A stretch of 64,000 nt of DNA from Pedococcus bigeumensis (GTDB lineage: Bacteria > Actinomycetota > Actinomycetes > Actinomycetales > Dermatophilaceae). The DNA lies in contig NZ_RCZM01000003.1 of assembly GCF_006438965.1 (NCBI RefSeq), forward strand, positions 62,001-126,000. Direction: 5' to 3'. A program made the position numbers and the translations under genes. Shown one piece after another: positions 1 through 64,000 of this stretch. The stretch's first letter is position 1, and every line of letters starts with the position of its first letter. The notes below the pieces were generated by a model that worked only from the letters and a program-made list of their open reading frames with translations, ran no database searches and was not told the DNA's origin.

Positions 1-230
1 ACTCCGTCGACGGTCTGTCCAGACGCCCTGGTGTCCATCAGGCGAGCCGGCGTCAGGGGGACATAGGTCGGGCTCGTCGCCCCTGGGCTCGCCGACGCAG
101 ACACGGCCTGATCGGGTGCAGCCGCCGCCAGGGCGCTGGTACCAAGCACGCCCGGAAGGACCGGCAGGAGGAGCGCGAGAGGGACAACAGAGCCCAGGAC
201 CACACGAGCTCGGCTGCGCTGGCCGCCCAT
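1..230 (-). CDS. Secreted surface protein, N-terminal part (cut by window edge)
   Basis: Reading the minus strand from the ATG at 230 gives an open frame that runs off the window. It begins with a clear Sec signal: Arg-rich start (MGGQRSRARVV), a hydrophobic core of about 20 residues rich in Leu/Val/Pro, then an Ala-rich cleavage region near residue 38-42. The mature start is Ser/Ala/Pro-rich and then reads PLTPARLMDTRASGQTVDG. This resembles the P-x-R-L-x-DTR segment that recurs in exported actinobacterial cell-surface proteins and amidases. The function cannot be told from 76 residues. The frame is certain; the family assignment is an inference from the DTR motif. Confidence 0.7.
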   Translation of the reverse strand, partial: MGGQRSRARVVLGSVVPLALLLPVLPGVLGTSALAAAAPDQAVSASASPGATSPTYVPLTPARLMDTRASGQTVDG

Positions 231-349
231 CCATCACCCCCACAGGTGCCGCACCCCGCGTGCGACGGGCCATCGTTGCACGGGGCCACCGCGGCGCAGC
301 GACGTTTGGGGACAATTCGACACGGACGGACGAGGCCGATGGCGGCCCC

Positions 350-463
350 GATCGGCAGTTCGTCGCCGTCTTCGCCGAGATCGACGGCCTTTATGTCGGG
401 AAGCTGCTCTACGTCAACGCCGGCGAGTCCCTGAGCTTGCAGCTGCACCACGAGAAGACGTCA
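350..463 (+). pseudogene. Fragment of a cupin mannose-6-phosphate isomerase-like gene
   Basis: The plus-strand frame through 359-457 reads FVAVFAEIDGLYVGKLLYV followed by NAGESLSLQLHHEK. This closely matches the core of type II mannose-6-phosphate isomerase/cupin proteins (strand, conserved N-x-G-x-S-L-S-L-Q-x-H-H metal-site motif, then E-K). Upstream the frame is Arg/Pro/Gly-rich with no cupin character. Downstream it breaks into unrelated sequence after the His-His-Glu and meets the 3' end of the GNAT gene. Both ends of the domain are missing, so this is a gene remnant and not a short gene. The similarity is from memory of the family, not from a search. Confidence 0.55.
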
Positions 464-479
464 GGCGGCGGTCCGTGCG

Positions 480-1040
480 TCAGAGCCGTCTCGTCGTGAA
501 CAGGGTGGTCCCGTGGACGACATCCAGCTCCTTGCGCCCGGTCTCGGTGAACCCGAGCTTGGCGAGGACACGGCGAGAGGGCGTGTTCCACTCCCAGACC
601 GTGGCCCACACACGTTCGTATCCGGACGATCTCGCCCAGTCCAGGACCGCCAGCGAGGCCTCGGTCGCGTACCCCTGACGCCAGAATCGGCGCAGCATCT
701 CGAACGCCAGTTCCGGTTCGTCCTCCGCCCCCCTGCCACTGTCGACCAGCCCGCAATAGCCGAGGACCTCCCGATCGGCCCTCCGCTCGACCGCCAGCAG
801 GCCGATCGACGATGTCTGGTTGGCGCGGATCAAGTCCTCGAGCTCCGCGACCGTGGGGTGTCCGGTCGCGTCGATTCGACGATGCGGCGGCACTCGTGGA
901 TCACGCTCGGTCCACAGCTCCCACTGAACGACGGCTTCGGCCACCCGCCACGGTCTGAGCCACAGGCGATCCGTCTCGAGCACGACGTCGGGGCGCGCGG
1001 GGTCGCATGATCCGCCCCCCGGAGTCGCTCCGTCTGCCAT
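480..1040 (-). CDS. GNAT family N-acetyltransferase (RimJ/RimL type)
   Basis: A 186-residue protein with the layout of acetyl-CoA-dependent N-acetyltransferases of the RimJ/RimL class. The ETDRLWLRPWR segment near residue 22 starts the fold. The acetyl-CoA loop is RRFWRQGYATEA (R-x-x-G-x-A) near residue 115, and NTPSRRVLAKLGF near residue 150 is the typical C-terminal helix and strand. Substrate is unknown: members acetylate ribosomal protein N-termini, antibiotics or small amines. It is transcribed away from the hybrid kinase. Its 3' end abuts the cupin gene remnant, so this locus has been rearranged. Confidence 0.85.
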   Translation of the reverse strand: MADGATPGGGSCDPARPDVVLETDRLWLRPWRVAEAVVQWELWTERDPRVPPHRRIDATGHPTVAELEDLIRANQTSSIGLLAVERRADREVLGYCGLVDSGRGAEDEPELAFEMLRRFWRQGYATEASLAVLDWARSSGYERVWATVWEWNTPSRRVLAKLGFTETGRKELDVVHGTTLFTTRRL

Positions 1041-1156
1041 GACAGCACCCTCTCACCGCCGACGCTACGTCGTTCCCGACCCCCGCAGCGTCATCGTGCG
1101 GCCACCCGGACAGCTCCCGCGGCCGACCTCGGCCCACCGGTTTCGGGGCGAATCGA

Positions 1157-4100
1157 GTGTTTGAGTGGGCTTCCGTGCATCTGATGAAGGAAGATCACTG
1201 GGTGCAGGATCCGCAGACTCGCGACCTCGGTGCCGTCGGCGATACGTCCGGCCTCGGCGACCGCCTGGACCCAGGCGACCTCAGCCGATGGCTGATCGAG
1301 GCCTCCCCTGACGGCCTGTGGGTGTTCGATGCCGAGGGCAACACGGTGCTCGGCAACGCGCGGTTGGCAGAGATGCTGGGTCGCACGGCCGCGGAGATGG
1401 AGGGGCTGTCCGTCTTCGAGACCCTCGACGAGACCGGACAGGCGCAGTTCGCCGACCACCTGCGTGGGCTCGAGTCCACCAGCGAGCCCGGCAGCAACCT
1501 CGAGTGCAGCCTGCTGCGCAAGGACGGCGAGCGGTTCTGGGCGCTGGTCAGCCACAGCCCCATCAAGGACGACGACGGCAACCACGTCGGCTGGTTGCAC
1601 CGTGTCACCGAGTACAGCCAGCAGCGGCGTCTGATCGACACCCTGCAACGCCGCGAGGCGCAGCTCGCCGAGGCTCAGCACATCGCCAAGATCGGCAGCT
1701 GGGAGTGGGACGTCGTCAGCGACGTCGTGTCGTGGTCCGACGAGCTGTACCGCATCTACGGCCTCGAGCCCGGCACGGACTTCGCGCCGAACTACCAGGG
1801 GTTCCTCGACCGGATGCACCCCGACGACCGGGACGGCGTCGAAGCCGCCATCACCCGCGCCCTAGAGGAGACCGACGAGTTCGTCTTCGACGCCCGGATC
1901 TCCCGGAAGGACGGGTCGCTGGCGTGGATCCGCGGCCGGGGCCGGGTCGCCAGGGACGAGACCGGTGCGGTGGCACGCATGGGTGGCACGTCGCAGGACA
2001 TCACCGAGACCAAGGACGCCGAGCAGGCGTTGGCACTGCTGACCTCGATGGCGACCGCGGCCAACGAGGCGACCACCCTGGCCGAGGTCATCCCCAAGAT
2101 CCTCCTGGACGTGGCGCGGCATACCGGATGGCAGCCGGTGGCTGTCTGGTTGGTCAACGCCGACGGCGACCTCGAACCCTTCCCCGGTGAGACGCGAGAC
2201 GTGCCGGAGCAGGACCTCGCCGAGGCGACCCGGATCGCCCACGAGGCGGTCGAGTCGCACGGCCTGAGCGCGTCGCTGACCACGGAGGGCACCAGCCTCG
2301 TCGCGGCGCCGGTCGTGGCCGGAGAGCGCGTTGCCTGCGTCATCGTCATGGACACCCGCGCCAACACCGCGCCGACCGACTCCGACGGGCTGACCGTGGG
2401 TCGGGCCACCGCGATCTTCGCCCGCGTCGCCGAGCGTGAGCTGGCCGCGGAGCGTCTCGAGCAGGCCCGCGACAAGGCGATGAGTGCGTCGATGGCCAAG
2501 TCAGAGTTCCTCGCGACGATGAGCCACGAGATCCGGACCCCGCTCAACGGCGTGATCGGGCTGTCGGAGCTGTTGGGGCGGACCGAGCTCACCGCTCACC
2601 AGAAAAGGCTTGCCGACGGCATCGACGGGGCGGGCCGCAGCCTGCTGTCGCTGGTCAACGACATCCTCGACCTGTCCAAGATCGAGGCCGGGCGGCTCGA
2701 CCTCGAAGCCGTGGACTTCGACCCGCGCGCCATCGTCGAGCAGAGCACCACGATGATGGCCGAGCGCGCCCGCGCCAAGGACCTCGAGCTCGCTGTGACC
2801 TGCCACCCCGACGTCCCTGCCGCCGTGAGCGGTGACCCGGTCCGGTTCGGCCAGGTGATCTCCAACCTCACCTCCAACGCGGTCAAGTTCACCACCAGCG
2901 GCGAGGTCGTCGTCCGCGCGATGCTCGAGACCATCGAGGAGCCCAGCCAGTCCGGCTCCTCCGACGCGTCCGGCTCCTCCGAGGCGTCCGGCTCCTCCGA
3001 CGCGTCCGGCGAACGCCGCGAGCCCGGGGAGGCAGAAACCTCGGGCAGCTCCGACGGCGGCGGCATCGTCCTGCGCGTCGAGGTCAGCGACACCGGCTCC
3101 GGCATGACCGCCGAGGTCCAGGAACGGCTGTTCACCGCGTTCTCCCAAGGCGACAGCTCCACGACCCGCGAGTACGGCGGCACCGGTCTCGGTCTGGCCA
3201 TCAGCCGCCAGATCGTCGAGGCGATGGGCGGCGAGATCGGGGTCAACAGCGAACCGGGGTCCGGGAGCACCTTCTGGTTCACCGCCCGGTTCGCCCCGGC
3301 GACCGAGACCGAGCGTGAGCAGCCGCCGCTGCCGGCGGTGGAGGGTCTGCACATCCTGGTCGTCGACGACAACGAGACCAACCGGTTCATCCTCGAGGAG
3401 CAGCTCGCCGGCTGGCGGATCGAAGCGGCCCTCGCCTCCTCGGGCGTCGAAGGCCTCGGCCTCCTCGACGACGCCCACCGCAAGGGCACACCCTTCGACG
3501 TCGTGCTGCTCGACTACGTCATGCCCGGCGTCAACGGCGAGCAGTTCGCCCGGATGGTGCGCGGCGACGGCCGGTTCGGCGACACCCGGATCATCCTGCT
3601 CACCTCCGCGATGGACCTCGACCCGACCGTCCTGACCGCCGCCGGCATCGACGTGTCGCTCACCAAGCCGGTGCTGCCGTCCAGCCTGCTCGACACCCTC
3701 GCCAACGTGGCAGGGGACCGGGCCGAGTCCCAGCCCGCCGCGGCGGTCGGCCGACTCGACCGCATCCCGATCGGCACCCGCGGCCGGATCCTCGTCGTGG
3801 AGGACAACGAGGTGAACCAGCTGGTGGCGGTCGGCATCCTCGAGAGCCTCGGGTATGCCGTGGACGTCGCCGAGAACGGGCTGGCCGGCTACTACTCGTT
3901 CCAGTCCGCCGACGGGAACTACGACGCCGTCCTGATGGACTGCCAGATGCCGCAGATGGACGGCTATGACGCGACTCGCATGATCCGCTCGTTCGAGGAC
4001 GACCAGTACCGCACCCCGATCATCGCGATGACCGCGGCAGCGATCGCCGGCGAGCGCGAGCGGTGCCTCGAGTCGGGGATGGACGACTTCCTCACCAAAC

Positions 4101-4573
4101 CGGTCGACGTGACGCTGCTGCGCGAGACCCTGGACCGCTGGGTCCCTGCCGACGGCGGCCACGGGACCGAGGCCGAAGCCACGAGCAGCCGGCGGCTCGC
4201 GGCCCGCGCCGACACCACGGTGCTGGACCCGTCGCGCCTCGAGGAGCTGCTCGACCTCGACCCCGGCGACCCCACCATGCTGCTCCGGTTCATCGACAGG
4301 TTCGGCCCCAACGCCCGGGCCACCCTGGCGACCATGCGCGACCACCGCGTGGCAGGTGCGGCGCACGAGCTGAGCCGTGCGGCGCACGGCCTCAAGGGCA
4401 GCGCCGCCAACCTGGGAGCGGCGCGACTCGCCGAGCTCTGCGCGGACGTCGAGCACCAGGGCGAGGACGGCGTGGTGGTCGACCAACCGGCGCTGGTGGC
4501 GGTCGAACGAGCGCTGGACGCAGCAGTGCGAGCCCTCGAGTCGTTCGCCGTCACCCTCCGACGTCTGACCTGA
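1157..4573 (+). CDS. Hybrid sensor histidine kinase with two receivers and HPt
   Basis: 1138 residues form a complete phosphorelay on one chain. Approximate order: PAS 43-155, PAS/PAC 177-290, GAF-like 295-435, dimerisation/phosphoacceptor domain with His457 in SEFLATMSHEIRTPL, ATPase 560-715 (DTGSGM and GGTGLGLAIS boxes), receiver 1 at 730-850 (phospho-Asp in LLDYVMPG), receiver 2 at 875-1000 (VLMDCQMPQMDG, Lys in FLTKPVD), and HPt 1035-1135 (His in AAHGLKGSAAN). There is no transmembrane segment, so it should sense a cytoplasmic signal. The GTG at 1157 is used; ATG at 1184 is an alternative. The ATPase domain carries an unusual Ser-rich insert encoded by tandem 18-bp repeats. No dedicated output regulator is adjacent. 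Confidence 0.93.
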   Translation: MFEWASVHLMKEDHWVQDPQTRDLGAVGDTSGLGDRLDPGDLSRWLIEASPDGLWVFDAEGNTVLGNARLAEMLGRTAAEMEGLSVFETLDETGQAQFADHLRGLESTSEPGSNLECSLLRKDGERFWALVSHSPIKDDDGNHVGWLHRVTEYSQQRRLIDTLQRREAQLAEAQHIAKIGSWEWDVVSDVVSWSDELYRIYGLEPGTDFAPNYQGFLDRMHPDDRDGVEAAITRALEETDEFVFDARISRKDGSLAWIRGRGRVARDETGAVARMGGTSQDITETKDAEQALALLTSMATAANEATTLAEVIPKILLDVARHTGWQPVAVWLVNADGDLEPFPGETRDVPEQDLAEATRIAHEAVESHGLSASLTTEGTSLVAAPVVAGERVACVIVMDTRANTAPTDSDGLTVGRATAIFARVAERELAAERLEQARDKAMSASMAKSEFLATMSHEIRTPLNGVIGLSELLGRTELTAHQKRLADGIDGAGRSLLSLVNDILDLSKIEAGRLDLEAVDFDPRAIVEQSTTMMAERARAKDLELAVTCHPDVPAAVSGDPVRFGQVISNLTSNAVKFTTSGEVVVRAMLETIEEPSQSGSSDASGSSEASGSSDASGERREPGEAETSGSSDGGGIVLRVEVSDTGSGMTAEVQERLFTAFSQGDSSTTREYGGTGLGLAISRQIVEAMGGEIGVNSEPGSGSTFWFTARFAPATETEREQPPLPAVEGLHILVVDDNETNRFILEEQLAGWRIEAALASSGVEGLGLLDDAHRKGTPFDVVLLDYVMPGVNGEQFARMVRGDGRFGDTRIILLTSAMDLDPTVLTAAGIDVSLTKPVLPSSLLDTLANVAGDRAESQPAAAVGRLDRIPIGTRGRILVVEDNEVNQLVAVGILESLGYAVDVAENGLAGYYSFQSADGNYDAVLMDCQMPQMDGYDATRMIRSFEDDQYRTPIIAMTAAAIAGERERCLESGMDDFLTKPVDVTLLRETLDRWVPADGGHGTEAEATSSRRLAARADTTVLDPSRLEELLDLDPGDPTMLLRFIDRFGPNARATLATMRDHRVAGAAHELSRAAHGLKGSAANLGAARLAELCADVEHQGEDGVVVDQPALVAVERALDAAVRALESFAVTLRRLT
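2951..3004 (+). repeat. Three 18-bp tandem repeats inside the kinase ATPase domain
   Basis: Three consecutive copies of TCCGGCTCCTCCGACGCG (the middle copy has GAG for GAC) encode SGSSDA/SGSSEA units between the VVVRAMLETIEE strand and IVLRVEVSDTGSGM. The whole insert covers about residues 598-636. Such an exact repeat suggests recent slippage growth, and the copy number may vary between strains. Confidence 0.9.
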
Positions 4574-4612
4574 ACGCCGCACGGGCAGCCCGGAGCCACC
4601 GGCACACCCGAA

Positions 4613-4644
4613 ACCGCCGGCCATCTGTGTCGATGACCGGCGGT
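4613..4644 (+). terminator. Hairpin terminator after the hybrid kinase gene
   Basis: ACCGCCGG at 4613-4620 pairs with CCGGCGGT at 4637-4644, and CAT/ATG extend the stem inward after one mismatch. It lies 40 bp past the stop. It is GC-rich without a strong U tract, as is usual for actinobacterial terminators. Confidence 0.6.
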
Positions 4645-4758
4645 ACGGGTTGAAAGGGACGTGCTCTTTCGGTGTTCCAGCACTCGTCTGGCTGAGGGAC
4701 GGGAGCTGGGCCTTACTGTCGTGCGACCAGGCGCCGCAGGGGGTGGCGCCTGTCGCTG

Positions 4759-5151
4759 CTACGCCGGCTTTGCGCCGGTGTCGACACCCCGGTGCTGGGG
4801 TGCGCTGGTGAGGTACTGCCCTGTACGGGCACCGAGGGCGAGCCGGCGACGCACTTCGCGCATCAGCTCGTCGTTGGTGGCCAGCAGTACGGCCTCGGTG
4901 TGCTCGATGCCCCCGAGGACGGACAGGCCGCAGCCCTCCGCGGTCCGCAGCACGATCTCGCGGACGGAGACGCACAGCGCCCGGCTCAGGGCGAGCATCT
5001 CGTCGGGCTGGGGCCACTCCGGCAGGACCGGTGAGTCGAGGATCCCTTCGAGCGTCCACTCGTCCAGACCGGTACGAGTGGCGAGCGTGGCGCGACTCCA
5101 GCCGAGCACACGAAGCTGCTCCTGAAGGAAGGTGCCGAGGCTGTTGGTCAC
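4759..5151 (-). CDS. Helix-turn-helix (XRE-like) regulator
   Basis: 130 residues. Residues 5-60 (FLQEQLRVLGWSRATLATRTGLDEWTLEGILDS) have the spacing of a lambda-Cro/XRE helix-turn-helix. The rest is mostly helical and Leu/Ala/Arg-rich with no recognised sensor domain. The GTG at 5151 is preceded by GGAG at a suitable distance. It is convergent with the hybrid kinase gene and monocistronic. The target is unknown; the AT-richer stretch at about 5200-5230 just upstream may hold its promoter. Confidence 0.7.
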   Translation of the reverse strand: MTNSLGTFLQEQLRVLGWSRATLATRTGLDEWTLEGILDSPVLPEWPQPDEMLALSRALCVSVREIVLRTAEGCGLSVLGGIEHTEAVLLATNDELMREVRRRLALGARTGQYLTSAPQHRGVDTGAKPA

Positions 5152-5546
5152 TGGGGCTCCAAAGGGGGTGAGAGGTCTACCCCTTGATGGAAGCGTGGAT
5201 TTCGCCTTCAGAACATTAACTTTAACAAGCCTTGACCATTGGGTCGGCTGTTCGGTGGAGCGCCCATCCGCCTAAAGTTCAACGCCTCAAAACGGCATAA
5301 ACCACCCTCCCGAATGCCGTTCCGGCACGTCGACTGGACGGCTCCAGGAAGCGGGCACGCGGCATACCGGTGCCTGGAGGATTGCCCCTGCGCGGGCGCG
5401 ACAAAGCGGCGCAAACCAGGTCCGCGCGGAGTGGCCGTGCGAGAGGGGCGGAGAGGCGCGTTGTGCCCTGCGATGACACGCGCCGTCAGTGGTACCGCCT
5501 GTTGCGCGCCGGGCCCTGCTCCCGACGCGCTGGTCCTGAGGTGACG
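5152..5546. other. Intergenic region with few features
   Basis: About 395 bp between two minus-strand genes. The part at 5195-5300 is distinctly richer in A and T than its surroundings and is the likely promoter of the HTH gene downstream on the minus strand. One copy of the GGCATACC word is at 5361-5368. Two exact TGACGTCA palindromes at 5542-5549 and 5552-5559, one helical turn apart, straddle the bldC stop codon. I find no convincing gene or structured RNA here. Confidence 0.5.
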
Positions 5547-5735
5547 TCAGATGACGTCAGTGAGCAGCGCGCGAACCTCTACCTCGCGGTAGCGGCGGTG
5601 GCCGCCGAGCGTGCGGATGGAGTTGAGCTTGCCCGCTTTGGCCCAACGCGTCACTGTCTTGGGGTCTACCCGGAACAGCGATGCCACCTCCGCAGGCGTG
5701 AGCAACTTCTCGACCTCGGTGGTGCGAGTAACCAT
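5547..5735 (-). CDS. bldC: BldC, small MerR-like DNA-binding regulator
   Basis: 62 residues, nearly the whole length of Streptomyces BldC and very close to it: LLTPAEVASLFRVDPKTV, then TRWAKAGKLNSIRTLGG and HRRYREVEVRALL. It is a lone winged-helix MerR-type domain without effector domain. In Streptomyces, BldC binds direct repeats cooperatively and controls the onset of development. The ATG at 5735 has AGGAG 7 bp upstream. It is divergent from the valine dehydrogenase gene, as in Streptomyces. A 28-bp palindrome sits in the shared promoter region. Confidence 0.95.
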   Translation of the reverse strand: MVTRTTEVEKLLTPAEVASLFRVDPKTVTRWAKAGKLNSIRTLGGHRRYREVEVRALLTDVI

Positions 5736-5782
5736 GACTAACTCCTAGTGCAGGGGACGTCCCTCCATAATCGGACAAGCGG

Positions 5783-5810
5783 GACCCTTTGGGAACATTC
5801 CCAACGGGTC
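5783..5810. promoter_or_regulatory. 28-bp near-perfect palindrome between bldC and vdh
   Basis: The core TTGGGAA-CA-TTCCCAA (5789-5804) is a perfect inverted repeat. GACCC at 5783-5787 and GGGTC at 5806-5810 extend it, with one mismatched pair at 5788/5805. It lies 48 bp upstream of the bldC ATG and 127 bp upstream of the vdh GTG. The two-base centre argues for a dimeric protein operator and not a terminator. The bound protein is unknown. Confidence 0.75.
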
Positions 5811-5936
5811 ATCCGATATGGCTCGTTGGGACTAGTCACAGGACCACTGCATGAGCGGGATTACCCTTGGAACCGGCGCGTGATCCGCGCCACCCTCCCC
5901 GCCACTGCGCCTCACCGAGCTCAAGGAGTCACCACC

Positions 5937-7028
5937 GTGACCGCGTCCTCGTCGCCCACCACCTCGATGTCCCAGCACGAACAAGTGGTCTTCTGCCACG
6001 ACCGGACGACCGGCCTGCGGGCCATCATCGGGATCTACAGCACGGCCCTCGGGCCGGCCCTGGGCGGCACGCGGTTCTACCCGTACGAGAACGAGGACGC
6101 GGCGCTGGCCGACGTGCTGCGCCTGTCCAAGGGGATGGCCTACAAGAACGCCGTGGCCGGCCTGGACCTCGGCGGCGGCAAGGCCGTCATCATCGGCGAC
6201 CCGGCGACGGACAAGACGCCGGACCTGTTGCGCGCCTATGGCCGGTTCGTCGAGTCGCTCGGCGGCCGCTACGTCACAGCCTGCGACGTGGGCACCTACG
6301 TGGCAGACATGGACATCGTGAGCGAGACGACCCGCTTCGCCACTGGCCGCTCCGAGGCCAACGGCGGTGCCGGCGACTCCTCCGTGCTCACGGCCTACGG
6401 CGTCTTCCAGGGTCAGCGCGCAGCCGCCCAGCACCTGTGGGGGCAGCCCACCCTCAAGGGCCGCACCGTCGGCATCGCCGGGGTCGGCAAGGTCGGGCGC
6501 ATCCTGGCCGGGCACCTGCTCGACGACGGCGCCAAGGTCGTCGTGACCGACGTGAACGAGCAGGCACTGGCTGCCCTCACCGCCCAGCACCCCGAGATCG
6601 AGGTCGTGCCCGACACAGCGACCCTGGTGACGTCCGACATCGACGTCTACGCGCCCTGTGCGCTCGGAGGTGCTCTGGACGACACCACGGTCGAGGCCCT
6701 GCGGGCCACCGTCGTGTGCGGCGGCGCCAACAACCAGCTGGTCGTCGAGGGCGAGGGCGGCACGGCTGACCGGCTCCGCGAGCGCGGCATCACCTACGCG
6801 CCTGACTTCCTGGTCAACGCGGGCGGGGTGATCCAAGTCAGTGACGAGCTGCACGGGTTCGACTTCGAGCGCGCCAAGAAGGGCGCCACGGCGATCTTCG
6901 ACCACACCCTCGAGGTGCTCGAGACAGCCGACGCCCGCAGCATCACCCCCGCGGCGGCGGCCGACCACATCGCCGAGGAGCGGATGGCGGCCAGGCAGGC
7001 TGCCGGGATCTGGCTGCCTGCCCGCTGA
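5937..7028 (+). CDS. vdh: Valine (branched-chain amino acid) dehydrogenase
   Basis: 363 residues, the size of Streptomyces Vdh. The enzyme deaminates valine and related amino acids to 2-oxo acids with NAD, in the cytoplasm. Visible signatures are GGTRFYPY near residue 35, the catalytic Lys segment [21 protein letters not shown] near 55-75, the NAD-binding [16 protein letters not shown] near 180, and CALGGALD and [10 protein letters not shown] further on. The GTG at 5937 is chosen because AAGGAG lies at 5923-5928. The open frame extends 63 codons upstream but without a ribosome binding site. It is next to bldC, as in Streptomyces. Leucine or glutamate dehydrogenase activity is the alternative. 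Confidence 0.9.
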
Positions 7029-7201
7029 CCCACCTTTTCACGCAGTGAGACGTGGGTCTCGCCGCAGAACTTGCATCGCTCATGTAGCGTTGACCTCACG
7101 ACAAATACACGATTCCCGGGACCGCTCCGCGGAGTCGAGGCACCGACAAGGTGACTTGGCTAGGCGATGCCGTCCCGGCAGACGCATGAGGGGGTCACGC
7201 C

Positions 7202-7399
7202 ATGGGGCGCGGCCGGGCCAAAGCCAAGCAGACCAAGGTCGCTCGGGAGCTGAAGTACTTCTCTCCCAACACCGACCTGACGGCGCTTGAGCGAGAACTG
7301 CACGGGTCCTCCTACGCGGAGCCGGAACCTGTTTCCGACAGCTCCGTGGGCGAGGACGAGTACGACGAATACGGAAAGTGGGCCTCTGGTCAGCAATGA
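7202..7399 (+). CDS. DUF3073 family small protein
   Basis: 65 residues starting MGRGRAKAKQTKVARELKYF and SPNTDLTALERELHGS, the hallmark of the actinobacterial DUF3073 family. The N-terminal half is very basic; the C-terminal half is acidic (Glu/Asp/Tyr repeats). In mycobacteria and Streptomyces the homologue neighbours purM. Here purM is 4 kb away, so the usual neighbourhood has been split. Function is unknown; charge and size would suit nucleic-acid binding, but that is a guess. Confidence 0.9.
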   Translation: MGRGRAKAKQTKVARELKYFSPNTDLTALERELHGSSYAEPEPVSDSSVGEDEYDEYGKWASGQQ

Positions 7400-7463
7400 C
7401 CTGATGTCCTGACTGACCTCCACCTCATGCGCGGGCCCTCGGGCTCGTGTGTCACCTCCGCCG

Positions 7464-7499
7464 CGCCGCGGCGTGCGGCCATGGCTGCATGCCGCGGCG
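7464..7499. repeat. 36-bp imperfect palindrome
   Basis: Centred on CCATGG at 7479-7484. The arms are 18 bp with two transition mismatches, and both ends read CGCCGCGGC/GCCGCGGCG. It sits between the DUF3073 stop (7399) and the NCS1 permease start (7600). It could terminate the former or act as an operator for the latter. Both mismatched positions still allow G-U pairing in one RNA strand. Confidence 0.65.
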
Positions 7500-7599
7500 T
7501 TGCCGTGTCGCCGACCTCCACGACCGCGGGAGTGACCGCTCCGGCCGGCGTGTGCCGTGCTGCCACGCCCGGACGACGGCCGCGGTCTACGCTCGCGTC

Positions 7600-9090
7600 A
7601 TGAGCACAGACACGCGCGCCGAGACCCAGCGCCTTGGTGTGGAGACCACTGGTATCGAGATCATCGACGAGGCCGATCGGACGGCCAAGCCGAAAGACCT
7701 CTTCTGGCCCTGGTTCGCGGCCAACGTCTCGGTTTTCGGGATCAGCTACGCCGGCTTCGTGCTCGGCTTCAAGATCTCGTTCTGGCAGTCCGTGCTCGTC
7801 ACGGTCGTCGGCGTCGTCGTGTCGTTCCTGCTCTGCGGACTCATCGCGATCGCCGGCAAACGCGGCTCGGCACCGACGATGATCCTGTCCCGCTCGGCGT
7901 TCGGCGTCACCGGACAGAAGGTGCCGGGGGTGATCTCCTGGCTGACCTCGATCGGGTGGGAGACCTTCCTGGCGATCCTCGCGACGCTGGCCACCGCAAC
8001 GATCTTCAAGCAGCTCGGCTGGGGTGGCGGCACCGGCACCAAGATCGTGGCGTGCGTCGTCGTCGCCGCGCTCATCGTGGCCGCCTCGGTGGCGGGCTAC
8101 CACATCATCATGAAGATGCAGTCGTACCTGACGTGGATCACGGGGATCGCGACGATTGCCTACATCGCGCTCACCATCGACGACGTCAAGATGGATGCCG
8201 TCAACGCGCTGCCGAGCGGGTCCAGCCAGCAGGTGGTCGGCGCCCTGGTCCTGGTGATGACCGGCTTCGGACTGGGCTGGATCAACATCGCGGCCGACTG
8301 GTCGCGCTACCAGCGCCGCGACGCCTCGGGCGCGTCCATCGTCGCCTGGAACACCTTCGGCGGAGCCCTCGCGCCCGTCGTCCTGGTCATCTACGGACTG
8401 CTCCTGGCGGGGTCCGACGAGAAGCTGCGCGACGGCATCCAGACTGACCCGATCGGCACCCTCGCCACGATCCTGCCGACGTGGTTCCTGCTGCCGTTCC
8501 TCGTGGCGGCGATCCTCGCGCTGGTCAGTGGCGCTGTGCTCGGCATCTACTCGTCTGGGCTCACCCTGCTGTCCCTCGGTGTGCGCATCCCCCGGACCCG
8601 GGCGGCCTTCGTCGACGGTGTCATCCTCACGGTGGGGACGATCTGGGTGGTCTTCTTCGCGAAGAGCTTCATCAACCCGTTCCAGTCGTTCCTCATCACG
8701 CTCGGCGTCCCCCTGGCGGCGTGGGCGGGGATCATGATCGCCGACCTCGTGCTGCGCAAGCGGGACTACGACGACGACGCGTTGTTCGACCCGAACGGCC
8801 GCTACGGCCGCTGGGACTGGACCTCGATCGGCATCATGGTCGTGGCGACCGTGCTGGGCTGGGGGCTGGTCGTCAACAGCTTCGCCGGTGACGCATCGTG
8901 GAACAACTGGCAGGGCTACCTGCTCGAGCCGCTCGGTCTGGGGAAGTTCGTCGACGACCCCGCGGGCCCCTACTGGGACGGCAACTGGCCCTACGCAAAC
9001 CTCGGCGTGCTGCTCGCCCTCGTGCTTTCCTTCGTGCTGACCCTGGTCCTGCGGCGCGGCACGGTGCGTCGTCAGGAGGCCGGCACGTGA
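7600..9090 (+). CDS. NCS1 family nucleobase permease (cytosine/purine type)
   Basis: 496 residues with about 12 hydrophobic segments. It shows the NCS1 family's conserved opening (DLFWPWFAANVSVFGISYAG) and the segment LSRSAFGVTGQKVPGVISWL. NCS1 carriers import cytosine, purines, allantoin, hydantoins or thiamine-related bases with Na+ or H+. The ATG at 7600 is chosen; the longer frame upstream is Arg/Cys-rich and unlike a permease. It overlaps the next gene by GTGA, so the two are translationally coupled and probably act on the same compound. Confidence 0.88.
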   Translation: MSTDTRAETQRLGVETTGIEIIDEADRTAKPKDLFWPWFAANVSVFGISYAGFVLGFKISFWQSVLVTVVGVVVSFLLCGLIAIAGKRGSAPTMILSRSAFGVTGQKVPGVISWLTSIGWETFLAILATLATATIFKQLGWGGGTGTKIVACVVVAALIVAASVAGYHIIMKMQSYLTWITGIATIAYIALTIDDVKMDAVNALPSGSSQQVVGALVLVMTGFGLGWINIAADWSRYQRRDASGASIVAWNTFGGALAPVVLVIYGLLLAGSDEKLRDGIQTDPIGTLATILPTWFLLPFLVAAILALVSGAVLGIYSSGLTLLSLGVRIPRTRAAFVDGVILTVGTIWVVFFAKSFINPFQSFLITLGVPLAAWAGIMIADLVLRKRDYDDDALFDPNGRYGRWDWTSIGIMVVATVLGWGLVVNSFAGDASWNNWQGYLLEPLGLGKFVDDPAGPYWDGNWPYANLGVLLALVLSFVLTLVLRRGTVRRQEAGT

Positions 9091-9638
9091 CTGGTCGCCC
9101 CTGGTTCGTGGCGATCGACATGCAGCGGGTCTTCGGCGACCCCTCCAGCGCCTGGTGCGCTCCCCGGTATGCCGCGGCCGCGACCAACGTGGTCCGGCTC
9201 GCGTCCCGCTTCGGTGACCGCGCGGTCTTCACCCGCTTCGTGGCACCGGCCGAGCCGACCGGGGCGTGGGTGCCGTACTACGAGGACTTCCCGTGGGCTC
9301 TTCAGCCGGCGGACAGCCGGCTGTACGAGCTGACCGACGATATCGCGGCCCAGGCGCAGACCACGGTCGCGGCCACGACGTTCGGCAAGTGGACCGCAGA
9401 CCTGCGGGCGGTGGTCGGCGAGCAGCCGACGCTCGTCGTGGCCGGGGTGGCGACCGACTGCTGTGTCGTGTCAACGGTTCTGGCTGCGGCCGATGCTGGT
9501 GCGTCGATCACTGTGGTGACCGACGCCTGCGCCGGGTCGACGGACGACAACCACCAGAAGGCCGTGGACGTGATGGCCCTCTACGGACCGCTGGTCACGT
9601 TGGCGAGCACCGCAGAGGTACTCGCCAACCTCGCGTGA
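9087..9638 (+). CDS. Isochorismatase-family cysteine hydrolase
   Basis: 183 residues with the Asp-Lys-Cys triad of the family: Asp in FVAIDMQRVF near residue 10, Lys in TTFGKWTADL near 95, and Cys in VAGVATDCCVVST near 118, preceded by the non-proline cis-peptide region. Members hydrolyse nicotinamide, N-carbamoylated amides, ureidoacrylate or isochorismate. The GTG at 9087 overlaps the permease stop and follows AGGAGG at 9074-9079. Pairing with an NCS1 permease suggests a nucleobase-breakdown amide or nicotinamide as substrate; this is inference. Confidence 0.85.
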   Translation: MTGRPWFVAIDMQRVFGDPSSAWCAPRYAAAATNVVRLASRFGDRAVFTRFVAPAEPTGAWVPYYEDFPWALQPADSRLYELTDDIAAQAQTTVAATTFGKWTADLRAVVGEQPTLVVAGVATDCCVVSTVLAAADAGASITVVTDACAGSTDDNHQKAVDVMALYGPLVTLASTAEVLANLA

Positions 9639-9666
9639 CCAGCACCCGGCCAGAGCTGACGTCGGG

Positions 9667-10167
9667 CTAGAACCCGCCGCCGGCCCAGGGCTGCACCGCC
9701 ATGGCATGGCTGTTGGCCAACGCCTTGGCCTCGGCACCCGCGTCCTCGAGCCTGGTCGTCTGCGGAGCACCGCCCTGGTCCACCCCCACGTAGGCGGGCT
9801 CCGGGTCGACACCGTCCCACGCGGCATACCCGGCGAAGCGGCCGAACATGGCCTCCGACTGGTTGACCGCCGAGGCGAGGGAGCGCAGCGTGGTCGGCTC
9901 ACAGGAGTCGAGAAAGCCGCGCGGGTTGCGACGCTCGCCGATGCTGACCAGACGAGCCACGGCAGCCGTGTCACCGGGGCCGAGTCGCTGCCCCGACACC
10001 AGCCCGTCCTGCACCGCCGTCAGGACGTGGGCACGAGCCCCTTCGGTGAGGCGGTCGAGCGCCTCGTGGTGAGCGGCCTGCAGCGCGTCCAGCGGCGCGG
10101 TGCGGAGCAGGAAGCGGTACTGCCGGACCGTCTGGTCCTCCGACGCACGATCAGCGTTGTTCCCCAT
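9667..10167 (-). CDS. Hypothetical protein, tandem paralogue 1 of 3
   Basis: 166 residues of a family I cannot name. After a short N-terminus comes TVRQYRFLLRTAPLDALQAA, then AHVLTAVQDGLVSGQRLGPGD, RLVSIGERRNPRGFLDSC, MFGRFAGYAAWDGVDPEP and a Gly-rich tail. No signal peptide or membrane segment; it is predicted soluble and mostly helical. The same blocks in the same order occur in the next two minus-strand genes, so the three arose by tandem duplication. The start ATG at 10167 gives a 14-residue lead before the conserved block. Confidence 0.8.
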   Translation of the reverse strand: MGNNADRASEDQTVRQYRFLLRTAPLDALQAAHHEALDRLTEGARAHVLTAVQDGLVSGQRLGPGDTAAVARLVSIGERRNPRGFLDSCEPTTLRSLASAVNQSEAMFGRFAGYAAWDGVDPEPAYVGVDQGGAPQTTRLEDAGAEAKALANSHAMAVQPWAGGGF

Positions 10168-10202
10168 GCCTCATAGTAGGTGAGGTCGGGCTCCGTCACG
10201 GG

Positions 10203-10625
10203 CTAACCGGGCAGCTGCCTGCGCAGGGCGGGGTCAGGGTCGAGGCCGTCCCAGTCCTCGTGGCCCTCGAGCAGGGGCAGCGCGGCTGGCCTGCTGATGA
10301 CCCGGTGGGCGAGCCGTTCGAGGGCTGCGTCGGTGAGCGCCGACACGAGGATGCCCGGGGTACGGGCCTCGCCGGCGGCGACGAGGTGGGCCAACCCGGC
10401 CACGTCGTCCACGGTGAGCTCCCGACCGCTGAGCAGGCGATCCTGCGCCGTCCGCAGGATGTGGGCGCGGATCAGTGGGTCGAGGGTGGCGATCGCCTCG
10501 CGGTGCAGGGTCTCGAGGGAGGCGAGGTCCGCCGTCCGAAGTAGATAGCGGTACTGCCGGACGTCGGGCCGCTCGACCGGGGCCAACGGCTCAACCGGAC
10601 GCCGCCTGAACAGCGTGATGCTCAC
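10203..10625 (-). CDS. Hypothetical protein, tandem paralogue 2 of 3
   Basis: 140 residues from the GTG at 10625 (a GTG at 10664 would add 13). The shared blocks are DVRQYRYLLRTADLASLETL, RAHILRTAQDRLLSGRELTVDD, HLVAAGEARTPGILVSAL and a shortened end, HEDWDGLDPDPALRRQLPG. It lacks the MFGRFAGYAAWDG helix of its sisters in recognisable form but keeps the DWDG...DP ending. This is the most divergent copy. Function is unknown. Confidence 0.75.
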   Translation of the reverse strand: MSITLFRRRPVEPLAPVERPDVRQYRYLLRTADLASLETLHREAIATLDPLIRAHILRTAQDRLLSGRELTVDDVAGLAHLVAAGEARTPGILVSALTDAALERLAHRVISRPAALPLLEGHEDWDGLDPDPALRRQLPG

Positions 10626-10759
10626 CTGACCGACGGTAGGCACCCGCGCGGTCAAAGGGCTCACCCAGAATGCGCTTTCGGACTCCCTCAGATGGTGGAT
10701 CTCACCTGGGCTGTCGGGGTTTCGGGAGGCGGGAGAGCGGACGGGTTCTCGGCGCCTGC

Positions 10760-11251
10760 TCAGTGGCCACCGAAGGCGGTGTCCGGCGAGCTCGGCCCGC
10801 CCGCGAAGTTGCGGTAGAGCACGTGCGCCACCAGGGCGTCGTGCCAGTGCTCACCGAACCCGCCGTCGACCCACTCACCACCTTCGGTGAGCTCGGGTTC
10901 GGCACCGTCCCACGCGGCATACCCACCGAACCGGCCGAACATCGCCTCGGCGACGATGACCGCCTCCGCGAGGGGCAGTAGCACAGTCGCGGAGCAGGCA
11001 CCCAGGAACTCACCCGGGCGGCGCCGCTCCCCCAGCGCGACGAGGTGGGCGATCGGTCGGACGTCGTCGGGCGACAGGCGCAGGCCCGCGACCAGACCGT
11101 CCTGCACGGCGCGCAGCACCATCGAGCGGCGGGACCGCGCCATCGGTGCGAGGACCTCGACATGCGCCTCCTCGAGGGCGTCGAGCGGGGCGGTACGCAG
11201 CAGGAAGCGGTACTGGCGCACCGACTGGTCCTCGCGCGATGGAGCCCACAC
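10760..11251 (-). CDS. Hypothetical protein, tandem paralogue 3 of 3
   Basis: 163 residues from the GTG at 11251. It contains SVRQYRFLLRTAPLDALEEA, MVLRAVQDGLVAGLRLSPDDV, HLVALGERRRPGEFLGACSA and MFGRFGGYAAWDGAEPEL, aligning over its full length with paralogue 1. The open frame continues upstream to 11590 as Arg-rich sequence overlapping other genes, which I discount. The ribosome binding site is weak. The C-terminus (HDALVAHVLYRNFAGG) is longer than in copy 2. Function is unknown; expression as one minus-strand unit with copies 1 and 2 is plausible. Confidence 0.75.
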   Translation of the reverse strand: MWAPSREDQSVRQYRFLLRTAPLDALEEAHVEVLAPMARSRRSMVLRAVQDGLVAGLRLSPDDVRPIAHLVALGERRRPGEFLGACSATVLLPLAEAVIVAEAMFGRFGGYAAWDGAEPELTEGGEWVDGGFGEHWHDALVAHVLYRNFAGGPSSPDTAFGGH

Positions 11252-11325
11252 AACCCGACGGTAACCCCGAGGCCGCCACCTGCGGAAGCCGCTGGAGGGC
11301 CCGGACGAGCGCCGCTCCAGCGTGC

Positions 11326-11472
11326 TCAGATCGGGGTGAACCCGAGCGCGATCGCAAACAGCGCGCCGCCGGTGACGACGCCCACCAGTCCCGCTCCCAG
11401 ACCGGCCAGCCATCGCTGGGTCAACCCCTCGGGAGCGCGCGCCGGTTGCCGTCTGCCCGCATGGGATTGGGT
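11326..11472 (-). CDS. Possible small membrane protein, start unresolved
   Basis: The frame ending at 11326 closes with TQRWLAGLGAGLVGVVTGGA and LFAIALGFTPI, one good hydrophobic segment of about 24 residues preceded by an Arg-rich stretch. This looks like a single-pass small protein. However, I see no ATG, GTG or TTG with a ribosome binding site between the purM stop and the hydrophobic segment. The frame upstream overlaps purM. A CTG near 11477, or coupling to purM, would be needed. Treat it as a candidate. Confidence 0.3.
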   Translation of the reverse strand, partial: TQSHAGRRQPARAPEGLTQRWLAGLGAGLVGVVTGGALFAIALGFTPI

Positions 11473-11474
11473 AC

Positions 11475-12590
11475 TCAGCTGGTGGGGTGGTCCCCGACCA
11501 GCTGCACCGCGCCGCCTTCGACGCCCTTGGCGCCGCGGACCACCTCGTGGCCACCGTCCACCGGCGCGTCCTCGGCTCCCGTGACCGCACCGATCACCCA
11601 TGCAGGTATGCCGCGCCCCTCGAGCTCGCGGGTGGCGGCGTCGACCTGGTCGGCGGGGAGCATCGCCACGAAGCCGACGCCCATGTTGAGGGTGCGTTCG
11701 AGGTCGGCGCGGGGCACCTGGCCGAGGGCGCCGATCGTGGAGAACACCGCGGGCGGCGTCCAGGTCGAGCGGTCGAGCCGGGCGAAGACGTTGGGCGGCA
11801 GCACGCGAGCGAGGTTGGCGACGAGCCCGCCGCCGGTCACGTGGGAGAGGGCGTGCAGGTCGATGCCATCGGTGCGGATCAGGTCGAGGAGATCTGCTGA
11901 GTAGACCCGGGTCGGCGTGAGGAGCTCCTCGCCGAGGGTCTGGCCGAACTCCTCGACATGGCGGTCCAGCTGCCAGCCGGCCGCGCCAATCACCTTGCGC
12001 ACCAACGAGTATCCGTTGGAGTGCAGACCGCTAGAGCCGAGCGCCAGGACCACGTCGCCGGCGACCACGCGGTCGGGACCCAGCACGTCGGCATACTCCA
12101 CGACACCGGTGGCGGCACCCGCCACGTCGTACTCGTCGGGTTCCAGCAGCCCGGGGTGCTCGGCGGTCTCGCCACCCACGAGGGCGACCCGAGCCTGCTC
12201 GCAGGCGGCGGCGATGCCGGACACGATCGCGGCGATCCGCTCGGGCACGACCTTGCCCGTGGCGATGTAGTCGGTCATGAAGAGCGGTTCGGCTCCACAC
12301 ACCACGATGTCGTCGACGACCATGCCGACGAGGTCGAACCCGATCGTGTCGTGCCGGTCGAGCGCCTGCGCGATCGCGACCTTGGTCCCGACGCCGTCGG
12401 TGCTCGTCGCGAGGACGGGGCGGCTCATCCGCGCGATCGCCGAGGCGTCGAACATCCCGGCGAACCCGCCCAGACCCCCCAGGACTTCGGGACGGGTGGC
12501 CCGGCGCACCGAGGCCTTCATGAGCTCGACGGCCTTGTCACCGGCCTCGACGTCGACACCGGCGGAGGCATAGGTGATCGGCTCGCTCAC
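11475..12590 (-). CDS. purM: Phosphoribosylformylglycinamidine cyclo-ligase (AIR synthetase)
   Basis: 371 residues, full length. It closes the imidazole ring, converting FGAM and ATP to AIR in step five of purine synthesis. Family marks are YASAGVDVEAGDKAVELMK at the N-terminus, LGGFAGMFDAS, TDGVGTKVAIAQALDRHDTI, the metal/substrate segment GFDLVGMVVDDIVVCGAEP, VGGETAEHPGLL, GLHSNGYSLVRKV and HVTGGGLVANLARVLP. It lies immediately downstream of purF (48-bp gap), the standard actinobacterial purF-purM order, and is probably co-transcribed with it. Confidence 0.97.
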   Translation of the reverse strand: MSEPITYASAGVDVEAGDKAVELMKASVRRATRPEVLGGLGGFAGMFDASAIARMSRPVLATSTDGVGTKVAIAQALDRHDTIGFDLVGMVVDDIVVCGAEPLFMTDYIATGKVVPERIAAIVSGIAAACEQARVALVGGETAEHPGLLEPDEYDVAGAATGVVEYADVLGPDRVVAGDVVLALGSSGLHSNGYSLVRKVIGAAGWQLDRHVEEFGQTLGEELLTPTRVYSADLLDLIRTDGIDLHALSHVTGGGLVANLARVLPPNVFARLDRSTWTPPAVFSTIGALGQVPRADLERTLNMGVGFVAMLPADQVDAATRELEGRGIPAWVIGAVTGAEDAPVDGGHEVVRGAKGVEGGAVQLVGDHPTS

Positions 12591-12638
12591 GGGCCCAGCC
12601 TAGACGGGTACGACGGGGCGACCCGACGCGGTCCGGGG

Positions 12639-14198
12639 TCAGGGGCGGGTGAGGGCGTCCTCGGCGCCGCCGCGCACGCCGAACGAGACGCCGTCCACGT
12701 CGACGTCGCCCGAGCCGAGGTCGATCGGCAGGGTCTCGAAGAGGTTCTTGCCGAGCCGGCTCACGTCGGGCAGCTCGACCGGGTAGGAACCGGTGAAGCA
12801 GGCGGTGCAGAGGTTGGCCTTCGGCTGGTGGGTGGCCGAGACCATGCCCTCCTCGGAGATGTAGCCGAGCGAGTCGGCGCCGATCGAGGTGGCGATCTCC
12901 TCGACCGCGGCCCCGGTGGCGATCAGCTCCGCCCGGGTCGGGAAGTCGATGCCGAAGAAGCAGGGCCACTTGACCGGTGGAGCGGAGATCCGCAGGTGGA
13001 CCTCGGCGGCCCCGGCCTCGCGCAGCATGCGGACCACCGCGCGCTGGGTGTTGCCGCGCACGATGGTGTCGTCCACGACCACCAGCCGCTTGCCCTTGAT
13101 GACCTCGCGCAGTGGGTTGAGCTTGAGCCGGATCCCGAGCTGGCGGATGGTCTGGGACGGGGCGATGAAGGTGCGCCCGACGTAGGAGTTCTTGACCAGC
13201 CCCTGGCCGTAGGGGATGCCGGACTCCTGGGCGTAGCCGATCGCGGCCGGCGTCCCCGACTCGGGCGTCGGCATGACCATGTCGGCTTCGACCGGGTGCT
13301 CCCGGGCCAGGATCCGGCCCATCTCGACCCGGGCCTCGTGGACGCCGCGACCGTTGATCGTGGTGTCGGGGCGGGCCAGGTAGACGTACTCGAAGACGCA
13401 ACCGCTGGGCTTGGCCTCCGCGAACCGCTGCGAACGTAGGCCGTCCTCGTCGATGGCGACCATCTCGCCGGGCTCGATCTCGCGGATCAGCGAGGCGCCG
13501 ACGATGTCGAGCGCCGCGGTCTCCGAGGCCACCACCCAGCCACGCTCGAGTCGCCCGAGGACGAGCGGACGGAAGCCCTGGGGGTCGCGCGCGGCATACA
13601 GGGTGGTCTCGTCCATGAAGACGAAGCAGAAGGCGCCGTGCAGCTTGGGCAGGATGTCGAGCGCGGCAGCCTCGAGGGAGCGGTCGGGGTCGTCCGCGAG
13701 CAGGGCGGTGACCAGGGCGGTGTCGGTGGTGTTGCCCCGCAGCACCTCGCTGCCGCTGCTGCCGTAGCCGTCGGCCGCCCGCTCGGCCATCAGCTCGCGC
13801 AGCTCGGCCGAGTTGGTGAGGTTGCCGTTGTGGGCCAGGGCGACCGTGGACTCGGCGTGCCCTCCGAGGGTGGGCTGGGCGTTCTCCCAGGTGGAGCCCC
13901 CGGTCGTGGAGTAGCGGCAGTGCCCGACAGCCAGGTGTCCGCGCAGCGAGGCGAGCGATCGCTCGTTGAAGACCTGCGACACCAGCCCCATGTCCTTGTA
14001 GACCAGGATCGAGCGCCCGTCGGAGGTCGCGATCCCTGCCGACTCCTGCCCACGGTGCTGCAGGGCGTAGAGCCCGTAGTACGTCAGCTTGGCGACGTCC
14101 TCCCCTGGGGCCCAGACACCGAAGACCCCGCAGGCGTCCTGCGGGCCCTTCTCGCCGGGAAGCAGATCATGCGAGAGCTGTCCGTCGCCGCGTGCCAC
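12639..14198 (-). CDS. purF: Amidophosphoribosyltransferase (first step of purine synthesis)
   Basis: 519 residues from the GTG at 14198. It makes 5-phosphoribosylamine from PRPP and glutamine. The N-terminal propeptide of 22 residues precedes the Ntn nucleophile Cys23 (DACGVFGVWAPG), followed by HRGQESAGIATSD. The PRPP loop VVVDDTIVRGNT is near residue 355. Cysteines in CFFGIDFPT and NLCTACFTGSYP fit the 4Fe-4S-bearing, Bacillus-type class that is processed at the propeptide. It is the first gene of the purF-purM pair. Feedback inhibition by purine nucleotides is known for the family. Confidence 0.97.
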   Translation of the reverse strand: MARGDGQLSHDLLPGEKGPQDACGVFGVWAPGEDVAKLTYYGLYALQHRGQESAGIATSDGRSILVYKDMGLVSQVFNERSLASLRGHLAVGHCRYSTTGGSTWENAQPTLGGHAESTVALAHNGNLTNSAELRELMAERAADGYGSSGSEVLRGNTTDTALVTALLADDPDRSLEAAALDILPKLHGAFCFVFMDETTLYAARDPQGFRPLVLGRLERGWVVASETAALDIVGASLIREIEPGEMVAIDEDGLRSQRFAEAKPSGCVFEYVYLARPDTTINGRGVHEARVEMGRILAREHPVEADMVMPTPESGTPAAIGYAQESGIPYGQGLVKNSYVGRTFIAPSQTIRQLGIRLKLNPLREVIKGKRLVVVDDTIVRGNTQRAVVRMLREAGAAEVHLRISAPPVKWPCFFGIDFPTRAELIATGAAVEEIATSIGADSLGYISEEGMVSATHQPKANLCTACFTGSYPVELPDVSRLGKNLFETLPIDLGSGDVDVDGVSFGVRGGAEDALTRP

Positions 14199-14262
14199 GT
14201 GACTCAGTCTCCCACAGAGCCGAGCCGCGCCACTCCAGGTGGCAGCCGCGTCGCTCCGGGTG

Positions 14263-14487
14263 TCAGTCGCGTCGGTCGAGCAGCACCGCGACGACCGCGG
14301 CGAGCAGCCCGAAGACGAACGCCCCAGCGACGCCCAGGAAGAGCACCGCACTGGTGACGCTGTAGTCGTGGCCGTAGGTCGTCCCGTCGTCACTGCGGTA
14401 GGCGATCAGCGAGCCGACGACGAACCCCAGGATGACTCCGGTCGCGATGAACGCGACGAAGTTCGGGTAGCGGCGGGTGGGTGGCAC
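14263..14487 (-). CDS. Small two-helix membrane protein
   Basis: 74 residues from the GTG at 14487: VPPTRRYPNFVAFIATGVIL continues into a first transmembrane helix, then a polar loop (AYRSDDGTTYGHDYSV), then a second helix AVLFLGVAGAFVFGLLAAVV ending in LLDRRD. The basic N-terminus favours an N-in, C-in hairpin. It lies upstream of purF on the same strand, back to back with the SigK-type promoter of the oxidoreductase gene. No family is recognised, though similar small proteins are common next to purF in actinobacteria. Confidence 0.65.
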   Translation of the reverse strand: MPPTRRYPNFVAFIATGVILGFVVGSLIAYRSDDGTTYGHDYSVTSAVLFLGVAGAFVFGLLAAVVAVLLDRRD

Positions 14488-14533
14488 GTGCTCAACGCTA
14501 CCTGCGTCACCACCTCGTAATAGGTCGGGGACC

Positions 14534-14562
14534 CCATCCGGGGAGGGGTGCGAGTACGAATA
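14534..14562 (+). promoter_or_regulatory. SigK-type promoter of the molybdopterin oxidoreductase gene
   Basis: CCATCC at 14534-14539 and CGAATA at 14557-14562 are separated by 17 bp. This matches the mycobacterial SigK consensus as I recall it (CCATCC, 16-17 bp, CGAATA). The expected start of transcription, about 7 bp past the -10, falls on the ATG at 14569, which implies a leaderless mRNA. Confidence 0.75.
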
Positions 14563-14568
14563 GCAGAT

Positions 14569-16230
14569 ATGGAACACAACTCACGTCCGCCCGGCACCAA
14601 GAGCCAACGCGTCAGGTATGCCGTCAGCGGCGTGCTCGCGGCGGCCGCCGGGATGGCGGTGGGTCACCTCGTCGCCGCGTTCGTGAACCCGGCGGCGTCG
14701 CCCGTGCTCGCGGTGGGCTCCACCGTCATCGACGCCACCCCGACGCCGATCAAGGAGTGGGCCGTCCGGAACTTCGGGACCGCCGACAAGCCGGTCCTGC
14801 TGGGCAGCGTGACTCTCGTTGTCGTCATCGCGGCCGCAGTCATCGGGCTGGTGTCACGCACCAAGCCGAGTCTGGCCAACATCCTCGTGGTCGGCTTGGC
14901 CGCACTCGCCGGCCTCGCCGCGTGGTTCCGCCCGGCCTCCGCGACGTTCGACATCGTCCCTGCGTTCGTGACCGCCATCGTCGGAGTCATCACCCTCACC
15001 GGCCTGCGAGCGCTCATCCCCAACCTGCCCACCCCCGGTGCGGCGACGGCCAGCGGCCCCACGAGCGGCGCCGCGGGGACCCCGGCGACCGCGGCGACCG
15101 CGGCTGGCAGGGCCAGCCCCGCGCAGGAGTCGCCCCTCGACCACACGGCATACGCGAAGGGGGCCAGCGCCACGCCGGCTCGCCGCAACTTCCTCATCGG
15201 CGCCGCCGGTGTCACGGTCGGAGCCGCCGCGCTCGGCACCCTGGGCCAGAAGCTCGCCGCCCCTGCCACGCCGCCGTCCTCGGTCGCGCTCCCGGAGCCA
15301 CAGAACACGCTTGCGGCCCTCCCGACCGGGATCGAGGGCAAGGTCAAGGGCGTCAGCGCCTTCAGCACCCCACTCAACGACTTCTACCGGGTGGACACCG
15401 CGCTGGTCATCCCACGCATCGACGTCGACAAGTGGGTGCTGGAGATCGACGGAAAGGTCGACAAGAAGCTCTCGATCACGTTTGCCGAGCTGCTCAAGAT
15501 GCCGATGATCGAGAAGGACATCACGCTCAACTGCGTCAGCAACGAGGTGGGGGGCCCCTACATCTCCTCCACCCGCTGGCTGGGTGTCCGTGTGCGCGAC
15601 CTGCTCGAGCGCGCCGGAATCCAGGACGGGGTCGACCAGATCCTCAGCGAGTCCACCGACGGCATGACGATCTCGACCCCGGTCGAGGCCCTGACCGACG
15701 ACCGCGACGCGCTGATCGCGGTGGCGATGAACGGCCAGCCGCTGCCCACCCGCCATGGTTTCCCTGCGCGAATGGTCACCCCCGGGCTCTACGGCTTCGT
15801 GGGTGCCACCAAGTGGTTGACCAAGCTCACGGCGACGACGTATGCCGCGGAGAAGGCCTACTGGACCAAGCGCGACTGGGCGATCGACGGCACCGTGAAG
15901 ACGCAGGCGCGGATCGACACCCCCGCCGGACTCGCGACCTACAAGCCCGGCAAGGTCGCCATCGGCGGTGTCGCCTGGGCTCAGCTCCGTGGCATCAAGG
16001 AGGTCGAGGTGCGCGTCGACAACGGCCCGTGGCAGAAGGCCACCCTCGGCCCGGATGGCGGCACCGACTACTGGCGTCAGTGGTTCTGGGTGTGGGACGC
16101 GACGACCGGACGGCACGACCTGACCGTGCGGGCAACCGACGGCACCGGCCAGGTGCAGACCAAGGATCGGGCCGACCCCTTCCCCGGTGGCGCATCCGGC
16201 TGGCACTCGATCGTCGTCCTCGTCTCCTGA
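14569..16230 (+). CDS. Membrane-anchored molybdopterin-dependent oxidoreductase (sulfite oxidase fold)
   Basis: 553 residues. The N-terminal 155 residues hold about four transmembrane helices. A twin-Arg-like stretch (PARRNFLIGAAGVTVGAAALG) near residue 205 follows a Pro/Ala/Thr linker. The sulfite-oxidase-type Mo-cofactor domain comes next, with its molybdenum-ligating Cys322 in LNCVSNEVGGPYIS, and then the C-terminal Ig-like dimerisation domain (VEVRVDNGPWQKATLG, WFWVWDATTGRHDLTVRATD). Predicted to act outside the membrane on an S-, N- or C-oxide; the substrate is unknown. The ATG at 14569 is supported by the promoter position. The genes that follow are fasciclin, sigK and rskA. Confidence 0.88.
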   Translation: MEHNSRPPGTKSQRVRYAVSGVLAAAAGMAVGHLVAAFVNPAASPVLAVGSTVIDATPTPIKEWAVRNFGTADKPVLLGSVTLVVVIAAAVIGLVSRTKPSLANILVVGLAALAGLAAWFRPASATFDIVPAFVTAIVGVITLTGLRALIPNLPTPGAATASGPTSGAAGTPATAATAAGRASPAQESPLDHTAYAKGASATPARRNFLIGAAGVTVGAAALGTLGQKLAAPATPPSSVALPEPQNTLAALPTGIEGKVKGVSAFSTPLNDFYRVDTALVIPRIDVDKWVLEIDGKVDKKLSITFAELLKMPMIEKDITLNCVSNEVGGPYISSTRWLGVRVRDLLERAGIQDGVDQILSESTDGMTISTPVEALTDDRDALIAVAMNGQPLPTRHGFPARMVTPGLYGFVGATKWLTKLTATTYAAEKAYWTKRDWAIDGTVKTQARIDTPAGLATYKPGKVAIGGVAWAQLRGIKEVEVRVDNGPWQKATLGPDGGTDYWRQWFWVWDATTGRHDLTVRATDGTGQVQTKDRADPFPGGASGWHSIVVLVS

Positions 16231-16234
16231 ACTT

Positions 16235-16275
16235 CTGCGGGTGGAGCCGCCCCCCCGGCTCGGCTCCGCCCGCAG
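16235..16275 (+). terminator. Terminator hairpin after the oxidoreductase gene
   Basis: Arms of 15 bp at 16235-16249 and 16261-16275 (CTGCGGG-x-GGAGCCG and its complement) with one T/G wobble and an 11-nt loop, starting 4 bp past the stop codon. Confidence 0.8.
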
Positions 16276-16284
16276 TCCCGCCGT

Positions 16285-16318
16285 CCCGGCGCCGCACGTC
16301 TGGTCGTGCGGCGCCGGG
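16285..16318 (+). terminator. Second, perfect 14-bp hairpin
   Basis: CCCGGCGCCGCACG at 16285-16298 is exactly complementary to 16305-16318, with a 6-nt loop. It lies 9 bp after the first hairpin, so the two form a tandem terminator. Confidence 0.85.
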
Positions 16319-16329
16319 ATCTCTCCGTT

Positions 16330-16387
16330 CACGGTCCGACCGAAAGCTCCCGGTCGGGCCGTGAGCTCGTGCTGCGTTCGCCACGAG
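16330..16387 (+). repeat. Two further hairpins in the same intergenic region
   Basis: CACGGTCCGACCG at 16330-16342 pairs with 16351-16363 (one mismatch, 8-nt loop). CTCGTG at 16366-16371 pairs with CACGAG at 16382-16387. With the two preceding hairpins this makes four in 153 bp, followed 58 bp later by the SigK-type promoter of the fasciclin gene. Confidence 0.7.
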
Positions 16388-16445
16388 TCACGTACGCGTG
16401 GCTGCGGCACGAATCATGCACTGGCAGAAAAAGATTCGGGCTGGC

Positions 16446-16473
16446 CAATCCACCCGCGGGGCAGGTCCGAATA
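16446..16473 (+). promoter_or_regulatory. SigK-type promoter of the fasciclin-sigK-rskA operon
   Basis: CAATCC at 16446-16451 and CGAATA at 16468-16473 with 16 bp between. It differs from the recalled SigK consensus by one base in the -35. The leader to the ATG at 16511 is about 31 nt and contains AAGGAG. Since sigK follows the fasciclin gene by about 10 bp, this site would make sigK autoregulated. Confidence 0.72.
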
Positions 16474-16510
16474 TCGGGTGTCAGACAGTCCACAACAAGG
16501 AGCCACCATC

Positions 16511-17146
16511 ATGCGACTCGCACGCCGCAGCACCATTGCTGCCCTCAGCCTCGCCCTTCCGCTCAGCCTCGCTGCCTGTGGGAACTCCGGTTCCGACGAC
16601 ACCGCGGCCTCCAGCGCCTCGTCCGCCCCGAGCTCGTCCAGCTCCAGCTCCTCGAGCACGACCGAGGACATGGCTGCCAAGCCGTTCGGTGCCGGTTGCG
16701 CCGCAGTTCCCACCTCGGGCAAGGGTTCGTTCTCCGGCATGGCCACCGACCCGGTCGCCACCGCCGCCAGCAACAACCCCGCACTGTCCACCCTGGTCAC
16801 CGCGGTGACCGAGGCCGGCCTCGGCGAGACCCTCAACTCGGCCAAGGACATCACCGTCTTCGCCCCCAGCAACGACGCCTTCGCTGCTGTCCCGAAGGCC
16901 ACGATGGACGCCGCGATGAAGGACCCGAAGGGTCTGCTCACCAAGGTGCTCACCAACCACGTGGTCCCCGAGAAGCTCACCCCGGAGATGCTCGCCGGTG
17001 ACCACAAGACCCTCGGCGGCGGCACCATCACAGTGGCCGGCTCCGGTGAGGACTTCACCGTCGGCAAGGCCAAGATCATCTGCGGCAACGTGCAGACGGC
17101 GAACGCCACGGTCTACATCATCGACGGCGTTCTTCTCCCGAGCTGA
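16511..17146 (+). CDS. Fasciclin-domain lipoprotein (MPT70/MPT83 type)
   Basis: 211 residues. The lipoprotein signal ends LSLAAC (Cys23). A Ser/Ala linker with nine consecutive Ser follows, then one fasciclin (FAS1) domain from about residue 70: NPALSTLVTAVTEAGLGETL, the H1 box ITVFAPSNDAFAAVP, LLTKVLTNHVVP and ATVYIIDGVLLPS at the end. A Cys pair (GAGCAAVP and IICGNV) matches the disulfide seen in MPT70-like proteins. It would be anchored at the outer face of the membrane, with adhesion or matrix binding as the family role. AAGGAG precedes the ATG. In mycobacteria such proteins are the main SigK targets. Confidence 0.92.
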   Translation: MRLARRSTIAALSLALPLSLAACGNSGSDDTAASSASSAPSSSSSSSSSTTEDMAAKPFGAGCAAVPTSGKGSFSGMATDPVATAASNNPALSTLVTAVTEAGLGETLNSAKDITVFAPSNDAFAAVPKATMDAAMKDPKGLLTKVLTNHVVPEKLTPEMLAGDHKTLGGGTITVAGSGEDFTVGKAKIICGNVQTANATVYIIDGVLLPS

Positions 17147-17155
17147 TCTGAATCA

Positions 17156-17767
17156 GTGATGATGGTGTCCATGGCAGCCACCCCCTCAGGTCCCCAACCG
17201 ACATGGGGAGGTGCTGCCGTGGGCACCGACCTCGCCGGTTTGCTACGGGCCAGCGCCCTCGGTGACGAGAACGCCTTCGCCCAGCTGTACGACGCGGTGT
17301 CCGCCCGGATCTACGGGTTGGTGCTTCGCGTGGTGCGAGACCCGGCACAGTCCCAGGAAGTTGCTCAGGAAGCCTTGCTCGACATCTGGCGCACCAGCGC
17401 CCGGTTCGACCCCGCGCGGGGCAGCGCGGTGAGCTGGATGCTCACCATCGCCCACCGCAAGGCGGTCGACCGGGTGCGGTCCGCGCAGGCGTCGACGGAC
17501 CGTGAGCACACCTACGGGTCACGGAACCAGGAGCGCACCTTCGACGAGACCGCCGAGACGGTCGACCGTCGCCTGGACGCCCAACGAGTACGCAACGCGC
17601 TGGACTCGCTCACCGAGACCCAGCGCGGCGCAGTCGAACTTGCCTACCTCGGTGGTTACACGCACACCGAGGTGGCCTCCCTCCTGGACGTGCCCCTCGG
17701 CACCGCCAAGACCCGAATACGTGACGGACTTATCCGCCTGAGAGACACCCTGGGGGTGCAGTCATGA
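17156..17767 (+). CDS. sigK: RNA polymerase ECF sigma factor SigK
   Basis: 203 residues from the GTG at 17156; ATGs at 17159, 17162 and 17171 are equally possible because no clear ribosome binding site is seen. Region 2 (AFAQLYDAVSARIYGLVLRV, EVAQEALLDIWRTSARFDP, SAVSWMLTIAHRKAVDRVRS) and region 4 (LTETQRGAVELAYLGGYTHT and EVASLLDVPLGTAKTRIRDG) are complete. Region 4 has the SigK wording. It follows the fasciclin lipoprotein gene by 9 bp and overlaps rskA by ATGA, so all three form one operon. RskA should hold it inactive until a redox or envelope signal triggers release. Confidence 0.9.
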   Translation: MMMVSMAATPSGPQPTWGGAAVGTDLAGLLRASALGDENAFAQLYDAVSARIYGLVLRVVRDPAQSQEVAQEALLDIWRTSARFDPARGSAVSWMLTIAHRKAVDRVRSAQASTDREHTYGSRNQERTFDETAETVDRRLDAQRVRNALDSLTETQRGAVELAYLGGYTHTEVASLLDVPLGTAKTRIRDGLIRLRDTLGVQS

Positions 17768-18549
17768 GTGCCGACATCCACGGTTTGGTCGGCGCCTATG
17801 CAGTCGATGCGATCGACGAGCAGGAACGCAGCGCCTTCGAGCTGCACCTCGCCGAGTGCCCCGAGTGCCAGGCGGAAGTCGCCAGCCTGCGTGAAGCAGC
17901 CGCACAGCTGTCCTTGATGAGCGAGACCGCGCCCCCGTCGTCGATGCGGGACTCGGTGCTCGCCGGCATCCGGACCGTGCGTCCCCTCCCCCCTCTCGAG
18001 GCGCAGTCCCCTGGCGCGGTCGCCTCTGGACCCGTTGGCGGCACCTCGCCCACGGCTGACGCGCCACACCCGGCCGGGACGAACGTGCTCACCTTCCGTC
18101 CACGGCGTCGGGTGACCACCTGGCTCGCGACGGCTGCGGCAGCCGCGGCCCTCCTCATCGGGGGAATCACCTGGAGCCCGTGGGACAACGGCGTCAAGGA
18201 ACCCGTGACCGCCACGCAGGTGCTGCAGGCCAAGGACGCCCAGCGGTTCGAGCGGACGATCGGTGGTGCCAAGGCGACCATCGTGCGCAGCGCCTCGCTC
18301 GGCACGGCCGTCATCATCGCGGACAACATGCCTGCGGCACCCGATGGCAAGGACTTCCAGGTGTGGCTGAACGAGCCCAACAAGGGAATGGTCAGCGCAG
18401 GCCTCATGCCGCACGCGTCAGCGCCGACGGTGACCATGGTGCTGAGTGGCGACGCCGCCACCGCCACCGCGGCAGGCATCACGGTGGAACCAGCGGGCGG
18501 GTCGACGTCGCCCACGACGGCACCGATCGCGCTGTTCGCGTTCACCTGA
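17764..18549 (+). CDS. rskA: Anti-sigma-K factor RskA
   Basis: 261 residues. The N-terminal cytoplasmic anti-sigma domain has a zinc-type H-x3-C-x2-C motif (His28, Cys32, Cys35 in LHLAECPEC). A linker of about 60 residues leads to a single transmembrane helix near 118-137 (TTWLATAAAAAALLIGGITW). The extracytoplasmic RskA C-terminal domain contains KDFQVWLNEP and GLMPHASAPTVTMVLSG. Its overlap with sigK gives balanced synthesis. By analogy with Mycobacterium, release needs stepwise proteolysis. Length and architecture are normal for the family. Confidence 0.92.
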   Translation: MSADIHGLVGAYAVDAIDEQERSAFELHLAECPECQAEVASLREAAAQLSLMSETAPPSSMRDSVLAGIRTVRPLPPLEAQSPGAVASGPVGGTSPTADAPHPAGTNVLTFRPRRRVTTWLATAAAAAALLIGGITWSPWDNGVKEPVTATQVLQAKDAQRFERTIGGAKATIVRSASLGTAVIIADNMPAAPDGKDFQVWLNEPNKGMVSAGLMPHASAPTVTMVLSGDAATATAAGITVEPAGGSTSPTTAPIALFAFT

Positions 18550-18563
18550 CCGAACCCACAGCA

Positions 18564-18606
18564 GACTGAGGCGGACCCTGGACACGGACCGGGGCCCGCC
18601 TCAGTC
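18564..18606. terminator. Bidirectional terminator between rskA and the LLM gene
   Basis: GACTGAGGCGG at 18564-18574 and CCGCCTCAGTC at 18596-18606 are perfect 11-bp arms around a 21-nt loop. It lies 14 bp past the rskA stop and 58 bp past the convergent minus-strand gene's stop. Confidence 0.8.
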
Positions 18607-18664
18607 ATGTCCGCGGGTCCAACGACGCTGTGCGCGACCGCTCGCGATGGACGCTGGGGCTCGG

Positions 18665-19528
18665 CTACCTGAGGCCGGGCAGCTGGGTCGCGACCTCCTC
18701 GAGGACCGCCTCGCTGCCCGCATAGACGCCCTCGGCCCGCGGCCAGTGCGTGACGGCGTCGGTGAACCCGAGCTCGCCTGCCCGCCCGACCATCTCGGTG
18801 AACAGGTCGACGCTCTCGAGAGAGAAGCGCGGCGCTCCGTCGAGCGAGAGGTAGCGGTCAAGGGGGGCGGTGCGGGCTGCCGCCGCCTCAGCCTCGTCGA
18901 GCTTCGCCGACAGGTCGGCGATACCGGTCCACCAGTCGTCCATGGTCTCGCCGCCCTTGCCGAAGGTCACCCAGCCCTGGCCGTGGGCCGCGGCCAGGCG
19001 CAGGGATCGCGGCCCGTTGGCGGCGATGACGAACGGCACCCGCGGCTCCTGCACCGGGCCGGGGAGGGTCCGCGCGTCGACGGTCCGGTAGTGGCTCGCC
19101 TCGTGCGACACGTGGTCCTCGCGGAACAGCCGGTCGAGCACCTCGACGAACTCGTGGAACCGATCGACGCGGTCCTTCAGGGGGCGCTGCTCGCCGAGGA
19201 TCCCAGCGTCGAGGTCTCCACCGGTCCCGAGTCCGCAGATCAGCCGGCCCCCCGAGATGTCTTCCAGCGCAAGCAGATCCCGCAGGAACACATAGGGGTG
19301 ACGGTAGTTGGGCGAGCTGACGAAGGTCCCCAGTCGGATCGTCGAGGTAGCCATCGCGGCTGCCGTCAGGGTGGGCAGTGCACCGAACCAGGGCGAGTCC
19401 TGCAGTCCCGCCCAGACGAGGTGGTCGTACGTCCAGGCGTGGTCGAACCCGTACCCCTCGGCGCGCTGCCACAGGGGTTCGGCGACGGACCAGCGGTGCT
19501 CGGGGAGGATGGTGATGCCGAAGCGCAT
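18665..19528 (-). CDS. LLM-class (luciferase-like, probably F420-dependent) oxidoreductase
   Basis: 287 residues from the ATG at 19528: MRFGITILPEHRWSVAEPLW. The TIM-barrel landmarks of luciferase-like enzymes are present: DHAWTYDHLVWAGL, LPTLTAAAMATSTIRLGTFV, YRHPYVFLRDLLALEDISGG, RLICGLGTGGD and VIAANGPRSLRLAAAHGQGW. In actinobacteria these usually carry F420 or FMN. Substrate unknown. The open frame extends far upstream as an antisense shadow of the dehydrogenase gene and is not used. It is divergent from that gene across a 69-bp gap that contains a perfect palindrome. Confidence 0.85.
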   Translation of the reverse strand: MRFGITILPEHRWSVAEPLWQRAEGYGFDHAWTYDHLVWAGLQDSPWFGALPTLTAAAMATSTIRLGTFVSSPNYRHPYVFLRDLLALEDISGGRLICGLGTGGDLDAGILGEQRPLKDRVDRFHEFVEVLDRLFREDHVSHEASHYRTVDARTLPGPVQEPRVPFVIAANGPRSLRLAAAHGQGWVTFGKGGETMDDWWTGIADLSAKLDEAEAAAARTAPLDRYLSLDGAPRFSLESVDLFTEMVGRAGELGFTDAVTHWPRAEGVYAGSEAVLEEVATQLPGLR

Positions 19529-19537
19529 GCAGGGAGC

Positions 19538-19566
19538 GTATGCCGCGTGGTGACCACGCGGCATAC
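19538..19566. repeat. 29-bp perfect palindrome built on GTATGCC/GGCATAC
   Basis: Arms GTATGCCGCGTGGT (19538-19551) and ACCACGCGGCATAC (19553-19566) around a single G. It sits between two divergent start codons. The two halves are inverted copies of the word that is over-represented across the window. It could serve as an operator for both genes or be one of a dispersed repeat family. Confidence 0.85.
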
Positions 19567-19597
19567 CCCTGCCTGTCCGCGTGGCAGGCTGGGAGGC

Positions 19598-20644
19598 ATG
19601 AAGGCCACCATCCTGAACGCGCCCGGCGACATCCGCGTCGAAGGCGTCCCTGACCCGACCATCGCCAAGCCCACCGATGCCCTGGTCCGGGTGACGGCCG
19701 CCTGCGTGTGCGGCAGCGACCTCTGGCCCTACCGCGGGATCAACGCGGTCACCGAGCCAACCCGTATCGGCCACGAGTTCGTCGGGATCGTCGAGGAGGT
19801 CGGCAGCGAGGTGCGCAGCGTCCGCGCGGGTGACTTCGTCATCGCGCCGTTCATGTACTCCGACAACACCTGCCCGCACTGCCGCGTCGGGATCCAGTCG
19901 CGCTGCGACCACGGCGGTTTCTGGGGCGGCCCGGACCGCGACGGCATCATGGCCGACGGCGGTCAGGGCGAGTACGTCCGCGTTCCGCTCGCCGACGGCA
20001 CCCTGGTCGCCACCCGGGACGTGCCGGGCGACGACCTGGTCCCCAGCCTGCTCAGCCTGTCCGACGTGATGGGCACCGGCTGGCACGCGGCGGTCGCCGC
20101 CCAGGTGCAGGAGGGTGACACGGTCGTGGTCGTCGGTGACGGCGCGGTCGGGCTCAGCGCCGTCCTCGCCGCGGCTCGGATGGGTGCCGAACGCATCATC
20201 GTGATGTCCCGGCACGAGAGCCGCCAACGGATCGCCCGCGAGTTCGGCGCCACCGACGTCGTCGAGGTCCGCGGCGACGAAGCCGTCGCGGCGGTCAAGG
20301 AGCTGACCTCCGGCGTAGGTGCGGACGCAGTCCTGGAGTGCGTCGGCACCAACGAGTCGATGTCGACGGCGATCGCTGTGGCGCGGCCGGGAGCCACCGT
20401 GGGCTATGTCGGCGTGCCACACGGGATCGAGTACCCGGTGCGGGACCTGTTCGCCCGCAACGTCGGGATCGCCGGCGGGATCGCGCCGGCCCGGCAATAC
20501 CTCCCGCAGCTGCGTGACGACGTGCTGGCCGGGGCGATCAACCCCGGACTGGTCTTCGACCTCGAGGTGCCGCTCGCCGAGGTGGCCGAGGGCTACGCCG
20601 CCATGGACGAACGCCGGGCCATCAAGTCACTGATCCGTCCCTGA
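19598..20644 (+). CDS. Zinc-dependent alcohol dehydrogenase family protein
   Basis: 348 residues of the medium-chain dehydrogenase/reductase fold. Catalytic zinc residues are Cys in AACVCGSDLW and His-Glu in RIGHEFVGIVEEVG. The structural zinc loop is CPHCRVGIQSRC, slightly reduced. The NAD(P) site is GDTVVVVGDGAVGLSAVLAA. It oxidises an alcohol or polyol or reduces an aldehyde; the substrate is not evident. The ATG at 19598 follows GGGAGG very closely. It is divergent from the LLM oxidoreductase, with the palindrome between them, and is followed 5 bp later by the spermidine-synthase-like gene. Confidence 0.88.
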   Translation: MKATILNAPGDIRVEGVPDPTIAKPTDALVRVTAACVCGSDLWPYRGINAVTEPTRIGHEFVGIVEEVGSEVRSVRAGDFVIAPFMYSDNTCPHCRVGIQSRCDHGGFWGGPDRDGIMADGGQGEYVRVPLADGTLVATRDVPGDDLVPSLLSLSDVMGTGWHAAVAAQVQEGDTVVVVGDGAVGLSAVLAAARMGAERIIVMSRHESRQRIAREFGATDVVEVRGDEAVAAVKELTSGVGADAVLECVGTNESMSTAIAVARPGATVGYVGVPHGIEYPVRDLFARNVGIAGGIAPARQYLPQLRDDVLAGAINPGLVFDLEVPLAEVAEGYAAMDERRAIKSLIRP

Positions 20645-20649
20645 CGCAG

Positions 20650-21453
20650 ATGCAGGAGTTCCGCTTCGAGGTGGACGAGCACGGCGGGAGCACCGTCCTC
20701 GTCGACGGCTACCCGCAGTCGTACGTGAGCCTGGACGACCCGGAGCTCTTGGTCTTCGGCTACATCCAGCACCTCGCAGCGGTGATCGACTCGCTGCCCG
20801 ACGGGCCTGTGGCGGTCACCCACGTCGGCGGTGCCGCGATGACGCTGCCGCGCTACGTGCAGCACACCCGGCCAGGCTCACCGCAGATCGTCCTCGAACC
20901 CGATGCGTCCCTCACCGAGGAGGTGCGCCGTGAGCTGCCGCTGCCGCGCGGGCACCGCATCCGGGTGCGTCCGCAGCGCGGTCGCGAGGGGCTGGCAGTG
21001 CTCAGGGACTCCAGCGCCGACGCAGTGGTCGTCGACGCGTATGCCGACAGCCAGGTGCCCGCCGACCTCACCAGCGAGGAGTGGTTCGCAGACGTGGCAA
21101 GGGTGCTGCGGCCGAGTGGGGTCCTCGTGATGAACACCGCCGACGAGCCAGACCACCGCCATGCGGCCCGCGTCCGGGCCGGCCTGGCCCGCCACCTGCC
21201 CTACACGGCGGCGATCGCGCAGGTGGACATCTGGAAGCGGCGCCGGTTCGGCAACCTCGTGCTGGTCGGGTCCCGCCAGCCGCTGCTGCTGGGTTCGATC
21301 ATCCGCAGCGTGGCCAAGGGCGCGTTCCCCAGCACGGTGCGCGAGGGAGCCGAGCTGACCCGCGCGCTGGGTTCGGGACGGCCCTTCACCGACGCCGACG
21401 CCGCGCCCTCGCCACCTCCCCCGACGCCAGCAGATGGATGGCGGGTGCGCTGA
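20650..21453 (+). CDS. Spermidine synthase-like protein
   Basis: 267 residues with the methyltransferase-type fold of spermidine synthase homologues: opening strands STVLVDGYPQSYVSLDDPEL, then DGPVAVTHVGGAAMTLPRYV (the glycine loop in reduced form), IVLEPDASLTEEVRREL, SADAVVVDAYADSQVP and ADVARVLRPSGVLVMNTAD. The glycine loop VGGAAMTLPR differs from the GGGxG of true polyamine synthases, so a different or lost activity is possible. This actinobacterial type usually lacks proven polyamine synthesis. It is 5 bp downstream of the dehydrogenase gene, probably co-transcribed. Confidence 0.75.
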   Translation: MQEFRFEVDEHGGSTVLVDGYPQSYVSLDDPELLVFGYIQHLAAVIDSLPDGPVAVTHVGGAAMTLPRYVQHTRPGSPQIVLEPDASLTEEVRRELPLPRGHRIRVRPQRGREGLAVLRDSSADAVVVDAYADSQVPADLTSEEWFADVARVLRPSGVLVMNTADEPDHRHAARVRAGLARHLPYTAAIAQVDIWKRRRFGNLVLVGSRQPLLLGSIIRSVAKGAFPSTVREGAELTRALGSGRPFTDADAAPSPPPPTPADGWRVR

Positions 21454-21479
21454 CCTCGGCGAACGCCGATGATGGGTCG

Positions 21480-22514
21480 ATGTCTTCCCTGACGCTGCCT
21501 GCTCCCCGCACGCCCGACCCGCGTGACGCACCCACCCTGCGTTGGGGCATCCTCGCCCCGGGCGGAATTGCCCGGTCCTTCGCCACCGCACTGCAGGCCC
21601 GCACCGGCCAGCACCTCCAGGCGGTCGCGTCCCGGAGCCTGCGCCGGGCCCAGGACTTCGCCGACGACTTCGGGATCCAGACCGCCCATGGTTCGTATGC
21701 CGACCTGGTCTCGGACCCGGATGTCGACGTCGTCTACGTCGCCTCACCCCACTCCGAGCACCGCACCCAGGCGATGCTCGCGACTGCTGCCGGCAAGCCG
21801 GTGCTCGTCGAGAAGGCCTTCGCCCGGAACTCCAGCGAGGCACGAGACATCATCGAATCTGCCAGCGCCGCAGGGGTTTTCGCGATGGAAGCCATGTGGA
21901 CCCGATTCCTGCCCCACATCGACGTGGTGCGGCGCTGCCTCGAGGACGGCCTGCTCGGCGAGGTCCACACGGTGCAGGCGGACCACGGCCAGGCGCTCTA
22001 TCCGGACGGCCCGCAGCGCCTCTCCGACCCGGCCCTCGCCGGTGGCGCCCTGCTCGACCTGGGGATCTACCCGGTGTCGTTCGCCCACTTCGTCCTCGGG
22101 GACTTCGTCGACGTGACCGCGACCTGCGTCCGCACCGAGTCGGGCGTGGACGCGCAGGACGCCATCGGCGTCACCAGCAGCAATGGTGCGATGGGCCTCC
22201 TCGGCGCCACCATGCTGACCAAGACCCCGACCGTGGCGACCGTCTGCGGCACCCGGGCGCGGCTCGAGATCGACGGGGACTTCTACGGGCCTCGGGCCGT
22301 GGTGCGACTCGTGGCCAACGACGGCACCGAGCTCGACCGGTTCGTCAACGAGGACACCGATTTCGGGCTGCACTTCGAGGCCGCCGAGGTGGCGCGTCAG
22401 GTCACCGCCGGCAACCTTGAGTCCCCGCTGATGCCGCTCGCCGAGACCCTCACGATCATGGACGCACTCGACGACATCCGGGCCCAGATCGGGGTCCGTT
22501 ACCCGGGCGAGTGA
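21480..22514 (+). CDS. Gfo/Idh/MocA family oxidoreductase
   Basis: 344 residues. The N-terminal Rossmann domain starts TLRWGILAPGGIARSFATAL. It contains the family motif for cofactor and catalysis, VLVEKAFARN (E-K-A/P), near residue 105, and DVVYVASPHSEHRTQAMLA before it. The C-terminal sheet domain includes GGALLDLGIYPVSFAHFVLG, the usual D-x-G-x-Y-x-x-x catalytic segment. It oxidises or reduces a sugar, inositol or trans-dihydrodiol with NAD(P). The ATG at 21480 is used; the upstream frame runs inside the previous gene. Substrate is unknown. Confidence 0.87.
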   Translation: MSSLTLPAPRTPDPRDAPTLRWGILAPGGIARSFATALQARTGQHLQAVASRSLRRAQDFADDFGIQTAHGSYADLVSDPDVDVVYVASPHSEHRTQAMLATAAGKPVLVEKAFARNSSEARDIIESASAAGVFAMEAMWTRFLPHIDVVRRCLEDGLLGEVHTVQADHGQALYPDGPQRLSDPALAGGALLDLGIYPVSFAHFVLGDFVDVTATCVRTESGVDAQDAIGVTSSNGAMGLLGATMLTKTPTVATVCGTRARLEIDGDFYGPRAVVRLVANDGTELDRFVNEDTDFGLHFEAAEVARQVTAGNLESPLMPLAETLTIMDALDDIRAQIGVRYPGE

Positions 22515-22531
22515 GCGCGCCTTCCCGAGGT

Positions 22532-22603
22532 CGACTTGTTGCCGCCTCGTGGTCACCGGAGCTGCGATTCGGGGTCCGGTGACGATCTGCGCGCAACAAG
22601 TCG
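22532..22603. repeat. Solitary 72-bp hairpin element
   Basis: Terminal arms CGACTTGTTG (22532-22541) and CAACAAGTCG (22594-22603) are perfect 10-bp inverted repeats. Inside, GGTCACCG and CGGTGACG form a second stem. Read on the minus strand, the centre (GGACCCCGAATC) matches the three tandem copies near 29.6-29.9 kb. It lies between two convergent genes. Confidence 0.85.
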
Positions 22604-22658
22604 AGCACCCAGTCCTCGGCCCTTGCCCGCCAGTCGGCGCCCGCCCTCGGCTGAACCG

Positions 22659-23051
22659 CTAGAAGGTCTCGCCCCGGCGCCACTCCATCTCCTGCAGCTC
22701 GAACGAGTTGCCGTCGGGGTCGGCGAACTCCGCGCCCTTGACCCCACCGCCGAACTCGTGGACCTCGCTCACCTCGACCCCTCGGCGGACGAGCTCGGCC
22801 CGCGCCTCCGCAATGTCCTCGACCACCAGGTGCAGTCCCCTGATCGTGCCGGGCTCTCCGCGGTAGACGTCCAGCCCTGTGCCGAAGCCGATCGAACAAC
22901 CGGAGCCCTCGGCCGTCACCTGCACGATCCGGACTCCCTCGGCGGGCTGCACGTCGACGTCCTTGGTGAAGCCGAGCTTGCCGACGTAGAACTCGATGGA
23001 CCGCTCGACGTCCGCAACCGGCACGGGGACGAGCTCCAGCTTCATCTGCAT
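22659..23051 (-). CDS. VOC (glyoxalase/bleomycin-resistance fold) protein
   Basis: 130 residues, one vicinal-oxygen-chelate unit pair: LELVPVPVADVERSIEFYVG at the N-terminus, GLHLVVEDIAEARAELVRRG in the middle and GAEFADPDGNSFELQEMEW at the end. The DPDGN/E-L-Q ending supplies the usual metal-site glutamate. Members are glyoxalases, dioxygenases or antibiotic-binding proteins; this one cannot be narrowed down. The start ATG at 23051 is followed by a second ATG two codons later. Confidence 0.85.
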   Translation of the reverse strand: MQMKLELVPVPVADVERSIEFYVGKLGFTKDVDVQPAEGVRIVQVTAEGSGCSIGFGTGLDVYRGEPGTIRGLHLVVEDIAEARAELVRRGVEVSEVHEFGGGVKGAEFADPDGNSFELQEMEWRRGETF

Positions 23052-23088
23052 GGGAAGAGATCTCCTTCGACTGTTCGGGTGCGGCCGA

Positions 23089-23454
23089 TCATTTCACCAG
23101 GGGCAGGTATGCCGCGAGGTCGGCGCGGTGCCCGCTCACCCGGAGGGTGCCCGCCTCCCAGGCACCGTCCCAGCTGAGCGCGCCGGTCGCGACGGCGAGC
23201 CAGGTCTGGGCGTCGGTCTCCACCACGTTGGGCGGCGTGCCGCGGGTGTGGGTCGTCCCGGCGACGCACTGCACGGCGCCGAACGGTGGCACGCGTACTT
23301 CGACGCTGCGTCCGGGCGCGACGACCGACAGCTCCTCCAGCGTGTAGCGCACCGCCATCGCGAGGTCCGACCGCTGGGTCGACTCCCCGTGGGCCTGCCA
23401 CGCAACCACGGCCGCCCGGCCGTCGACGACGGGAACTCGGCGGCGCGGCGGCAT
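23089..23454 (-). CDS. Sterol carrier family protein (bacterial SCP-like)
   Basis: 121 residues from the ATG at 23454: MPPRRRVPVVDGRAAVVAWQ, then MAVRYTLEELSVVAPGRSVE, VRVPPFGAVQCVAG, ETDAQTWLAVATGALSWDGA and VSGHRADLAAYLPL. The last half resembles the lipid-binding SCP-2 fold, and this small family is commonly found beside the purL/purQ cluster in actinobacteria. Biochemical role unknown. The start codon lies inside a GGTATGCC word. An ATG farther upstream at 23481 is possible but adds only Cys/Asp-rich residues. Confidence 0.7.
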   Translation of the reverse strand: MPPRRRVPVVDGRAAVVAWQAHGESTQRSDLAMAVRYTLEELSVVAPGRSVEVRVPPFGAVQCVAGTTHTRGTPPNVVETDAQTWLAVATGALSWDGAWEAGTLRVSGHRADLAAYLPLVK

Positions 23455-23653
23455 ACCGGCATCGTCGCACGACGCACCCACCCGCCCGGTGGCCGGCAGG
23501 TCCCCCCGTTCGGTGGGCGAGAAAGGGTAGTTCTACCCATCGACGGCGTCAGACCCCAGACGTACTGTTCGTGGCGGGGACAAAGAGGGGTCGAACGGCC
23601 CGGACGCGTTGGGGACGCGACCGGGCCGCTCGCATGGTGGGAAGGTGAAACCC

Positions 23654-24772
23654 ATGCCGACCGATCCGCCGAGCGGACGCTCGAGAAGCGCCCGCTGGTT
23701 CGTGCCGCTGGTGGCGATCGCGTTGGCCGTCACCGGCGGGACGGCCTGCACGGGTAGCCCGGAGCCGGGGCCGACGACGCCGAGGCTGAAGCTCGCGTGG
23801 CAGGGGGTCACGTTGCCGGACGGTGCCGAGCCGGAGTCGTTGGCCGGCGCGGGCAACACCGTCGTCGTCGGGGGTCGCTCCGACGGGGCACCGAGGATGT
23901 TCGTCCTGCGTGACGACCTCGCGGTCCGGAGGGTCGATCTCGTCGGGCACGGGGTCTATGCGGCCACGGCCACCTGGGTCGATCTCGCCATCGACGGCCC
24001 GCAGGTGCTCGCCCTGGGCCGCGCGAGCGGCGGAGCCCACGGACTCCCCAGATGGACGGTGTGGAGCGGTTCGACGCAGCGGGTGGAGGAACAGCCACAA
24101 CCCTTCGAGACGTTCGGTGGGCCTCGGTCGGGGGGCCTCGCCGGCGTCGCGCTGGGGTCAGGGAGGGCCCTCGTCGTGGGTTCGTGGGATGACGGCGGCG
24201 CTGGCCTGGACGCGGCGGTGTGGGGCGTCTCCGGCACCTCGTGGGGACGCACGGGGATGACCTCGGGGGCACTGGCCAGCACCGCCACCCGACTGGTTCA
24301 GCCTGCGGCAGCGGCGGTGACCAGCACGGGGGTCTACCTCGTGGGGTCGACGACCGACCTGGGCGGGGACGACGTCGTCCTCGGCGCGAGCGCCTGGACA
24401 GCTCCTCACCCAGAAGGCCCGTGGACCCGGGTCGACCTTCCTGCGACCACCACCAGCTCCAGGGCCACCGGACTGTCCTGCGACAGCACAGGATGCTGGG
24501 TCGTCGGTCTCGACGGTGACGCTGTGGCGCTGTGGCGCCTTGACCCCGACAGGGCAGCCCGGGTCACCCTGCCGCGCGATGCGTCCTCGTCCCCCGGCCG
24601 GGTCGCGGCCGTGGCTGCAGTGAGCGGACAAGTCTGGGTCGCGACTTCCGTGCAGGACGGGTCGCAGCTCCTCAGGCGCGACGCCGAAGGTTCCTGGACG
24701 GTGTTCGACGGACCCACGGCCAACCGGCCCGAGTCGCCCTGTGGGGACACCGGGTCGGCGTCGTCAGCATGA
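23654..24772 (+). CDS. Probable lipoprotein with beta-propeller-like repeats, possible late frameshift
   Basis: 372 residues. A hydrophobic signal (WFVPLVAIALAVTGGTAC, Cys32) suggests a lipoprotein with an atypical lipobox. The body has repeated strand pairs of the type NTVVVGGRSDGAPRMFVL, GRALVVGSWDDGGAGLDAAV, GVYLVGSTTDLGGDDVVLG and GCWVVGLDGDAVALWRL, like a beta-propeller. Near the end the frame turns to RPESPCGDTGSASSA. A neighbouring frame over the same bases reads VALWGHRVGVVSMTSSASRL followed by AVATP and a stop at 24808-24810, which fits the repeat pattern better. A one-base deletion or sequence error is likely. Function unknown. Confidence 0.65.
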   Translation: MPTDPPSGRSRSARWFVPLVAIALAVTGGTACTGSPEPGPTTPRLKLAWQGVTLPDGAEPESLAGAGNTVVVGGRSDGAPRMFVLRDDLAVRRVDLVGHGVYAATATWVDLAIDGPQVLALGRASGGAHGLPRWTVWSGSTQRVEEQPQPFETFGGPRSGGLAGVALGSGRALVVGSWDDGGAGLDAAVWGVSGTSWGRTGMTSGALASTATRLVQPAAAAVTSTGVYLVGSTTDLGGDDVVLGASAWTAPHPEGPWTRVDLPATTTSSRATGLSCDSTGCWVVGLDGDAVALWRLDPDRAARVTLPRDASSSPGRVAAVAAVSGQVWVATSVQDGSQLLRRDAEGSWTVFDGPTANRPESPCGDTGSASSA

Positions 24773-24870
24773 CCAGCAGCGCCAGCCGGCTCGCGGTCGC
24801 GACACCCTGAGCCCGATGGTCCCGCGGCGGCGCGGCCGGCTCCGGCTCTCACTGAGCCCGCGCCCGCGTC

Positions 24871-27167
<2,297 letters not shown>

Positions 27168-27171
<4 letters not shown>

Positions 27172-27839
27172 GCGTTGACAACTGCCTTCAGGACGGAGGT
27201 GAAGAACGGGAGCCCGTCGGTCGAGGGGCCGTAGCCCTCCTCGACCGCGTGCTCGGGGTGGGGCATGAGGCCCACGATGTTGCCGCGCTCGTTGGTGATG
27301 CCCGCGATCTTGCGGTACGAGCCGTTGGGGTTGTCACCGGCATACCGGAAGACCACCCGACCCTCGCCCTCGAGCCGGTCCAGCGTCGGCTCGTCGGCGA
27401 CGAAGCCGCCCTCGCCGTTCTTGAGGACGATGGTGATCTCCTGGCCGACCTCGAAGTCCGAGGTCCACGCGGTCTGGGTGTTCTCGACCACGAGCCGCTG
27501 GTCGACGCAGTTGAACTTGCGGTGGTCGTTGCGGATCAGCGCGCCGGGCAGCAGGTGCGACTCACAGAGCACCTGGAACCCGTTGCAGATGCCGATGACC
27601 GGCAGGCCGCCCTGGGCCGCGGGGATGAGCGCGTCCATCACGGGCGCGAAACGGGCGATCGCCCCGCAGCGCAGGTAGTCACCGTAGGAGAACCCGCCGG
27701 GCAGGATGACCGCGTCGACGCCCTTGAGGTCGGCGTCGCCGTGCCAGAGGGTGACGGCCTCGGCTCCGACGGCACGCACGGCCCGCGCCGCGTCGCGGTC
27801 GTCGAGCGACCCCGGAAACGTGACGACCCCGACCTTCAC
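27168..27839 (-). CDS. purQ: FGAM synthase glutaminase subunit
   Basis: 223 residues, a class I glutamine amidotransferase that feeds ammonia to PurL. The oxyanion segment is [20 protein letters not shown], the nucleophile Cys is in [20 protein letters not shown] near residue 87, and the His-Glu pair is in [13 protein letters not shown] near residue 195. GTGA overlaps with purS upstream and ATGA with purL downstream show tight translational coupling and equal subunit output. Confidence 0.97.
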
Positions 27840-28093
27840 TGGTCGGGGTCCTCGGCACGCACGGACACGACGTCCTCGATCACGGGGTTGGACAGCAGCT
27901 TCTCGGCAGCCTCCGCGGCGGCCGCGAGGTGCTCGTCGGTGACCTCGCCGTCCACGGTGAGGACGAACCGCTTGCCCTGCCTCACCTCCGTGAACTGCTC
28001 GAAGCCGAGCCGGGGAAGAGCCCCGCCGACGGCTTGACCCTGGGGGTCGAGGATCTCTGGCTTCAACATGACGTCAATGACGACGTGGCCCAT
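27836..28093 (-). CDS. purS: FGAM synthase subunit PurS
   Basis: 85 residues from the ATG at 28093: [20 protein letters not shown], then [20 protein letters not shown] and [10 protein letters not shown]. This is the alpha/beta fold that holds PurL and PurQ together. The longer frame to 28144 adds residues with no similarity and is not used. First gene of purS-purQ-purL. The divergent region to the nitroreductase-like gene contains a GGTATGCC word followed by a 19-bp palindrome. Confidence 0.96.
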
Positions 28094-28167
28094 TCGGGTG
28101 TCTCCTGGGTTGAGCACGGTGGCGCGGGGAAGGGAAGCGACCACAGTCTATCCGCGCCACAACCGTG

Positions 28168-28192
28168 GGTATGCCGCGCGGTCACCGCGCGG
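28168..28192. repeat. Half-degenerate GGTATGCC palindrome
   Basis: GGTATGCC at 28168-28175 runs into CCGCGCGGT-C-ACCGCGCGG (28174-28192), a perfect 9-bp inverted repeat with one central base. The right flank, which in the related palindromes reads CATACC, reads ACGGCG here, so one outer arm has been lost. It lies between the divergent purS and nitroreductase-like genes. Confidence 0.7.
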
Positions 28193-28224
28193 ACGGCGCA
28201 CAATCAGGAGTGGAGGTGGGCCTG

Positions 28225-28665
28225 GTGAACAGAGTGTCGAAAGCGATGATGAGGACTGCCGGCAAGGCGGCGGTGTTCGTCTACCGCCGAAGTGGCGGAC
28301 GGATGGGGGGCAAGGCACTCGGAGGCGCCCCGGTCCTGCTCCTCACCGTGGCGGGCCGCAAGTCCGGAACTCCGCACACCACCGCGGTCAGCTACTTCGA
28401 GCACGACGGGGGCTACGTGGTGGTCGGGTCCGCCGGCGGCACGCCGAATGAACCGCAGTGGTTCAAGAACGTGCGCAAGGCGGCGACCGCAGCCGTCGAG
28501 GTCGGGCCAGCACCTCGGCGCTCCGTCGGGATCCGCGTCCTGACCGGCGAGGAGCGCGACCGGGTGTGGACCGATGTCGTCCTCGCGCAGGTCCCGGCGT
28601 TCGCCAAGTACGAGACCAAGTCCGGTCGTCCCATGCCGCTCGCCCTCCTGACTCCCGTCGGCTGA
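28225..28665 (+). CDS. Deazaflavin (F420)-dependent nitroreductase family protein
   Basis: 146 residues from the GTG at 28225, preceded by GGAGG. The split-barrel fold of Ddn-like proteins is recognisable: GKALGGAPVLLLTVAGRKSG, TPHTTAVSYFEHDGGYVVVG, SAGGTPNEPQWFKNVRKAAT and VLTGEERDRVWTDVV. The GRKSG-x-x-R/H-T and NPxWxxNL-like segments bind F420 or related cofactors. The physiological substrate is unknown; mycobacterial relatives reduce quinones and nitroimidazoles. Transcribed away from purS and convergent with purC. Confidence 0.85.
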   Translation: MNRVSKAMMRTAGKAAVFVYRRSGGRMGGKALGGAPVLLLTVAGRKSGTPHTTAVSYFEHDGGYVVVGSAGGTPNEPQWFKNVRKAATAAVEVGPAPRRSVGIRVLTGEERDRVWTDVVLAQVPAFAKYETKSGRPMPLALLTPVG

Positions 28666-28672
28666 TCCGCCC

Positions 28673-29596
28673 TCAGCCGGCTGAGAAGGAACGGCCCGTG
28701 AGGCGCTCGTAGGCCTCGACATACTTGGCCCGGGTGCGCTCCACGACGTCGTCGGGAAGGGGCGGTGGGGCCTCGCCGGAGGCCTTGTCCCAGCCACTGG
28801 CCGGGGAGATCAGCCACTCGCGGACGAACTCCTTGTCGAACGACGGTTGCGTGTGGCCGGGCTCCCACTGGTCGGCGGGCCAGAACCTCGACGAGTCCGG
28901 GGTCAGTACCTCGTCGGCCAGCACCAACGTGTCGCCCTCGAGGCCGAACTCGACCTTGGTGTCCGCGATGAGGATCCCGCGCTCGGCCGCGATCTCGTTG
29001 CCCCGCTTGAGGATCGCCACGGTCAGTTCCCTGGCCCGCGCGGCCAGGTCGGCGCCCAGCTCACGCTCCACGTCGGCATACGGCATCGGCTCGTCGTGCT
29101 CACCCACCGGCGCCTTGGTCGACGGGGTGAAGACCGGTTCGGGGAGCCGTGACCCGTCGACGAGGCCCTCCGGGAGCCGGACGCCGCTGACCTGGCCGTC
29201 GGCGACGTACTCGCGAAGGCCGCCACCGGTGAGGTAAGCCCTCGCGACACATTCGACGGGGAGCATCTTCAGCCGGTTGACCAGCACCGCCCGCCCAGCA
29301 ACCGCGGACGGGACGTCGGTCGAGACCACGTGGTTGGGCACCAGGTCGACCAACTGCTCGAACCACCAGAGCGAGAGCTGCGTCAGCACCGCGCCCTTGT
29401 CGGGGATCGGGCTGTCGAGGATGAAGTCGAACGCCGACAGCCGGTCGCTCGCCACGAGGAGGAGCTGGTCGTCGCGCGGTGCGCCGGAGTCGTCGAGCGG
29501 CGCGTAGAGGTCGCGGACCTTGCCCGAGTAGACGTGGGCGTAGCCGGGGAGGGCCAGCGGCGCGTCGGGCGCCTGGTCGGGCTGGGAGGACGTCAT
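28673..29596 (-). CDS. purC: SAICAR synthase
   Basis: 307 residues from the ATG at 29596. It joins aspartate to CAIR with ATP in step eight of purine synthesis. Marks are YAHVYSGKVRDLYAPLD near residue 20, LLLVASDRLSAFDFILDSPI, VECVARAYLTGGGLREY, the catalytic IADTKVEFGLEGDTLVLADE near residue 205, and TPDSSRFWPADQWEPGHTQP. This is the longer actinobacterial and eukaryote-like form. The shared region with the MFS gene upstream is occupied by the tandem 72-bp array. Confidence 0.96.
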   Translation of the reverse strand: MTSSQPDQAPDAPLALPGYAHVYSGKVRDLYAPLDDSGAPRDDQLLLVASDRLSAFDFILDSPIPDKGAVLTQLSLWWFEQLVDLVPNHVVSTDVPSAVAGRAVLVNRLKMLPVECVARAYLTGGGLREYVADGQVSGVRLPEGLVDGSRLPEPVFTPSTKAPVGEHDEPMPYADVERELGADLAARARELTVAILKRGNEIAAERGILIADTKVEFGLEGDTLVLADEVLTPDSSRFWPADQWEPGHTQPSFDKEFVREWLISPASGWDKASGEAPPPLPDDVVERTRAKYVEAYERLTGRSFSAG

Positions 29597-29618
29597 GCCG
29601 ACATCCTTCCAGCCGCCT

Positions 29619-29854
29619 CGACTTGTTGCTCCCTGCTCGTCATGTGGACCCGAATCCGCCACTCCATGACCACACGAGAGCAACAAGTCCCGACGTGGCC
29701 CGACTTGTTGTCTCCAGGTCGTCATGCGGACCCGAATCCGCCGCCCCATGACCACACGAGAGCAACAAGTCGTGACGTGGCCCGACTTGTTGTCTCCAGG
29801 TCGTCATGCGGACCCGAATCCGCCGCCCCATGACCACACGAGAGCAACAAGTCG
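29619..29854. repeat. Tandem array of three 72-bp hairpin elements
   Basis: Copies at 29619-29690, 29701-29772 and 29783-29854 repeat every 82 bp, with 10-bp spacers reading (C/T)GACGTGGCC. Each starts CGACTTGTTG and ends CAACAAGTC, has an inner GTCATG/CATGAC stem, and a centre GGACCCGAATCCGCC. Copies 2 and 3 appear identical; copy 1 is diverged by several bases. The solitary copy at 22532 is the same element in the opposite orientation. The array fills the divergent promoter region of purC and the MFS gene. Confidence 0.92.
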
Positions 29855-29872
29855 TGATCGGCATGGGGCGGC

Positions 29873-29903
29873 TTGACTTGAAGTCCACTTCATCTTTCAG
29901 ACT
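29873..29903 (+). promoter_or_regulatory. MerR-type promoter/operator of the MFS gene
   Basis: The -35 TTGACT (29873-29878) and -10 CAGACT (29898-29903) are 19 bp apart, the long spacing typical of MerR-activated promoters. The palindrome TGAAGT-CC-ACTTCA (29879-29892) lies in the spacer, on the same face as MerR/SoxR operators. The expected transcription start coincides with the ATG at 29911, a leaderless arrangement. The regulator is not next door. Confidence 0.6.
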
Positions 29904-29910
29904 CGTCGCC

Positions 29911-31350
29911 ATGCCCACTGCCACCCACGACGCCACCGCGCGCACCGCCTCCCTGCGGGACCGCGCGCACCTCCCCTTCGCCGTGGGGGCGGTCGCGCTG
30001 GTGACCTTGGGCGCCTTCGAGAACCGCGCGACGATGACGGTGCTGCCGACGGTCGCGCGAGAGCTCGACGGGTTGTGGCTGTTCGGTGCGGCGAGCGCCG
30101 CGCCCCTCGTGTCGTTCGTCCTCGCCACGGTCATCGCGGGCGCCTGGGCGGACCACCGTGGTCCGGTGCGGCCGTTACAGGCGGGCATGGCGGTGTTCGT
30201 GGTCTCCCAGGTGCTGATGGCCCTGGCACCGGGAATGGTGCTGTTCACCCTCGGGCGGTTCGGCTCGGGCATCGCCGAGGCGCTGATGGACGTGTCGCTC
30301 ACGGTGCTGCTGGCGCGTGCCCTGCCGAAGGAGCTGCGCGCCAAGGTCTTTGCCGCGTTCGCGGCCGCCTGGGTGCTGCCCTCCCTGGTGGGCCCACCTG
30401 TCGCCGGGCTGCTCACCGAGGTCGTGTCGTGGCGGGCGGTCTTCGCAGTGGGTGTCGCCCTGCTCCCGCTCGCCTGGCTCCTCCTGCGACCGTCGATGCG
30501 GACCGCCGGAGTCCCGGCTGCGACCGGCACCGCGTCCCCCGGCACCCGGTCGGCCGGCTCGGAGCCTGCGTCCACCGCCTGGTCGCCCCGCGAGCACCGC
30601 GCCGTCCGGGCTGCCGCGGTGGCGGCAGCGGGCCTGGCGGCCCTCACGGCCGGCGGATCCCTGCTCGGCCGGTCCGGACCCGTCGAGCTCCTCGGCGCCG
30701 CTCTCGTCCTCGTCGGCGTCGCCTGCACCGGGCCGGCGATCCGCACCGTGCTGCCGGCCGGGACCCTCCGGTTCGCCCACGGCATACCCGCGCTGGTCGC
30801 TCTCCGCGGCCTGGTGGCGGCCGCGTTCGGCACCGCCGGAAGCCTCCTGCCGCTCATGCTCACGACGATCCACGGACTCGGCCCAGCGGCTGCCGGCATC
30901 AGCCTCACCGTCACGGGTCTCTGCTGGGCGGCCGGCTCCCAGGTGCACGGGCTCGACGCCGTCCAGCGTCGGGTCAGCCCCGTGCGCCGGCTCCAGATCG
31001 GCTTCGGGCTCATCGCCGTCGGCGTCCTGGGTCCGGCTCTGACCAGCCTGCAGAGCCTCCCGGTCGCCGCCGGCCTCGCGCTCTGGGGCCTGGCCGGTCT
31101 CGGGATGGGTGTGGTGTCACCGACACTGTCCACCCAGCTGCTGCGCTTCGCCCCGGTGCACGACCAGGGGCGGATCACCGCCGCGTCGAGCCTGACGGCG
31201 TCGGTCGCCCAGGCCGTGGGGCTGGCTGTCGCCGGCTCCCTCATCGCGTGGCAGGCGCCTGACCTGCCCGGCTGGCTCTTCGCCTCGACGATGGCAGGCT
31301 GCGCCGCGGTCGGCGTCGTCGGCTTCGTGGCGGCGCGCCGAGCCGGGTGA
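29911..31350 (+). CDS. MFS transporter (drug efflux type)
   Basis: 479 residues, about 12-14 hydrophobic segments. LPFAVGAVALVTLGAFENRA (helix 1), AGAWADHRGPVRPLQAGMAV (the loop 2-3 signature), LGRFGSGIAEALMDVSLTVL, and VLPSLVGPPVAGLLTEVVSW near the proline/glycine motif of helix 5 are consistent with a proton-driven exporter. The frame starting at 29806 lies within the repeat array and is not used. It ends 3 bp before the convergent purD stop. A MerR-type promoter suggests induction by a small toxic molecule. Confidence 0.85.
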   Translation: MPTATHDATARTASLRDRAHLPFAVGAVALVTLGAFENRATMTVLPTVARELDGLWLFGAASAAPLVSFVLATVIAGAWADHRGPVRPLQAGMAVFVVSQVLMALAPGMVLFTLGRFGSGIAEALMDVSLTVLLARALPKELRAKVFAAFAAAWVLPSLVGPPVAGLLTEVVSWRAVFAVGVALLPLAWLLLRPSMRTAGVPAATGTASPGTRSAGSEPASTAWSPREHRAVRAAAVAAAGLAALTAGGSLLGRSGPVELLGAALVLVGVACTGPAIRTVLPAGTLRFAHGIPALVALRGLVAAAFGTAGSLLPLMLTTIHGLGPAAAGISLTVTGLCWAAGSQVHGLDAVQRRVSPVRRLQIGFGLIAVGVLGPALTSLQSLPVAAGLALWGLAGLGMGVVSPTLSTQLLRFAPVHDQGRITAASSLTASVAQAVGLAVAGSLIAWQAPDLPGWLFASTMAGCAAVGVVGFVAARRAG

Positions 31351-31353
31351 CCC

Positions 31354-32637
31354 TCAGCCGACGTGCAGCTCGTTGCGCTCGGCAGCGAGGGCGATGTCGG
31401 TGCGGTGGTGCGAACCCTCGAGCTCGATGTGGTCCACCGCCTCGTAGACGCGTTCGCGCGCCTGGGTGAGGCTCTCGCCGAGTGCCACCACGGACAGCAC
31501 CCGTCCCCCGGCAGAGACGAGCATGCCGTCCTTGTCGCGGGCGGTGCCCGCATGGAGCACGTATGCCGCGGGCACGTCGGCCGCGTCCTCGACCCCAGTG
31601 ATCGCGTCGCCGGTGCGCGGCGTGCCCGGGTAGTTGTGGGAGGCGACGACCACCGTGACGGCGTGCTGCTCCGACCAGTGGAGCGAGCCCACGCCATCGA
31701 GCCGGCCGGTGGCAGCAGCCTTCAGCAGGCCACCGAGGGGCGTCTGCAGACGGGCCAGCACCACCTGCGTCTCGGGGTCACCGAACCTGGCGTTGAACTC
31801 GATGACGCGCGGACCGCGGGAGGTGATCGCGACGCCGATGTAGAGGACCCCCACGAACGGCGTTCCGCGGCGCGCCATCTCGTCCACGGTCGGCTGCGCC
31901 ACCCGGCTGACCAGCTCGTCGACCATCGAGGCCGGCGCCCAGTCCAGCGGCGAGTAGGCGCCCATCCCGCCGGTGTTGGGGCCCTGGTCGTCATCCCCCA
32001 CGCGCTTGAAGTCCTGGGCCGGGGCGAGGGGGAGGACCGTGCTGCCGTCACACAGGCAGAACAGCGACACCTCCGGGCCGTCGAGGAACTCCTCGATGAC
32101 GACCGTGCCCCCCTCCTTGGCCAGGCAGAGCTGGGCATGGGCCAGCGCCTCGTCGCGGTCGTTGGTGACGACCACCCCCTTGCCTGCGGCCAGTCCGTCG
32201 TCCTTGACGACGTGCGGTGCGCCCAGGGCGTCGAGCGCGTCGGCGACCTCGTCGAGGGTGCTGCAGACGCGAGCCAGGGCCGTCGGTACGTCGGCCGCGG
32301 CCATGATGTCCTTGGCGAAGGACTTGCTGCCCTCCAGGCGTGCGGCCTCGGCCGAGGGGCCGAACACGGCGAAGCCCGCCTCGCGAACCTGGTCCGCGAC
32401 TCCCGCCACGAGCGGGGCCTCCGGACCGATCACGACCAGGTCGACGGCGTGCCGACCGGCGAGGGCGGCGATACCTGCCCCGTCCAGCAGCCCGCCGGGG
32501 AGGGCTTCGCACAGGGCGATCGCGTCCATCCCCGGGTTGCCGGGAGCCACGATCACCGCATCCACGTCCGGGTCGGCGCCAAGGGCCTTGACGATGGCGT
32601 GCTCGCGAGCACCGGTACCGATGACGAGAACCTTCAC
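31354..32637 (-). CDS. purD: Phosphoribosylamine-glycine ligase (GAR synthetase)
   Basis: 427 residues from the GTG at 32637, starting MKVLVIGTGAREHAIVKAL. It adds glycine to phosphoribosylamine with ATP in step two of purine synthesis. The N-terminal domain shows VIVAPGNPGMDAIA and VDLVVIGPEAPLVAGVADQV. The ATP-grasp core includes DALGAPHVVKDDGLAAGKGV, GTVVIEEFLDGPEVSLFCLC, FKRVGDDDQGPNTGGMGAYS and VIEFNARFGDPETQVVLARL. Full length. Convergent with the MFS gene; only 3 bp separate the stops. Confidence 0.97.
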   Translation of the reverse strand: MKVLVIGTGAREHAIVKALGADPDVDAVIVAPGNPGMDAIALCEALPGGLLDGAGIAALAGRHAVDLVVIGPEAPLVAGVADQVREAGFAVFGPSAEAARLEGSKSFAKDIMAAADVPTALARVCSTLDEVADALDALGAPHVVKDDGLAAGKGVVVTNDRDEALAHAQLCLAKEGGTVVIEEFLDGPEVSLFCLCDGSTVLPLAPAQDFKRVGDDDQGPNTGGMGAYSPLDWAPASMVDELVSRVAQPTVDEMARRGTPFVGVLYIGVAITSRGPRVIEFNARFGDPETQVVLARLQTPLGGLLKAAATGRLDGVGSLHWSEQHAVTVVVASHNYPGTPRTGDAITGVEDAADVPAAYVLHAGTARDKDGMLVSAGGRVLSVVALGESLTQARERVYEAVDHIELEGSHHRTDIALAAERNELHVG

Positions 32638-32801
32638 GGGGCCAGCGTAGAGACTCGGCCCGGACATGAGTGCGCGGCGTCCCGGGGAGGCAGGGGGGAC
32701 AATCTCCCAGGGACGCCGCGCAGCCGACGTGCGGTCGCCTGGCGGGGGAACCTGCAACCATGCACGTGGGTCGACGCTGTCGACTGAATAAAGAGTGGAC
32801 C

Positions 32802-33920
32802 ATGGTTGGCCTGGAGGTAAAGCCCATACGTGGCGGACTTGCGTCATTGACGGAAGTTCGCCAGCGGACGAGCATGAGGGGCATGGTCGTCGAGAACCAG
32901 GCAGACGTGGTGGAAGGCATCGACCGGGCCACCCTCGCGACCAAGCTCGACATCGCCGCTGACGACGACGACGCCGAAGGTGCCGTCACCCGGATCTTCC
33001 TGGCCGCCCTGCAGCACCCCGAACCGACCCGCGCCCTGCTGATCGCCCAAGGCATGAAGGGCCCGCTGGTCGACCACTCCCTCGAGGTGCTGGGCAGCCG
33101 CGGACTTGTCCGCCTGCACCCGGGCGGTCGCATCGAGGTCATCCCGCCCGACATCTCGCTGCCGGCCCTCGCGCTCGACTACGAGCGCCGCGCGCGCGAG
33201 ACCCGCTCCGCCGCACACGAGCTCGCCCAGGTCTTCTTCCTGGCGCGGTCTGCGTCGCGCACTCCGGACGTGGGCACCGTGCGCATCCTCAACTCGCTGG
33301 ACGAGATCGCCGCCGTGACAGCCGAGGCGGTGGCTGCCGGCACCCAGCAGATCCGCAGCTTCCGCTCCCTCTCGCCACGCACCCGGGCGGTGTTCGCCAG
33401 CCCGCTGCACAGCCACGAGGAGCCCACCCTGGGCGTCAGCGGCAACCAGCTCGAGTACACGACGGTCTACGACACCGAGGTGCTGGAGATCGACGGGGCC
33501 CTGGAGATCCTCGAGGCCCGCGAGCGCGGCGGCGAACGGTTCCGGTTCACCTCGTCGGTACCGTTCTCCGCGGTGATCGTCGACGACGCCTCGGCGATCG
33601 TGGACGTGAGCGCCTTCGACCCCTCTGGCTTCGGGTCAGCACTGATCCGGGCCCGCTCGATGGTGCTCGCACTGATCGCGCTCTCCGACCACCTCTGGGA
33701 CCTCGGTTCCCCCCTCAGCGTCGGGGGGGTGGCCACCGAACGTCGCGACCAGATGATCCTCTCCCTGCTCGCGGCGGGGGCCCCGGATGCCACCATCGCG
33801 CGCCAGACCGGCGTCTCGCAGCGCACCGTCGAGCGCCGGGTCCGGGCCCTGATGGACCAGCTCGGCGCCGGGACGCGCTTCCAGGCCGGTGTCCAGGCCG
33901 CCCGCCGCGGAATGATCTAG
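32802..33920 (+). CDS. LuxR-type regulator with N-terminal TrmB-like region
   Basis: 372 residues. The N-terminus (AVTRIFLAALQHPEPTRALL, LVDHSLEVLGSRGLVRLHPG) resembles a TrmB-type winged helix. The middle is like phospholipase D-like sensing domains of this regulator class (TQQIRSFRSLSPRTRAVFAS, ALIRARSMVLALIALSDHLW). The C-terminus is a LuxR/GerE helix-turn-helix (MILSLLAAGAPDATIARQTG, VSQRTVERRVRALMDQLGA). No receiver domain, so the signal is not phosphotransfer by a kinase. ATG at 32802 is used; ATGs at 32874 and 32883 are possible. A relative is encoded at 38206-39078. Targets unknown. Confidence 0.8.
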   Translation: MVGLEVKPIRGGLASLTEVRQRTSMRGMVVENQADVVEGIDRATLATKLDIAADDDDAEGAVTRIFLAALQHPEPTRALLIAQGMKGPLVDHSLEVLGSRGLVRLHPGGRIEVIPPDISLPALALDYERRARETRSAAHELAQVFFLARSASRTPDVGTVRILNSLDEIAAVTAEAVAAGTQQIRSFRSLSPRTRAVFASPLHSHEEPTLGVSGNQLEYTTVYDTEVLEIDGALEILEARERGGERFRFTSSVPFSAVIVDDASAIVDVSAFDPSGFGSALIRARSMVLALIALSDHLWDLGSPLSVGGVATERRDQMILSLLAAGAPDATIARQTGVSQRTVERRVRALMDQLGAGTRFQAGVQAARRGMI

Positions 33921-34044
33921 CCGCCTCCAGTCTGTGAACTGCTGCACGGTGGGGTCTCCCCTGCTCGCTAGACTCGTGCGTTCCCCCCAGGGGGACACCA
34001 AGCCGCACAACCAGACCACGCCGTCCAACAGAAGGTGTTGCACC

Positions 34045-36263
34045 GTGACGGGATCGGACCACTCGAGCGCCAAGGCGTCCAGCGCCGAGGTCGCCCGTGA
34101 GATCGCCATCGAGCAGACCCATGTGGACCTCGTGTATGCCGAGCTCCTCAAGGCTCAGGCCCGGGCCGGCCTCGTCGAGGCCGATGGCCTGGCGCGCGGC
34201 CGCACCGACCGCACCGGCGACGTCCGCGACGAGGAGCTGACCGGGCTGTTCGAGCGGGACGCCTTGGTCTTCAACGCCGCCCGACGCCGGTCCACCCTCG
34301 ACACCCAGTACGAAGGGTTGGTCTTCGGCCGGCTCGACCTCGACCACGCGCTGGCCGACGAGGCCAAGGACCCCGACCGCGAGACCCGCTACATCGGTCG
34401 GCTCGGCGTCCGCGACGACGACTACGAGCCCCTCGTCATCGACTGGCGCGCACCCGCCGCCGCTGCCTTCTACCGGGCCACCCCCGTCGAACCCATGGAC
34501 GTGCTGCGCCGCCGGGTGCTGCGCTGCAAGGGCGCCGACGTCGTCGGGGTCGAGGACGACCTCATGGTCACCGACGCCCCTGACGACCTCGTGATCGTCG
34601 GGGACGGAGCCCTGCTCGCCGCCCTGACCCGCAGCCGCGGGGCGCAGATGCGCGACATCGTCGCCACCATCCAGCGCCACCAGGACGAGGCCATCCGGGC
34701 CTCGGCCCGCGGGATCACCGAGATCACCGGCGGCCCGGGCACCGGCAAGACCGTGGTCGCCCTGCACCGCGCGGCCTATCTCCTCTACTCCGACCGTCGT
34801 CGGTTCGAGGCCGGAGGCATCCTCGTCGTGGGCCCCTCGTCGGCCTACACGGCATACATCGAGCGGGTGCTGCCCTCGCTCGGCGAGGAGTCGGTGACCC
34901 TGCGCTCGCTCGGTGACGTCGTCGACGGCGTCACGGCAAGCCGGTTGGACACCCCTGAGGTGGCCGCCATCAAGGGGTCGCTGCGGATCCGTCGCCTCCT
35001 GGCGCGCGCCTCCTCCGACGCACCGCCCGAGGCGCCCCCGTCGTTCCGTGCGTTCGTCAACGGCAAGGCCGTCCGCGTCGACGCGTCGGTCCTCGACCGG
35101 ATCCGCGCCCAGGTGCTGCGGAACCACCAGCGCAACCTGGCGACCAAGGCGGTCCAGAGCGCGCTGGCAGAGGCGGCCTGGGCGAGCGTGCGGGACGGCG
35201 ACCGCGCCGAGTTCATGGACCGGTTCGACGACCACCTCGAGGTCGACGCCTTCCTCGCCGTGTGGTGGCCCCAGGTGGACCCCCGGGACGTCCTCCTGTG
35301 GCTGGCCGACCCCGAGCTGGCCCGTCAGCACGGCGCGGGGGTGCTGTCACCGCACGAGTGCGACCTGTTCGCCGCGTCGATGCGCCACGCGCTCGAGACC
35401 GGCACCTGGTCGGCTGCCGACGCCGCCCTCGTGGACGACCTCGCCGCCCGTCTCGGGCCGGTCCAGGACGGACCGTCCGAGGAGCGCGGGTTCTACGAGA
35501 TCGAGGAGTTCGAGGACGTCTCGCAGTTCGGCGTCGCCGAGGTGCGCGCCGGTGCCGACTCCCGCGGCGTCGGCACCAGGTCGTCCCGGACGGCACCCAC
35601 CGACCCGCGCGAGCTGCTGCTCCAAGGTCGCATCGAGGGCCCCGGCGAGTACGCCCACGTCCTCGTCGACGAGGCCCAGGACCTGTCCCCCATGCAGTGG
35701 CGGATGCTTGGCCGCCGCGGCCGCTACTCGTCGTGGACCGTGGTCGGCGACGCTGCACAGGCCTCCTGGCCCGACGCCGTCGAGGCCGGCCGCGCTCGCG
35801 AGGAAGCCTTCGGGACGCAGGAACGTCGGCTGTTCCACATGGACACCAACTACCGCAACGCCCGCGAGATCTTCGACTACGCAGCCAGGATGGTCCGCGT
35901 GCACGTGCCGGACGCCGACATCCCGCAGGCCGTGCGGGAGACCGGGGTAGACCCGGTCGACACCACGGTCGCCAGCGACGGTTGGGCGGCAGCGGCCACC
36001 TCCGCGGTCGAGACCCTCCTCGACGAGGTCGAGGGTTCGATCGCGGTCATCACCCCGGCGAGGCATGCCGCGGCGCTGGCTGGGGTGGGTGACCTCAGCG
36101 ACCGGGTTGCGGTCATCGACCCCATGTCGACCAAGGGCCTCGAGTACGACGCCACGGTCATCGTCGACCCCGACGAGATCACGGCCGAGTCACCCGGTGG
36201 GGCCCGGGTCCTCTACGTCGCCCTCACCCGAGCGGCACACCGGATGACGGTGCTGCACCCGGC

Positions 36264-36267
<4 letters not shown>
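34045..36267 (+). CDS. helR: HelR/HelD-type RNA polymerase recycling ATPase
   Basis: 740 residues from the GTG at 34045 (GAAGGTG upstream). UvrD-like ATPase that, in actinobacteria, pulls stalled or rifamycin-bound RNA polymerase off DNA. The N-terminal coiled-coil arm (EVAREIAIEQTHVDLVYAEL) precedes YIGRLGVRDDDYEPLVIDWR, a HelD signature. Walker A is GGPGTGKT near residue 230 and Walker B LVDEAQDLSP near 540. The motif V/VI region has STKGLEYDATVIVDPDEI and VALTRAAHRMTVLHP. Rifamycin protection is known for mycobacterial and Streptomyces relatives. The stop codon overlaps that of the convergent DUF402 gene. Confidence 0.88.
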
Positions 36268-38205
<1,938 letters not shown>

Positions 38206-39078
38206 CTACCGGTCCGCGCTCTCTTGGGGGGAGCCGAGTTCACCCGCGGCCGCCGCCAGCCCGAGCTGGAACCTCGTCTGCACGCCGTGCCGGGTCATCA
38301 TGGCGGCCACCCGGCGCCGCACGGTCCGCAGGCTGCACCCGAGGTAGCGCGCGATCGACTCGTCCTTCAGGCCCAGTCCCAGCAGCTTGACGAGCCGGAC
38401 CTCCTCGTCGTCCTGGTCCTCGTCGCGCACCACCGGCAGGCCGCGCTCGAAGGCCCGGTCGAAGAGCTGGGTGAAGGCCGCGATCAGCATCGGGTCACGC
38501 ACGACGACGTAGTCGCCGTGGACGTTGCCCCACTCCGCGACGGCCACGAGCGCGTGCTGGTCGAAGATCGTGAACTCGCTCGGGGGGGCCAGCGACAGCC
38601 GCTGCTCCTCGCCCACGCCCGCGAAGGAGTGCACCCAGGCGCGACCGTCCTCGCTGTCCATGATGTCCATCGGGTAGATCGTCCGCTGACGGAACCGGCC
38701 GGCCGTCATGAGGTCCTGGTTGAGCCGATAGTTCTCCTGCTCGATCCCGGCACCCGCGTTGACGCTCAGCGTGCAGACCCGCGAGATCTCGGTCGTCTGC
38801 TCGAGGAGGTAGCGCAGCACGGGAGCGGCGCGTTCGGCCGTCAGCGGCTCGAAGGCGCCACCACCGCGCCTCGACCCCTGCGTCGCCCCCTCTGCAGAGA
38901 GCTCGAACAGGGCGTAGCGAACCTCGGCGAGCTCCGCCCGGCGTGCGTCGAGCTGCTCCTCACCACGGTCCAGGATGGCGATCAGCCGCTCCATCGGCTC
39001 GGTGACGAGCCGGGCCACCTCGCGCGAGGATGCATCGCCGCTGGTCACGCCTGGCCTCCCACGCCGGGATGTCATCAT
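38206..39078 (-). CDS. LuxR-type regulator (second of the pair)
   Basis: 290 residues from the ATG at 39078, with AAAGGA upstream. The middle region (FRQRTIYPMDIMDSEDGRAW, FTIFDQHALVAVAEWGNVHG, DYVVVRDPMLIAAFTQLFDR) is of the phospholipase D-like sensing type. The C-terminus is a LuxR-type helix-turn-helix, VKLLGLGLKDESIARYLGCS and LRTVRRRVAAMMTRHGVQTR. Its C-terminus aligns with that of the 32802-33920 regulator (R-x-V-x-R-R-V-x-A-x-M...TRFQ-G). A TATGAT-like -10 is on the minus strand at 39096-39091. Function unknown; in Streptomyces this class includes developmental regulators. Confidence 0.8.
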   Translation of the reverse strand: MMTSRRGRPGVTSGDASSREVARLVTEPMERLIAILDRGEEQLDARRAELAEVRYALFELSAEGATQGSRRGGGAFEPLTAERAAPVLRYLLEQTTEISRVCTLSVNAGAGIEQENYRLNQDLMTAGRFRQRTIYPMDIMDSEDGRAWVHSFAGVGEEQRLSLAPPSEFTIFDQHALVAVAEWGNVHGDYVVVRDPMLIAAFTQLFDRAFERGLPVVRDEDQDDEEVRLVKLLGLGLKDESIARYLGCSLRTVRRRVAAMMTRHGVQTRFQLGLAAAAGELGSPQESADR

Positions 39079-39179
39079 CTGTCCTTTGGCATCATAGTGC
39101 CACCTTAGGTAGCCCTTATGCAGGCACAATGACCTGACGCCACTCGTCAGACGGCAGGGGACGACTCGACGAGTTGCAC

Positions 39180-39254
39180 CGCGGGCTTCGGCCCGCGTCA
39201 GGGGGCGACGCCGGGGGACGGGATCCAGGAAATCGGGTCCGGTCCCCCGGCGTC
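39180..39254 (+). promoter_or_regulatory. Structured leader of the lipoprotein gene
   Basis: A CGCGGGC-TTCG-GCCCGCG hairpin (about 39180-39197) is followed by a long stem with perfect 13-bp arms at 39207-39219 and 39242-39254 and an inner GGATCC/GGGTCC pairing. The arrangement lies in the 280-bp divergent region between the LuxR-type gene and the lipoprotein, 106 bp before the latter's start. It may be a regulatory RNA leader; I could not match it to a known riboswitch. The remaining DNA to 39360 shows no gene. Confidence 0.5.
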
Positions 39255-39360
39255 ACTGTTTCCGGCGCCAGCTGTTCCAGCGCCATCTGCTGGGCAACCC
39301 CGGTAGGCCGAACGGCGTCCACAAGGGTGAGAGCACATCTCGTTCGAGCTGAGGGATTCC

Positions 39361-39897
39361 ATGCAGACTCACCTGGTCGCCCGGGCAGCCGCGGCTGCCG
39401 CCGCAGTTGCGGCTGCGGTCCTCCTCAGCGCCTGTGGCAGCTCCGCGGGCGCGGGGTCGAGCGACTCCAGCACCACGACTGGAACGTCCGGACCGGCGAC
39501 ACCGACCGTCACGGTGACGGTCACCGCCACGCCGACCCTTCCCGCACCCACGCTGAGCAAGCCCACCAAGCCCAACCCGACGATGCTGACGCCACCGCCC
39601 GCCAAGGACCCCCTAGTGCTCCCGGACAGCCCGAAAGCCTACGCCCAGGCGTTCGTCACCGCGTGGGTCGACAGGGACCGCCCCCGGGCGGCCAAGCTGG
39701 CCACCGCGTCCGCCGTCGACGCCGCCTTCGCGTCGACCGTGCAGAAGTCACCGACGTTCACGATGTGTGAGGGTGCGGCTGGCTCGAGCTACTGCAGCTG
39801 GCAGGGCGACGAGTACACGATGGTCGTCCGGGTCGGCAACGAGAGGGTGGCGCAGCACCAGGAGCAGGCCGTCGGGGAGGTCAGGTTCACCCACTGA
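39361..39897 (+). CDS. Lipoprotein of unknown function
   Basis: 178 residues. The lipobox is LLSAC (Cys25), preceded by an Ala-rich hydrophobic core. A Ser/Thr/Pro linker rich in TVTVTVTATPTLPAPTLSKP spans about residues 30-75. The small C-terminal domain is AYAQAFVTAWVDRDRPRAAK, LATASAVDAAFASTV, FTMCEGAAGSSYCSWQGDEY and TMVVRVGNE, with two Cys likely joined outside the cell. The shape resembles NTF2-like/DUF4878-type lipoproteins but I cannot assign a family. GAGGGATTCC just upstream of the ATG is a modest ribosome binding site. A structured leader precedes it. Confidence 0.75.
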   Translation: MQTHLVARAAAAAAAVAAAVLLSACGSSAGAGSSDSSTTTGTSGPATPTVTVTVTATPTLPAPTLSKPTKPNPTMLTPPPAKDPLVLPDSPKAYAQAFVTAWVDRDRPRAAKLATASAVDAAFASTVQKSPTFTMCEGAAGSSYCSWQGDEYTMVVRVGNERVAQHQEQAVGEVRFTH

Positions 39898-39942
39898 GGT
39901 GAGCGGACGGCCTACCCCGTCGTGGCGGGCCGCCCGATGCGC

Positions 39943-40347
39943 TCAGAGCCCGAGCTCGCGGGCACCCGTCATGGAGGAGTCGCGCAGGAACTGCGCACAG
40001 CGCAGCTCCTCCTCGGTCTCACCGATCGCGCCGGCGGCCCTCGAGAGCGCAGCGAGCGCGCGCAGGAACCCGCGGTTGGGCTCGTGCTCCCACGGCACCG
40101 GACCCTGGCCGCGCCAGCCGTTCTTGCGCAGCGAGTCCAGCGCGCGGTGGTAGCCGGTGCGCGCGTAGGCGTAGCCCTCGACGGTGCGCCCGTCCGCGAG
40201 CGCGTCCTCGGCCAGCGTGGCCCAGGCCAGCGACGACGTCGGGTATGCCGCGGCGACCTGGTCCGCTGCGACGCCCTCGTCGAGCTTCGCGGCGGCGGGG
40301 TCGACGGGCAGGCGGGTCTCGGGGATGCCGAGGAGGTTGTCGGTCAT
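39943..40347 (-). CDS. DUF3151 family protein
   Basis: 134 residues from the ATG at 40347: MTDNLLGIPETRLPVDPAAA, then YPTSSLAWATLAEDALADGR, TVEGYAYARTGYHRALDSLR, KNGWRGQGPVPWEHEPNRGF and LRALAALSRAAGAIGETEEE. This is the actinobacterial DUF3151 family, helical and TPR-like. In mycobacteria the homologue is likewise close to fba. Role unknown. It lies downstream of fba on the same strand with a 40-bp direct repeat between them. Confidence 0.9.
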   Translation of the reverse strand: MTDNLLGIPETRLPVDPAAAKLDEGVAADQVAAAYPTSSLAWATLAEDALADGRTVEGYAYARTGYHRALDSLRKNGWRGQGPVPWEHEPNRGFLRALAALSRAAGAIGETEEELRCAQFLRDSSMTGARELGL

Positions 40348-40372
40348 GCGACGACCTTCCGAGGAAACGAGC

Positions 40373-40444
40373 CGGGTCCCACGCTCCGCGTGGGCGGCAC
40401 GAGGGAGGCCCGCGGGTCCCACGCTCCGCGTGGGCGGAACGAGG
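40373..40444. repeat. Two direct 40-bp repeats, each with a hairpin
   Basis: The 25-bp core beginning CGGGTCCCACGCTCCGCG occurs at 40373-40397 and 40413-40437, each followed by (C/A)ACGAGG. Each core folds as CCCACGC/GCGTGGG. The pair fills the gap between the fba stop (40466) and the DUF3151 start (40347) and may act as the fba terminator or as a repeated element. Confidence 0.85.
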
Positions 40445-40465
40445 AGCGGGGCCAATTGAGCTCGG

Positions 40466-41494
<1,029 letters not shown>

Positions 41495-41620
41495 GGAAGT
41501 CTCCTTCGACTCGTGCGTGGCGTCGGCCTTGCGTCGTCGCCGATCTTTGCACGACCCGCGCACGGCCGGACACCCGTGTCTCAGGCTGGTCCGTGGTCGC
41601 CCACGAGTGGGGCGGTGCGC

Positions 41621-42883
41621 TCAGTGCGGCGCGTCGTGGAGGGCAGCCCGCCGCTCGCGGAGCAGGGCGCGCTCGGCGTCGTTGCCGCAGCGCTCGATGG
41701 CAAGGGCGTATGCCGCGTCGGCGCCTTCGACGTCGCCGGCGCGGGTGAGCAGCTCGGCCCGGACCGCCGGAAGCCGGTGGCTGTGCGAGAGCTCCTCGTC
41801 CAGCCCTGCCATGGCGGCCAGTCCTTCGTGGGGTCCGCGCGCCTCCGCGACGGCCACGGCACGGGCCAGCCTGGCACTGGGAGTGGGGGTCAGCGCCACG
41901 AGGTCGTCGTAGTGAGCGACGATGCGGTCCCACTCCGTCGCCTCGGCCGTCGGCGCGGTGGCGTGCTCGACCGCGATCCGGGCCTGCACGGCATACCCGG
42001 CAGCCTGGACGGTGATAGGGCCGGTGAGGCTCGGCGACCGGAGCAGCCGCACCGCCTCGACGACCTCGTCGCGGTGCCAACGCGACCGGTCCTGGTCGGG
42101 CAGCAGCACGATCCGGCCGGCCTCGTCGACTCGAGCGTCGCGCCGCGAGTGCTGCAGCAGCATGAGCGCCAACAGGGCGACGAGCACGGGCTCGTCGGGG
42201 CGCAGCCGAAGCACGACCCGCACCAGCCGGATCGCCTCCCCCGCCAGCCCGGTGCGCACGGCGTCCGGGCCGGAACCGGGCGCGTAGCCCGCGGTGAAGG
42301 CGAGATAGGCCGTCTGGGCGACGGCGCCGAGGCGCTCTGGCAGCACGTCGGCCGAGGGGACCGCGAACGGGATGCCGACCGACACGATCTTCTTCTTGGC
42401 CCGGGTCAGGCGGGCCGCCATCGTGGGCTCGGGGACGAGGAACAACCTGGCGATGTCGTGGGTGCTCACGCCGAGCACGAGCCGTAGGGCCAGCGCGCTG
42501 GCGGCGGCTGGGTCGAGCGCCGGGTGCGTGCACATGAGGACGAGCCGCAGCAGGTCGTCCTCGACGAGGTCACCGGTGTCGACTCGCACCGCGGCCTCCT
42601 CTCGTCCGGACTGCTCGACGACGAGCAGGGGCACCTTGCGCTGCGCCATCGCCTCGGCACGCAGCCGGTCCAGCACGCGGCGGCGGGCGGCCGTGTGCAG
42701 CCAGGCAGGCGGGTTGTCCGGGACGCCGTCCCGCGACCAGCGCCGGGCCGCCGACTCGACCGCGTCGCCGAGGGCGTCCTCGACCAGGTCGAGCCGGCGG
42801 AACTGCGCGAGCAGCAGGGACGTCAGCCGCCCCCACTGCTCGCGCACGACCGCCGCGAGCGCGGCGTCGGCTTCTGCAGTCAC
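41621..42883 (-). CDS. ECF42-type RNA polymerase sigma factor
   Basis: 420 residues from the GTG at 42883. Sigma region 2 (FRRLDLVEDALGDAVESAAR, WLHTAARRRVLDRLRAE) and region 4 (LALRLVLGVSTHDIARLFLV, PEPTMAARLTRAKKKIV) are followed by a long TPR-like C-terminal extension (AYLAFTAGYAPG, DEPVLVALLALMLLQHSRRD, GYAVQARIAVEHATAP, DDLVALTPTPSARLARAVAV). This extension defines the ECF42 group, which controls DGPF genes and needs no anti-sigma factor. It lies 4 bp downstream of the third DGPF gene on the same strand. A promoter before the operon has the ECF42 pattern. Confidence 0.92.
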   Translation of the reverse strand: MTAEADAALAAVVREQWGRLTSLLLAQFRRLDLVEDALGDAVESAARRWSRDGVPDNPPAWLHTAARRRVLDRLRAEAMAQRKVPLLVVEQSGREEAAVRVDTGDLVEDDLLRLVLMCTHPALDPAAASALALRLVLGVSTHDIARLFLVPEPTMAARLTRAKKKIVSVGIPFAVPSADVLPERLGAVAQTAYLAFTAGYAPGSGPDAVRTGLAGEAIRLVRVVLRLRPDEPVLVALLALMLLQHSRRDARVDEAGRIVLLPDQDRSRWHRDEVVEAVRLLRSPSLTGPITVQAAGYAVQARIAVEHATAPTAEATEWDRIVAHYDDLVALTPTPSARLARAVAVAEARGPHEGLAAMAGLDEELSHSHRLPAVRAELLTRAGDVEGADAAYALAIERCGNDAERALLRERRAALHDAPH

Positions 42884-42887
42884 CCGC

Positions 42888-43250
42888 TCACGCGCTCTCG
42901 TAGCCCTCCACACCGACCACCGGGCGGATCTCGAGCGTGTAGGCCTTCGGCAGCAGCCGAGCGGCCGCGATCGCGCGGTCCAGGTCGGGCAGCTCCACGT
43001 CGTAGTAGCCGCCGAGCTGCTCGGTCAGCTCCACGAAGGGGCCGTCGGTCACGACGTCGGCCCCGTCGGCGTCGCGCCGGATCGTGGTGGCCAGGTCGGC
43101 GTCGCTCAGCGCCGCACTGTCCAGCCGCTTGCCGTGCTCGTCGACGTACCGCTCGAACGCGTGGTGGGCGTCGAAGTACTCCTGCCGCACCGCCTCGTCG
43201 GTCCCGTCATAGTGACCGGGCTCGTAGGCGATGAGGACGACGTACCTCAC
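42888..43250 (-). CDS. DGPF/YCII-related protein 3
   Basis: 120 residues from the GTG at 43250: MRYVVLIAYEPGHYDGTDEA, YFDAHHAFERYVDEHGKRLD, and the family motif VVTDGPFVELTEQLGGYYDV near residue 68. It is the DGPF domain of the YCII-like ferredoxin-fold dimers, whose reaction is unknown. Its start overlaps the stop of DGPF gene 2 (GTGA). This copy is the most divergent of the three, with a shorter N-terminal part before the motif (DLATTIRRDADGADVV). Confidence 0.9.
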   Translation of the reverse strand: MRYVVLIAYEPGHYDGTDEAVRQEYFDAHHAFERYVDEHGKRLDSAALSDADLATTIRRDADGADVVTDGPFVELTEQLGGYYDVELPDLDRAIAAARLLPKAYTLEIRPVVGVEGYESA

Positions 43251-43609
43251 GACCCGCGGTCCTCGGGCTGGACCACCCGTCGGACCTCGATGCCGTCACC
43301 GACGCTGGCGATGATCTGGCAGCAGTCCAGCAGGTCGTCCAGGTCGTCGGTCTCGATCTGGTAGAAACCGCCGACCTGCTCGGTCACCTCGGCGAACGGG
43401 CCGTCGGTGACCGGCCCGCCGCCGCGCGGGATCCGGTGTCCCTCGGTGGTCGCGTGCAGCTCGGCGCCGCCGGTGATCTTGTGACCCCGGCTGTTGAGCT
43501 CTTCGCCGAAACGCGTGTACTCGGCATACCCGGCCTGGCGCTTCTCGGCGCTCATGGTGGTCCACCACCGGTCGGCATCACCGACGATCAGCACGACGTA
43601 CTCGGTCAT
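43247..43609 (-). CDS. DGPF/YCII-related protein 2
   Basis: 120 residues: MTEYVVLIVGDADRWWTTMS, YAEYTRFGEELNSRGHKITG, GAELHATTEGHRIPRGGGPV and TDGPFAEVTEQVGGFYQIET, then LDDLLDCCQIIAS. It is a single DGPF domain, similar to copy 1 in the GHK-x-TGGA-x-L segment. It lies 10 bp downstream of copy 1 and overlaps copy 3 by 4 bp. Thought to be part of the ECF42 response, with no known substrate. Confidence 0.92.
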   Translation of the reverse strand: MTEYVVLIVGDADRWWTTMSAEKRQAGYAEYTRFGEELNSRGHKITGGAELHATTEGHRIPRGGGPVTDGPFAEVTEQVGGFYQIETDDLDDLLDCCQIIASVGDGIEVRRVVQPEDRGS

Positions 43610-43619
43610 GACGGACTCC

Positions 43620-43982
43620 TCACATGCCTTCGACGAGCTGACGGATCTCGACGGCCTGGTGGAACGGGGTGGCGAAGAGGCGTCCGCAGACCTTGGCCAG
43701 GTCCATGGGGTCGGAGGTCTCGACCACGTAGTAGCCACCCACCTGCTCGGCGCTCTCGGCGTAGGGGCCGTCGGTGACGGTCACGTCGTCCACTGCACTG
43801 CCGCGGACCACGCGGGTCTGGCTGGACGGCATCAGCTGGGCGCCGCCGGTCATCTTGTGCCCGCGCTCGGCGAGCAGCTGGACGAACTCCCCGTGCGCGG
43901 CCGTGAGGTCGGTGCGCTCCTGTGCGGAGCCCGACGCGTAGCGGGCCTCGTCGGCTGGCAACAGGACGATGTACTGGGTCAT
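43620..43982 (-). CDS. DGPF/YCII-related protein 1
   Basis: 120 residues: MTQYIVLLPADEARYASGSA, HGEFVQLLAERGHKMTGGAQ, LMPSSQTRVVRGSAVDDVTV, and the motif TDGPYAESAEQVGGYYVVET (DGPY in place of DGPF), then AVEIRQLVEGM. First gene of the DGPF-DGPF-DGPF-ECF42 unit. The ECF42-like promoter ends 38 bp upstream of its ATG at 43982, and GAGAGGAA serves as ribosome binding site. Confidence 0.92.
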   Translation of the reverse strand: MTQYIVLLPADEARYASGSAQERTDLTAAHGEFVQLLAERGHKMTGGAQLMPSSQTRVVRGSAVDDVTVTDGPYAESAEQVGGYYVVETSDPMDLAKVCGRLFATPFHQAVEIRQLVEGM

Positions 43983-44020
43983 GGCTGTTCCTCTCATCGG
44001 TGGGGTACTTCCACCCTGAT

Positions 44021-44047
44021 GACGGGCGAGCAGTGCGCTAATCGACA
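44021..44047 (-). promoter_or_regulatory. ECF42-type promoter of the DGPF operon
   Basis: On the minus strand, TGTCGA (44047-44042) and CGTC (44024-44021) are 17 bp apart. This fits the ECF42 target motif as I recall it from Streptomyces venezuelae work (TGTCGA at -35, CG[A/T]C at -10). The operon would then be autoregulated by its own sigma factor. Confidence 0.72.
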
Positions 44048-44083
44048 GCCTGCCCGAAAATGTTCCAGCGCGTTCAGCCGCGA

Positions 44084-45100
44084 TCAGACGGAGGCGTCGG
44101 CCAGCCGGACGACGACCGCATCCCGAAAGGTCGCAAAGCGGTCGATGTCGTCCTTGCCCGGCGGGATGTTGTACTCCCAGGGCATCGACGAGACGTTCCG
44201 ATCGGTCGCCTTGAAGGCGTCGAAGGCTTCCTGGTGACGGTCGAGCATTGCGTACATGAACCCGAGCATGCTCCGCGCCTCGGCGGCCTCCCTCGCTCCC
44301 TCGGGGAAGCGGTCGGCAAAGGCCTGGGCCGTTGCCAGCGCCTGCTCGACCCGGCCACGCATCGGCTTCTTGGCCGACTCGTCCTCGATCCACATCTCGT
44401 AACCGGCCCGGAGCGGCAGGATGCGGACGGCGCGGTCGTCGGGGGCACCAGCAGCTACCTGCTCGGCGAAGTCGAAAGCCGCCTCGTGCGAGCCGCCCCA
44501 CTTGGCCGAGAGCCGGTTCACGGCCTGCTCGTTCGACTGGTAGTGCCACGGGTCGGCCTGCTGGGCATGGGCGAGGTGCTCGCGGAAGTCCTCCTCCGGT
44601 GCCTCCAGCCCGGTCGCGTGCTGCATCGCCAACCGCCACGGCTCGGGGTCACCGGGGTTGAGCTCGATGGCCCGGTGGAGCTGTGGCGTGGCGGCTTCGA
44701 GCTGGTCGTGGAACTCCTGGAACCGCCATTGCTCGACGTTCTCGGTCGAGTGCTTGGTCCGGGCCTCCCACGCCAGCCGGATGAGCAGCGCGGCCTGGAG
44801 GAGCTGGGCGTCCGGGTCGTCCGGCTCGGCCTCCGCCCACCTCGTGACCCACAGCGGCGACTCGACGGCGTCGGTCGCGATCCGGTCCACGGCTCGGCTG
44901 CGCAGGTCCCACGCCTTCGCCTGACGCAGGCCGGCGAGGTAGCTGCCCACCGGACCGGGGTCGCCCGACTTCGCCCCAGCGAGAGCTGCTGCGAAGTCCT
45001 CCTCGGGCGGGTCCACCGCCAGCTCGTCCCGCGGTGCCAGCTGCGCCCGCAGCCCGTCGGCGATCTCCGCCTTCTTCCGACTCTTGCCAAACAGCGCCAC
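44084..45100 (-). CDS. Hypothetical TPR-like soluble protein
   Basis: 338 residues, no signal or membrane segment. It starts MALFGKSRKKAEIADGLRAQ and is Trp- and Ala-rich with helical pairs such as AIELNPGDPEPWRLAMQHAT, EEDFREHLAHAQQADPWHYQ, SNEQAVNRLSAKWGGSHEAA, FDFAEQVAAGAPDDRAVRIL and MLGFMYAMLDRHQEAFDAFK, a TPR-like solenoid. I do not recognise a specific family. It stands alone between the ECF42 promoter and the TrmH gene, on the same strand as both. Confidence 0.75.
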   Translation of the reverse strand: MALFGKSRKKAEIADGLRAQLAPRDELAVDPPEEDFAAALAGAKSGDPGPVGSYLAGLRQAKAWDLRSRAVDRIATDAVESPLWVTRWAEAEPDDPDAQLLQAALLIRLAWEARTKHSTENVEQWRFQEFHDQLEAATPQLHRAIELNPGDPEPWRLAMQHATGLEAPEEDFREHLAHAQQADPWHYQSNEQAVNRLSAKWGGSHEAAFDFAEQVAAGAPDDRAVRILPLRAGYEMWIEDESAKKPMRGRVEQALATAQAFADRFPEGAREAAEARSMLGFMYAMLDRHQEAFDAFKATDRNVSSMPWEYNIPPGKDDIDRFATFRDAVVVRLADASV

Positions 45101-45145
45101 AGCCCGCCCCCTTCGTCCCGCGCAGGCCTGCCACCTGCGGCGATG

Positions 45146-45790
45146 TCAATCTAGGCGCTGGTCGAAGACATGTCGACGGATCCACGCGTGCATCGCGACA
45201 GCGGCTGCCGCGCCTGCGTTGATCGACCGCGTGGAGCCGAACTGCTCGACGTGCAGGACCACCTCGCACGCCTCCCGCATGTCCGGCGAGAGCCCCGGAC
45301 CCTCCTGCCCGAAGACGAGCACGGACTCGCGGGGCAGGTCGTGGGTCTCGAGCGGAACCGAGCCGGGCAGGTTGTCGATGCCAATGAGGGGTATGCCGCG
45401 GGGCCGGCCCTCGTCGTCGGTCCCGGCTGACACGGCCCAGGCGACGAGGTCGTCCACCGTGCGGTGGTGGTGCTCGTGCTGGTAGCGGTCCGTCACCATC
45501 GCACCGCGCCGGTTCCACCGTCGTTTGCCGACGATGTGGAAAGCCTTGGCGTTGAACGCGTTTGCCGTCCTGATGACGGAGCCGATGTTGAAGTCGTGCC
45601 CCCAGTTCTCGACGGCGACGTGGAAGTCGTGGCGATGGGTGTCCAGGTCGGCGACGATCGCCTCGTGCCGCCAGTATCGGTAGGCGTCGACGACGTTGCG
45701 CCGGTCGCCGTCCCGCAGCAGCTCGGCGTCCCAGTGGTCACCTGCAGGAAGCTCGCCCGTCCACGGCCCGACGCCGACCTCCTCGCTCAC
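45146..45790 (-). CDS. TrmH/SpoU family RNA 2'-O-methyltransferase
   Basis: 214 residues from the GTG at 45790. The three SPOUT motifs are clear: NWGHDFNIGSVIRTANAFNA (motif 1) near residue 62, SVLVFGQEGPGLSPDMREAC (motif 2) near 155, and FGSTRSINAGAAAAVAMHAW (motif 3) near 185. It methylates a ribose in tRNA or rRNA with S-adenosylmethionine through the trefoil knot. The specific site is unknown. Divergent from the CoA-transferase gene. Confidence 0.92.
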   Translation of the reverse strand: MSEEVGVGPWTGELPAGDHWDAELLRDGDRRNVVDAYRYWRHEAIVADLDTHRHDFHVAVENWGHDFNIGSVIRTANAFNAKAFHIVGKRRWNRRGAMVTDRYQHEHHHRTVDDLVAWAVSAGTDDEGRPRGIPLIGIDNLPGSVPLETHDLPRESVLVFGQEGPGLSPDMREACEVVLHVEQFGSTRSINAGAAAAVAMHAWIRRHVFDQRLD

Positions 45791-45871
45791 GGTGGCCACC
45801 CTAGGCGCGTTAGGTTTCCCAGATGGTCGCGGACCGCGACCGACGCCTTCCTCATCGACAGGAGCACCGCG

Positions 45872-46720
45872 ATGGCAGAGTCCACACCCCGGCTGCCGCT
45901 GGACGGCGTTCGCGTCCTGAGCCTGGCGGTCAACCTGCCCGGTCCGGCCGCGGCGGCACGGCTGGGGGCGCTCGGCGCCGGGGTCACGAAGGTCGAGCCC
46001 ACGTCGGGTGACCCGTTGGCGCTGCACGCCCCCGCGTACTACGACCGGCTGGCCGCCGGCCAGGAGGTCGTCGTCCTCGACCTGAAGGCGGCCGCAGACC
46101 TCGACCGGCTGTGGGAGCTGCTGACCGAGACGGACCTGCTCGTCACGTCGTCACGACCGTCCTCCCTCGCACGGCTGGGGCTGGACTGGGAGACGCTGCA
46201 CGCCCGGTGTCCGCAGCTGTGCCAGGTCGCGATCGTGGGGCACCCCGGTGCCGACGTCGAGATCGCCGGGCACGACCTGACCTACCAGGCGACGGTCGGC
46301 ACGCTGCGGCCGCCGGAGCTGCCGACCGTGCTGATAGCCGACCTGGCCGGAGCCGAGCGCGCCGTCGCGGACGGACTGGCCACCCTCGTGCAGCGCTCCC
46401 GCACCGGCGTCGGGCACCATCGCGAGGTCGCGCTGAGCGACGTGGCGGCCGACCTGGCGCAACCGCTCCGGCAGGGGATGACCACACCGGACGGACTGCT
46501 CGGTGGGTCGCTCCCGAGCTACCGGATCTATGCAGCAGCAACGGGTTTCGTCGCGGTGGCCGCTCTGGAGGCGCACTTCTGGAAGCGCCTCACCGAGGCC
46601 CTCGGCGTCGAAGGCGCCGCTGCCGACCTGGAGCAGGCCTTCGCCCAGCGCAGCGCCGAGGAGTGGCAGGCCTGGGCACAGGAGCACGACCTCCCCATCG
46701 CCGCCGTACGCACTCCCTGA
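45872..46720 (+). CDS. CoA-transferase family III (CaiB/BaiF) protein, short form
   Basis: 282 residues from the ATG at 45872 (AGGAGC upstream). LDGVRVLSLAVNLPGPAAAA, RLGALGAGVTKVEPTSGDPL and LVTSSRPSSLARLGLDWETL are the N-terminal landmarks of the family, and LSDVAADLAQPLRQ and SYRIYAAATGFVAVAALEAH follow. Usual members are about 380-450 residues and have a catalytic Asp after a long region. Here the central segment is shortened, so it may be specialised or inactive. Substrate is unknown. It ends 163 bp before the GTPase gene. Confidence 0.8.
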   Translation: MAESTPRLPLDGVRVLSLAVNLPGPAAAARLGALGAGVTKVEPTSGDPLALHAPAYYDRLAAGQEVVVLDLKAAADLDRLWELLTETDLLVTSSRPSSLARLGLDWETLHARCPQLCQVAIVGHPGADVEIAGHDLTYQATVGTLRPPELPTVLIADLAGAERAVADGLATLVQRSRTGVGHHREVALSDVAADLAQPLRQGMTTPDGLLGGSLPSYRIYAAATGFVAVAALEAHFWKRLTEALGVEGAAADLEQAFAQRSAEEWQAWAQEHDLPIAAVRTP

Positions 46721-46825
46721 GCCCTGACCGACCGTAAACCTGTTGCCCACCACGGCTGCGCTCTGCTGCCATGAAGGAGTAACCGTTCGACCAACCGACT
46801 GACCCGACGACCACGGAGAACCCCG

Positions 46826-46933
46826 ATGCGAGCTGCTTTCACGTCCCGCCAGGTACCCACTTACCGAATGGATGTGAAGGCGCATGACAGCGCGCAGCAG
46901 AACCCTCAACGTGGGGATCGTCGCCCATGTTGA
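46826..46933 (+). CDS. Leader peptide (upstream ORF) of the ribosomal protection gene
   Basis: ATG at 46826, preceded by GGAG at 46815-46818, opens a 35-codon frame: MRAAFTSRQVPTYRMDVKAH continuing DSAQQNPQRGDRRPC, with TGA at 46931-46933. It overlaps the GTPase gene by 50 bp in the +1 frame. Its codons 4-7 form one side of a hairpin that covers the GTPase ribosome binding site. The position and overlap are like leader peptides that control erm and tet(M) genes. Translation has not been shown. Confidence 0.55.
   Translation: MRAAFTSRQVPTYRMDVKAHDSAQQNPQRGDRRPC
46836..46880 (+). promoter_or_regulatory. RBS-sequestering hairpin (translational attenuator)
   Basis: CTTTCACGTCC (46836-46846) pairs with GGATGTGAAGG (46870-46880) over 11 bp, nine Watson-Crick and two G-U pairs, with a 23-nt loop. 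The right arm contains GAAGG, the ribosome binding site of the GTPase whose ATG is at 46884. The left arm lies in codons 4-7 of the leader peptide, so a ribosome stalled there would open the stem. Confidence 0.6.
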
Positions 46934-48812
46934 CGCCGGCAAGACCAGCCTGACCGAACGAGTCCTCTTCGAAGCAGGGGTGCTCGACGCCCCGGGGAGC
47001 GTCGACGCTGGTGACACCCAGACCGACAGCATGGCGCTGGAGCGCCAGCGCGGCATCACGATCCGGTCTGCCGTCGTGTCCTTCGACTGGCGCTCGACCA
47101 CCGTCAACCTGATCGACACCCCCGGCCACTCCGACTTCATCGCCGAGGTGGAGCGCGCCCTCGCGGTGCTCGACGCGGCGGTCCTGGTGGTCTCGGCCGT
47201 CGAGGGCGTGCAGGCACAGACGCTCGTCCTGATGCGCGCCCTGCAGCGGCTCGGGCTGCCCGTGGTCGTCTTCGTCAACAAGGTGGACCGGACCGGCGCC
47301 GAGCCGGACCGGGTCCTCGGCGAGGTGGCCAGCCGGCTGAGCCCGGAAGCCATCGCCCTCGGGCAGGTGACGGGCGCCGGCACCCGCGCCGCGGCATACC
47401 TGCCGTTCGAGATGGGACCCACCGAGCTCGCTGCCCTGCGCGGAGGAGTGCGGGCGGCGACCGCCCACCCGGTCGTCTTCGGGTCGGCCATCACCGGTGC
47501 GGGCGTCCACGAGCTGCTCGACGTGCTCGCAACCTTCCTGCCGGGGACCGGCCACGACGTCTCAGGTGAACCAGCGGGCGTCGTGTTCAAGGTGGAGCGC
47601 ACCAACGGCGAACGCACCGTGCTGGCCCGGGTCAGGTCAGGGTCCCTTCGCGTCCGCGACCGGGTCGCCGTCGACGGACGGGCCGCCGAGAAGGTGACCG
47701 GGCTGCGGGTCTTCGACCGCGGCCGGCTGGTGCGCGTCGACGAGGTGCCCGCCGGGCGGATCGCCGCGGTCCAGGGGTGGTCGTCGGCACGGATCGGCGA
47801 CCGGTTCGGAGGGGGCCGCGGGGGCGGAGGTGCCGCCTCTGGAGGCAGCTGGGCTGGGCAGTTCTCGCGGCCGAGCCTCGAGACGGTGGTCGACGCGGTG
47901 CGTCCCGAGGACGTCGGAGCCATGTATGCCGCGTTGACCGAGCTCGCGGACCAGGACCCGCTCATCGACCTTCGCCAGGACGACGGGCGGCGTGAGATCG
48001 CCGTGTCCCTGTACGGCGAGGTCCAGAAGGAGGTCATCGCGGCGGTGCTGGCGGCCGACTACGGGGTCGAGGTGACGTTCCGACCGACCACGAGCATCTG
48101 TGTCGAGCGAGTGGTCGGATCCGGAACCGCTTGCCAGCTCATCGGCGTGGCGCCGAACCCGTTCCTCGCCACGGTTGGGCTGCGCGTCGAACCGCTGCCT
48201 CTCGGCGCGGGGCAGCAGTTCGCGCTCGAGGTGGAGCTGGGGTCGATGCCGCCCGCGTTCTTCACCGCCGTCCGCGAGGGGGTGGACGCGACGCTCGAGG
48301 AGGGCGTGCACGGCTGGGCCATACCCGACGCCCGGGTCGTGATGACGCACTCGGGCTACTACCCGCGCCAGAGCCACGCGCACGCGACCTTCGACAAGGC
48401 GATGTCGAGCACGGCACAGGACTTCCGCAGCCTGACCCGGCTGGTGCTGGCGGAGGCCCTGACCCGGGCCCGGACGGTGGTGTGCGCGCCGGTCCACCGG
48501 TTCGAGCTCGAGATCCCCGAGGACGTGCTGGGATCCGTCTTGGGCGAGCTGGCCCGGCACCACGCGGTGCCGCTGGAGACCACGCTGCGCGCTGGGGTTG
48601 CCGTGCTGGCCGGCGAGGTGCCGGCTGACTCGGTCCATGGCGTGCAGCAGCGGATCCCGCACCTGACCCGCGGCGAGGGAGTCTTCACCTCCGGCCTGGA
48701 CCACTACGCGCCGACGAATGGTCCGGCACCGACGCGGGCCCGTGCCCAGCCCGACCCGTTCGCCCAGATCGGCGACTGGTCGCGGATCCAGCGAAGCTGG
48801 CCCTCCGGCTGA
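46884..48812 (+). CDS. Tet(M)/OtrA-type ribosomal protection GTPase
   Basis: 642 residues, the length of Tet(M). EF-G-like translation factor that removes tetracyclines from the ribosome. The G domain has G1 GIVAHVDAGKTSL (about 11-23), G3 NLIDTPGHSDF near 75, and G4 VVFVNKVDRTG near 130. Later domains include RPSLETVVDAVRPEDVGAMY, YGEVQKEVIAAVLAADYGVE, LGSMPPAFFTAVREGVDATL and VVMTHSGYYPRQSHAHATFD, the last being the domain IV wording of this family. A Gly-rich insert (DRFGGGRGGGGAASGGSWAG) sits between domains II and III. A resistance role is inferred. A leader peptide and an occluding hairpin precede it. Confidence 0.88.
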   Translation: MTARSRTLNVGIVAHVDAGKTSLTERVLFEAGVLDAPGSVDAGDTQTDSMALERQRGITIRSAVVSFDWRSTTVNLIDTPGHSDFIAEVERALAVLDAAVLVVSAVEGVQAQTLVLMRALQRLGLPVVVFVNKVDRTGAEPDRVLGEVASRLSPEAIALGQVTGAGTRAAAYLPFEMGPTELAALRGGVRAATAHPVVFGSAITGAGVHELLDVLATFLPGTGHDVSGEPAGVVFKVERTNGERTVLARVRSGSLRVRDRVAVDGRAAEKVTGLRVFDRGRLVRVDEVPAGRIAAVQGWSSARIGDRFGGGRGGGGAASGGSWAGQFSRPSLETVVDAVRPEDVGAMYAALTELADQDPLIDLRQDDGRREIAVSLYGEVQKEVIAAVLAADYGVEVTFRPTTSICVERVVGSGTACQLIGVAPNPFLATVGLRVEPLPLGAGQQFALEVELGSMPPAFFTAVREGVDATLEEGVHGWAIPDARVVMTHSGYYPRQSHAHATFDKAMSSTAQDFRSLTRLVLAEALTRARTVVCAPVHRFELEIPEDVLGSVLGELARHHAVPLETTLRAGVAVLAGEVPADSVHGVQQRIPHLTRGEGVFTSGLDHYAPTNGPAPTRARAQPDPFAQIGDWSRIQRSWPSG

Positions 48813-48889
48813 CCGGGTGGTTGTCGTCCACAGGCTGCTCTCAGGTGAGGATTCGGGCGCGGGCGGGCACCCGGCATACCCTTGACGCC

Positions 48890-49576
48890 ATGCACTCACT
48901 CAGCACCAACTGGATGGACCCGCAGTGGCTCCTGGACCACTTCGGCTCGCAGTTCTTCTGGGTGAGTGTGGCGATCGTCTTCATCGAGTGCGGGCTGCTC
49001 TTCCCGATCCTGCCGGGTGACTCGCTGCTTTTCGCCATCGGCCTGTTCATCAGCACCGGCGACTTCTCGATGAACCTCGTGGTGGCGCTGCTGGTGCTCA
49101 GCGTCGCTGCCTTCGCGGGCAATGTCGTCGGCTACGAGATCGGCCGGGCGGTGGGTCGCCCGCTGTACGAACGCGACGGCCGGATCCTGAAGAAGAAGTA
49201 CTTCGACGACAGCCACGCGTTCTTCGAGAAGCACGGGGCCAAGGCACTGGTCATCGGTCGCTTCGTGCCGATCGTGCGCACCTTCATCACCGTCGTCGCC
49301 GGGGTGAGCCGGATGGAGCGGCGGCACTTCTTCCTGTGGAGCGGCGTCGGCGCCGTCCTCTGGGTCTGGGTCGTCACCCTGCTCGGCTACTTCCTGGGCA
49401 ACTCCTTCCCTGCCCTCAAGGACCACCTCGAGCTGGCCATCCTCGCGATCGTCGCCGTCTCGGTGATCCCCATGGTGGTCGAGGTGGTCCGAGCCCGTCG
49501 CGGCCGGACCTCCACCGAGGCAGTCGTCGGGGAGACCGACGAGGCACTGGACGACCAGCGCGACGACCGCGTCTGA
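48890..49576 (+). CDS. DedA family membrane protein
   Basis: 228 residues from the ATG at 48890. DedA/SNARE-associated fold with about 5-6 helices: VSVAIVFIECGLLFPILPGD (the ExG...PxPGD re-entrant motif), VALLVLSVAAFAGNVVGYEI, GRFVPIVRTFITVVAGVSRM (the F-x-R-x-x-P-x-x-R motif) and VGAVLWVWVVTLLGYFLGNS. Family members flip lipids such as undecaprenyl phosphate or phosphatidylethanolamine across the membrane. The tail is acidic (VGETDEALDDQRDDRV). A GGCATACC word lies 10 bp before the start. Confidence 0.92.
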   Translation: MHSLSTNWMDPQWLLDHFGSQFFWVSVAIVFIECGLLFPILPGDSLLFAIGLFISTGDFSMNLVVALLVLSVAAFAGNVVGYEIGRAVGRPLYERDGRILKKKYFDDSHAFFEKHGAKALVIGRFVPIVRTFITVVAGVSRMERRHFFLWSGVGAVLWVWVVTLLGYFLGNSFPALKDHLELAILAIVAVSVIPMVVEVVRARRGRTSTEAVVGETDEALDDQRDDRV

Positions 49577-49589
49577 CCCCTCTCGTCCC

Positions 49590-50897
49590 TCACCTCCCCT
49601 GTTGGAAGTGAACCTTCCGGAGATCCGGTGGTTCTGGCACGGACTCACGGGCTGCCTGGACCGCCGGCGCGTCTCCAGGAGCTCGCAGTGCGCCGATGCG
49701 GTGCAGTGACCAACCGGCCCAGCACGCCACCGCAACCCCGCAGCACCCGGCCACCACGAACGAGCCCCTGGGTCCGATCGTCGAGGCGCCTACCCCGCCC
49801 AGACCCAGCGCAAGCATCGTGCAGGTCCTGGCCATCCCGTTGACGACGGCGAGCGCCTTGCCCCGGTCGCCCGGTGCGGTGCGACGCATGAAGACGGCGA
49901 ACAGCGCGGCGTTGCTCACGGCGTTGGCCAACCCGAGCGCTGCACCGAACCCGAACAGCCAGGCGAGCGTCGGTGCCAGTCCCGAGCCGACCTGGGCCAG
50001 CGACATGGCCACCAGCGCGACGACGAGGGCGCGCAGCCTCGTCGGGTCGGCGCGCAGGACTCCCGCCGCGACAGCTCCCAAGACCGCACCCACCCCGGTC
50101 AGCGCCTGCCAGTAGCCGAACTGCGCCTGTGTGGCGTGCAGCTCGTCGCGGGCGAGGAACACCTCCACCGCGTTCATGCTCTCGAGGCTCACGACGAACG
50201 GCAGCATCGCGCACACCAGCACCCACACCACCCGATCGGCGCGGACCACCGCCAGTCCGGCCCGCGGGAGGAACGACACGGCTGCTCGGGTCGCGTCATC
50301 GCGCCGGGCCGCCGTTCGGCCGTTGCCCGCCACTCGCGTCCGGACGGCCAACCCCGCGACGAGCAGCACGGCACACGTGGCGGCATCGAGGACGAAGACG
50401 ACGGAGTCCCCGCGCAGCTCGACGAGCACGCCGCCCAGTGCTGCCCCGATGGGCGCAGCCACGGCGCCCAGCGCCTGCTGGGTCGAGACCAGTCGCCCCA
50501 CGTGGTGGTCGCCCACCGCCCGGGTCAGCACCGACGACCACACCGGGTTGGCGAACGCGAATCCGGTCTGCAACACCACCACCAGCGCGTAGGTCGCGGC
50601 CAGGCCGTTCCACGTCGCCAGGCCCAAGCAGGCCAGCACCTGCACCAGCCCACCTGCGCCGAGGACCAACCGCGGGTCGACGGAGTCCGCCACGTGGCCG
50701 ACCAGCCCCATCGTCACCACGACGGGGAGTGAGAAGCAGACGAGCAGCAACGCCACGGCATACGGGCCGGCGCCGCTGTCGTGGACCCGCAGGGTGAGGG
50801 CCACCATCGCCATGGCGTCACCGAGGAGCGAAACCATCGCGGCCGGCAGTGCCAGTCGCACGTCCCACACTCGGAATATCTGAAACAGTTCCTTCAT
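49590..50897 (-). CDS. MFS transporter next to an ArsR-type regulator
   Basis: 435 residues with 12 predicted helices: VWDVRLALPAAMVSLLGDAM, LLVCFSLPVVVTMGLVGHVA, ALVVVLQTGFAFANPVWSSV, LGAVAAPIGAALGGVLVELR, ESMNAVEVFLARDELHATQA and AALGLANAVSNAALFAVFMR. It is an efflux-type major facilitator resembling enterobactin or macrolide exporters, with the substrate unknown. It is divergent from the ArsR-type regulator, whose operator overlaps both starts. That pairing is common in actinobacteria and usually means repression by the regulator. Confidence 0.87.
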   Translation of the reverse strand: MKELFQIFRVWDVRLALPAAMVSLLGDAMAMVALTLRVHDSGAGPYAVALLLVCFSLPVVVTMGLVGHVADSVDPRLVLGAGGLVQVLACLGLATWNGLAATYALVVVLQTGFAFANPVWSSVLTRAVGDHHVGRLVSTQQALGAVAAPIGAALGGVLVELRGDSVVFVLDAATCAVLLVAGLAVRTRVAGNGRTAARRDDATRAAVSFLPRAGLAVVRADRVVWVLVCAMLPFVVSLESMNAVEVFLARDELHATQAQFGYWQALTGVGAVLGAVAAGVLRADPTRLRALVVALVAMSLAQVGSGLAPTLAWLFGFGAALGLANAVSNAALFAVFMRRTAPGDRGKALAVVNGMARTCTMLALGLGGVGASTIGPRGSFVVAGCCGVAVACWAGWSLHRIGALRAPGDAPAVQAARESVPEPPDLRKVHFQQGR

Positions 50898-50920
50898 AAT
50901 TGTGAAGGCTACGTTTCACA
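50891..50920. promoter_or_regulatory. Operator between the MFS and ArsR-type genes
   Basis: Two overlapping inverted repeats: CCTTCA-N6-TGAAGG (50891-50908), covering the MFS start codon, and TGTGAA-N8-TTCACA (50901-50920). Either could be bound by the divergently encoded winged-helix regulator whose start is at 50948. Confidence 0.65.
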
Positions 50921-50947
50921 TCGCCCGTCGTCAACTACGATTCCGGT

Positions 50948-51514
50948 ATGCCGCGGAGCCGGAAACGCACGTCCCTCACCATCGACGACCCCAAGGCGCT
51001 GCGCGCCCTGGCCCACCCGGCACGACAGCGTGTCATCAGCGAGCTGTTCAACGGCGAGGTGCTGACCGCGACCGAGGCGGCCCGGCTCTGCGGGATCACG
51101 CCGTCGGCCATGAGCTACCACCTCCGGGCGCTCGAGCAGTGGGGGATCGTCGAGCGCGACGAGTCCAGCGACGGCCGCGAACGTCCCTGGCGGGCCACGG
51201 CCGACCACTTCACGGTCCCGGCAAGCGCCCACCGCGCGGCGGGCCCGGCGGTGAGCCGCACCTTCATGGTCCCGTGGGCCACCGAGCTCCAGGCGGGGAT
51301 CGAGCGCGCGGCCGACGACCTCGCCGACGGCGCCCGCGACGAGTTCACGACCTTGAGCCGCGGCCGGGTCTGGCTCACCAGCGCAGAGGCCAAGCAGCTC
51401 GACCGTGACCTTCGGTCGGTCCTCAAGCCCTACCAGGCACGGACCTCACGCAAGCACCCCGAGGGCGCCGTGGCGCGGGACGGCTACTGGCTGCTGCTCC
51501 CTCCGCCCGGCTGA
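50948..51514 (+). CDS. ArsR/HTH_20-type winged-helix transcriptional regulator
   Basis: 188 residues. The N-terminal winged helix is DDPKALRALAHPARQRVISE, LFNGEVLTATEAARLCGITP, SAMSYHLRALEQWGIVERDE and SSDGRERPWRATADHF, the typical opening of ArsR-like repressors of MFS genes. The C-terminal 100 residues are of no known domain and lack metal-binding cysteines, so the signal is probably an organic ligand. The start ATG at 50948 is inside a GGTATGCC word. Divergent from the MFS gene. Confidence 0.88.
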   Translation: MPRSRKRTSLTIDDPKALRALAHPARQRVISELFNGEVLTATEAARLCGITPSAMSYHLRALEQWGIVERDESSDGRERPWRATADHFTVPASAHRAAGPAVSRTFMVPWATELQAGIERAADDLADGARDEFTTLSRGRVWLTSAEAKQLDRDLRSVLKPYQARTSRKHPEGAVARDGYWLLLPPPG

Positions 51515-51569
51515 CCTGCCCAGACGCGCGCCTGTTGATGATTGACATTGCTGTGGCCAGGTCAGGGGC

Positions 51570-52217
51570 TCAGAGCTCGATCAGACCGGCCCGGTATGCC
51601 GCGGTGACGGCTGCGGTGCGGTCGGTCACCCCGAGCTTCTCGAAGGCCCGCAGCAGGTGCGTCTTCACCGTCGCCTCCCCGATGTGCAGCTCGCGGCCCA
51701 CCTCGGCGTTGGACAGGCCCTTGGCGACGCACCGCACCACCTCGGTCTCGCGGTCGGTCAGCGTCGGCGGCGCGGGGGCCCGCATCCGGCTGGCCAGCCT
51801 CGCGACGACGGGTGGAGCGAGCACCGTCTCGCCGCGGGCCGCTCGCCGGATCGCGTCGGCCAGCGTCTCGCGGGGCGCGTCCTTCAGCAGGTAGCCGTTG
51901 GCACCAGCCTCCACCGCACGCACGATGTCAGCGTCCGTGTCGTAGGTCGTGAGCACGAGGACTGCCGGGGCGTTCTCGGTCGCCCGCATCTTGGCGGTGG
52001 CGTCGGCTCCGTCCATGACCGGCATCCGCAGGTCCATGAGCACCACGTCCGGATGCAGCCGCGCCGCGAGCACCACCGCTTCGGCGCCGTCGGCGGCCTC
52101 GCCGACGACCTCGAACTCCGCGTGCTCGGACAGCATCGCGACCAGGCCCATGCGCACCACGGGATGGTCGTCGACCACCAACAGCCGCAACGTCATCGGG
52201 CCCCTTTCGCCGTTCAT
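51570..52217 (-). CDS. NarL/LuxR-family response regulator
   Basis: 215 residues. The receiver domain starts LRLLVVDDHPVVRMGLVAML and has its phospho-Asp in PDVVLMDLRMPVMDGADATA. The LuxR/GerE helix-turn-helix is LTDRETEVVRCVAKGLSNAE and VGRELHIGEATVKTHLLRAF. The ATG at 52217 overlaps the stop of the kinase gene (ATGA), so the two are coupled. It is the last gene of ABC ATPase-permease-kinase-regulator. The likely target is this operon's own promoter. Confidence 0.94.
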   Translation of the reverse strand: MNGERGPMTLRLLVVDDHPVVRMGLVAMLSEHAEFEVVGEAADGAEAVVLAARLHPDVVLMDLRMPVMDGADATAKMRATENAPAVLVLTTYDTDADIVRAVEAGANGYLLKDAPRETLADAIRRAARGETVLAPPVVARLASRMRAPAPPTLTDRETEVVRCVAKGLSNAEVGRELHIGEATVKTHLLRAFEKLGVTDRTAAVTAAYRAGLIEL

Positions 52218-53434
52218 CGCGGCACCTCCACCCTCAACCGCGACCCTGATCCAGGCGTGCTGTTCACGTCGAACCGGCCGCCGACCTCGGTGGCCCGGGC
52301 AGTCGCACCGTCGAGCCCATAGCCGCGCGCTTCGGCGCCGGGGTCGAACCCGACCCCGTTGTCGGTGACCACGAGGGCCACCGGCCCGTCCGCGCCATAG
52401 GACAGGGACACCTCGAACGTCGTGGCGCCGGAGTGGCGTCGCACGTTGGCCAGTCCCTCCTGGGCGGTGCGTAGGAGCACCACCTCGGAGTTGGCCGACA
52501 GGACGACCGGCTCCCCCTCGACCCGCAGCGTCCCTGACATCCCGCTCTCCGCCGAGACCGCGTCGACGAGCCGCTGCAACGCCTCGGAGAGGGTGCGCGA
52601 CTGGAGGTGGCCGGGCGTCATCTCGGCGACGATGAGCCGAGCCTCGGAGAGGTTGTCCACGGCCGTCTGCTCGATCATTCGCAGTCGCTCCCGGACGGCG
52701 GCGAGGTCACCGCGGTCCAGCGCCAGCTCGGTCGCTCGCGCCAAGGTCACCACCGAGGTGAAACCCTGCGCAAGGGTGTCGTGGATCTCGCGCGAGATCC
52801 GCTCGCGCTCGCCGGCGACACCCTGCGCGCGCTCGGCCGCAGCGAGCTCGTCCTGGGTGCGCTGCAGCTCGTCGATGGTGCGAGCACGGCTGTCGGCCTC
52901 GCGGATGATGCGGTCGATGAACAGGCCGAGCGTCAACGACAGCACCAGCATGATCACCGTGCTGATCGCGATCCCGATGAACTCGTCAGCGGTGCGCGGA
53001 CCTTGCCACACGCGGACGACCGCGATCCCGACGACGGCAACGGCGACAGTCCCGGCTGCCTTGTTGCGCGGCAGGATCGCCCACGTCTGCGGGAAGAGGC
53101 CGAAGGTCAGGATCCACGCGGTGCCCGTGCCGTCCAACGCCATCAGGACGACCATCAGGCCCCACGCGAGCACCATGTAGGTGATGCCGGCTCGCAGGTC
53201 GCGCTCGCCCATGCCGCGGCGGCCCCAGACGGCATACGCGGCGCCGATGGCGACCACGCACCCCAGCCGCCAGCCGAGGTGCTGCGTGTCCTCCGCGACC
53301 ATCACCACGACGGTCGTCACGACCAGGACGGCGAACAGCCCGTGCCACCAACGCAGCTGGCCGCGCCACATCTCGTTGAGGTCGTCGGCGGACGACCCCG
53401 CTGGAGGGCAGTCGGACGGCAGCTCGGTGCTCAC
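52214..53434 (-). CDS. Membrane histidine kinase (HisKA_3 type)
   Basis: 406 residues. Five to six transmembrane helices (residues 28-175) with no large external sensor: WHGLFAVLVVTTVVVMVAED, TYMVLAWGLMVVLMALDGTG, FIGIAISTVIMLVLSLTLGL. A coiled coil follows, then the phosphoacceptor RERISREIHDTLAQGFTSVV and an ATPase end (AQEGLANVRRHSGATTFEVS, VVTDNGVGFDPGAEARGYGL). NarX/DesK class. Paired with the regulator downstream and the ABC transporter upstream, it probably senses the transporter's substrate, such as a membrane-acting antibiotic. Confidence 0.94.
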   Translation of the reverse strand: MSTELPSDCPPAGSSADDLNEMWRGQLRWWHGLFAVLVVTTVVVMVAEDTQHLGWRLGCVVAIGAAYAVWGRRGMGERDLRAGITYMVLAWGLMVVLMALDGTGTAWILTFGLFPQTWAILPRNKAAGTVAVAVVGIAVVRVWQGPRTADEFIGIAISTVIMLVLSLTLGLFIDRIIREADSRARTIDELQRTQDELAAAERAQGVAGERERISREIHDTLAQGFTSVVTLARATELALDRGDLAAVRERLRMIEQTAVDNLSEARLIVAEMTPGHLQSRTLSEALQRLVDAVSAESGMSGTLRVEGEPVVLSANSEVVLLRTAQEGLANVRRHSGATTFEVSLSYGADGPVALVVTDNGVGFDPGAEARGYGLDGATARATEVGGRFDVNSTPGSGSRLRVEVPR

Positions 53435-53464
53435 GCGACCCTCACCTCAGTACCCACGCGACCA

Positions 53465-54268
53465 TCATGTCGTGCCGCGCTTGGTCCAGCGGAAGGTGCG
53501 GGCGCAGACCACGAGTCCGGCCACGAGCCACGCGGCGAGGACCAGGGCGGTGCGGCCGTGCTCCCAGGTGCCCGCCATCTCCTGGGTCTGCCAGTCGCCG
53601 GGGAAGAACACCGACCGCATCCCCTGCGCGATCCACTTCAGCGGGAACACCGAGGCCACCTGCTTGAGCCACACCGGCAGGTCGGTGAAGGCGAAGTAGA
53701 CACCTGAGATGAACTGCAGGATCAGGGTCGGCGCGATGACGATGGCACCGACGGACCGCGAGGAGGATGCCATGGAGGAGTAGGCGATTCCGAGCACCGT
53801 GCCCGAGGCGACACCGAGCAGGAACACCCAGATGAAGGTCACCCAGTGGCCGGCGTCGGACGGCAGCTGCACGCCGAACCCGAGCTTGGCGACCGCGATG
53901 AGGAGCGCGAACTGCGCCAGGCTGGTGCTCGCCACGAGCCCGACCTTGCCGAGGAAGTAGGCCACCGGTGGCATCGGCGTGGAGCGCAGCCGCTTGAGCG
54001 TGCCGTCGTCCCGCTCGACCGCGACGCTGAGCGCCATCGACTGGAAGCTGGTCAGCATCACGCCGGCCGCGACCATCCCGGGCAGGAAGAACCGCGCCGC
54101 GTTGACGCCCTCGGTGTCCCCCTCGCCGAACCCCTCGCTGAAGATCACCGAGAACATGCTCAGCATCAGGATCGGGAAGATGAAGGAGAAGAACACCGCC
54201 TCCTTCTCGCGGAAGTACATCTTCAGCTCCAGGACCGTGCGGTCCCAGCCGATGGCGACGGCGTTCAC
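53465..54268 (-). CDS. ABC-2 type transporter permease
   Basis: 267 residues with six transmembrane segments: AVFFSFIFPILMLSMFSVIF, FLPGMVAAGVMLTSFQSMAL, GLVASTSLAQFALLIAVAKL, WVFLLGVASGTVLGIAYSSM and APTLILQFISGVYFAFTDLP. LKRLRSTPMPP precedes a helix in the DrrB-like pattern. It exports a drug or lipid together with the ATPase encoded just upstream; the GTG at 54268 overlaps that gene's stop (GTGA). It belongs to the ABC/two-component operon. Confidence 0.9.
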   Translation of the reverse strand: MNAVAIGWDRTVLELKMYFREKEAVFFSFIFPILMLSMFSVIFSEGFGEGDTEGVNAARFFLPGMVAAGVMLTSFQSMALSVAVERDDGTLKRLRSTPMPPVAYFLGKVGLVASTSLAQFALLIAVAKLGFGVQLPSDAGHWVTFIWVFLLGVASGTVLGIAYSSMASSSRSVGAIVIAPTLILQFISGVYFAFTDLPVWLKQVASVFPLKWIAQGMRSVFFPGDWQTQEMAGTWEHGRTALVLAAWLVAGLVVCARTFRWTKRGTT

Positions 54269-55179
54269 GGGACGACCTCCAGGTCGGGTACGACGTTGGC
54301 TGTGGCACTAGTGGTGGCGTCGGCGTCGAGGTGCGGCGCGATCAGCGACAGGTAGGTGTCCTCGAGGGAGGGCCTGGTCACCGTCAGCTTGGGGACCTCA
54401 CCGCCCACGCGGGCACTGAGCGAAGAGACGAACTGCGTTGGCGTGCTTGTCTTTTCGGTATGCCGCCTGCCTTGCGCGTCCTCCCACGTCACCGTGGCCT
54501 CCGACGAGGCGCGGCCTCCGAGGTTGGCAGGGGTGTCCAGTGCCAGCATCTTGCCCGCCGCGATGACGCCGACCCGGTCGGCCAGCTGCTCGGCCTCGTC
54601 GAGGTAGTGCGTCGTGAGCAGGATCGTGGTGCCGCCGTCGGCGAGCGAGCCGATCAGCTCCCAGAAGTCGCGGCGCGCCTGTGGGTCGAAGCCGGTGGTC
54701 GGTTCGTCGAGGAAGAGCAGCTCGGGGGTGCCGAGGATGCCCAGGCCGACGTCGAGCCGGCGGCGCTGTCCCCCGCTGAGCTTGCCGATCCGGTCGTCGG
54801 CCTTGTCGACCAGCCCGACAGCGGCCAGGACCTCGTCGACATCTCGTGGCGTGCGGTAGACCTTGGCGGTGCTGGCCAGCGCCTCACGAGGCGTGATCAG
54901 GTCCAGCCCGGTCGAGGACTGCAGCACGATGCCGAGCCGGTTGCGCCAGCCCAGCCCGGCCGACTCGGGGTCCTCGCCGAGGACGCTGACGGTGCCCCCG
55001 TCCCGCTTGCGGAAGCCCTCGAGGATCTCGACGGCCGTCGTCTTGCCGGCGCCGTTCGGACCGAGCAGGGCGAAAACCTCCCCGTGCTCGATCTGCAGGT
55101 CGATGCCGTCGACGGCCTCGCGGTTGCCGTAGGTCTTGCGTAGGCCGGTCACGCGGATGGGTGCCTCTGGTGCTGACAT
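54265..55179 (-). CDS. ABC transporter ATP-binding protein (DrrA/CcmA type)
   Basis: 304 residues. Walker A GPNGAGKT (40-47), signature KLSGGQRRRLDVGLGILGTP near 140, Walker B LLFLDEPTTGFDPQARRDFW, H-loop ILLTTHYLDEAEQLADRVGV. The C-terminal part beyond residue 230 resembles the regulatory tail of DrrA-like ATPases. It powers the permease encoded next. First gene of the four-gene operon. A 20-bp palindrome sits 57 bp upstream of the ATG. Confidence 0.94.
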   Translation of the reverse strand: MSAPEAPIRVTGLRKTYGNREAVDGIDLQIEHGEVFALLGPNGAGKTTAVEILEGFRKRDGGTVSVLGEDPESAGLGWRNRLGIVLQSSTGLDLITPREALASTAKVYRTPRDVDEVLAAVGLVDKADDRIGKLSGGQRRRLDVGLGILGTPELLFLDEPTTGFDPQARRDFWELIGSLADGGTTILLTTHYLDEAEQLADRVGVIAAGKMLALDTPANLGGRASSEATVTWEDAQGRRHTEKTSTPTQFVSSLSARVGGEVPKLTVTRPSLEDTYLSLIAPHLDADATTSATANVVPDLEVVP

Positions 55180-55235
55180 GGCTCCAGACTGCCGTGCTCG
55201 TCGGGGCCGGCGTCAGCCCCACCCGGTTGACTCCC

Positions 55236-55255
55236 CGTCCACCGACCGGTGGACG
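55236..55255 (-). promoter_or_regulatory. 20-bp palindrome upstream of the ABC/two-component operon
   Basis: CGTCCACCG-AC-CGGTGGACG is a perfect inverted repeat with a 2-bp centre, 57 bp upstream of the ABC ATPase start and 5 bp beyond the lemA stop. The short centre favours a protein operator, plausibly for the NarL-type regulator of the operon. Confidence 0.6.
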
Positions 55256-55260
55256 CGCCC

Positions 55261-56040
55261 CTACTGCTGGCTGGGCGGCGTGTCCTGCGGCGACGGGGCG
55301 GTGGGCGGGGGCTCCACCGAGGGCGCTGCCTCGGGTGCCGGCGCCGCTCCCGTCGGCGCGGGGCCGGCCGCGGTGGCCTCAGCAGGCGAGGGTGCGGCAG
55401 GTTCTGCGGGCGGCGCTGAGGACGGGGCGCCGGCGGGCGTGCCCCCGGCATACCCGCTCGGCGGCGGGATCGTGGCGTCGCGCTGGCCGAAGTCGACCTT
55501 CACCGGGTCGCGCTCCTCGCCCTCGACCTCGAAGTACTCGGCGCGGTCGATGTTGAACAGGCCGGCGACGATGTTGGAGGGGACGGTCTCGACCTTGGTG
55601 TTGAGCTCGCGCACGTTGGCGTTGTAGTAGCGCCGGGCGGCGGCGATGCGGTCCTCGGTCGAGGTGAGCTCCTGCTGGAGCGCCATGAAGTTCTGGTTGG
55701 CCTTGAGGTCGGGGTAGGCCTCGGCGACGGCGATGAGGCGACCGAGCGCCTGGCTCAGCATGCCCTCGCTCTGGGCCTGCTGCACCGGGCTCTGGCCGCC
55801 CGCCATCGCGGCGGACCGGGCCTTCATGACGTCCTCGAGGGTGCCGCGCTCGTGGGCGGCGTAGCCCTTGACCGTCTCGACGAGGTTGCCGATGAGGTCG
55901 TGCCGGCGCTTGAGCTCGACGTCGATCTGGCGCCAGGCCTCCTGCACCAGGTTGCGCAGCTTGATCAGCCCGTTGTAGACGCCGACCGCCCACAGGACGA
56001 GCAGCACGAGCACGACCGCGATGATGATCCAGACCCACAT
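55261..56040 (-). CDS. LemA family protein
   Basis: 259 residues from the ATG at 56040. One N-terminal membrane helix (WVWIIIAVVLVLLVLWAVGV) is followed by the LemA four-helix region: YNGLIKLRNLVQEAWRQIDV, ELKRRHDLIGNLVETVKGYA, AHERGTLEDVMKARSAAMAG, LIAVAEAYPDLKANQNFMAL and RIAAARRYYNANVRELNTKV, ending FNIDRAEYFEV. A tail of about 65 Pro/Ala-rich residues is longer than in most members. Role in the family is unknown. The second of two close ATGs is chosen since AGGGG lies at proper distance from it. Confidence 0.92.
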   Translation of the reverse strand: MWVWIIIAVVLVLLVLWAVGVYNGLIKLRNLVQEAWRQIDVELKRRHDLIGNLVETVKGYAAHERGTLEDVMKARSAAMAGGQSPVQQAQSEGMLSQALGRLIAVAEAYPDLKANQNFMALQQELTSTEDRIAAARRYYNANVRELNTKVETVPSNIVAGLFNIDRAEYFEVEGEERDPVKVDFGQRDATIPPPSGYAGGTPAGAPSSAPPAEPAAPSPAEATAAGPAPTGAAPAPEAAPSVEPPPTAPSPQDTPPSQQ

Positions 56041-56152
56041 GAGCATTCCCCTTGTCTTGTGCAGTGCGGCTCGCGTTGAGGCAGCGCTGGTTGACCACGT
56101 GCAGCCTAGGCCAGCGCGGCCCGGGTCAGCCGGATCTGGCACCCGGGTGCAG

Positions 56153-56707
56153 CTAGGCCAGCCCGAGCTCCTCGAGACCGTAGACGAAGCGGTACTCGAG
56201 TCCGGCGTCCTCGAACCGCTGTCCGGCGCCCGTCGCGCGGTCGGCGATCGTGGCGATGGCGACGACCTCGGCGCCGGCCTCGCGGGCGGCGCCCACGGCG
56301 TCCAACGGCGAGTTGCCCGTGGTCGTCGTGTCCTCCACCACGACCACGCGCCGACCCTCGATCGACGGCCCCTCGATCCGCTGCTGCAGACCGTGCGCCT
56401 TGCCCGCCTTGCGGACCACGAAGGCGTCCTTGCGGTCCCCGGCCGCGGCACTGGCGTGCAGGATCGACGTCGCCACCGGGTCGGCGCCCAGGGTGAGCCC
56501 GCCGACGGCGTCGTAGTCGAGGTCCTGGACGAGGTCGCGCATGACGATCCCGACCAGAGGGGCGGCCTCACCGTCGAGGGTGATGCGTCGCAGGTCGACG
56601 TAGTAGTCGGCTTCCTTGCCGGAGGAGAGGGTGACGCGGCCGTGCACGATGGCTTTGTCCTTGATGATCTCGAGCAGGCGGGCACGGGCGGCGGCGGTGT
56701 CAGTCAC
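56153..56707 (-). CDS. pyrE: Orotate phosphoribosyltransferase
   Basis: 184 residues. It joins orotate to PRPP, making OMP in pyrimidine synthesis. Marks are ARLLEIIKDKAIVHGRVTLS, SGKEADYYVDLRRITLDGEA, VGGLTLGADPVATSILHASA, AFVVRKAGKAHGLQQRIEGP, and the PRPP loop VVVVEDTTTTGNSPLDAVGA near residue 122. It follows the actinobacterial form. It is the gene before lemA on the same strand, 112 bp apart. Active-site lysine and PRPP loop are intact. Confidence 0.96.
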   Translation of the reverse strand: MTDTAAARARLLEIIKDKAIVHGRVTLSSGKEADYYVDLRRITLDGEAAPLVGIVMRDLVQDLDYDAVGGLTLGADPVATSILHASAAAGDRKDAFVVRKAGKAHGLQQRIEGPSIEGRRVVVVEDTTTTGNSPLDAVGAAREAGAEVVAIATIADRATGAGQRFEDAGLEYRFVYGLEELGLA

Positions 56708-56804
56708 GGTTCGTCACCCTACCGAGGACTCACCGGCGCGTACTGCGGCCCACGCGGCATACCTCACGCCGGCGCCCAAGGCGGCGCAGGTGCACACTGG
56801 CCGG

Positions 56805-57158
56805 ATGGAACGCGTGCTCGGAATCGGTGGCCACTTCCTGCGGGCAACCGACCCGGCGGCGCTGAACACGTGGTACCGCGAGTGCTTGGGGCTGGACGCC
56901 GACGAGTTCGGCGAGTGGCACCAGGCCGACGGGCCGACGGTGTTCGCGACGTTCGAGTCCGACACCGACTACTTCGGGTCGCGCACGCAGCAGACCATGC
57001 TCAACTTCCGGGTCCGCGACCTCGAGGCGATGCTCGCGCAGCTGCGCGCCAAGGGAGCCGATGTGGCCGGGGAGACGCAGGACATGGACGGCGTCGGTCG
57101 GTTCGGCTGGGTCACCGATCCCGAGGGCAACCGGATCGAGCTGTGGCAGCCAGAGTGA
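56805..57158 (+). CDS. VOC family protein
   Basis: 117 residues from the ATG at 56805: MERVLGIGGHFLRATDPAAL, NTWYRECLGLDADEFGEWHQ, TMLNFRVRDLEAMLAQLRAK, GADVAGETQDMDGVGRFGWV and TDPEGNRIELWQP. Single VOC domain with its metal-type His (GGHFLRA) and Glu (IELWQ). It resembles glyoxalase/bleomycin-resistance proteins of unknown substrate. Divergent from pyrE and convergent with the SDR gene. No strong ribosome binding site is seen. Confidence 0.85.
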   Translation: MERVLGIGGHFLRATDPAALNTWYRECLGLDADEFGEWHQADGPTVFATFESDTDYFGSRTQQTMLNFRVRDLEAMLAQLRAKGADVAGETQDMDGVGRFGWVTDPEGNRIELWQPE

Positions 57159-57200
57159 CGCTCGGCGCCGGGTAGGGCCCGAGCGACCAAGAGCCAGAGG

Positions 57201-57968
57201 TCAGGTGCGGGGGCGGTGCACGCCAGCGCCCCGACGACGGACCAGCGAGCGCGGCACCACGCGCAGGGCCGCGACGATGGCCTTGTACTGCGGCGACGGG
57301 ACAGAGACCACGCGGCCCTTGGCGACGTCGTCGAGGCAGTCGCGCACCAGGCGGTCGGCGTTCAGCCACATGAAGTCGGGGATGCTCGACATGTCGACGT
57401 TGGCCCGCTGGTGGAACTCGGTGTGGGTGAAGCCGGGGCAGAGGGCCGTTGCGGTCACGCCGCTGCCCTTGAGCTCGGCTGCCAGGCCTTCGGTGAACAC
57501 CGTGACGTAGGACTTGTTGGCCGAGTAGGTGCCCGACGTGATGAACGAGGCGACCGACGAGACGTTGACGATGGCGCCGTGGCCCCGCTCGCGCATCGCC
57601 CGCCCGGCGGCGTGGGACAGGACGAGCACCGCGCGACAGAGCACGTCGAAGTTGGCCACCTCTTGGCTCACGTCGTGCTTGAGGAACGAGCCCTTGAGCG
57701 AGTAGCCGGCGTTGTTGACGAGCAGGTCGACGGGGCGAGCCTGGTCAGCGAGCCGTTCAGCGACCTTGCCGGTGTCGGCGTGGTCGGACAGGTCAGCCAC
57801 GAGGATCTCGGTGGCGACGGAGTACTTGGCCTGCAGCTCGTCGGACACGTTCTCCAGCCGCGCGCGGTCGCGGGCCACGAGCACGACGTCGTGCCCGCGC
57901 TCGGCGAGGAGGTGGGCGAAGGACAGTCCGATGCCGGCGGTCGCGCCGGTGACGAGGGCGGTGCTCAT
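57201..57968 (-). CDS. Short-chain dehydrogenase/reductase
   Basis: 255 residues from the ATG at 57968. Rossmann start MSTALVTGATAGIGLSFAHL (T-G-x3-G-x-G), then DLLVNNAGYSLKGSF (NNAG), the catalytic Ser in GAIVNVSSVASFI and Tyr-x3-Lys as YSANKSYVTVF. The ending (VVPRSLVRRRGAG) resembles the DltE/SDR group with a basic tail. NADPH is likely from the Arg-rich second strand (ARDRARLENV). Substrate unknown. It is divergent from xthA. Confidence 0.9.
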   Translation of the reverse strand: MSTALVTGATAGIGLSFAHLLAERGHDVVLVARDRARLENVSDELQAKYSVATEILVADLSDHADTGKVAERLADQARPVDLLVNNAGYSLKGSFLKHDVSQEVANFDVLCRAVLVLSHAAGRAMRERGHGAIVNVSSVASFITSGTYSANKSYVTVFTEGLAAELKGSGVTATALCPGFTHTEFHQRANVDMSSIPDFMWLNADRLVRDCLDDVAKGRVVSVPSPQYKAIVAALRVVPRSLVRRRGAGVHRPRT

Positions 57969-58005
57969 GGAGCCACTGTAGGCGGCTCCACATAGGGTTG
58001 CCTGC

Positions 58006-58791
58006 GTGCGTATTGCCACCTGGAACGTCAACTCGATCCGCTCCCGCATCGACCGTGTCGAGGCCTGGCTGGAGCGCAGCGACGTCGACGTGCTCGCCAT
58101 CCAGGAGACCAAGGCCACCGACGCGCAGTTCCCGTTCGACCGGCTGCAGGCCCTCGGCTACGAGGTCGCCCACCACGGGCTCAACCACTGGAACGGTGTC
58201 GCCATCGTGTCGCGCGTGGGGATCTCGGACGTGACGCCGTCCTTCCCTGACGCGCCCGCCTGGGGCGATCCGCCGGTTGTCGAGGCCCGCGCGCTCACCG
58301 CCACCTGCGGTGGCGTCAAGGTGACCTCGGTCTACGTCCCCAACGGGCGCCAGATCAAGGACCCGCACATGGTCTACAAGCTCGAGTGGCTGGCCCAGCT
58401 GCGACGGCAGGCGCAGCTCTCGGTCGACGCCGGCGAGACCGCAGCGATCATGGGCGACTGGAACATCGCGCCGCAGGACGAGGACGTCTGGTCGATGGAG
58501 TACTACCTCGACAAGAGCCACGTCTCCCCCGGCGAGCGAGCGGCCTTCCAGGGGATTCTCGACGCCGGTTTCGTCGACGTCGTGCGGCCACACACCTCCG
58601 AGCCCGGGACCTTCACCTACTGGGACTACACCCGGCTGGCCTTCCAGAAGCGTCGCGGGATGCGGATCGACTTCATCCTCGGGACGCCGGCCTTTGCTGC
58701 GCGGGTGGCCGGCGCGGCGATCGACCGCGAGGAGCGCAAGGGCAAGGGCGCGTCCGACCACGCGCCCGTCGTGGTCCAGCTGGAGGACTGA
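58006..58791 (+). CDS. xthA: Exodeoxyribonuclease III
   Basis: 261 residues from the GTG at 58006: MRIATWNVNSIRSRIDRVEA, DVDVLAIQETKATDAQFPFD with the catalytic Glu, VTSVYVPNGRQIKD, AIMGDWNIAPQDEDVW (Asp-x-Asn), TFTYWDYTRLAFQKRRGMRI, DFILGTPAFAARVAG, and DHAPVVVQL with the final Asp-His. It is an AP endonuclease and 3'-5' exonuclease in base excision repair. Complete and standard. Confidence 0.95.
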   Translation: MRIATWNVNSIRSRIDRVEAWLERSDVDVLAIQETKATDAQFPFDRLQALGYEVAHHGLNHWNGVAIVSRVGISDVTPSFPDAPAWGDPPVVEARALTATCGGVKVTSVYVPNGRQIKDPHMVYKLEWLAQLRRQAQLSVDAGETAAIMGDWNIAPQDEDVWSMEYYLDKSHVSPGERAAFQGILDAGFVDVVRPHTSEPGTFTYWDYTRLAFQKRRGMRIDFILGTPAFAARVAGAAIDREERKGKGASDHAPVVVQLED

Positions 58792-58859
58792 CTCCGTCGG
58801 CGCCTGGTGGTCCGCGAGGCTCTGGTCTGGTCTGCGGGTCCACTGTCCCGCAGCGGAAG

Positions 58860-58872
58860 TTACCGTCGGTAA
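58860..58872. promoter_or_regulatory. TetR-type operator overlapping the hydrolase promoter
   Basis: TTACCG-T-CGGTAA is a perfect inverted repeat 10 bp upstream of the hydrolase ATG. Sites of this form (TTACC...GGTAA) are typical of TetR-family repressors of lipid and lipase genes in actinobacteria. TAAGAT within it may be the -10. The cognate regulator is not in this window. Confidence 0.6.
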
Positions 58873-58882
58873 GATCCGAGTC

Positions 58883-59773
58883 ATGACCTCCCGCACCTTC
58901 ACCGTCGTCACCACCGACGGAGTGCTGCTCCGGGTTGAGGAGCATGCTGCGGGGCCCACTCCCGAGGGCATCGGCGCCGACCACCCCGGTGGGGTCCCGA
59001 CTGTGGTGCTGGCCCACGGCTGGACGCTCACCCGCGCCTCGTGGCTCCCCGTCGTCGAGCACCTTGGTGCGGCTGGGGTGCGGGTCGTGACTTACGACCA
59101 GCGCGGGCACGGCGAGTCGAGCCCGCTGCGCGACCACCCGACGGTGCGGGTGCTCGGTGACGACCTCGGCGCAGTGCTCGACGTGGTCGCGCCCAGTGGG
59201 CCGGTCGTGCTCGGCGGGCACTCGATGGGCGGGATGACGGTGATGGCGTATGCCGGGCTGCACCCGGATGACTTCCGCTCCCGGGTGGCCGGCACGGTGC
59301 TGGTCGCGACCAGCGCGGGCGAGCTGCAGAACCGCCTCCGGGCGCTCGAGGCCCGCGCAATGTCCTTGGCGGCGCGGATGCCGCGGATCCCGGCGGGCCG
59401 GTTCGTGACCACCCGGGGTCAGCGCCGACTGCTCTTCGGCGCCGACGCCGACCCTGCCCAGGTGGAGCTGACCCGCGACATGGTGGCGAGCACGCCCCTG
59501 CCGACCATGGGGCGCTTCTTCGGAGCCCTCGGCGAGCACGACGAGAGCGAGGCACTGACCCAGCTGGACGGCATACCCACGGTCGTGCTGGTCGGGGACC
59601 GTGACAGGCTCACGCCGCCGGGCCACAGCCAACGGCTCGCCGAGCTGGTCCCGCACGCCGAGCTGCGCATCCTGCCCGGCCGCGGTCACATGCTGATGTA
59701 CGAAGCCACCGACGAGGTCGTCGACGCGTTCCACTCGGTGCTCGACGCCGCGATCCAGCCCGGGGCCCACTGA
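58883..59773 (+). CDS. Alpha/beta hydrolase
   Basis: 296 residues from the ATG at 58883. The fold shows VVLAHGWTLTRASWLPVVEH (oxyanion HGW), VRVVTYDQRGHGESSPLRDH, the nucleophile elbow VVLGGHSMGGMTVMAYAG near residue 116, VVLVGDRDRLTPPGHSQRLA with the Asp, and LRILPGRGHMLMYEATDEVV with the His. It is an esterase or lipase-type enzyme of unspecified substrate. Short spacing from the operator suggests a leader of a few bases or none. Confidence 0.9.
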   Translation: MTSRTFTVVTTDGVLLRVEEHAAGPTPEGIGADHPGGVPTVVLAHGWTLTRASWLPVVEHLGAAGVRVVTYDQRGHGESSPLRDHPTVRVLGDDLGAVLDVVAPSGPVVLGGHSMGGMTVMAYAGLHPDDFRSRVAGTVLVATSAGELQNRLRALEARAMSLAARMPRIPAGRFVTTRGQRRLLFGADADPAQVELTRDMVASTPLPTMGRFFGALGEHDESEALTQLDGIPTVVLVGDRDRLTPPGHSQRLAELVPHAELRILPGRGHMLMYEATDEVVDAFHSVLDAAIQPGAH

Positions 59774-59795
59774 CCGTCAGCCGACAGGGCCAGGG

Positions 59796-60197
59796 CTACG
59801 AGACGGCTACGGCCACGGCTGCTTGGTAGGCGGTCGGGTCGCAGCCGGGACCGTTCGGCTGCACGGAGCGCGGCGTGCTCCTGACCTTCGTGGCGGGCAC
59901 GAGCACCTGACCGGTCTGCGTGCGCACGGTGACGGTGACCTCGACGGGGTCGGTGGAGTCGATGCCGGCGAGGCCGACGAATGCGCCGCCCGTGTCGTCC
60001 GCGAAGAGCGTCCCGCTGCTGCAGGCAGTCTCGACACAGGTCTCGACGACGAGATCCTGGGACCGGTCCGCTCCATCGACGCTGACGTTGACACCGTTGG
60101 CGGCACCGATCTCCGTGCAGGCTCTCGGCTGTTCGCAGGCAGACGTCAACGCGAGACCGACGAGAGCGACGCACAGGACTGCGTGACGTGGGTTCAC
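59796..60197 (-). CDS. Small lipoprotein, last gene of the LprG operon
   Basis: 133 residues from the GTG at 60197, which overlaps the MFS stop by GTGA. The lipobox is ALTSAC (Cys21). The mature part has several Cys (CEQPRACTEIGAANGVNVSV, VVETCVETACSSGTLFADD) likely in disulfides, then beta strands (PVEVTVTVRTQTGQVLVPAT). No named family. Coupling to the LprG/P55-like pair suggests a partner in the same envelope export process; this is inference. Confidence 0.8.
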   Translation of the reverse strand: MNPRHAVLCVALVGLALTSACEQPRACTEIGAANGVNVSVDGADRSQDLVVETCVETACSSGTLFADDTGGAFVGLAGIDSTDPVEVTVTVRTQTGQVLVPATKVRSTPRSVQPNGPGCDPTAYQAAVAVAVS

Positions 60198-61849
60198 AGG
60201 GGTCGGATGGGGCCGACCGGTTCGCGGTTCCGGCGCAGGCCGAGTCCGGCCGACGCCAGGGCCCCCAGGAGGGCTGCCAAAGCAGCGCCGAGGAAGACCG
60301 TCTGGACCTGCACGATGCCGGCTGCGAGCAGTGCCTTCGTGTCCGTCTGGTCCGGCAACGCAGCCACTGTCTCGTAGTAGCGGTGCAGCCCGATCGCGGT
60401 GAGCAGCGCCAGACCCACGACCATCCCGACCATGCGCGCCACGACCACCAGGGCTGAGGCCACGCCGTGTGCGTCGGCCGGGGCATCGGCGAGGGCCGCG
60501 TTGTTGACGGGCGCGAGCGCCAACCCGATCCCCAGGCCCACCATCACCAGGACCACCGTCGCCATCGGCCCGTCGAGGGACCCGTCGCTCCAGCCGCTCA
60601 TGACGAACAGCCCGATCGTCGCCACCAGCAGACCCACTCCGCTGACCAGCCCGTCGCCGAACCGCCGCAGGCTCCAGCCGCCCAGCAGCGCGCCGACCGG
60701 CACCGCCAGCAGGAACCGCACGAGCACGAACGCGGCGACGGTCTGCGAGTCGGTGAGGGTCAGCCGCGCCAGGACCGGCACGTCGACGATGACGGCCACC
60801 AGCGCGGCGCCCACCATCAGGCTCACGACCAGGGAGGTCCGCGCTCGACCGCGGACGACGCCACGCGCCACCAGCGGCTCGGCGGCGGTGCCGTGCCGCC
60901 AGAGGTAGAGGCCCAGCGCGATGGCCCCGACCGGCAGCAGGGCGAAGCCGAGTGGGCCGACCACCTCGCGCTCGGGGTCACTGGCGGCAAAGGTGAGGAC
61001 CACGCTGCCGAGCGCCAGGCCGAGGAGCAGCGCACCCGGCAGGTCGGCGCGCCGCAGCAGCGCCCACCAGCGAGGGGCCGTCACCACGACGAGGGCCAGC
61101 ACGAGCGCGAGTGCGACGACGCCGATCGGCGTGAGCACCCGCGACGTCGAGCCGCCGAACGGCACGAACGGCACCCCCAGCGACACGTCGGTCACCAGCC
61201 GCTCCGGGGCGGCGAGAGCCAGCCCACCCACGAGCAGCGCCAGGACGCCCAGCACGAGGGGTAGGCCGCGTGGTCGTCGCAGCCGCTCGCCTCCGATGAG
61301 CAGCACCGCACCGGCCAGGACGAGACCGGTAACCACGTTGACCCAGAAGATCATCCGCCAGCCCGAGATGGCCAGCACCACGGCACCGAACACCGGTCCG
61401 AGGACGCTGCCCACCTCCTGCACCGCGCCGACCACACCGAGGGGCGTGCCCCGCCGGTCGGCCGGCCAGAGGTCGGCCACGATCGCGAGGGTGGCGGGCA
61501 CGAGGCCGCCGCCGCCGATGCCCTGCAGGACGCGTCCGGTCACCAGGACCGGCAGCTCGACAGCCAACGCCGTGATCGCCGAACCGAGGACGAAGATCAT
61601 CAGACAGGCGACCAGGATCCGTTGTCTGGAAACGAGATCCGCGAGACGGCCGATCAGCGGCAGGACGGCGATGTAGCCAAGCAGGAAGCCCGAGATGATC
61701 GGCGTCGCCTTCTGCAGGGCATCGATCCCGAGACCGACACCGGTCATCATGTCGGTCAGGGCCAGCACGACGACATAGGTGTCCGCGGCAGCCAGCGCCA
61801 CCGCCACCGAGGCCGTGGCGAGCAGCCGCCTAGGGGCGGGTGATCGCAA
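60194..61849 (-). CDS. MFS exporter, Rv1410c/P55-like (DHA2 family)
   Basis: 551 residues, 14 predicted helices. Starts at a TTG (61849) overlapping the lprG end by 20 bp. Landmarks: ALAAADTYVVVLALTDMMTG, GFLLGYIAVLPLIGRLADLV, GRVLQGIGGGGLVPATLAIV, VGAVQEVGSVLGPVFGAVVL, ALIVVARMVGMVVGLALLTA-like region near the end. The Asp in helix 1 and the linker length fit P55. In mycobacteria P55 works with LprG to move triacylglycerol and lipoglycans to the outer envelope. Confidence 0.87.
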   Translation of the reverse strand: MRSPAPRRLLATASVAVALAAADTYVVVLALTDMMTGVGLGIDALQKATPIISGFLLGYIAVLPLIGRLADLVSRQRILVACLMIFVLGSAITALAVELPVLVTGRVLQGIGGGGLVPATLAIVADLWPADRRGTPLGVVGAVQEVGSVLGPVFGAVVLAISGWRMIFWVNVVTGLVLAGAVLLIGGERLRRPRGLPLVLGVLALLVGGLALAAPERLVTDVSLGVPFVPFGGSTSRVLTPIGVVALALVLALVVVTAPRWWALLRRADLPGALLLGLALGSVVLTFAASDPEREVVGPLGFALLPVGAIALGLYLWRHGTAAEPLVARGVVRGRARTSLVVSLMVGAALVAVIVDVPVLARLTLTDSQTVAAFVLVRFLLAVPVGALLGGWSLRRFGDGLVSGVGLLVATIGLFVMSGWSDGSLDGPMATVVLVMVGLGIGLALAPVNNAALADAPADAHGVASALVVVARMVGMVVGLALLTAIGLHRYYETVAALPDQTDTKALLAAGIVQVQTVFLGAALAALLGALASAGLGLRRNREPVGPIRPL

Positions 61850-62519
61850 CGGGTGCAGCCAGGCTCTTGAGTCGCAGCGAGTAGGTCGAGGTGGAGCCGG
61901 CGTAGAACGGACCCTTGAGGAGCACCGTGCGCAGCTCCTGACCGGCCTGGGTCACCCCGTAGGTCACGTCGAACGTGCCGGTGCGGTCCCCGATGACGAA
62001 CAGGTCTGCCACGGCGGCGCCGGGGACCTTGCCCGTGAACGAGGTCAGCACGTCCGACCCGTCGCGGACCTGGTCACCCTTGGCGAGGGACTGGGTCTTG
62101 CCGATCAGGCTGGTGATGCCGGTCTCCTTGTTGAACAGCTGCGCGGGATTGGGCGCGCCGTAGGTGGCTGGGTCGATCTTGTTGTAGCCGGGCGTGAAGA
62201 ACTTCATGTAGGTGTCCTGCTCGACCGCGACCACGTCGACGGTGCCCGTCACACCCGCGATGGTCGCGTTGAGCGTGCCCTTGAAGGACGGCGGCGTGAA
62301 CAGTCCGGTGCCCTTGGCGGCGGACACGCCGATCGCCTTGCTGGGCAGCCCGGTCGCGTCGAGGGTGAAGGTCACCGCGGGACTCTTCTCGAGGTTGGTG
62401 CGCGCCGCTGCGAGCTGCTCGGCGGGACTGCCTTCCTTGACCGGCGCCTCCCCGCCCGACGAGCAGGCCACGAGGGTCAGTGCCGCGATCCCGGCGATGG
62501 CGAATCCCTTGAGGCGCAT
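61830..62519 (-). CDS. LprG-like lipoprotein (LppX_LprAFG family)
   Basis: 229 residues from the ATG at 62519. Lipobox LTLVAC (Cys19). The mature fold is a half-barrel for lipid: EQLAAARTNLEKSPAVTFTL, DATGLPSKAIGVSAAKGTGL, FTPPSFKGTLNATIAGVTGT, VDVVAVEQDTYMKFFTPGYN and LLKGPFYAGSTSTYSLRLKS. This wording is that of the LprG/LppX proteins, which carry triacylated lipids. First gene of an operon with the P55-like MFS gene and a third lipoprotein. Presence in an organism without an evident mycomembrane is notable. Confidence 0.9.
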   Translation of the reverse strand: MRLKGFAIAGIAALTLVACSSGGEAPVKEGSPAEQLAAARTNLEKSPAVTFTLDATGLPSKAIGVSAAKGTGLFTPPSFKGTLNATIAGVTGTVDVVAVEQDTYMKFFTPGYNKIDPATYGAPNPAQLFNKETGITSLIGKTQSLAKGDQVRDGSDVLTSFTGKVPGAAVADLFVIGDRTGTFDVTYGVTQAGQELRTVLLKGPFYAGSTSTYSLRLKSLAAPVAITRP

Positions 62520-62626
62520 GGCACCCACGGTAGTCGGAGGGGACTGCTCCCCATGGTCGCAACGCGGCATCCCGCCCTAGCGTTCGAGCGAACCGGCACC
62601 GGCCGGCATACCGAGGGGGACTTCTC

Positions 62627-63463
62627 ATGGAACTGCTCAGCACCCGCAGGCGCAGGCTGGTGACCGCCGCCGCCACCGCCGCGTTCATCGCCGTGCCACT
62701 CGTCACGGGGCTGGCGGCGAACGCCGCCACCGCGACCGGCGCCGTCAACACGACCGGCAACCCCGGCCCGGCCCTCACTGTGCGCGCCCACCCCACGTCG
62801 CAGTCCGACGCGGTCGGCAAGCGCGCCGACGGCGCCACGATCACCATCGTCTGCCAGACCTACGGACAGCAGGTGACGGGCACCTACGGAACGACGAAGA
62901 TCTGGGACAAGGTCAAGAGCGGCGGCTATGTCAGCGACGCCTTCATCAGGACCGGCTCCGACGGCCTGGTCGCGCCGCTGTGTGCGGGCAGCACGCCGCC
63001 GACCGAACCCAGCCAGAGCGCCAAGGTCAAGGCGACCATCGCAGCGGCCAGGGCCATGACCGGCAAGTACCCCTACTCGTGGGGTGGCGGCAACTACACC
63101 GGTCCCACCAAGGGAATCTGCTGCAGTCCCAGCGGGATCGACGACCGCAACACCGTCGGCTTCGACTGCTCGGGCCTGATGGAGTACGCCTTCTTCAAGG
63201 GCGCCGGCCTCAAGGTCTCCAGCACCTCACGCAGCCAGTACGCCGACGGACCGCGCGTCCCGATCGGCCAGCTCAAGGCCGGCGACATGGTGTTCTGGTC
63301 CAGCGCCAGCAAGACCGAGTCCGGCATCCACCACGTCGCGCTCTACATCGGCGACGGGCAGATCGTCGAGGCCGACCGGGTGAGCGGCCCGGACGTCCGC
63401 GTCCGCTCGTTCTCCACCGGCGAGTCCGGCGTCATGCCCTTCGCGGTCCGGCCGAACCGCTGA
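62627..63463 (+). CDS. NlpC/P60 cell-wall peptidase with SH3-like region
   Basis: 278 residues. Signal peptide of about 35 residues (RRRRLVTAAATAAFIAVPLV...LAANAATA). The first domain (ALTVRAHPTSQSDAVGKRAD, ATITIVCQTYGQQVTGTYGT, WDKVKSGGYVSDAFIRTGSD) is SH3b-like. The C-terminal NlpC/P60 papain-fold has Cys in VGFDCSGLMEYAFFKGAGL near residue 181 and His in GIHHVALYIGDGQIVEADRV near 235. An insert with two adjacent Cys (GICCSPSGID) precedes the active-site Cys. It cuts peptidoglycan stem peptides outside the cell. Confidence 0.92.
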   Translation: MELLSTRRRRLVTAAATAAFIAVPLVTGLAANAATATGAVNTTGNPGPALTVRAHPTSQSDAVGKRADGATITIVCQTYGQQVTGTYGTTKIWDKVKSGGYVSDAFIRTGSDGLVAPLCAGSTPPTEPSQSAKVKATIAAARAMTGKYPYSWGGGNYTGPTKGICCSPSGIDDRNTVGFDCSGLMEYAFFKGAGLKVSSTSRSQYADGPRVPIGQLKAGDMVFWSSASKTESGIHHVALYIGDGQIVEADRVSGPDVRVRSFSTGESGVMPFAVRPNR

Positions 63464-63487
63464 CCGTCCCGCACGCAGCGCACACCG

Positions 63488-63520
63488 AGGTATGCCGGGT
63501 GGTCACCACCTGGCATACCT
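63488..63520. repeat. 33-bp palindrome with paired GGTATGCC/GGCATACC words
   Basis: Arms of 16 bp at 63488-63503 and 63505-63520 around one C, beginning AGGTATGCC and ending GGCATACCT. The single mismatch (G/T) becomes a G-U pair in RNA. It lies between the NlpC gene and the glycerophosphodiesterase gene and could serve as a terminator. It is built like the palindrome at 19538. Confidence 0.85.
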
Positions 63521-63554
63521 CGCGCTGAGCGGGCCGGCAGCTAGCCTCGCCCCC

Positions 63555-64000
63555 ATGCGCCGCGCCCGGACCCGCCTGTGTGCGGCTGCCGCGCTGGCGC
63601 TGCTCACGGCCTGCGGGGCCGGCTCACCGGACGCCGCGACGAGCCAGTCGTCGCCGTCCGCGACGTCGTCCGCAGTGTCGTCCTCGCCGTCGTCCTCGCC
63701 GTCGTCCTCGCCGTCGTCCACGCCGTCGTCCACGCCATCCTCCTCGGCGTCGGGGCCCGGCGCTGGACCGCTCTCGGGGTATCCCGTCATCGCCCACCGC
63801 GGGGGCCCGGCGCGTCACGCGGAGGAGTCGGTGGCCGCCTACCGCGCCGTCGCTGCCCAGGGCTTCGCGCTCGAGCTGGACGTGCAGCCGTTGGCCGACG
63901 GCACCCTGGTGGTCATGCACGACGACACGGTCGATCGCACGACCGACGGCACCGGGGCGGTCCGGGACCTCACGCTGGCTCAGTGGCAGCGGCTGCGGCT
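63555..64000 (+). CDS. Glycerophosphodiester phosphodiesterase lipoprotein (N-terminal part)
   Basis: 148 residues are visible; the gene continues past the window. Lipobox LLTAC (Cys20). A linker of Ser/Pro/Thr repeats (SSPSSSPSSSPSSTPSSTPS), encoded by a 12-bp tandem repeat, leads to the GDPD barrel: YPVIAHRGGPARHAEESVAA with catalytic His-Arg and a Glu-Glu in place of the common Glu-Asn, then LELDVQPLADGTLVVMHDDT and VDRTTDGTGAVRDLTLAQ. It hydrolyses glycerophosphodiesters outside the membrane. Confidence 0.88.
   Translation, partial: MRRARTRLCAAAALALLTACGAGSPDAATSQSSPSATSSAVSSSPSSSPSSSPSSTPSSTPSSSASGPGAGPLSGYPVIAHRGGPARHAEESVAAYRAVAAQGFALELDVQPLADGTLVVMHDDTVDRTTDGTGAVRDLTLAQWQRLR

Follow-up and report, generated by a model that had tools for sequence, protein, structure and literature searches.

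The 64-kb window (by which we mean the whole stretch of DNA analysed) contains 50 copies of GGCATAC, 28 on one strand and 22 on the other, set in and between its predicted genes. All 50 occurrences of GCATAC in the window lie within this longer word; 49 of them read CGGCATAC, and 31 read CGGCATACC. The core of the motif is CGGCATAC, with a fuller form of about CGCGGCATACC, and beyond it the flanks of the window copies carry little information.

Word searches place copies of CGGCATAC on the plus strand at 2117-2124, 5360-5367, 9822-9829, 10915-10922, 12089-12096, 13592-13599, 15146-15153, 23449-23456, 26337-26344, 27338-27345, 29074-29081, 30780-30787, 34850-34857, 37527-37534, 41464-41471, 41989-41996, 43522-43529, 47392-47399, 48872-48879, 50756-50763, 53230-53237, 55446-55453, 56755-56762, 59569-59576 and 62604-62611, and on the minus strand at 3853-3860, 9167-9174, 11606-11613, 14616-14623, 15840-15847, 21039-21046, 21695-21702, 23107-23114, 25960-25967, 28169-28176, 31561-31568, 34134-34141, 40243-40250, 41708-41715, 45391-45398, 47924-47931, 51594-51601, 54458-54465 and 59248-59255. 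The 32 start positions of GGCATACC/GGTATGCC listed by a first-pass annotation of the window all match (19 on the plus and 13 on the minus strand). By word search and gene prediction, two further copies cover start codons: one at 38113-38120 (plus strand) lies over the likely one of purA on the opposite strand, as had been claimed, provided that purA begins at MPAIVLVG, and one at 50946-50953 (minus strand) lies over that of the predicted gene at 50948.

The remaining copies form two inward-facing pairs with the capacity to fold into hairpins. The first, at 19538-19566 (copies of CGGCATAC at 19538-19545, minus, and 19559-19566, plus; -35.6 kcal/mol with flanks), is within the predicted ORF 18446-20644. 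The second, at 63490-63519 (-38.8 kcal/mol with flanks), combines CGGCATAC at 63490-63497 (minus) with TGGCATAC at 63511-63518 (plus), the sole copy of the 50 that is not preceded by C; this hairpin is 27 bases past the end of one predicted gene and overlaps the edge of another predicted ORF.

Abundance in the window

Markov models of orders 1, 2 and 3 predict 0.9, 1.2 and 2.1 copies of CGGCATAC in the window, where 49 are seen. Orders 4 and 5 predict 10.7 and 31.6. A high-order model had been named in advance as a check on the over-representation, and order 5 does account for 31.6 of the 49 copies, but it is an unfair null, because GCATAC occurs in the window only inside GGCATAC and the model therefore learns the motif itself. 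Likewise, a maximal-order Markov ranking hides the motif, since its sub-words occur almost exclusively inside it; this ranking was dropped, and lower orders and codon shuffling were used instead. Synonymous shuffling of codons in the predicted window genes (300 shuffles) gave a mean of 2.1 copies (sd 1.4, maximum 6), as against the 41 observed. These coding copies use every reading frame, as the first-pass annotation had it, though in unequal numbers: 30 of the 41 are in two frames, where they encode Tyr-Ala or Ala-Tyr. Copies are denser outside predicted genes than within them.

Strand use, paired copies and mobile DNA in the whole genome

The over-representation claimed for the window extends to the whole genome, in which CGGCATACC occurs 1431 times and the reversed word, used as a control, five times (5 and 0 by strand). 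Beyond the window, CGGCATAC scores highest of all 8-mers in the 347 kb of stretches that were counted, with 161 copies for 6.2 (order 2) or 8.5 (order 3) expected. A short, exact, non-palindromic word occurring far above chance throughout a genome is what would be looked for in a DNA uptake sequence.

The balance between strands that had been noted in the window also holds genome-wide (719 and 712 copies of CGGCATACC), and in the 16 of 24 sequence blocks that had at least five copies the two strands have 99 and 96, with no heterogeneity between blocks (p = 0.996). This bears on the idea that the word is a polar signal for recombination or segregation, of the Chi or KOPS type. The exactness and shortness of the word would suit such a signal, but the evenness of the strands, overall and in the 16 blocks, argues against it, as the first-pass annotation had reasoned, and we consider it highly improbable.

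Where copies were paired in 411 kb of sequence, seven pairs faced inward and one outward. Hairpin-forming inward pairs numbered eight in the same 411 kb, one of them with a mismatch; three are within predicted genes and five outside, and four of those five sit 13 to 85 bases past a gene end. In small contigs bearing IS and restriction genes (36.8 kb, from one genome) there were two copies for 24 expected, the expectation being the density in the denser stretches of the same genome and the sample being small. Two stretches of the window's own genome with low density of the word (L021 and L026) are not clearly mobile.

Distribution and spelling in related actinobacteria

All 11 genomes of the genus have between 322 and 2085 copies of CGGCATACC, and the reversed word occurs in each 2 to 40 times. 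In the host family, 128 of 186 genomes were scored positive for the CGGCATAC word or a one-letter variant of it and 58 negative, the thresholds (for the A word, a minimum of 75 copies and of twice the count of its reverse; for the G word 200 and for the C word 500 copies or more, each with three times the reversed word) being applied by eye to count tables for all 186 genomes, of any completeness. The twelve genomes of g46 were scored negative, although the G word is mildly raised in them, as is the C word in two (G153 and G158). In 15 of the 53 genera of the family, the word was absent from all genomes sampled.

In some genera of the family, CGGCGTAC or CGGCATCC takes the place of CGGCATAC. 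Ten genomes (G012, G013, G014, G022, G023, G025, G094, G098, G099 and G100) have the G spelling, with 212 to 896 copies of CGGCGTACC and 32 to 109 of the reversed word; seven (G027, G028, G044-G047 and G178) have the C spelling, with 968 to 2347 copies of CGGCATCCG and 72 to 198 of the reversed word. Two spellings are present together in G009, G014, G046 and G047, and spelling differs within each of the single genera g33, g15 and g1. Among genomes with the A spelling, this is conserved in 700 of 1269 site pairs, for 14% expected. When A sites were aligned to genomes with the G spelling, none of 86 read A, and 42 of the 86 read CGGCGTAC in at least one genome; conversely, 12 of 31 G sites read CGGCATAC in some A-spelling genome. 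For the C spelling, the evidence from shared sites is weak (6 of 63). To judge from these comparisons of sequence, the one-letter variants behave as dialects, changing in concert from genus to genus.

Could the word be a by-product of codon usage, of mutation bias or of a dispersed repeat element? Codon-driven words are common in high-GC genomes, and in a set of Microbacterium sequences the codon null for CGGCATCC, at 13.5, is not small. However, the window has 41 coding copies where codon shuffling gives 2.1, the G word was seen 29 to 31 times for 5 to 7 expected, and the C word was seen 49 times in G044 for 6.1 expected; the low information in the flanks and the higher density outside predicted genes point in the same direction, and there seems very little prospect that a by-product of this kind is the explanation. 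The codon null, the conservation of the word above that of its flanks and the concerted one-letter changes together support selection or drive acting on the DNA word itself, in agreement with the selection at the DNA level that had been proposed for the window.

A binding site for a nucleoid-associated or chromosome-organising protein, kept by selection, would be compatible with an average of one copy per 1.25 kb in the window, in both orientations, and with the even use of strands. On the other hand, spacing in the window is irregular (23 to 3805 bases), the mobile contigs have hardly any copies of the word, and both its absence from 15 of 53 genera and its shifting spelling would be odd for a core function of the chromosome; we think such a role improbable. 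The main rival, a methylation-linked iterated word, is somewhat less improbable, but still unlikely. An orphan methyltransferase would modify the word, and the modified sites would serve regulation, replication or repair, as has been discussed for HIP1, likewise an 8-base word of high frequency, for which a relation to methyltransferases has been published (PMC4390886); dialects, too, could arise if the methyltransferase acquired a new specificity. Against this, the word is non-palindromic, the inward pairs able to form hairpins are a reported feature of uptake sequences (PMC3630211), and it is hard to see how methylation alone would drive sites to arise in their thousands.

Outside the family, 19 others of the order were represented by 273 sampled genomes, none of which exceeded 61 copies of CGGCATACC. 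Confinement of the word to one family was considered and holds for CGGCATACC only: CGGCATCC was found in named Microbacterium and Agromyces, and in the DNA of named Microbacterium it ranks first among the 8-mers. No Microbacterium phages with host DNA were among the matches listed. The chances seem to us about even that related uptake sequences of the form CGGC[A/G]T[A/C]C extend across the class Actinomycetes, with CGGCATCC in Microbacterium and Agromyces, CGGCGTAC in some Nocardioides and CGGCATAC in most of the host family, and that they are read by Tad/Flp systems and have undergone repeated dialect switches and losses that would allow the receptor to be discovered by comparison.

Candidate uptake machinery

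What might read such a word? In the actinobacterium Micrococcus luteus, transformation requires Flp/Tad pili (PMC4322843, PMC6370729). The window's own genome encodes TadE-like proteins, and a ComEA adjoining ComEC. ComEC-family proteins are present in 180 of the 186 genomes of the host family, and at least one Tad ATPase in 183, motif-negative genomes being included in both cases, so neither the nearly universal ComEC nor the total number of Tad ATPases discriminates between genomes with and without the word. Type IVa pili have no support as the uptake machine, PilT being found in only three of the 186 genomes (E 1e-60).

One Tad ATPase paralogue, TadA3 (E 1e-110), discriminates better. It is present in 47 of the 53 genera, and all six genera without it are motif-negative (p = 2e-4, a value that treats genera or genomes as independent points and ignores kinship). 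The loss, along with Tad, of some trait unconnected with uptake would yield an identical association. Nine motif-positive genomes had no match at 1e-110. Five of these (G083, G084, G131, G134 and G140) have pieces of TadA3 that are 64-79% identical; in the other four, nothing above 43% identity was found (completeness is 100% for G128, and 68 to 75% for G111, G132 and G181). Five of the genomes without a TadA3 match were identified by elimination, in agreement with the identity search. TadA3 is at best necessary, because it is also present in 42 of the 58 motif-negative genomes. Among the genes of 16 Tad loci, none stood out as exclusive to motif-positive genomes, as judged with a simple gene finder that is poor on short pilin genes.

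A candidate DNA uptake sequence

Strand balance, inward hairpin pairs near gene ends, dialects and scarcity in recently acquired DNA, all of them traits of uptake sequences, occur together here. Among the roles raised by the first-pass annotation, that of an uptake sequence fits best, methylation and nucleoid binding being less favoured. From the sequence evidence, we consider it probable that the word serves in DNA uptake, in the manner of the uptake sequences of Neisseria and Haemophilus, and that a competence system with a Tad/Flp pilus reads it. A surface DNA receptor of the natural-competence system would bind the word as a tag for self-recognition, and DNA so tagged would be taken up preferentially and then recombined into the chromosome; repetition of this biased uptake and recombination would spread the tag, and maintain it, wherever proteins tolerate it. 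If the specificity of the receptor shifted, the tags of the genome would follow, giving rise to dialects such as CGGCGTAC and CGGCATCC. The reader of the word would thus be an uptake receptor, and the pilus would be of the Tad/Flp type and act with ComEA and ComEC; the Tad locus in use may be the one whose ATPase is encoded at G000 C1:440132-441397.

If this interpretation is correct, sequence-selective DNA uptake also arose with another kind of pilus, in actinobacteria that for the most part have no PilT, and, to our knowledge, uptake sequences would be new to Gram-positive bacteria. The word would then indicate which little-studied actinobacteria are naturally transformable, and its addition to DNA could make harmless members of the group genetically tractable. 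The dialect differences inside g33, g15 and g1 make co-evolution of receptor and tag directly testable.

Comparison with known systems

In the literature found, uptake sequences are described for the Neisseriaceae and Pasteurellaceae, both Gram-negative. Our search turned up no publication describing a tag of this kind for the actinobacterial group, and the titles listed in a search by the letters of the word were unrelated; the main text of the M. luteus transformation paper nowhere uses the term 'uptake sequence' (PMC4322843). HIP1 of cyanobacteria resembles the actinobacterial word in its eight bases and high genomic frequency, but differs in being a palindrome, the inner parts of which are recognised by two orphan methyltransferases (PMC4390886). 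The USS of the Pasteurellaceae is similar in having hundreds to thousands of copies and is linked to competence (PMC2346458), its receptor being itself only predicted (PMC12616744). It is, however, an unrelated word from another phylum.

The DUS words of the Neisseriaceae are non-palindromic and lie on both strands. They have different dialects in different branches and inverted pairs able to form stem-loops, and the actinobacterial word is like them in being short and exact, in its very high numbers, in its inverted pairs and in having dialects within one family (PMC3630211). It differs from them in its letters, in its high-GC Gram-positive hosts with PilT in just three of 186 genomes, and in the pilus, a Tad/Flp type being proposed here as opposed to the type IVa of the Neisseriaceae. 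We know of no ComP-like receptor for the actinobacterial word. In its proposed machine, the combination of actinobacterial ComEA and ComEC with Tad pili, it is M. luteus that the system resembles (PMC4322843, PMC6370729).

Abundance, strand and pairing of the word

Counts in the first-pass annotation, which had reported a short word strikingly over-represented throughout the window, were correct on recount: GCATAC occurs 50 times (28 copies on the plus strand and 22 on the minus strand), with 50/50 inside GGCATAC, 49/50 inside CGGCATAC and 31/50 inside CGGCATACC. When the flanks of copies from the window and from other stretches of the genome were aligned, only weak preferences appeared (mainly for a C four bases ahead of GCATAC and for another following it); the repeated unit is therefore roughly CGCGGCATACC rather than anything longer. 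In the window, 0.9 to 2.1 copies of CGGCATAC are expected under Markov models of order 1 to 3, and the 41 coding copies compare with 2.1 expected from synonymous codon shuffling in predicted genes (sd 1.4, maximum 6, 300 shuffles). Over the window, the ComEC stretch and ten stretches of 20 kb from a single contig, the word has a density of 1.09 per kb outside predicted genes and 0.60 per kb inside them, the genes being called by a simple GC-by-position method.

Across the 4.22-Mb Pedococcus bigeumensis genome, CGGCATACC is found 719 times on one strand and 712 times on the other, and the reversed word (the same letters backwards) five times. The top-scoring 8-mer in 347 kb outside the window is CGGCATAC (161 vs 6.2 expected), and its strand split is 99 vs 96 in the 16 of 24 blocks that have at least five copies, with no heterogeneity (p = 0.996). 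Paired copies in 411 kb of the genome comprised seven inward pairs (defined as GTATGCCG followed within 60 bases by CGGCATAC) and a single outward one. Eight inward pairs, counting that at 63490-63519 in the window (which has one mismatch in its second arm and also overlaps another predicted ORF at its edge), have predicted folds of -21 to -50 kcal/mol. Three of the eight lie within predicted genes, including the one at 19538 in the window, where the predicted ORF may be spurious. Among the other five, four begin 13 to 85 bases past a predicted gene end; the remaining pair is separated by 14 bases from where one gene ends, and overlaps another gene on its start side.

The word is scarce in some regions. 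Four small contigs (36.8 kb in total) have two copies vs 24 expected from denser stretches, and ten proteins tested from them include transposases of the IS3 and IS110 types, a fragment of a helicase and the product of a type ISP restriction gene. Another stretch, carrying genes of the copper and zinc resistance type, has two copies vs 13 expected. Two further sparse stretches, L021 and L026, have four copies each and are not clearly mobile. The wordless 14-kb contig C3 (L023) encodes a defence-like cluster of a type ISP restriction-modification protein, a HEPN_Swt1 protein and a PLD-domain helicase.

Distribution and dialects in the family

The word is present in each of the 11 genomes of the genus (322 to 2085 copies of CGGCATACC). 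The distribution in the family (186 genomes, 53 genera) is patchy, at 2 to 2198 copies per genome; in a sample of 273 genomes from the order's 19 other families the 9-mer CGGCATACC never exceeds 61 copies. Copies of the reversed control word, CCATACGGC, are themselves raised, at 84 to 118, in G019 (genus g4) and in G040, G041 and G042 (genus g14).

For 30 family genomes, ten motif-rich and 20 poor in CGGCATAC, all 8-mers in a 40-kb sample of each were ranked with no word given beforehand. In the motif-rich genomes CGGCATAC ranks first in 8/10; in G135 it comes third, and in G043 eighth, with CGCCATAC in first place there and CGTCATAC in third. The 40 kb from G043, of genus g14 (L159 and L160), contain 25 copies of CGCCATAC, 18 of CGTCATAC, 15 of CGGCATAC and 11 of CGACATAC, the third position being relaxed; perhaps this is a further dialect, CGNCATAC. 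In 5/20 of the poor genomes the top 8-mer is a one-letter variant: CGGCGTAC (the G word) in G100, G025 and G012, and CGGCATCC (the C word) in G178 and G027. Among the remaining 15 no such variant came out on top, though there are weaker rises (for example, CGGCGTAC at rank 19 in G094). Whole-genome counts confirmed both variants for particular genera and revealed two spellings in some genomes. Synonymous shuffling supports the G word (31 vs 7.2 in G100, 29 vs 5.4 in G099, 29 vs 6.4 in G025) and the C word (27 vs 6.3 in G178, 18 vs 3.2 in G027, 49 vs 6.1 in G044). Of two genomes chosen as negatives, G062 had no variant rise over this null; in G153 the C word was raised (23 vs 7.7).

DNA alignment of 37 ComEC or Tad loci from 32 genomes allowed sites to be compared directly, each ancestral site being viewed through several genomes, so that the events counted are not independent. 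Among genomes using CGGCATAC (the A word), the spelling is preserved in 700/1269 site pairs, vs 14% predicted by flank identity. When A sites were aligned to four G-dialect genomes, 0/86 read A and 42/86 read CGGCGTAC in at least one; conversely, 12/31 G sites have CGGCATAC in at least one A genome. G094 (G word) differs by exactly that letter from its genus mates G095 and G096 (A word) in 6/14 aligned pairs. In two C-dialect genomes A is retained at 0/63 sites and CGGCATCC found at 6/63, a weak signal; in motif-poor genomes A is retained in 0/45 site pairs, and CGGCGTAC occurs in 2/45.

Beyond the family

Words were counted at 80 named purA loci (among the matches listed), and for 73 of these, grouped by name into 22 sets, the words were also placed in a ranking of all 8-mers; L027, L046, L073, L098, L099, L105 and L106 lay outside the ranking. 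In Microbacterium (L056, L060, L101; 64 kb) the best-scoring 8-mer is CGGCATCC (81 vs 7.8; codon null 65 vs 13.5), at one per 0.8 kb, and in Agromyces (L042, L043, L072) this word ranks third (41 vs 7.9; codon null 32 vs 9.5), at one per 1.6 kb. In Nocardioides CGGCGTAC ranks ninth (21 vs 2.9; codon null 21 vs 5.5). Rises in the remaining sets were smaller or absent. Within family f19, CGGCATCC reaches 22 vs 4.2 in G221 and, weakly, 19 vs 9.2 in G205; among 20 stretches from the order's other families, 16 of them long enough, a dialect word was among the top ranks only in that of G205. Some loci show local strand bias (23 vs 8 in L228, 11 vs 1 in L043, 2 vs 8 in L227), so interpretation of the word at such loci is less certain than within the family of the window.

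Other words were seen in passing. TGGCATCC is likewise raised in the Microbacterium loci; TTTCGAGAC and GGTTGAGGA are among words far over chance in Nocardioides L035 and L100, and look like a dispersed repeat element. The top 8-mer in 20 kb of an actinobacterial genome of family f14 (L219, G198) is GCGATCGC, known from cyanobacteria as HIP1 (30 vs 6.8 with both strands counted, hence 15 places). L099, titled Vibrio cholerae strain 35D contig00008, encodes a PurA 68% identical to the P. bigeumensis protein, which suggests a contaminated assembly.

A candidate uptake machine

In P. bigeumensis, ComEA (with SLBB and helix-hairpin-helix domains) adjoins ComEC. Among the 186 family genomes, ComEC is present in 180, Tad ATPase in 183 (as several paralogues) and PilT in three (E 1e-60). 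One paralogue, TadA3 (P. bigeumensis C1:440132-441397), lies in a locus encoding two T2SSF membrane proteins, two TadE-like proteins, an FHA-FtsK protein and, in the position normally taken by the Flp pilin, a 69-residue protein that has no Pfam match. By score group, TadA3 was found in 10/10 motif-positive and 6/12 negative genomes checked, G074 having in addition a partial copy. At E 1e-110 it is present in 161/186 genomes; those without a match are 16/58 motif-negatives vs 9/128 motif-positives (Fisher p = 3e-4, kinship ignored), and the six genera without it are all motif-negative (p = 2e-4, again ignoring kinship). Five of the nine motif-positive exceptions have pieces of TadA3, either as broken genes or through alignment breaks. 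In two motif-negative genomes, the TadA3 match is split into two parts separated by about 4 kb (G159 C1:2044070-2049269) or is a 70-residue remnant with a stop (G103 C3:538795-539004).

Comparison with known uptake sequences

Among the top-listed matches in open-licence PubMed Central, we found no published report of an uptake sequence in the window's group. An exact word, strand balance and scarcity in foreign DNA are marks of DNA uptake sequences. In our analysis, the combination of these with hairpin pairs and concerted one-letter dialects is the signature of such a sequence, and it is from this signature that the function is proposed. Taking it together with the known actinobacterial machine, we suggest that the word would be a DNA uptake sequence and its reader a Tad-pilus competence system. 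Published work documents dialects and inverted pairs for uptake sequences in Neisseriaceae (PMC3630211), and an actinobacterial transformation machine in which ComEA/ComEC operates with Flp/Tad pili (PMC4322843, PMC6370729).
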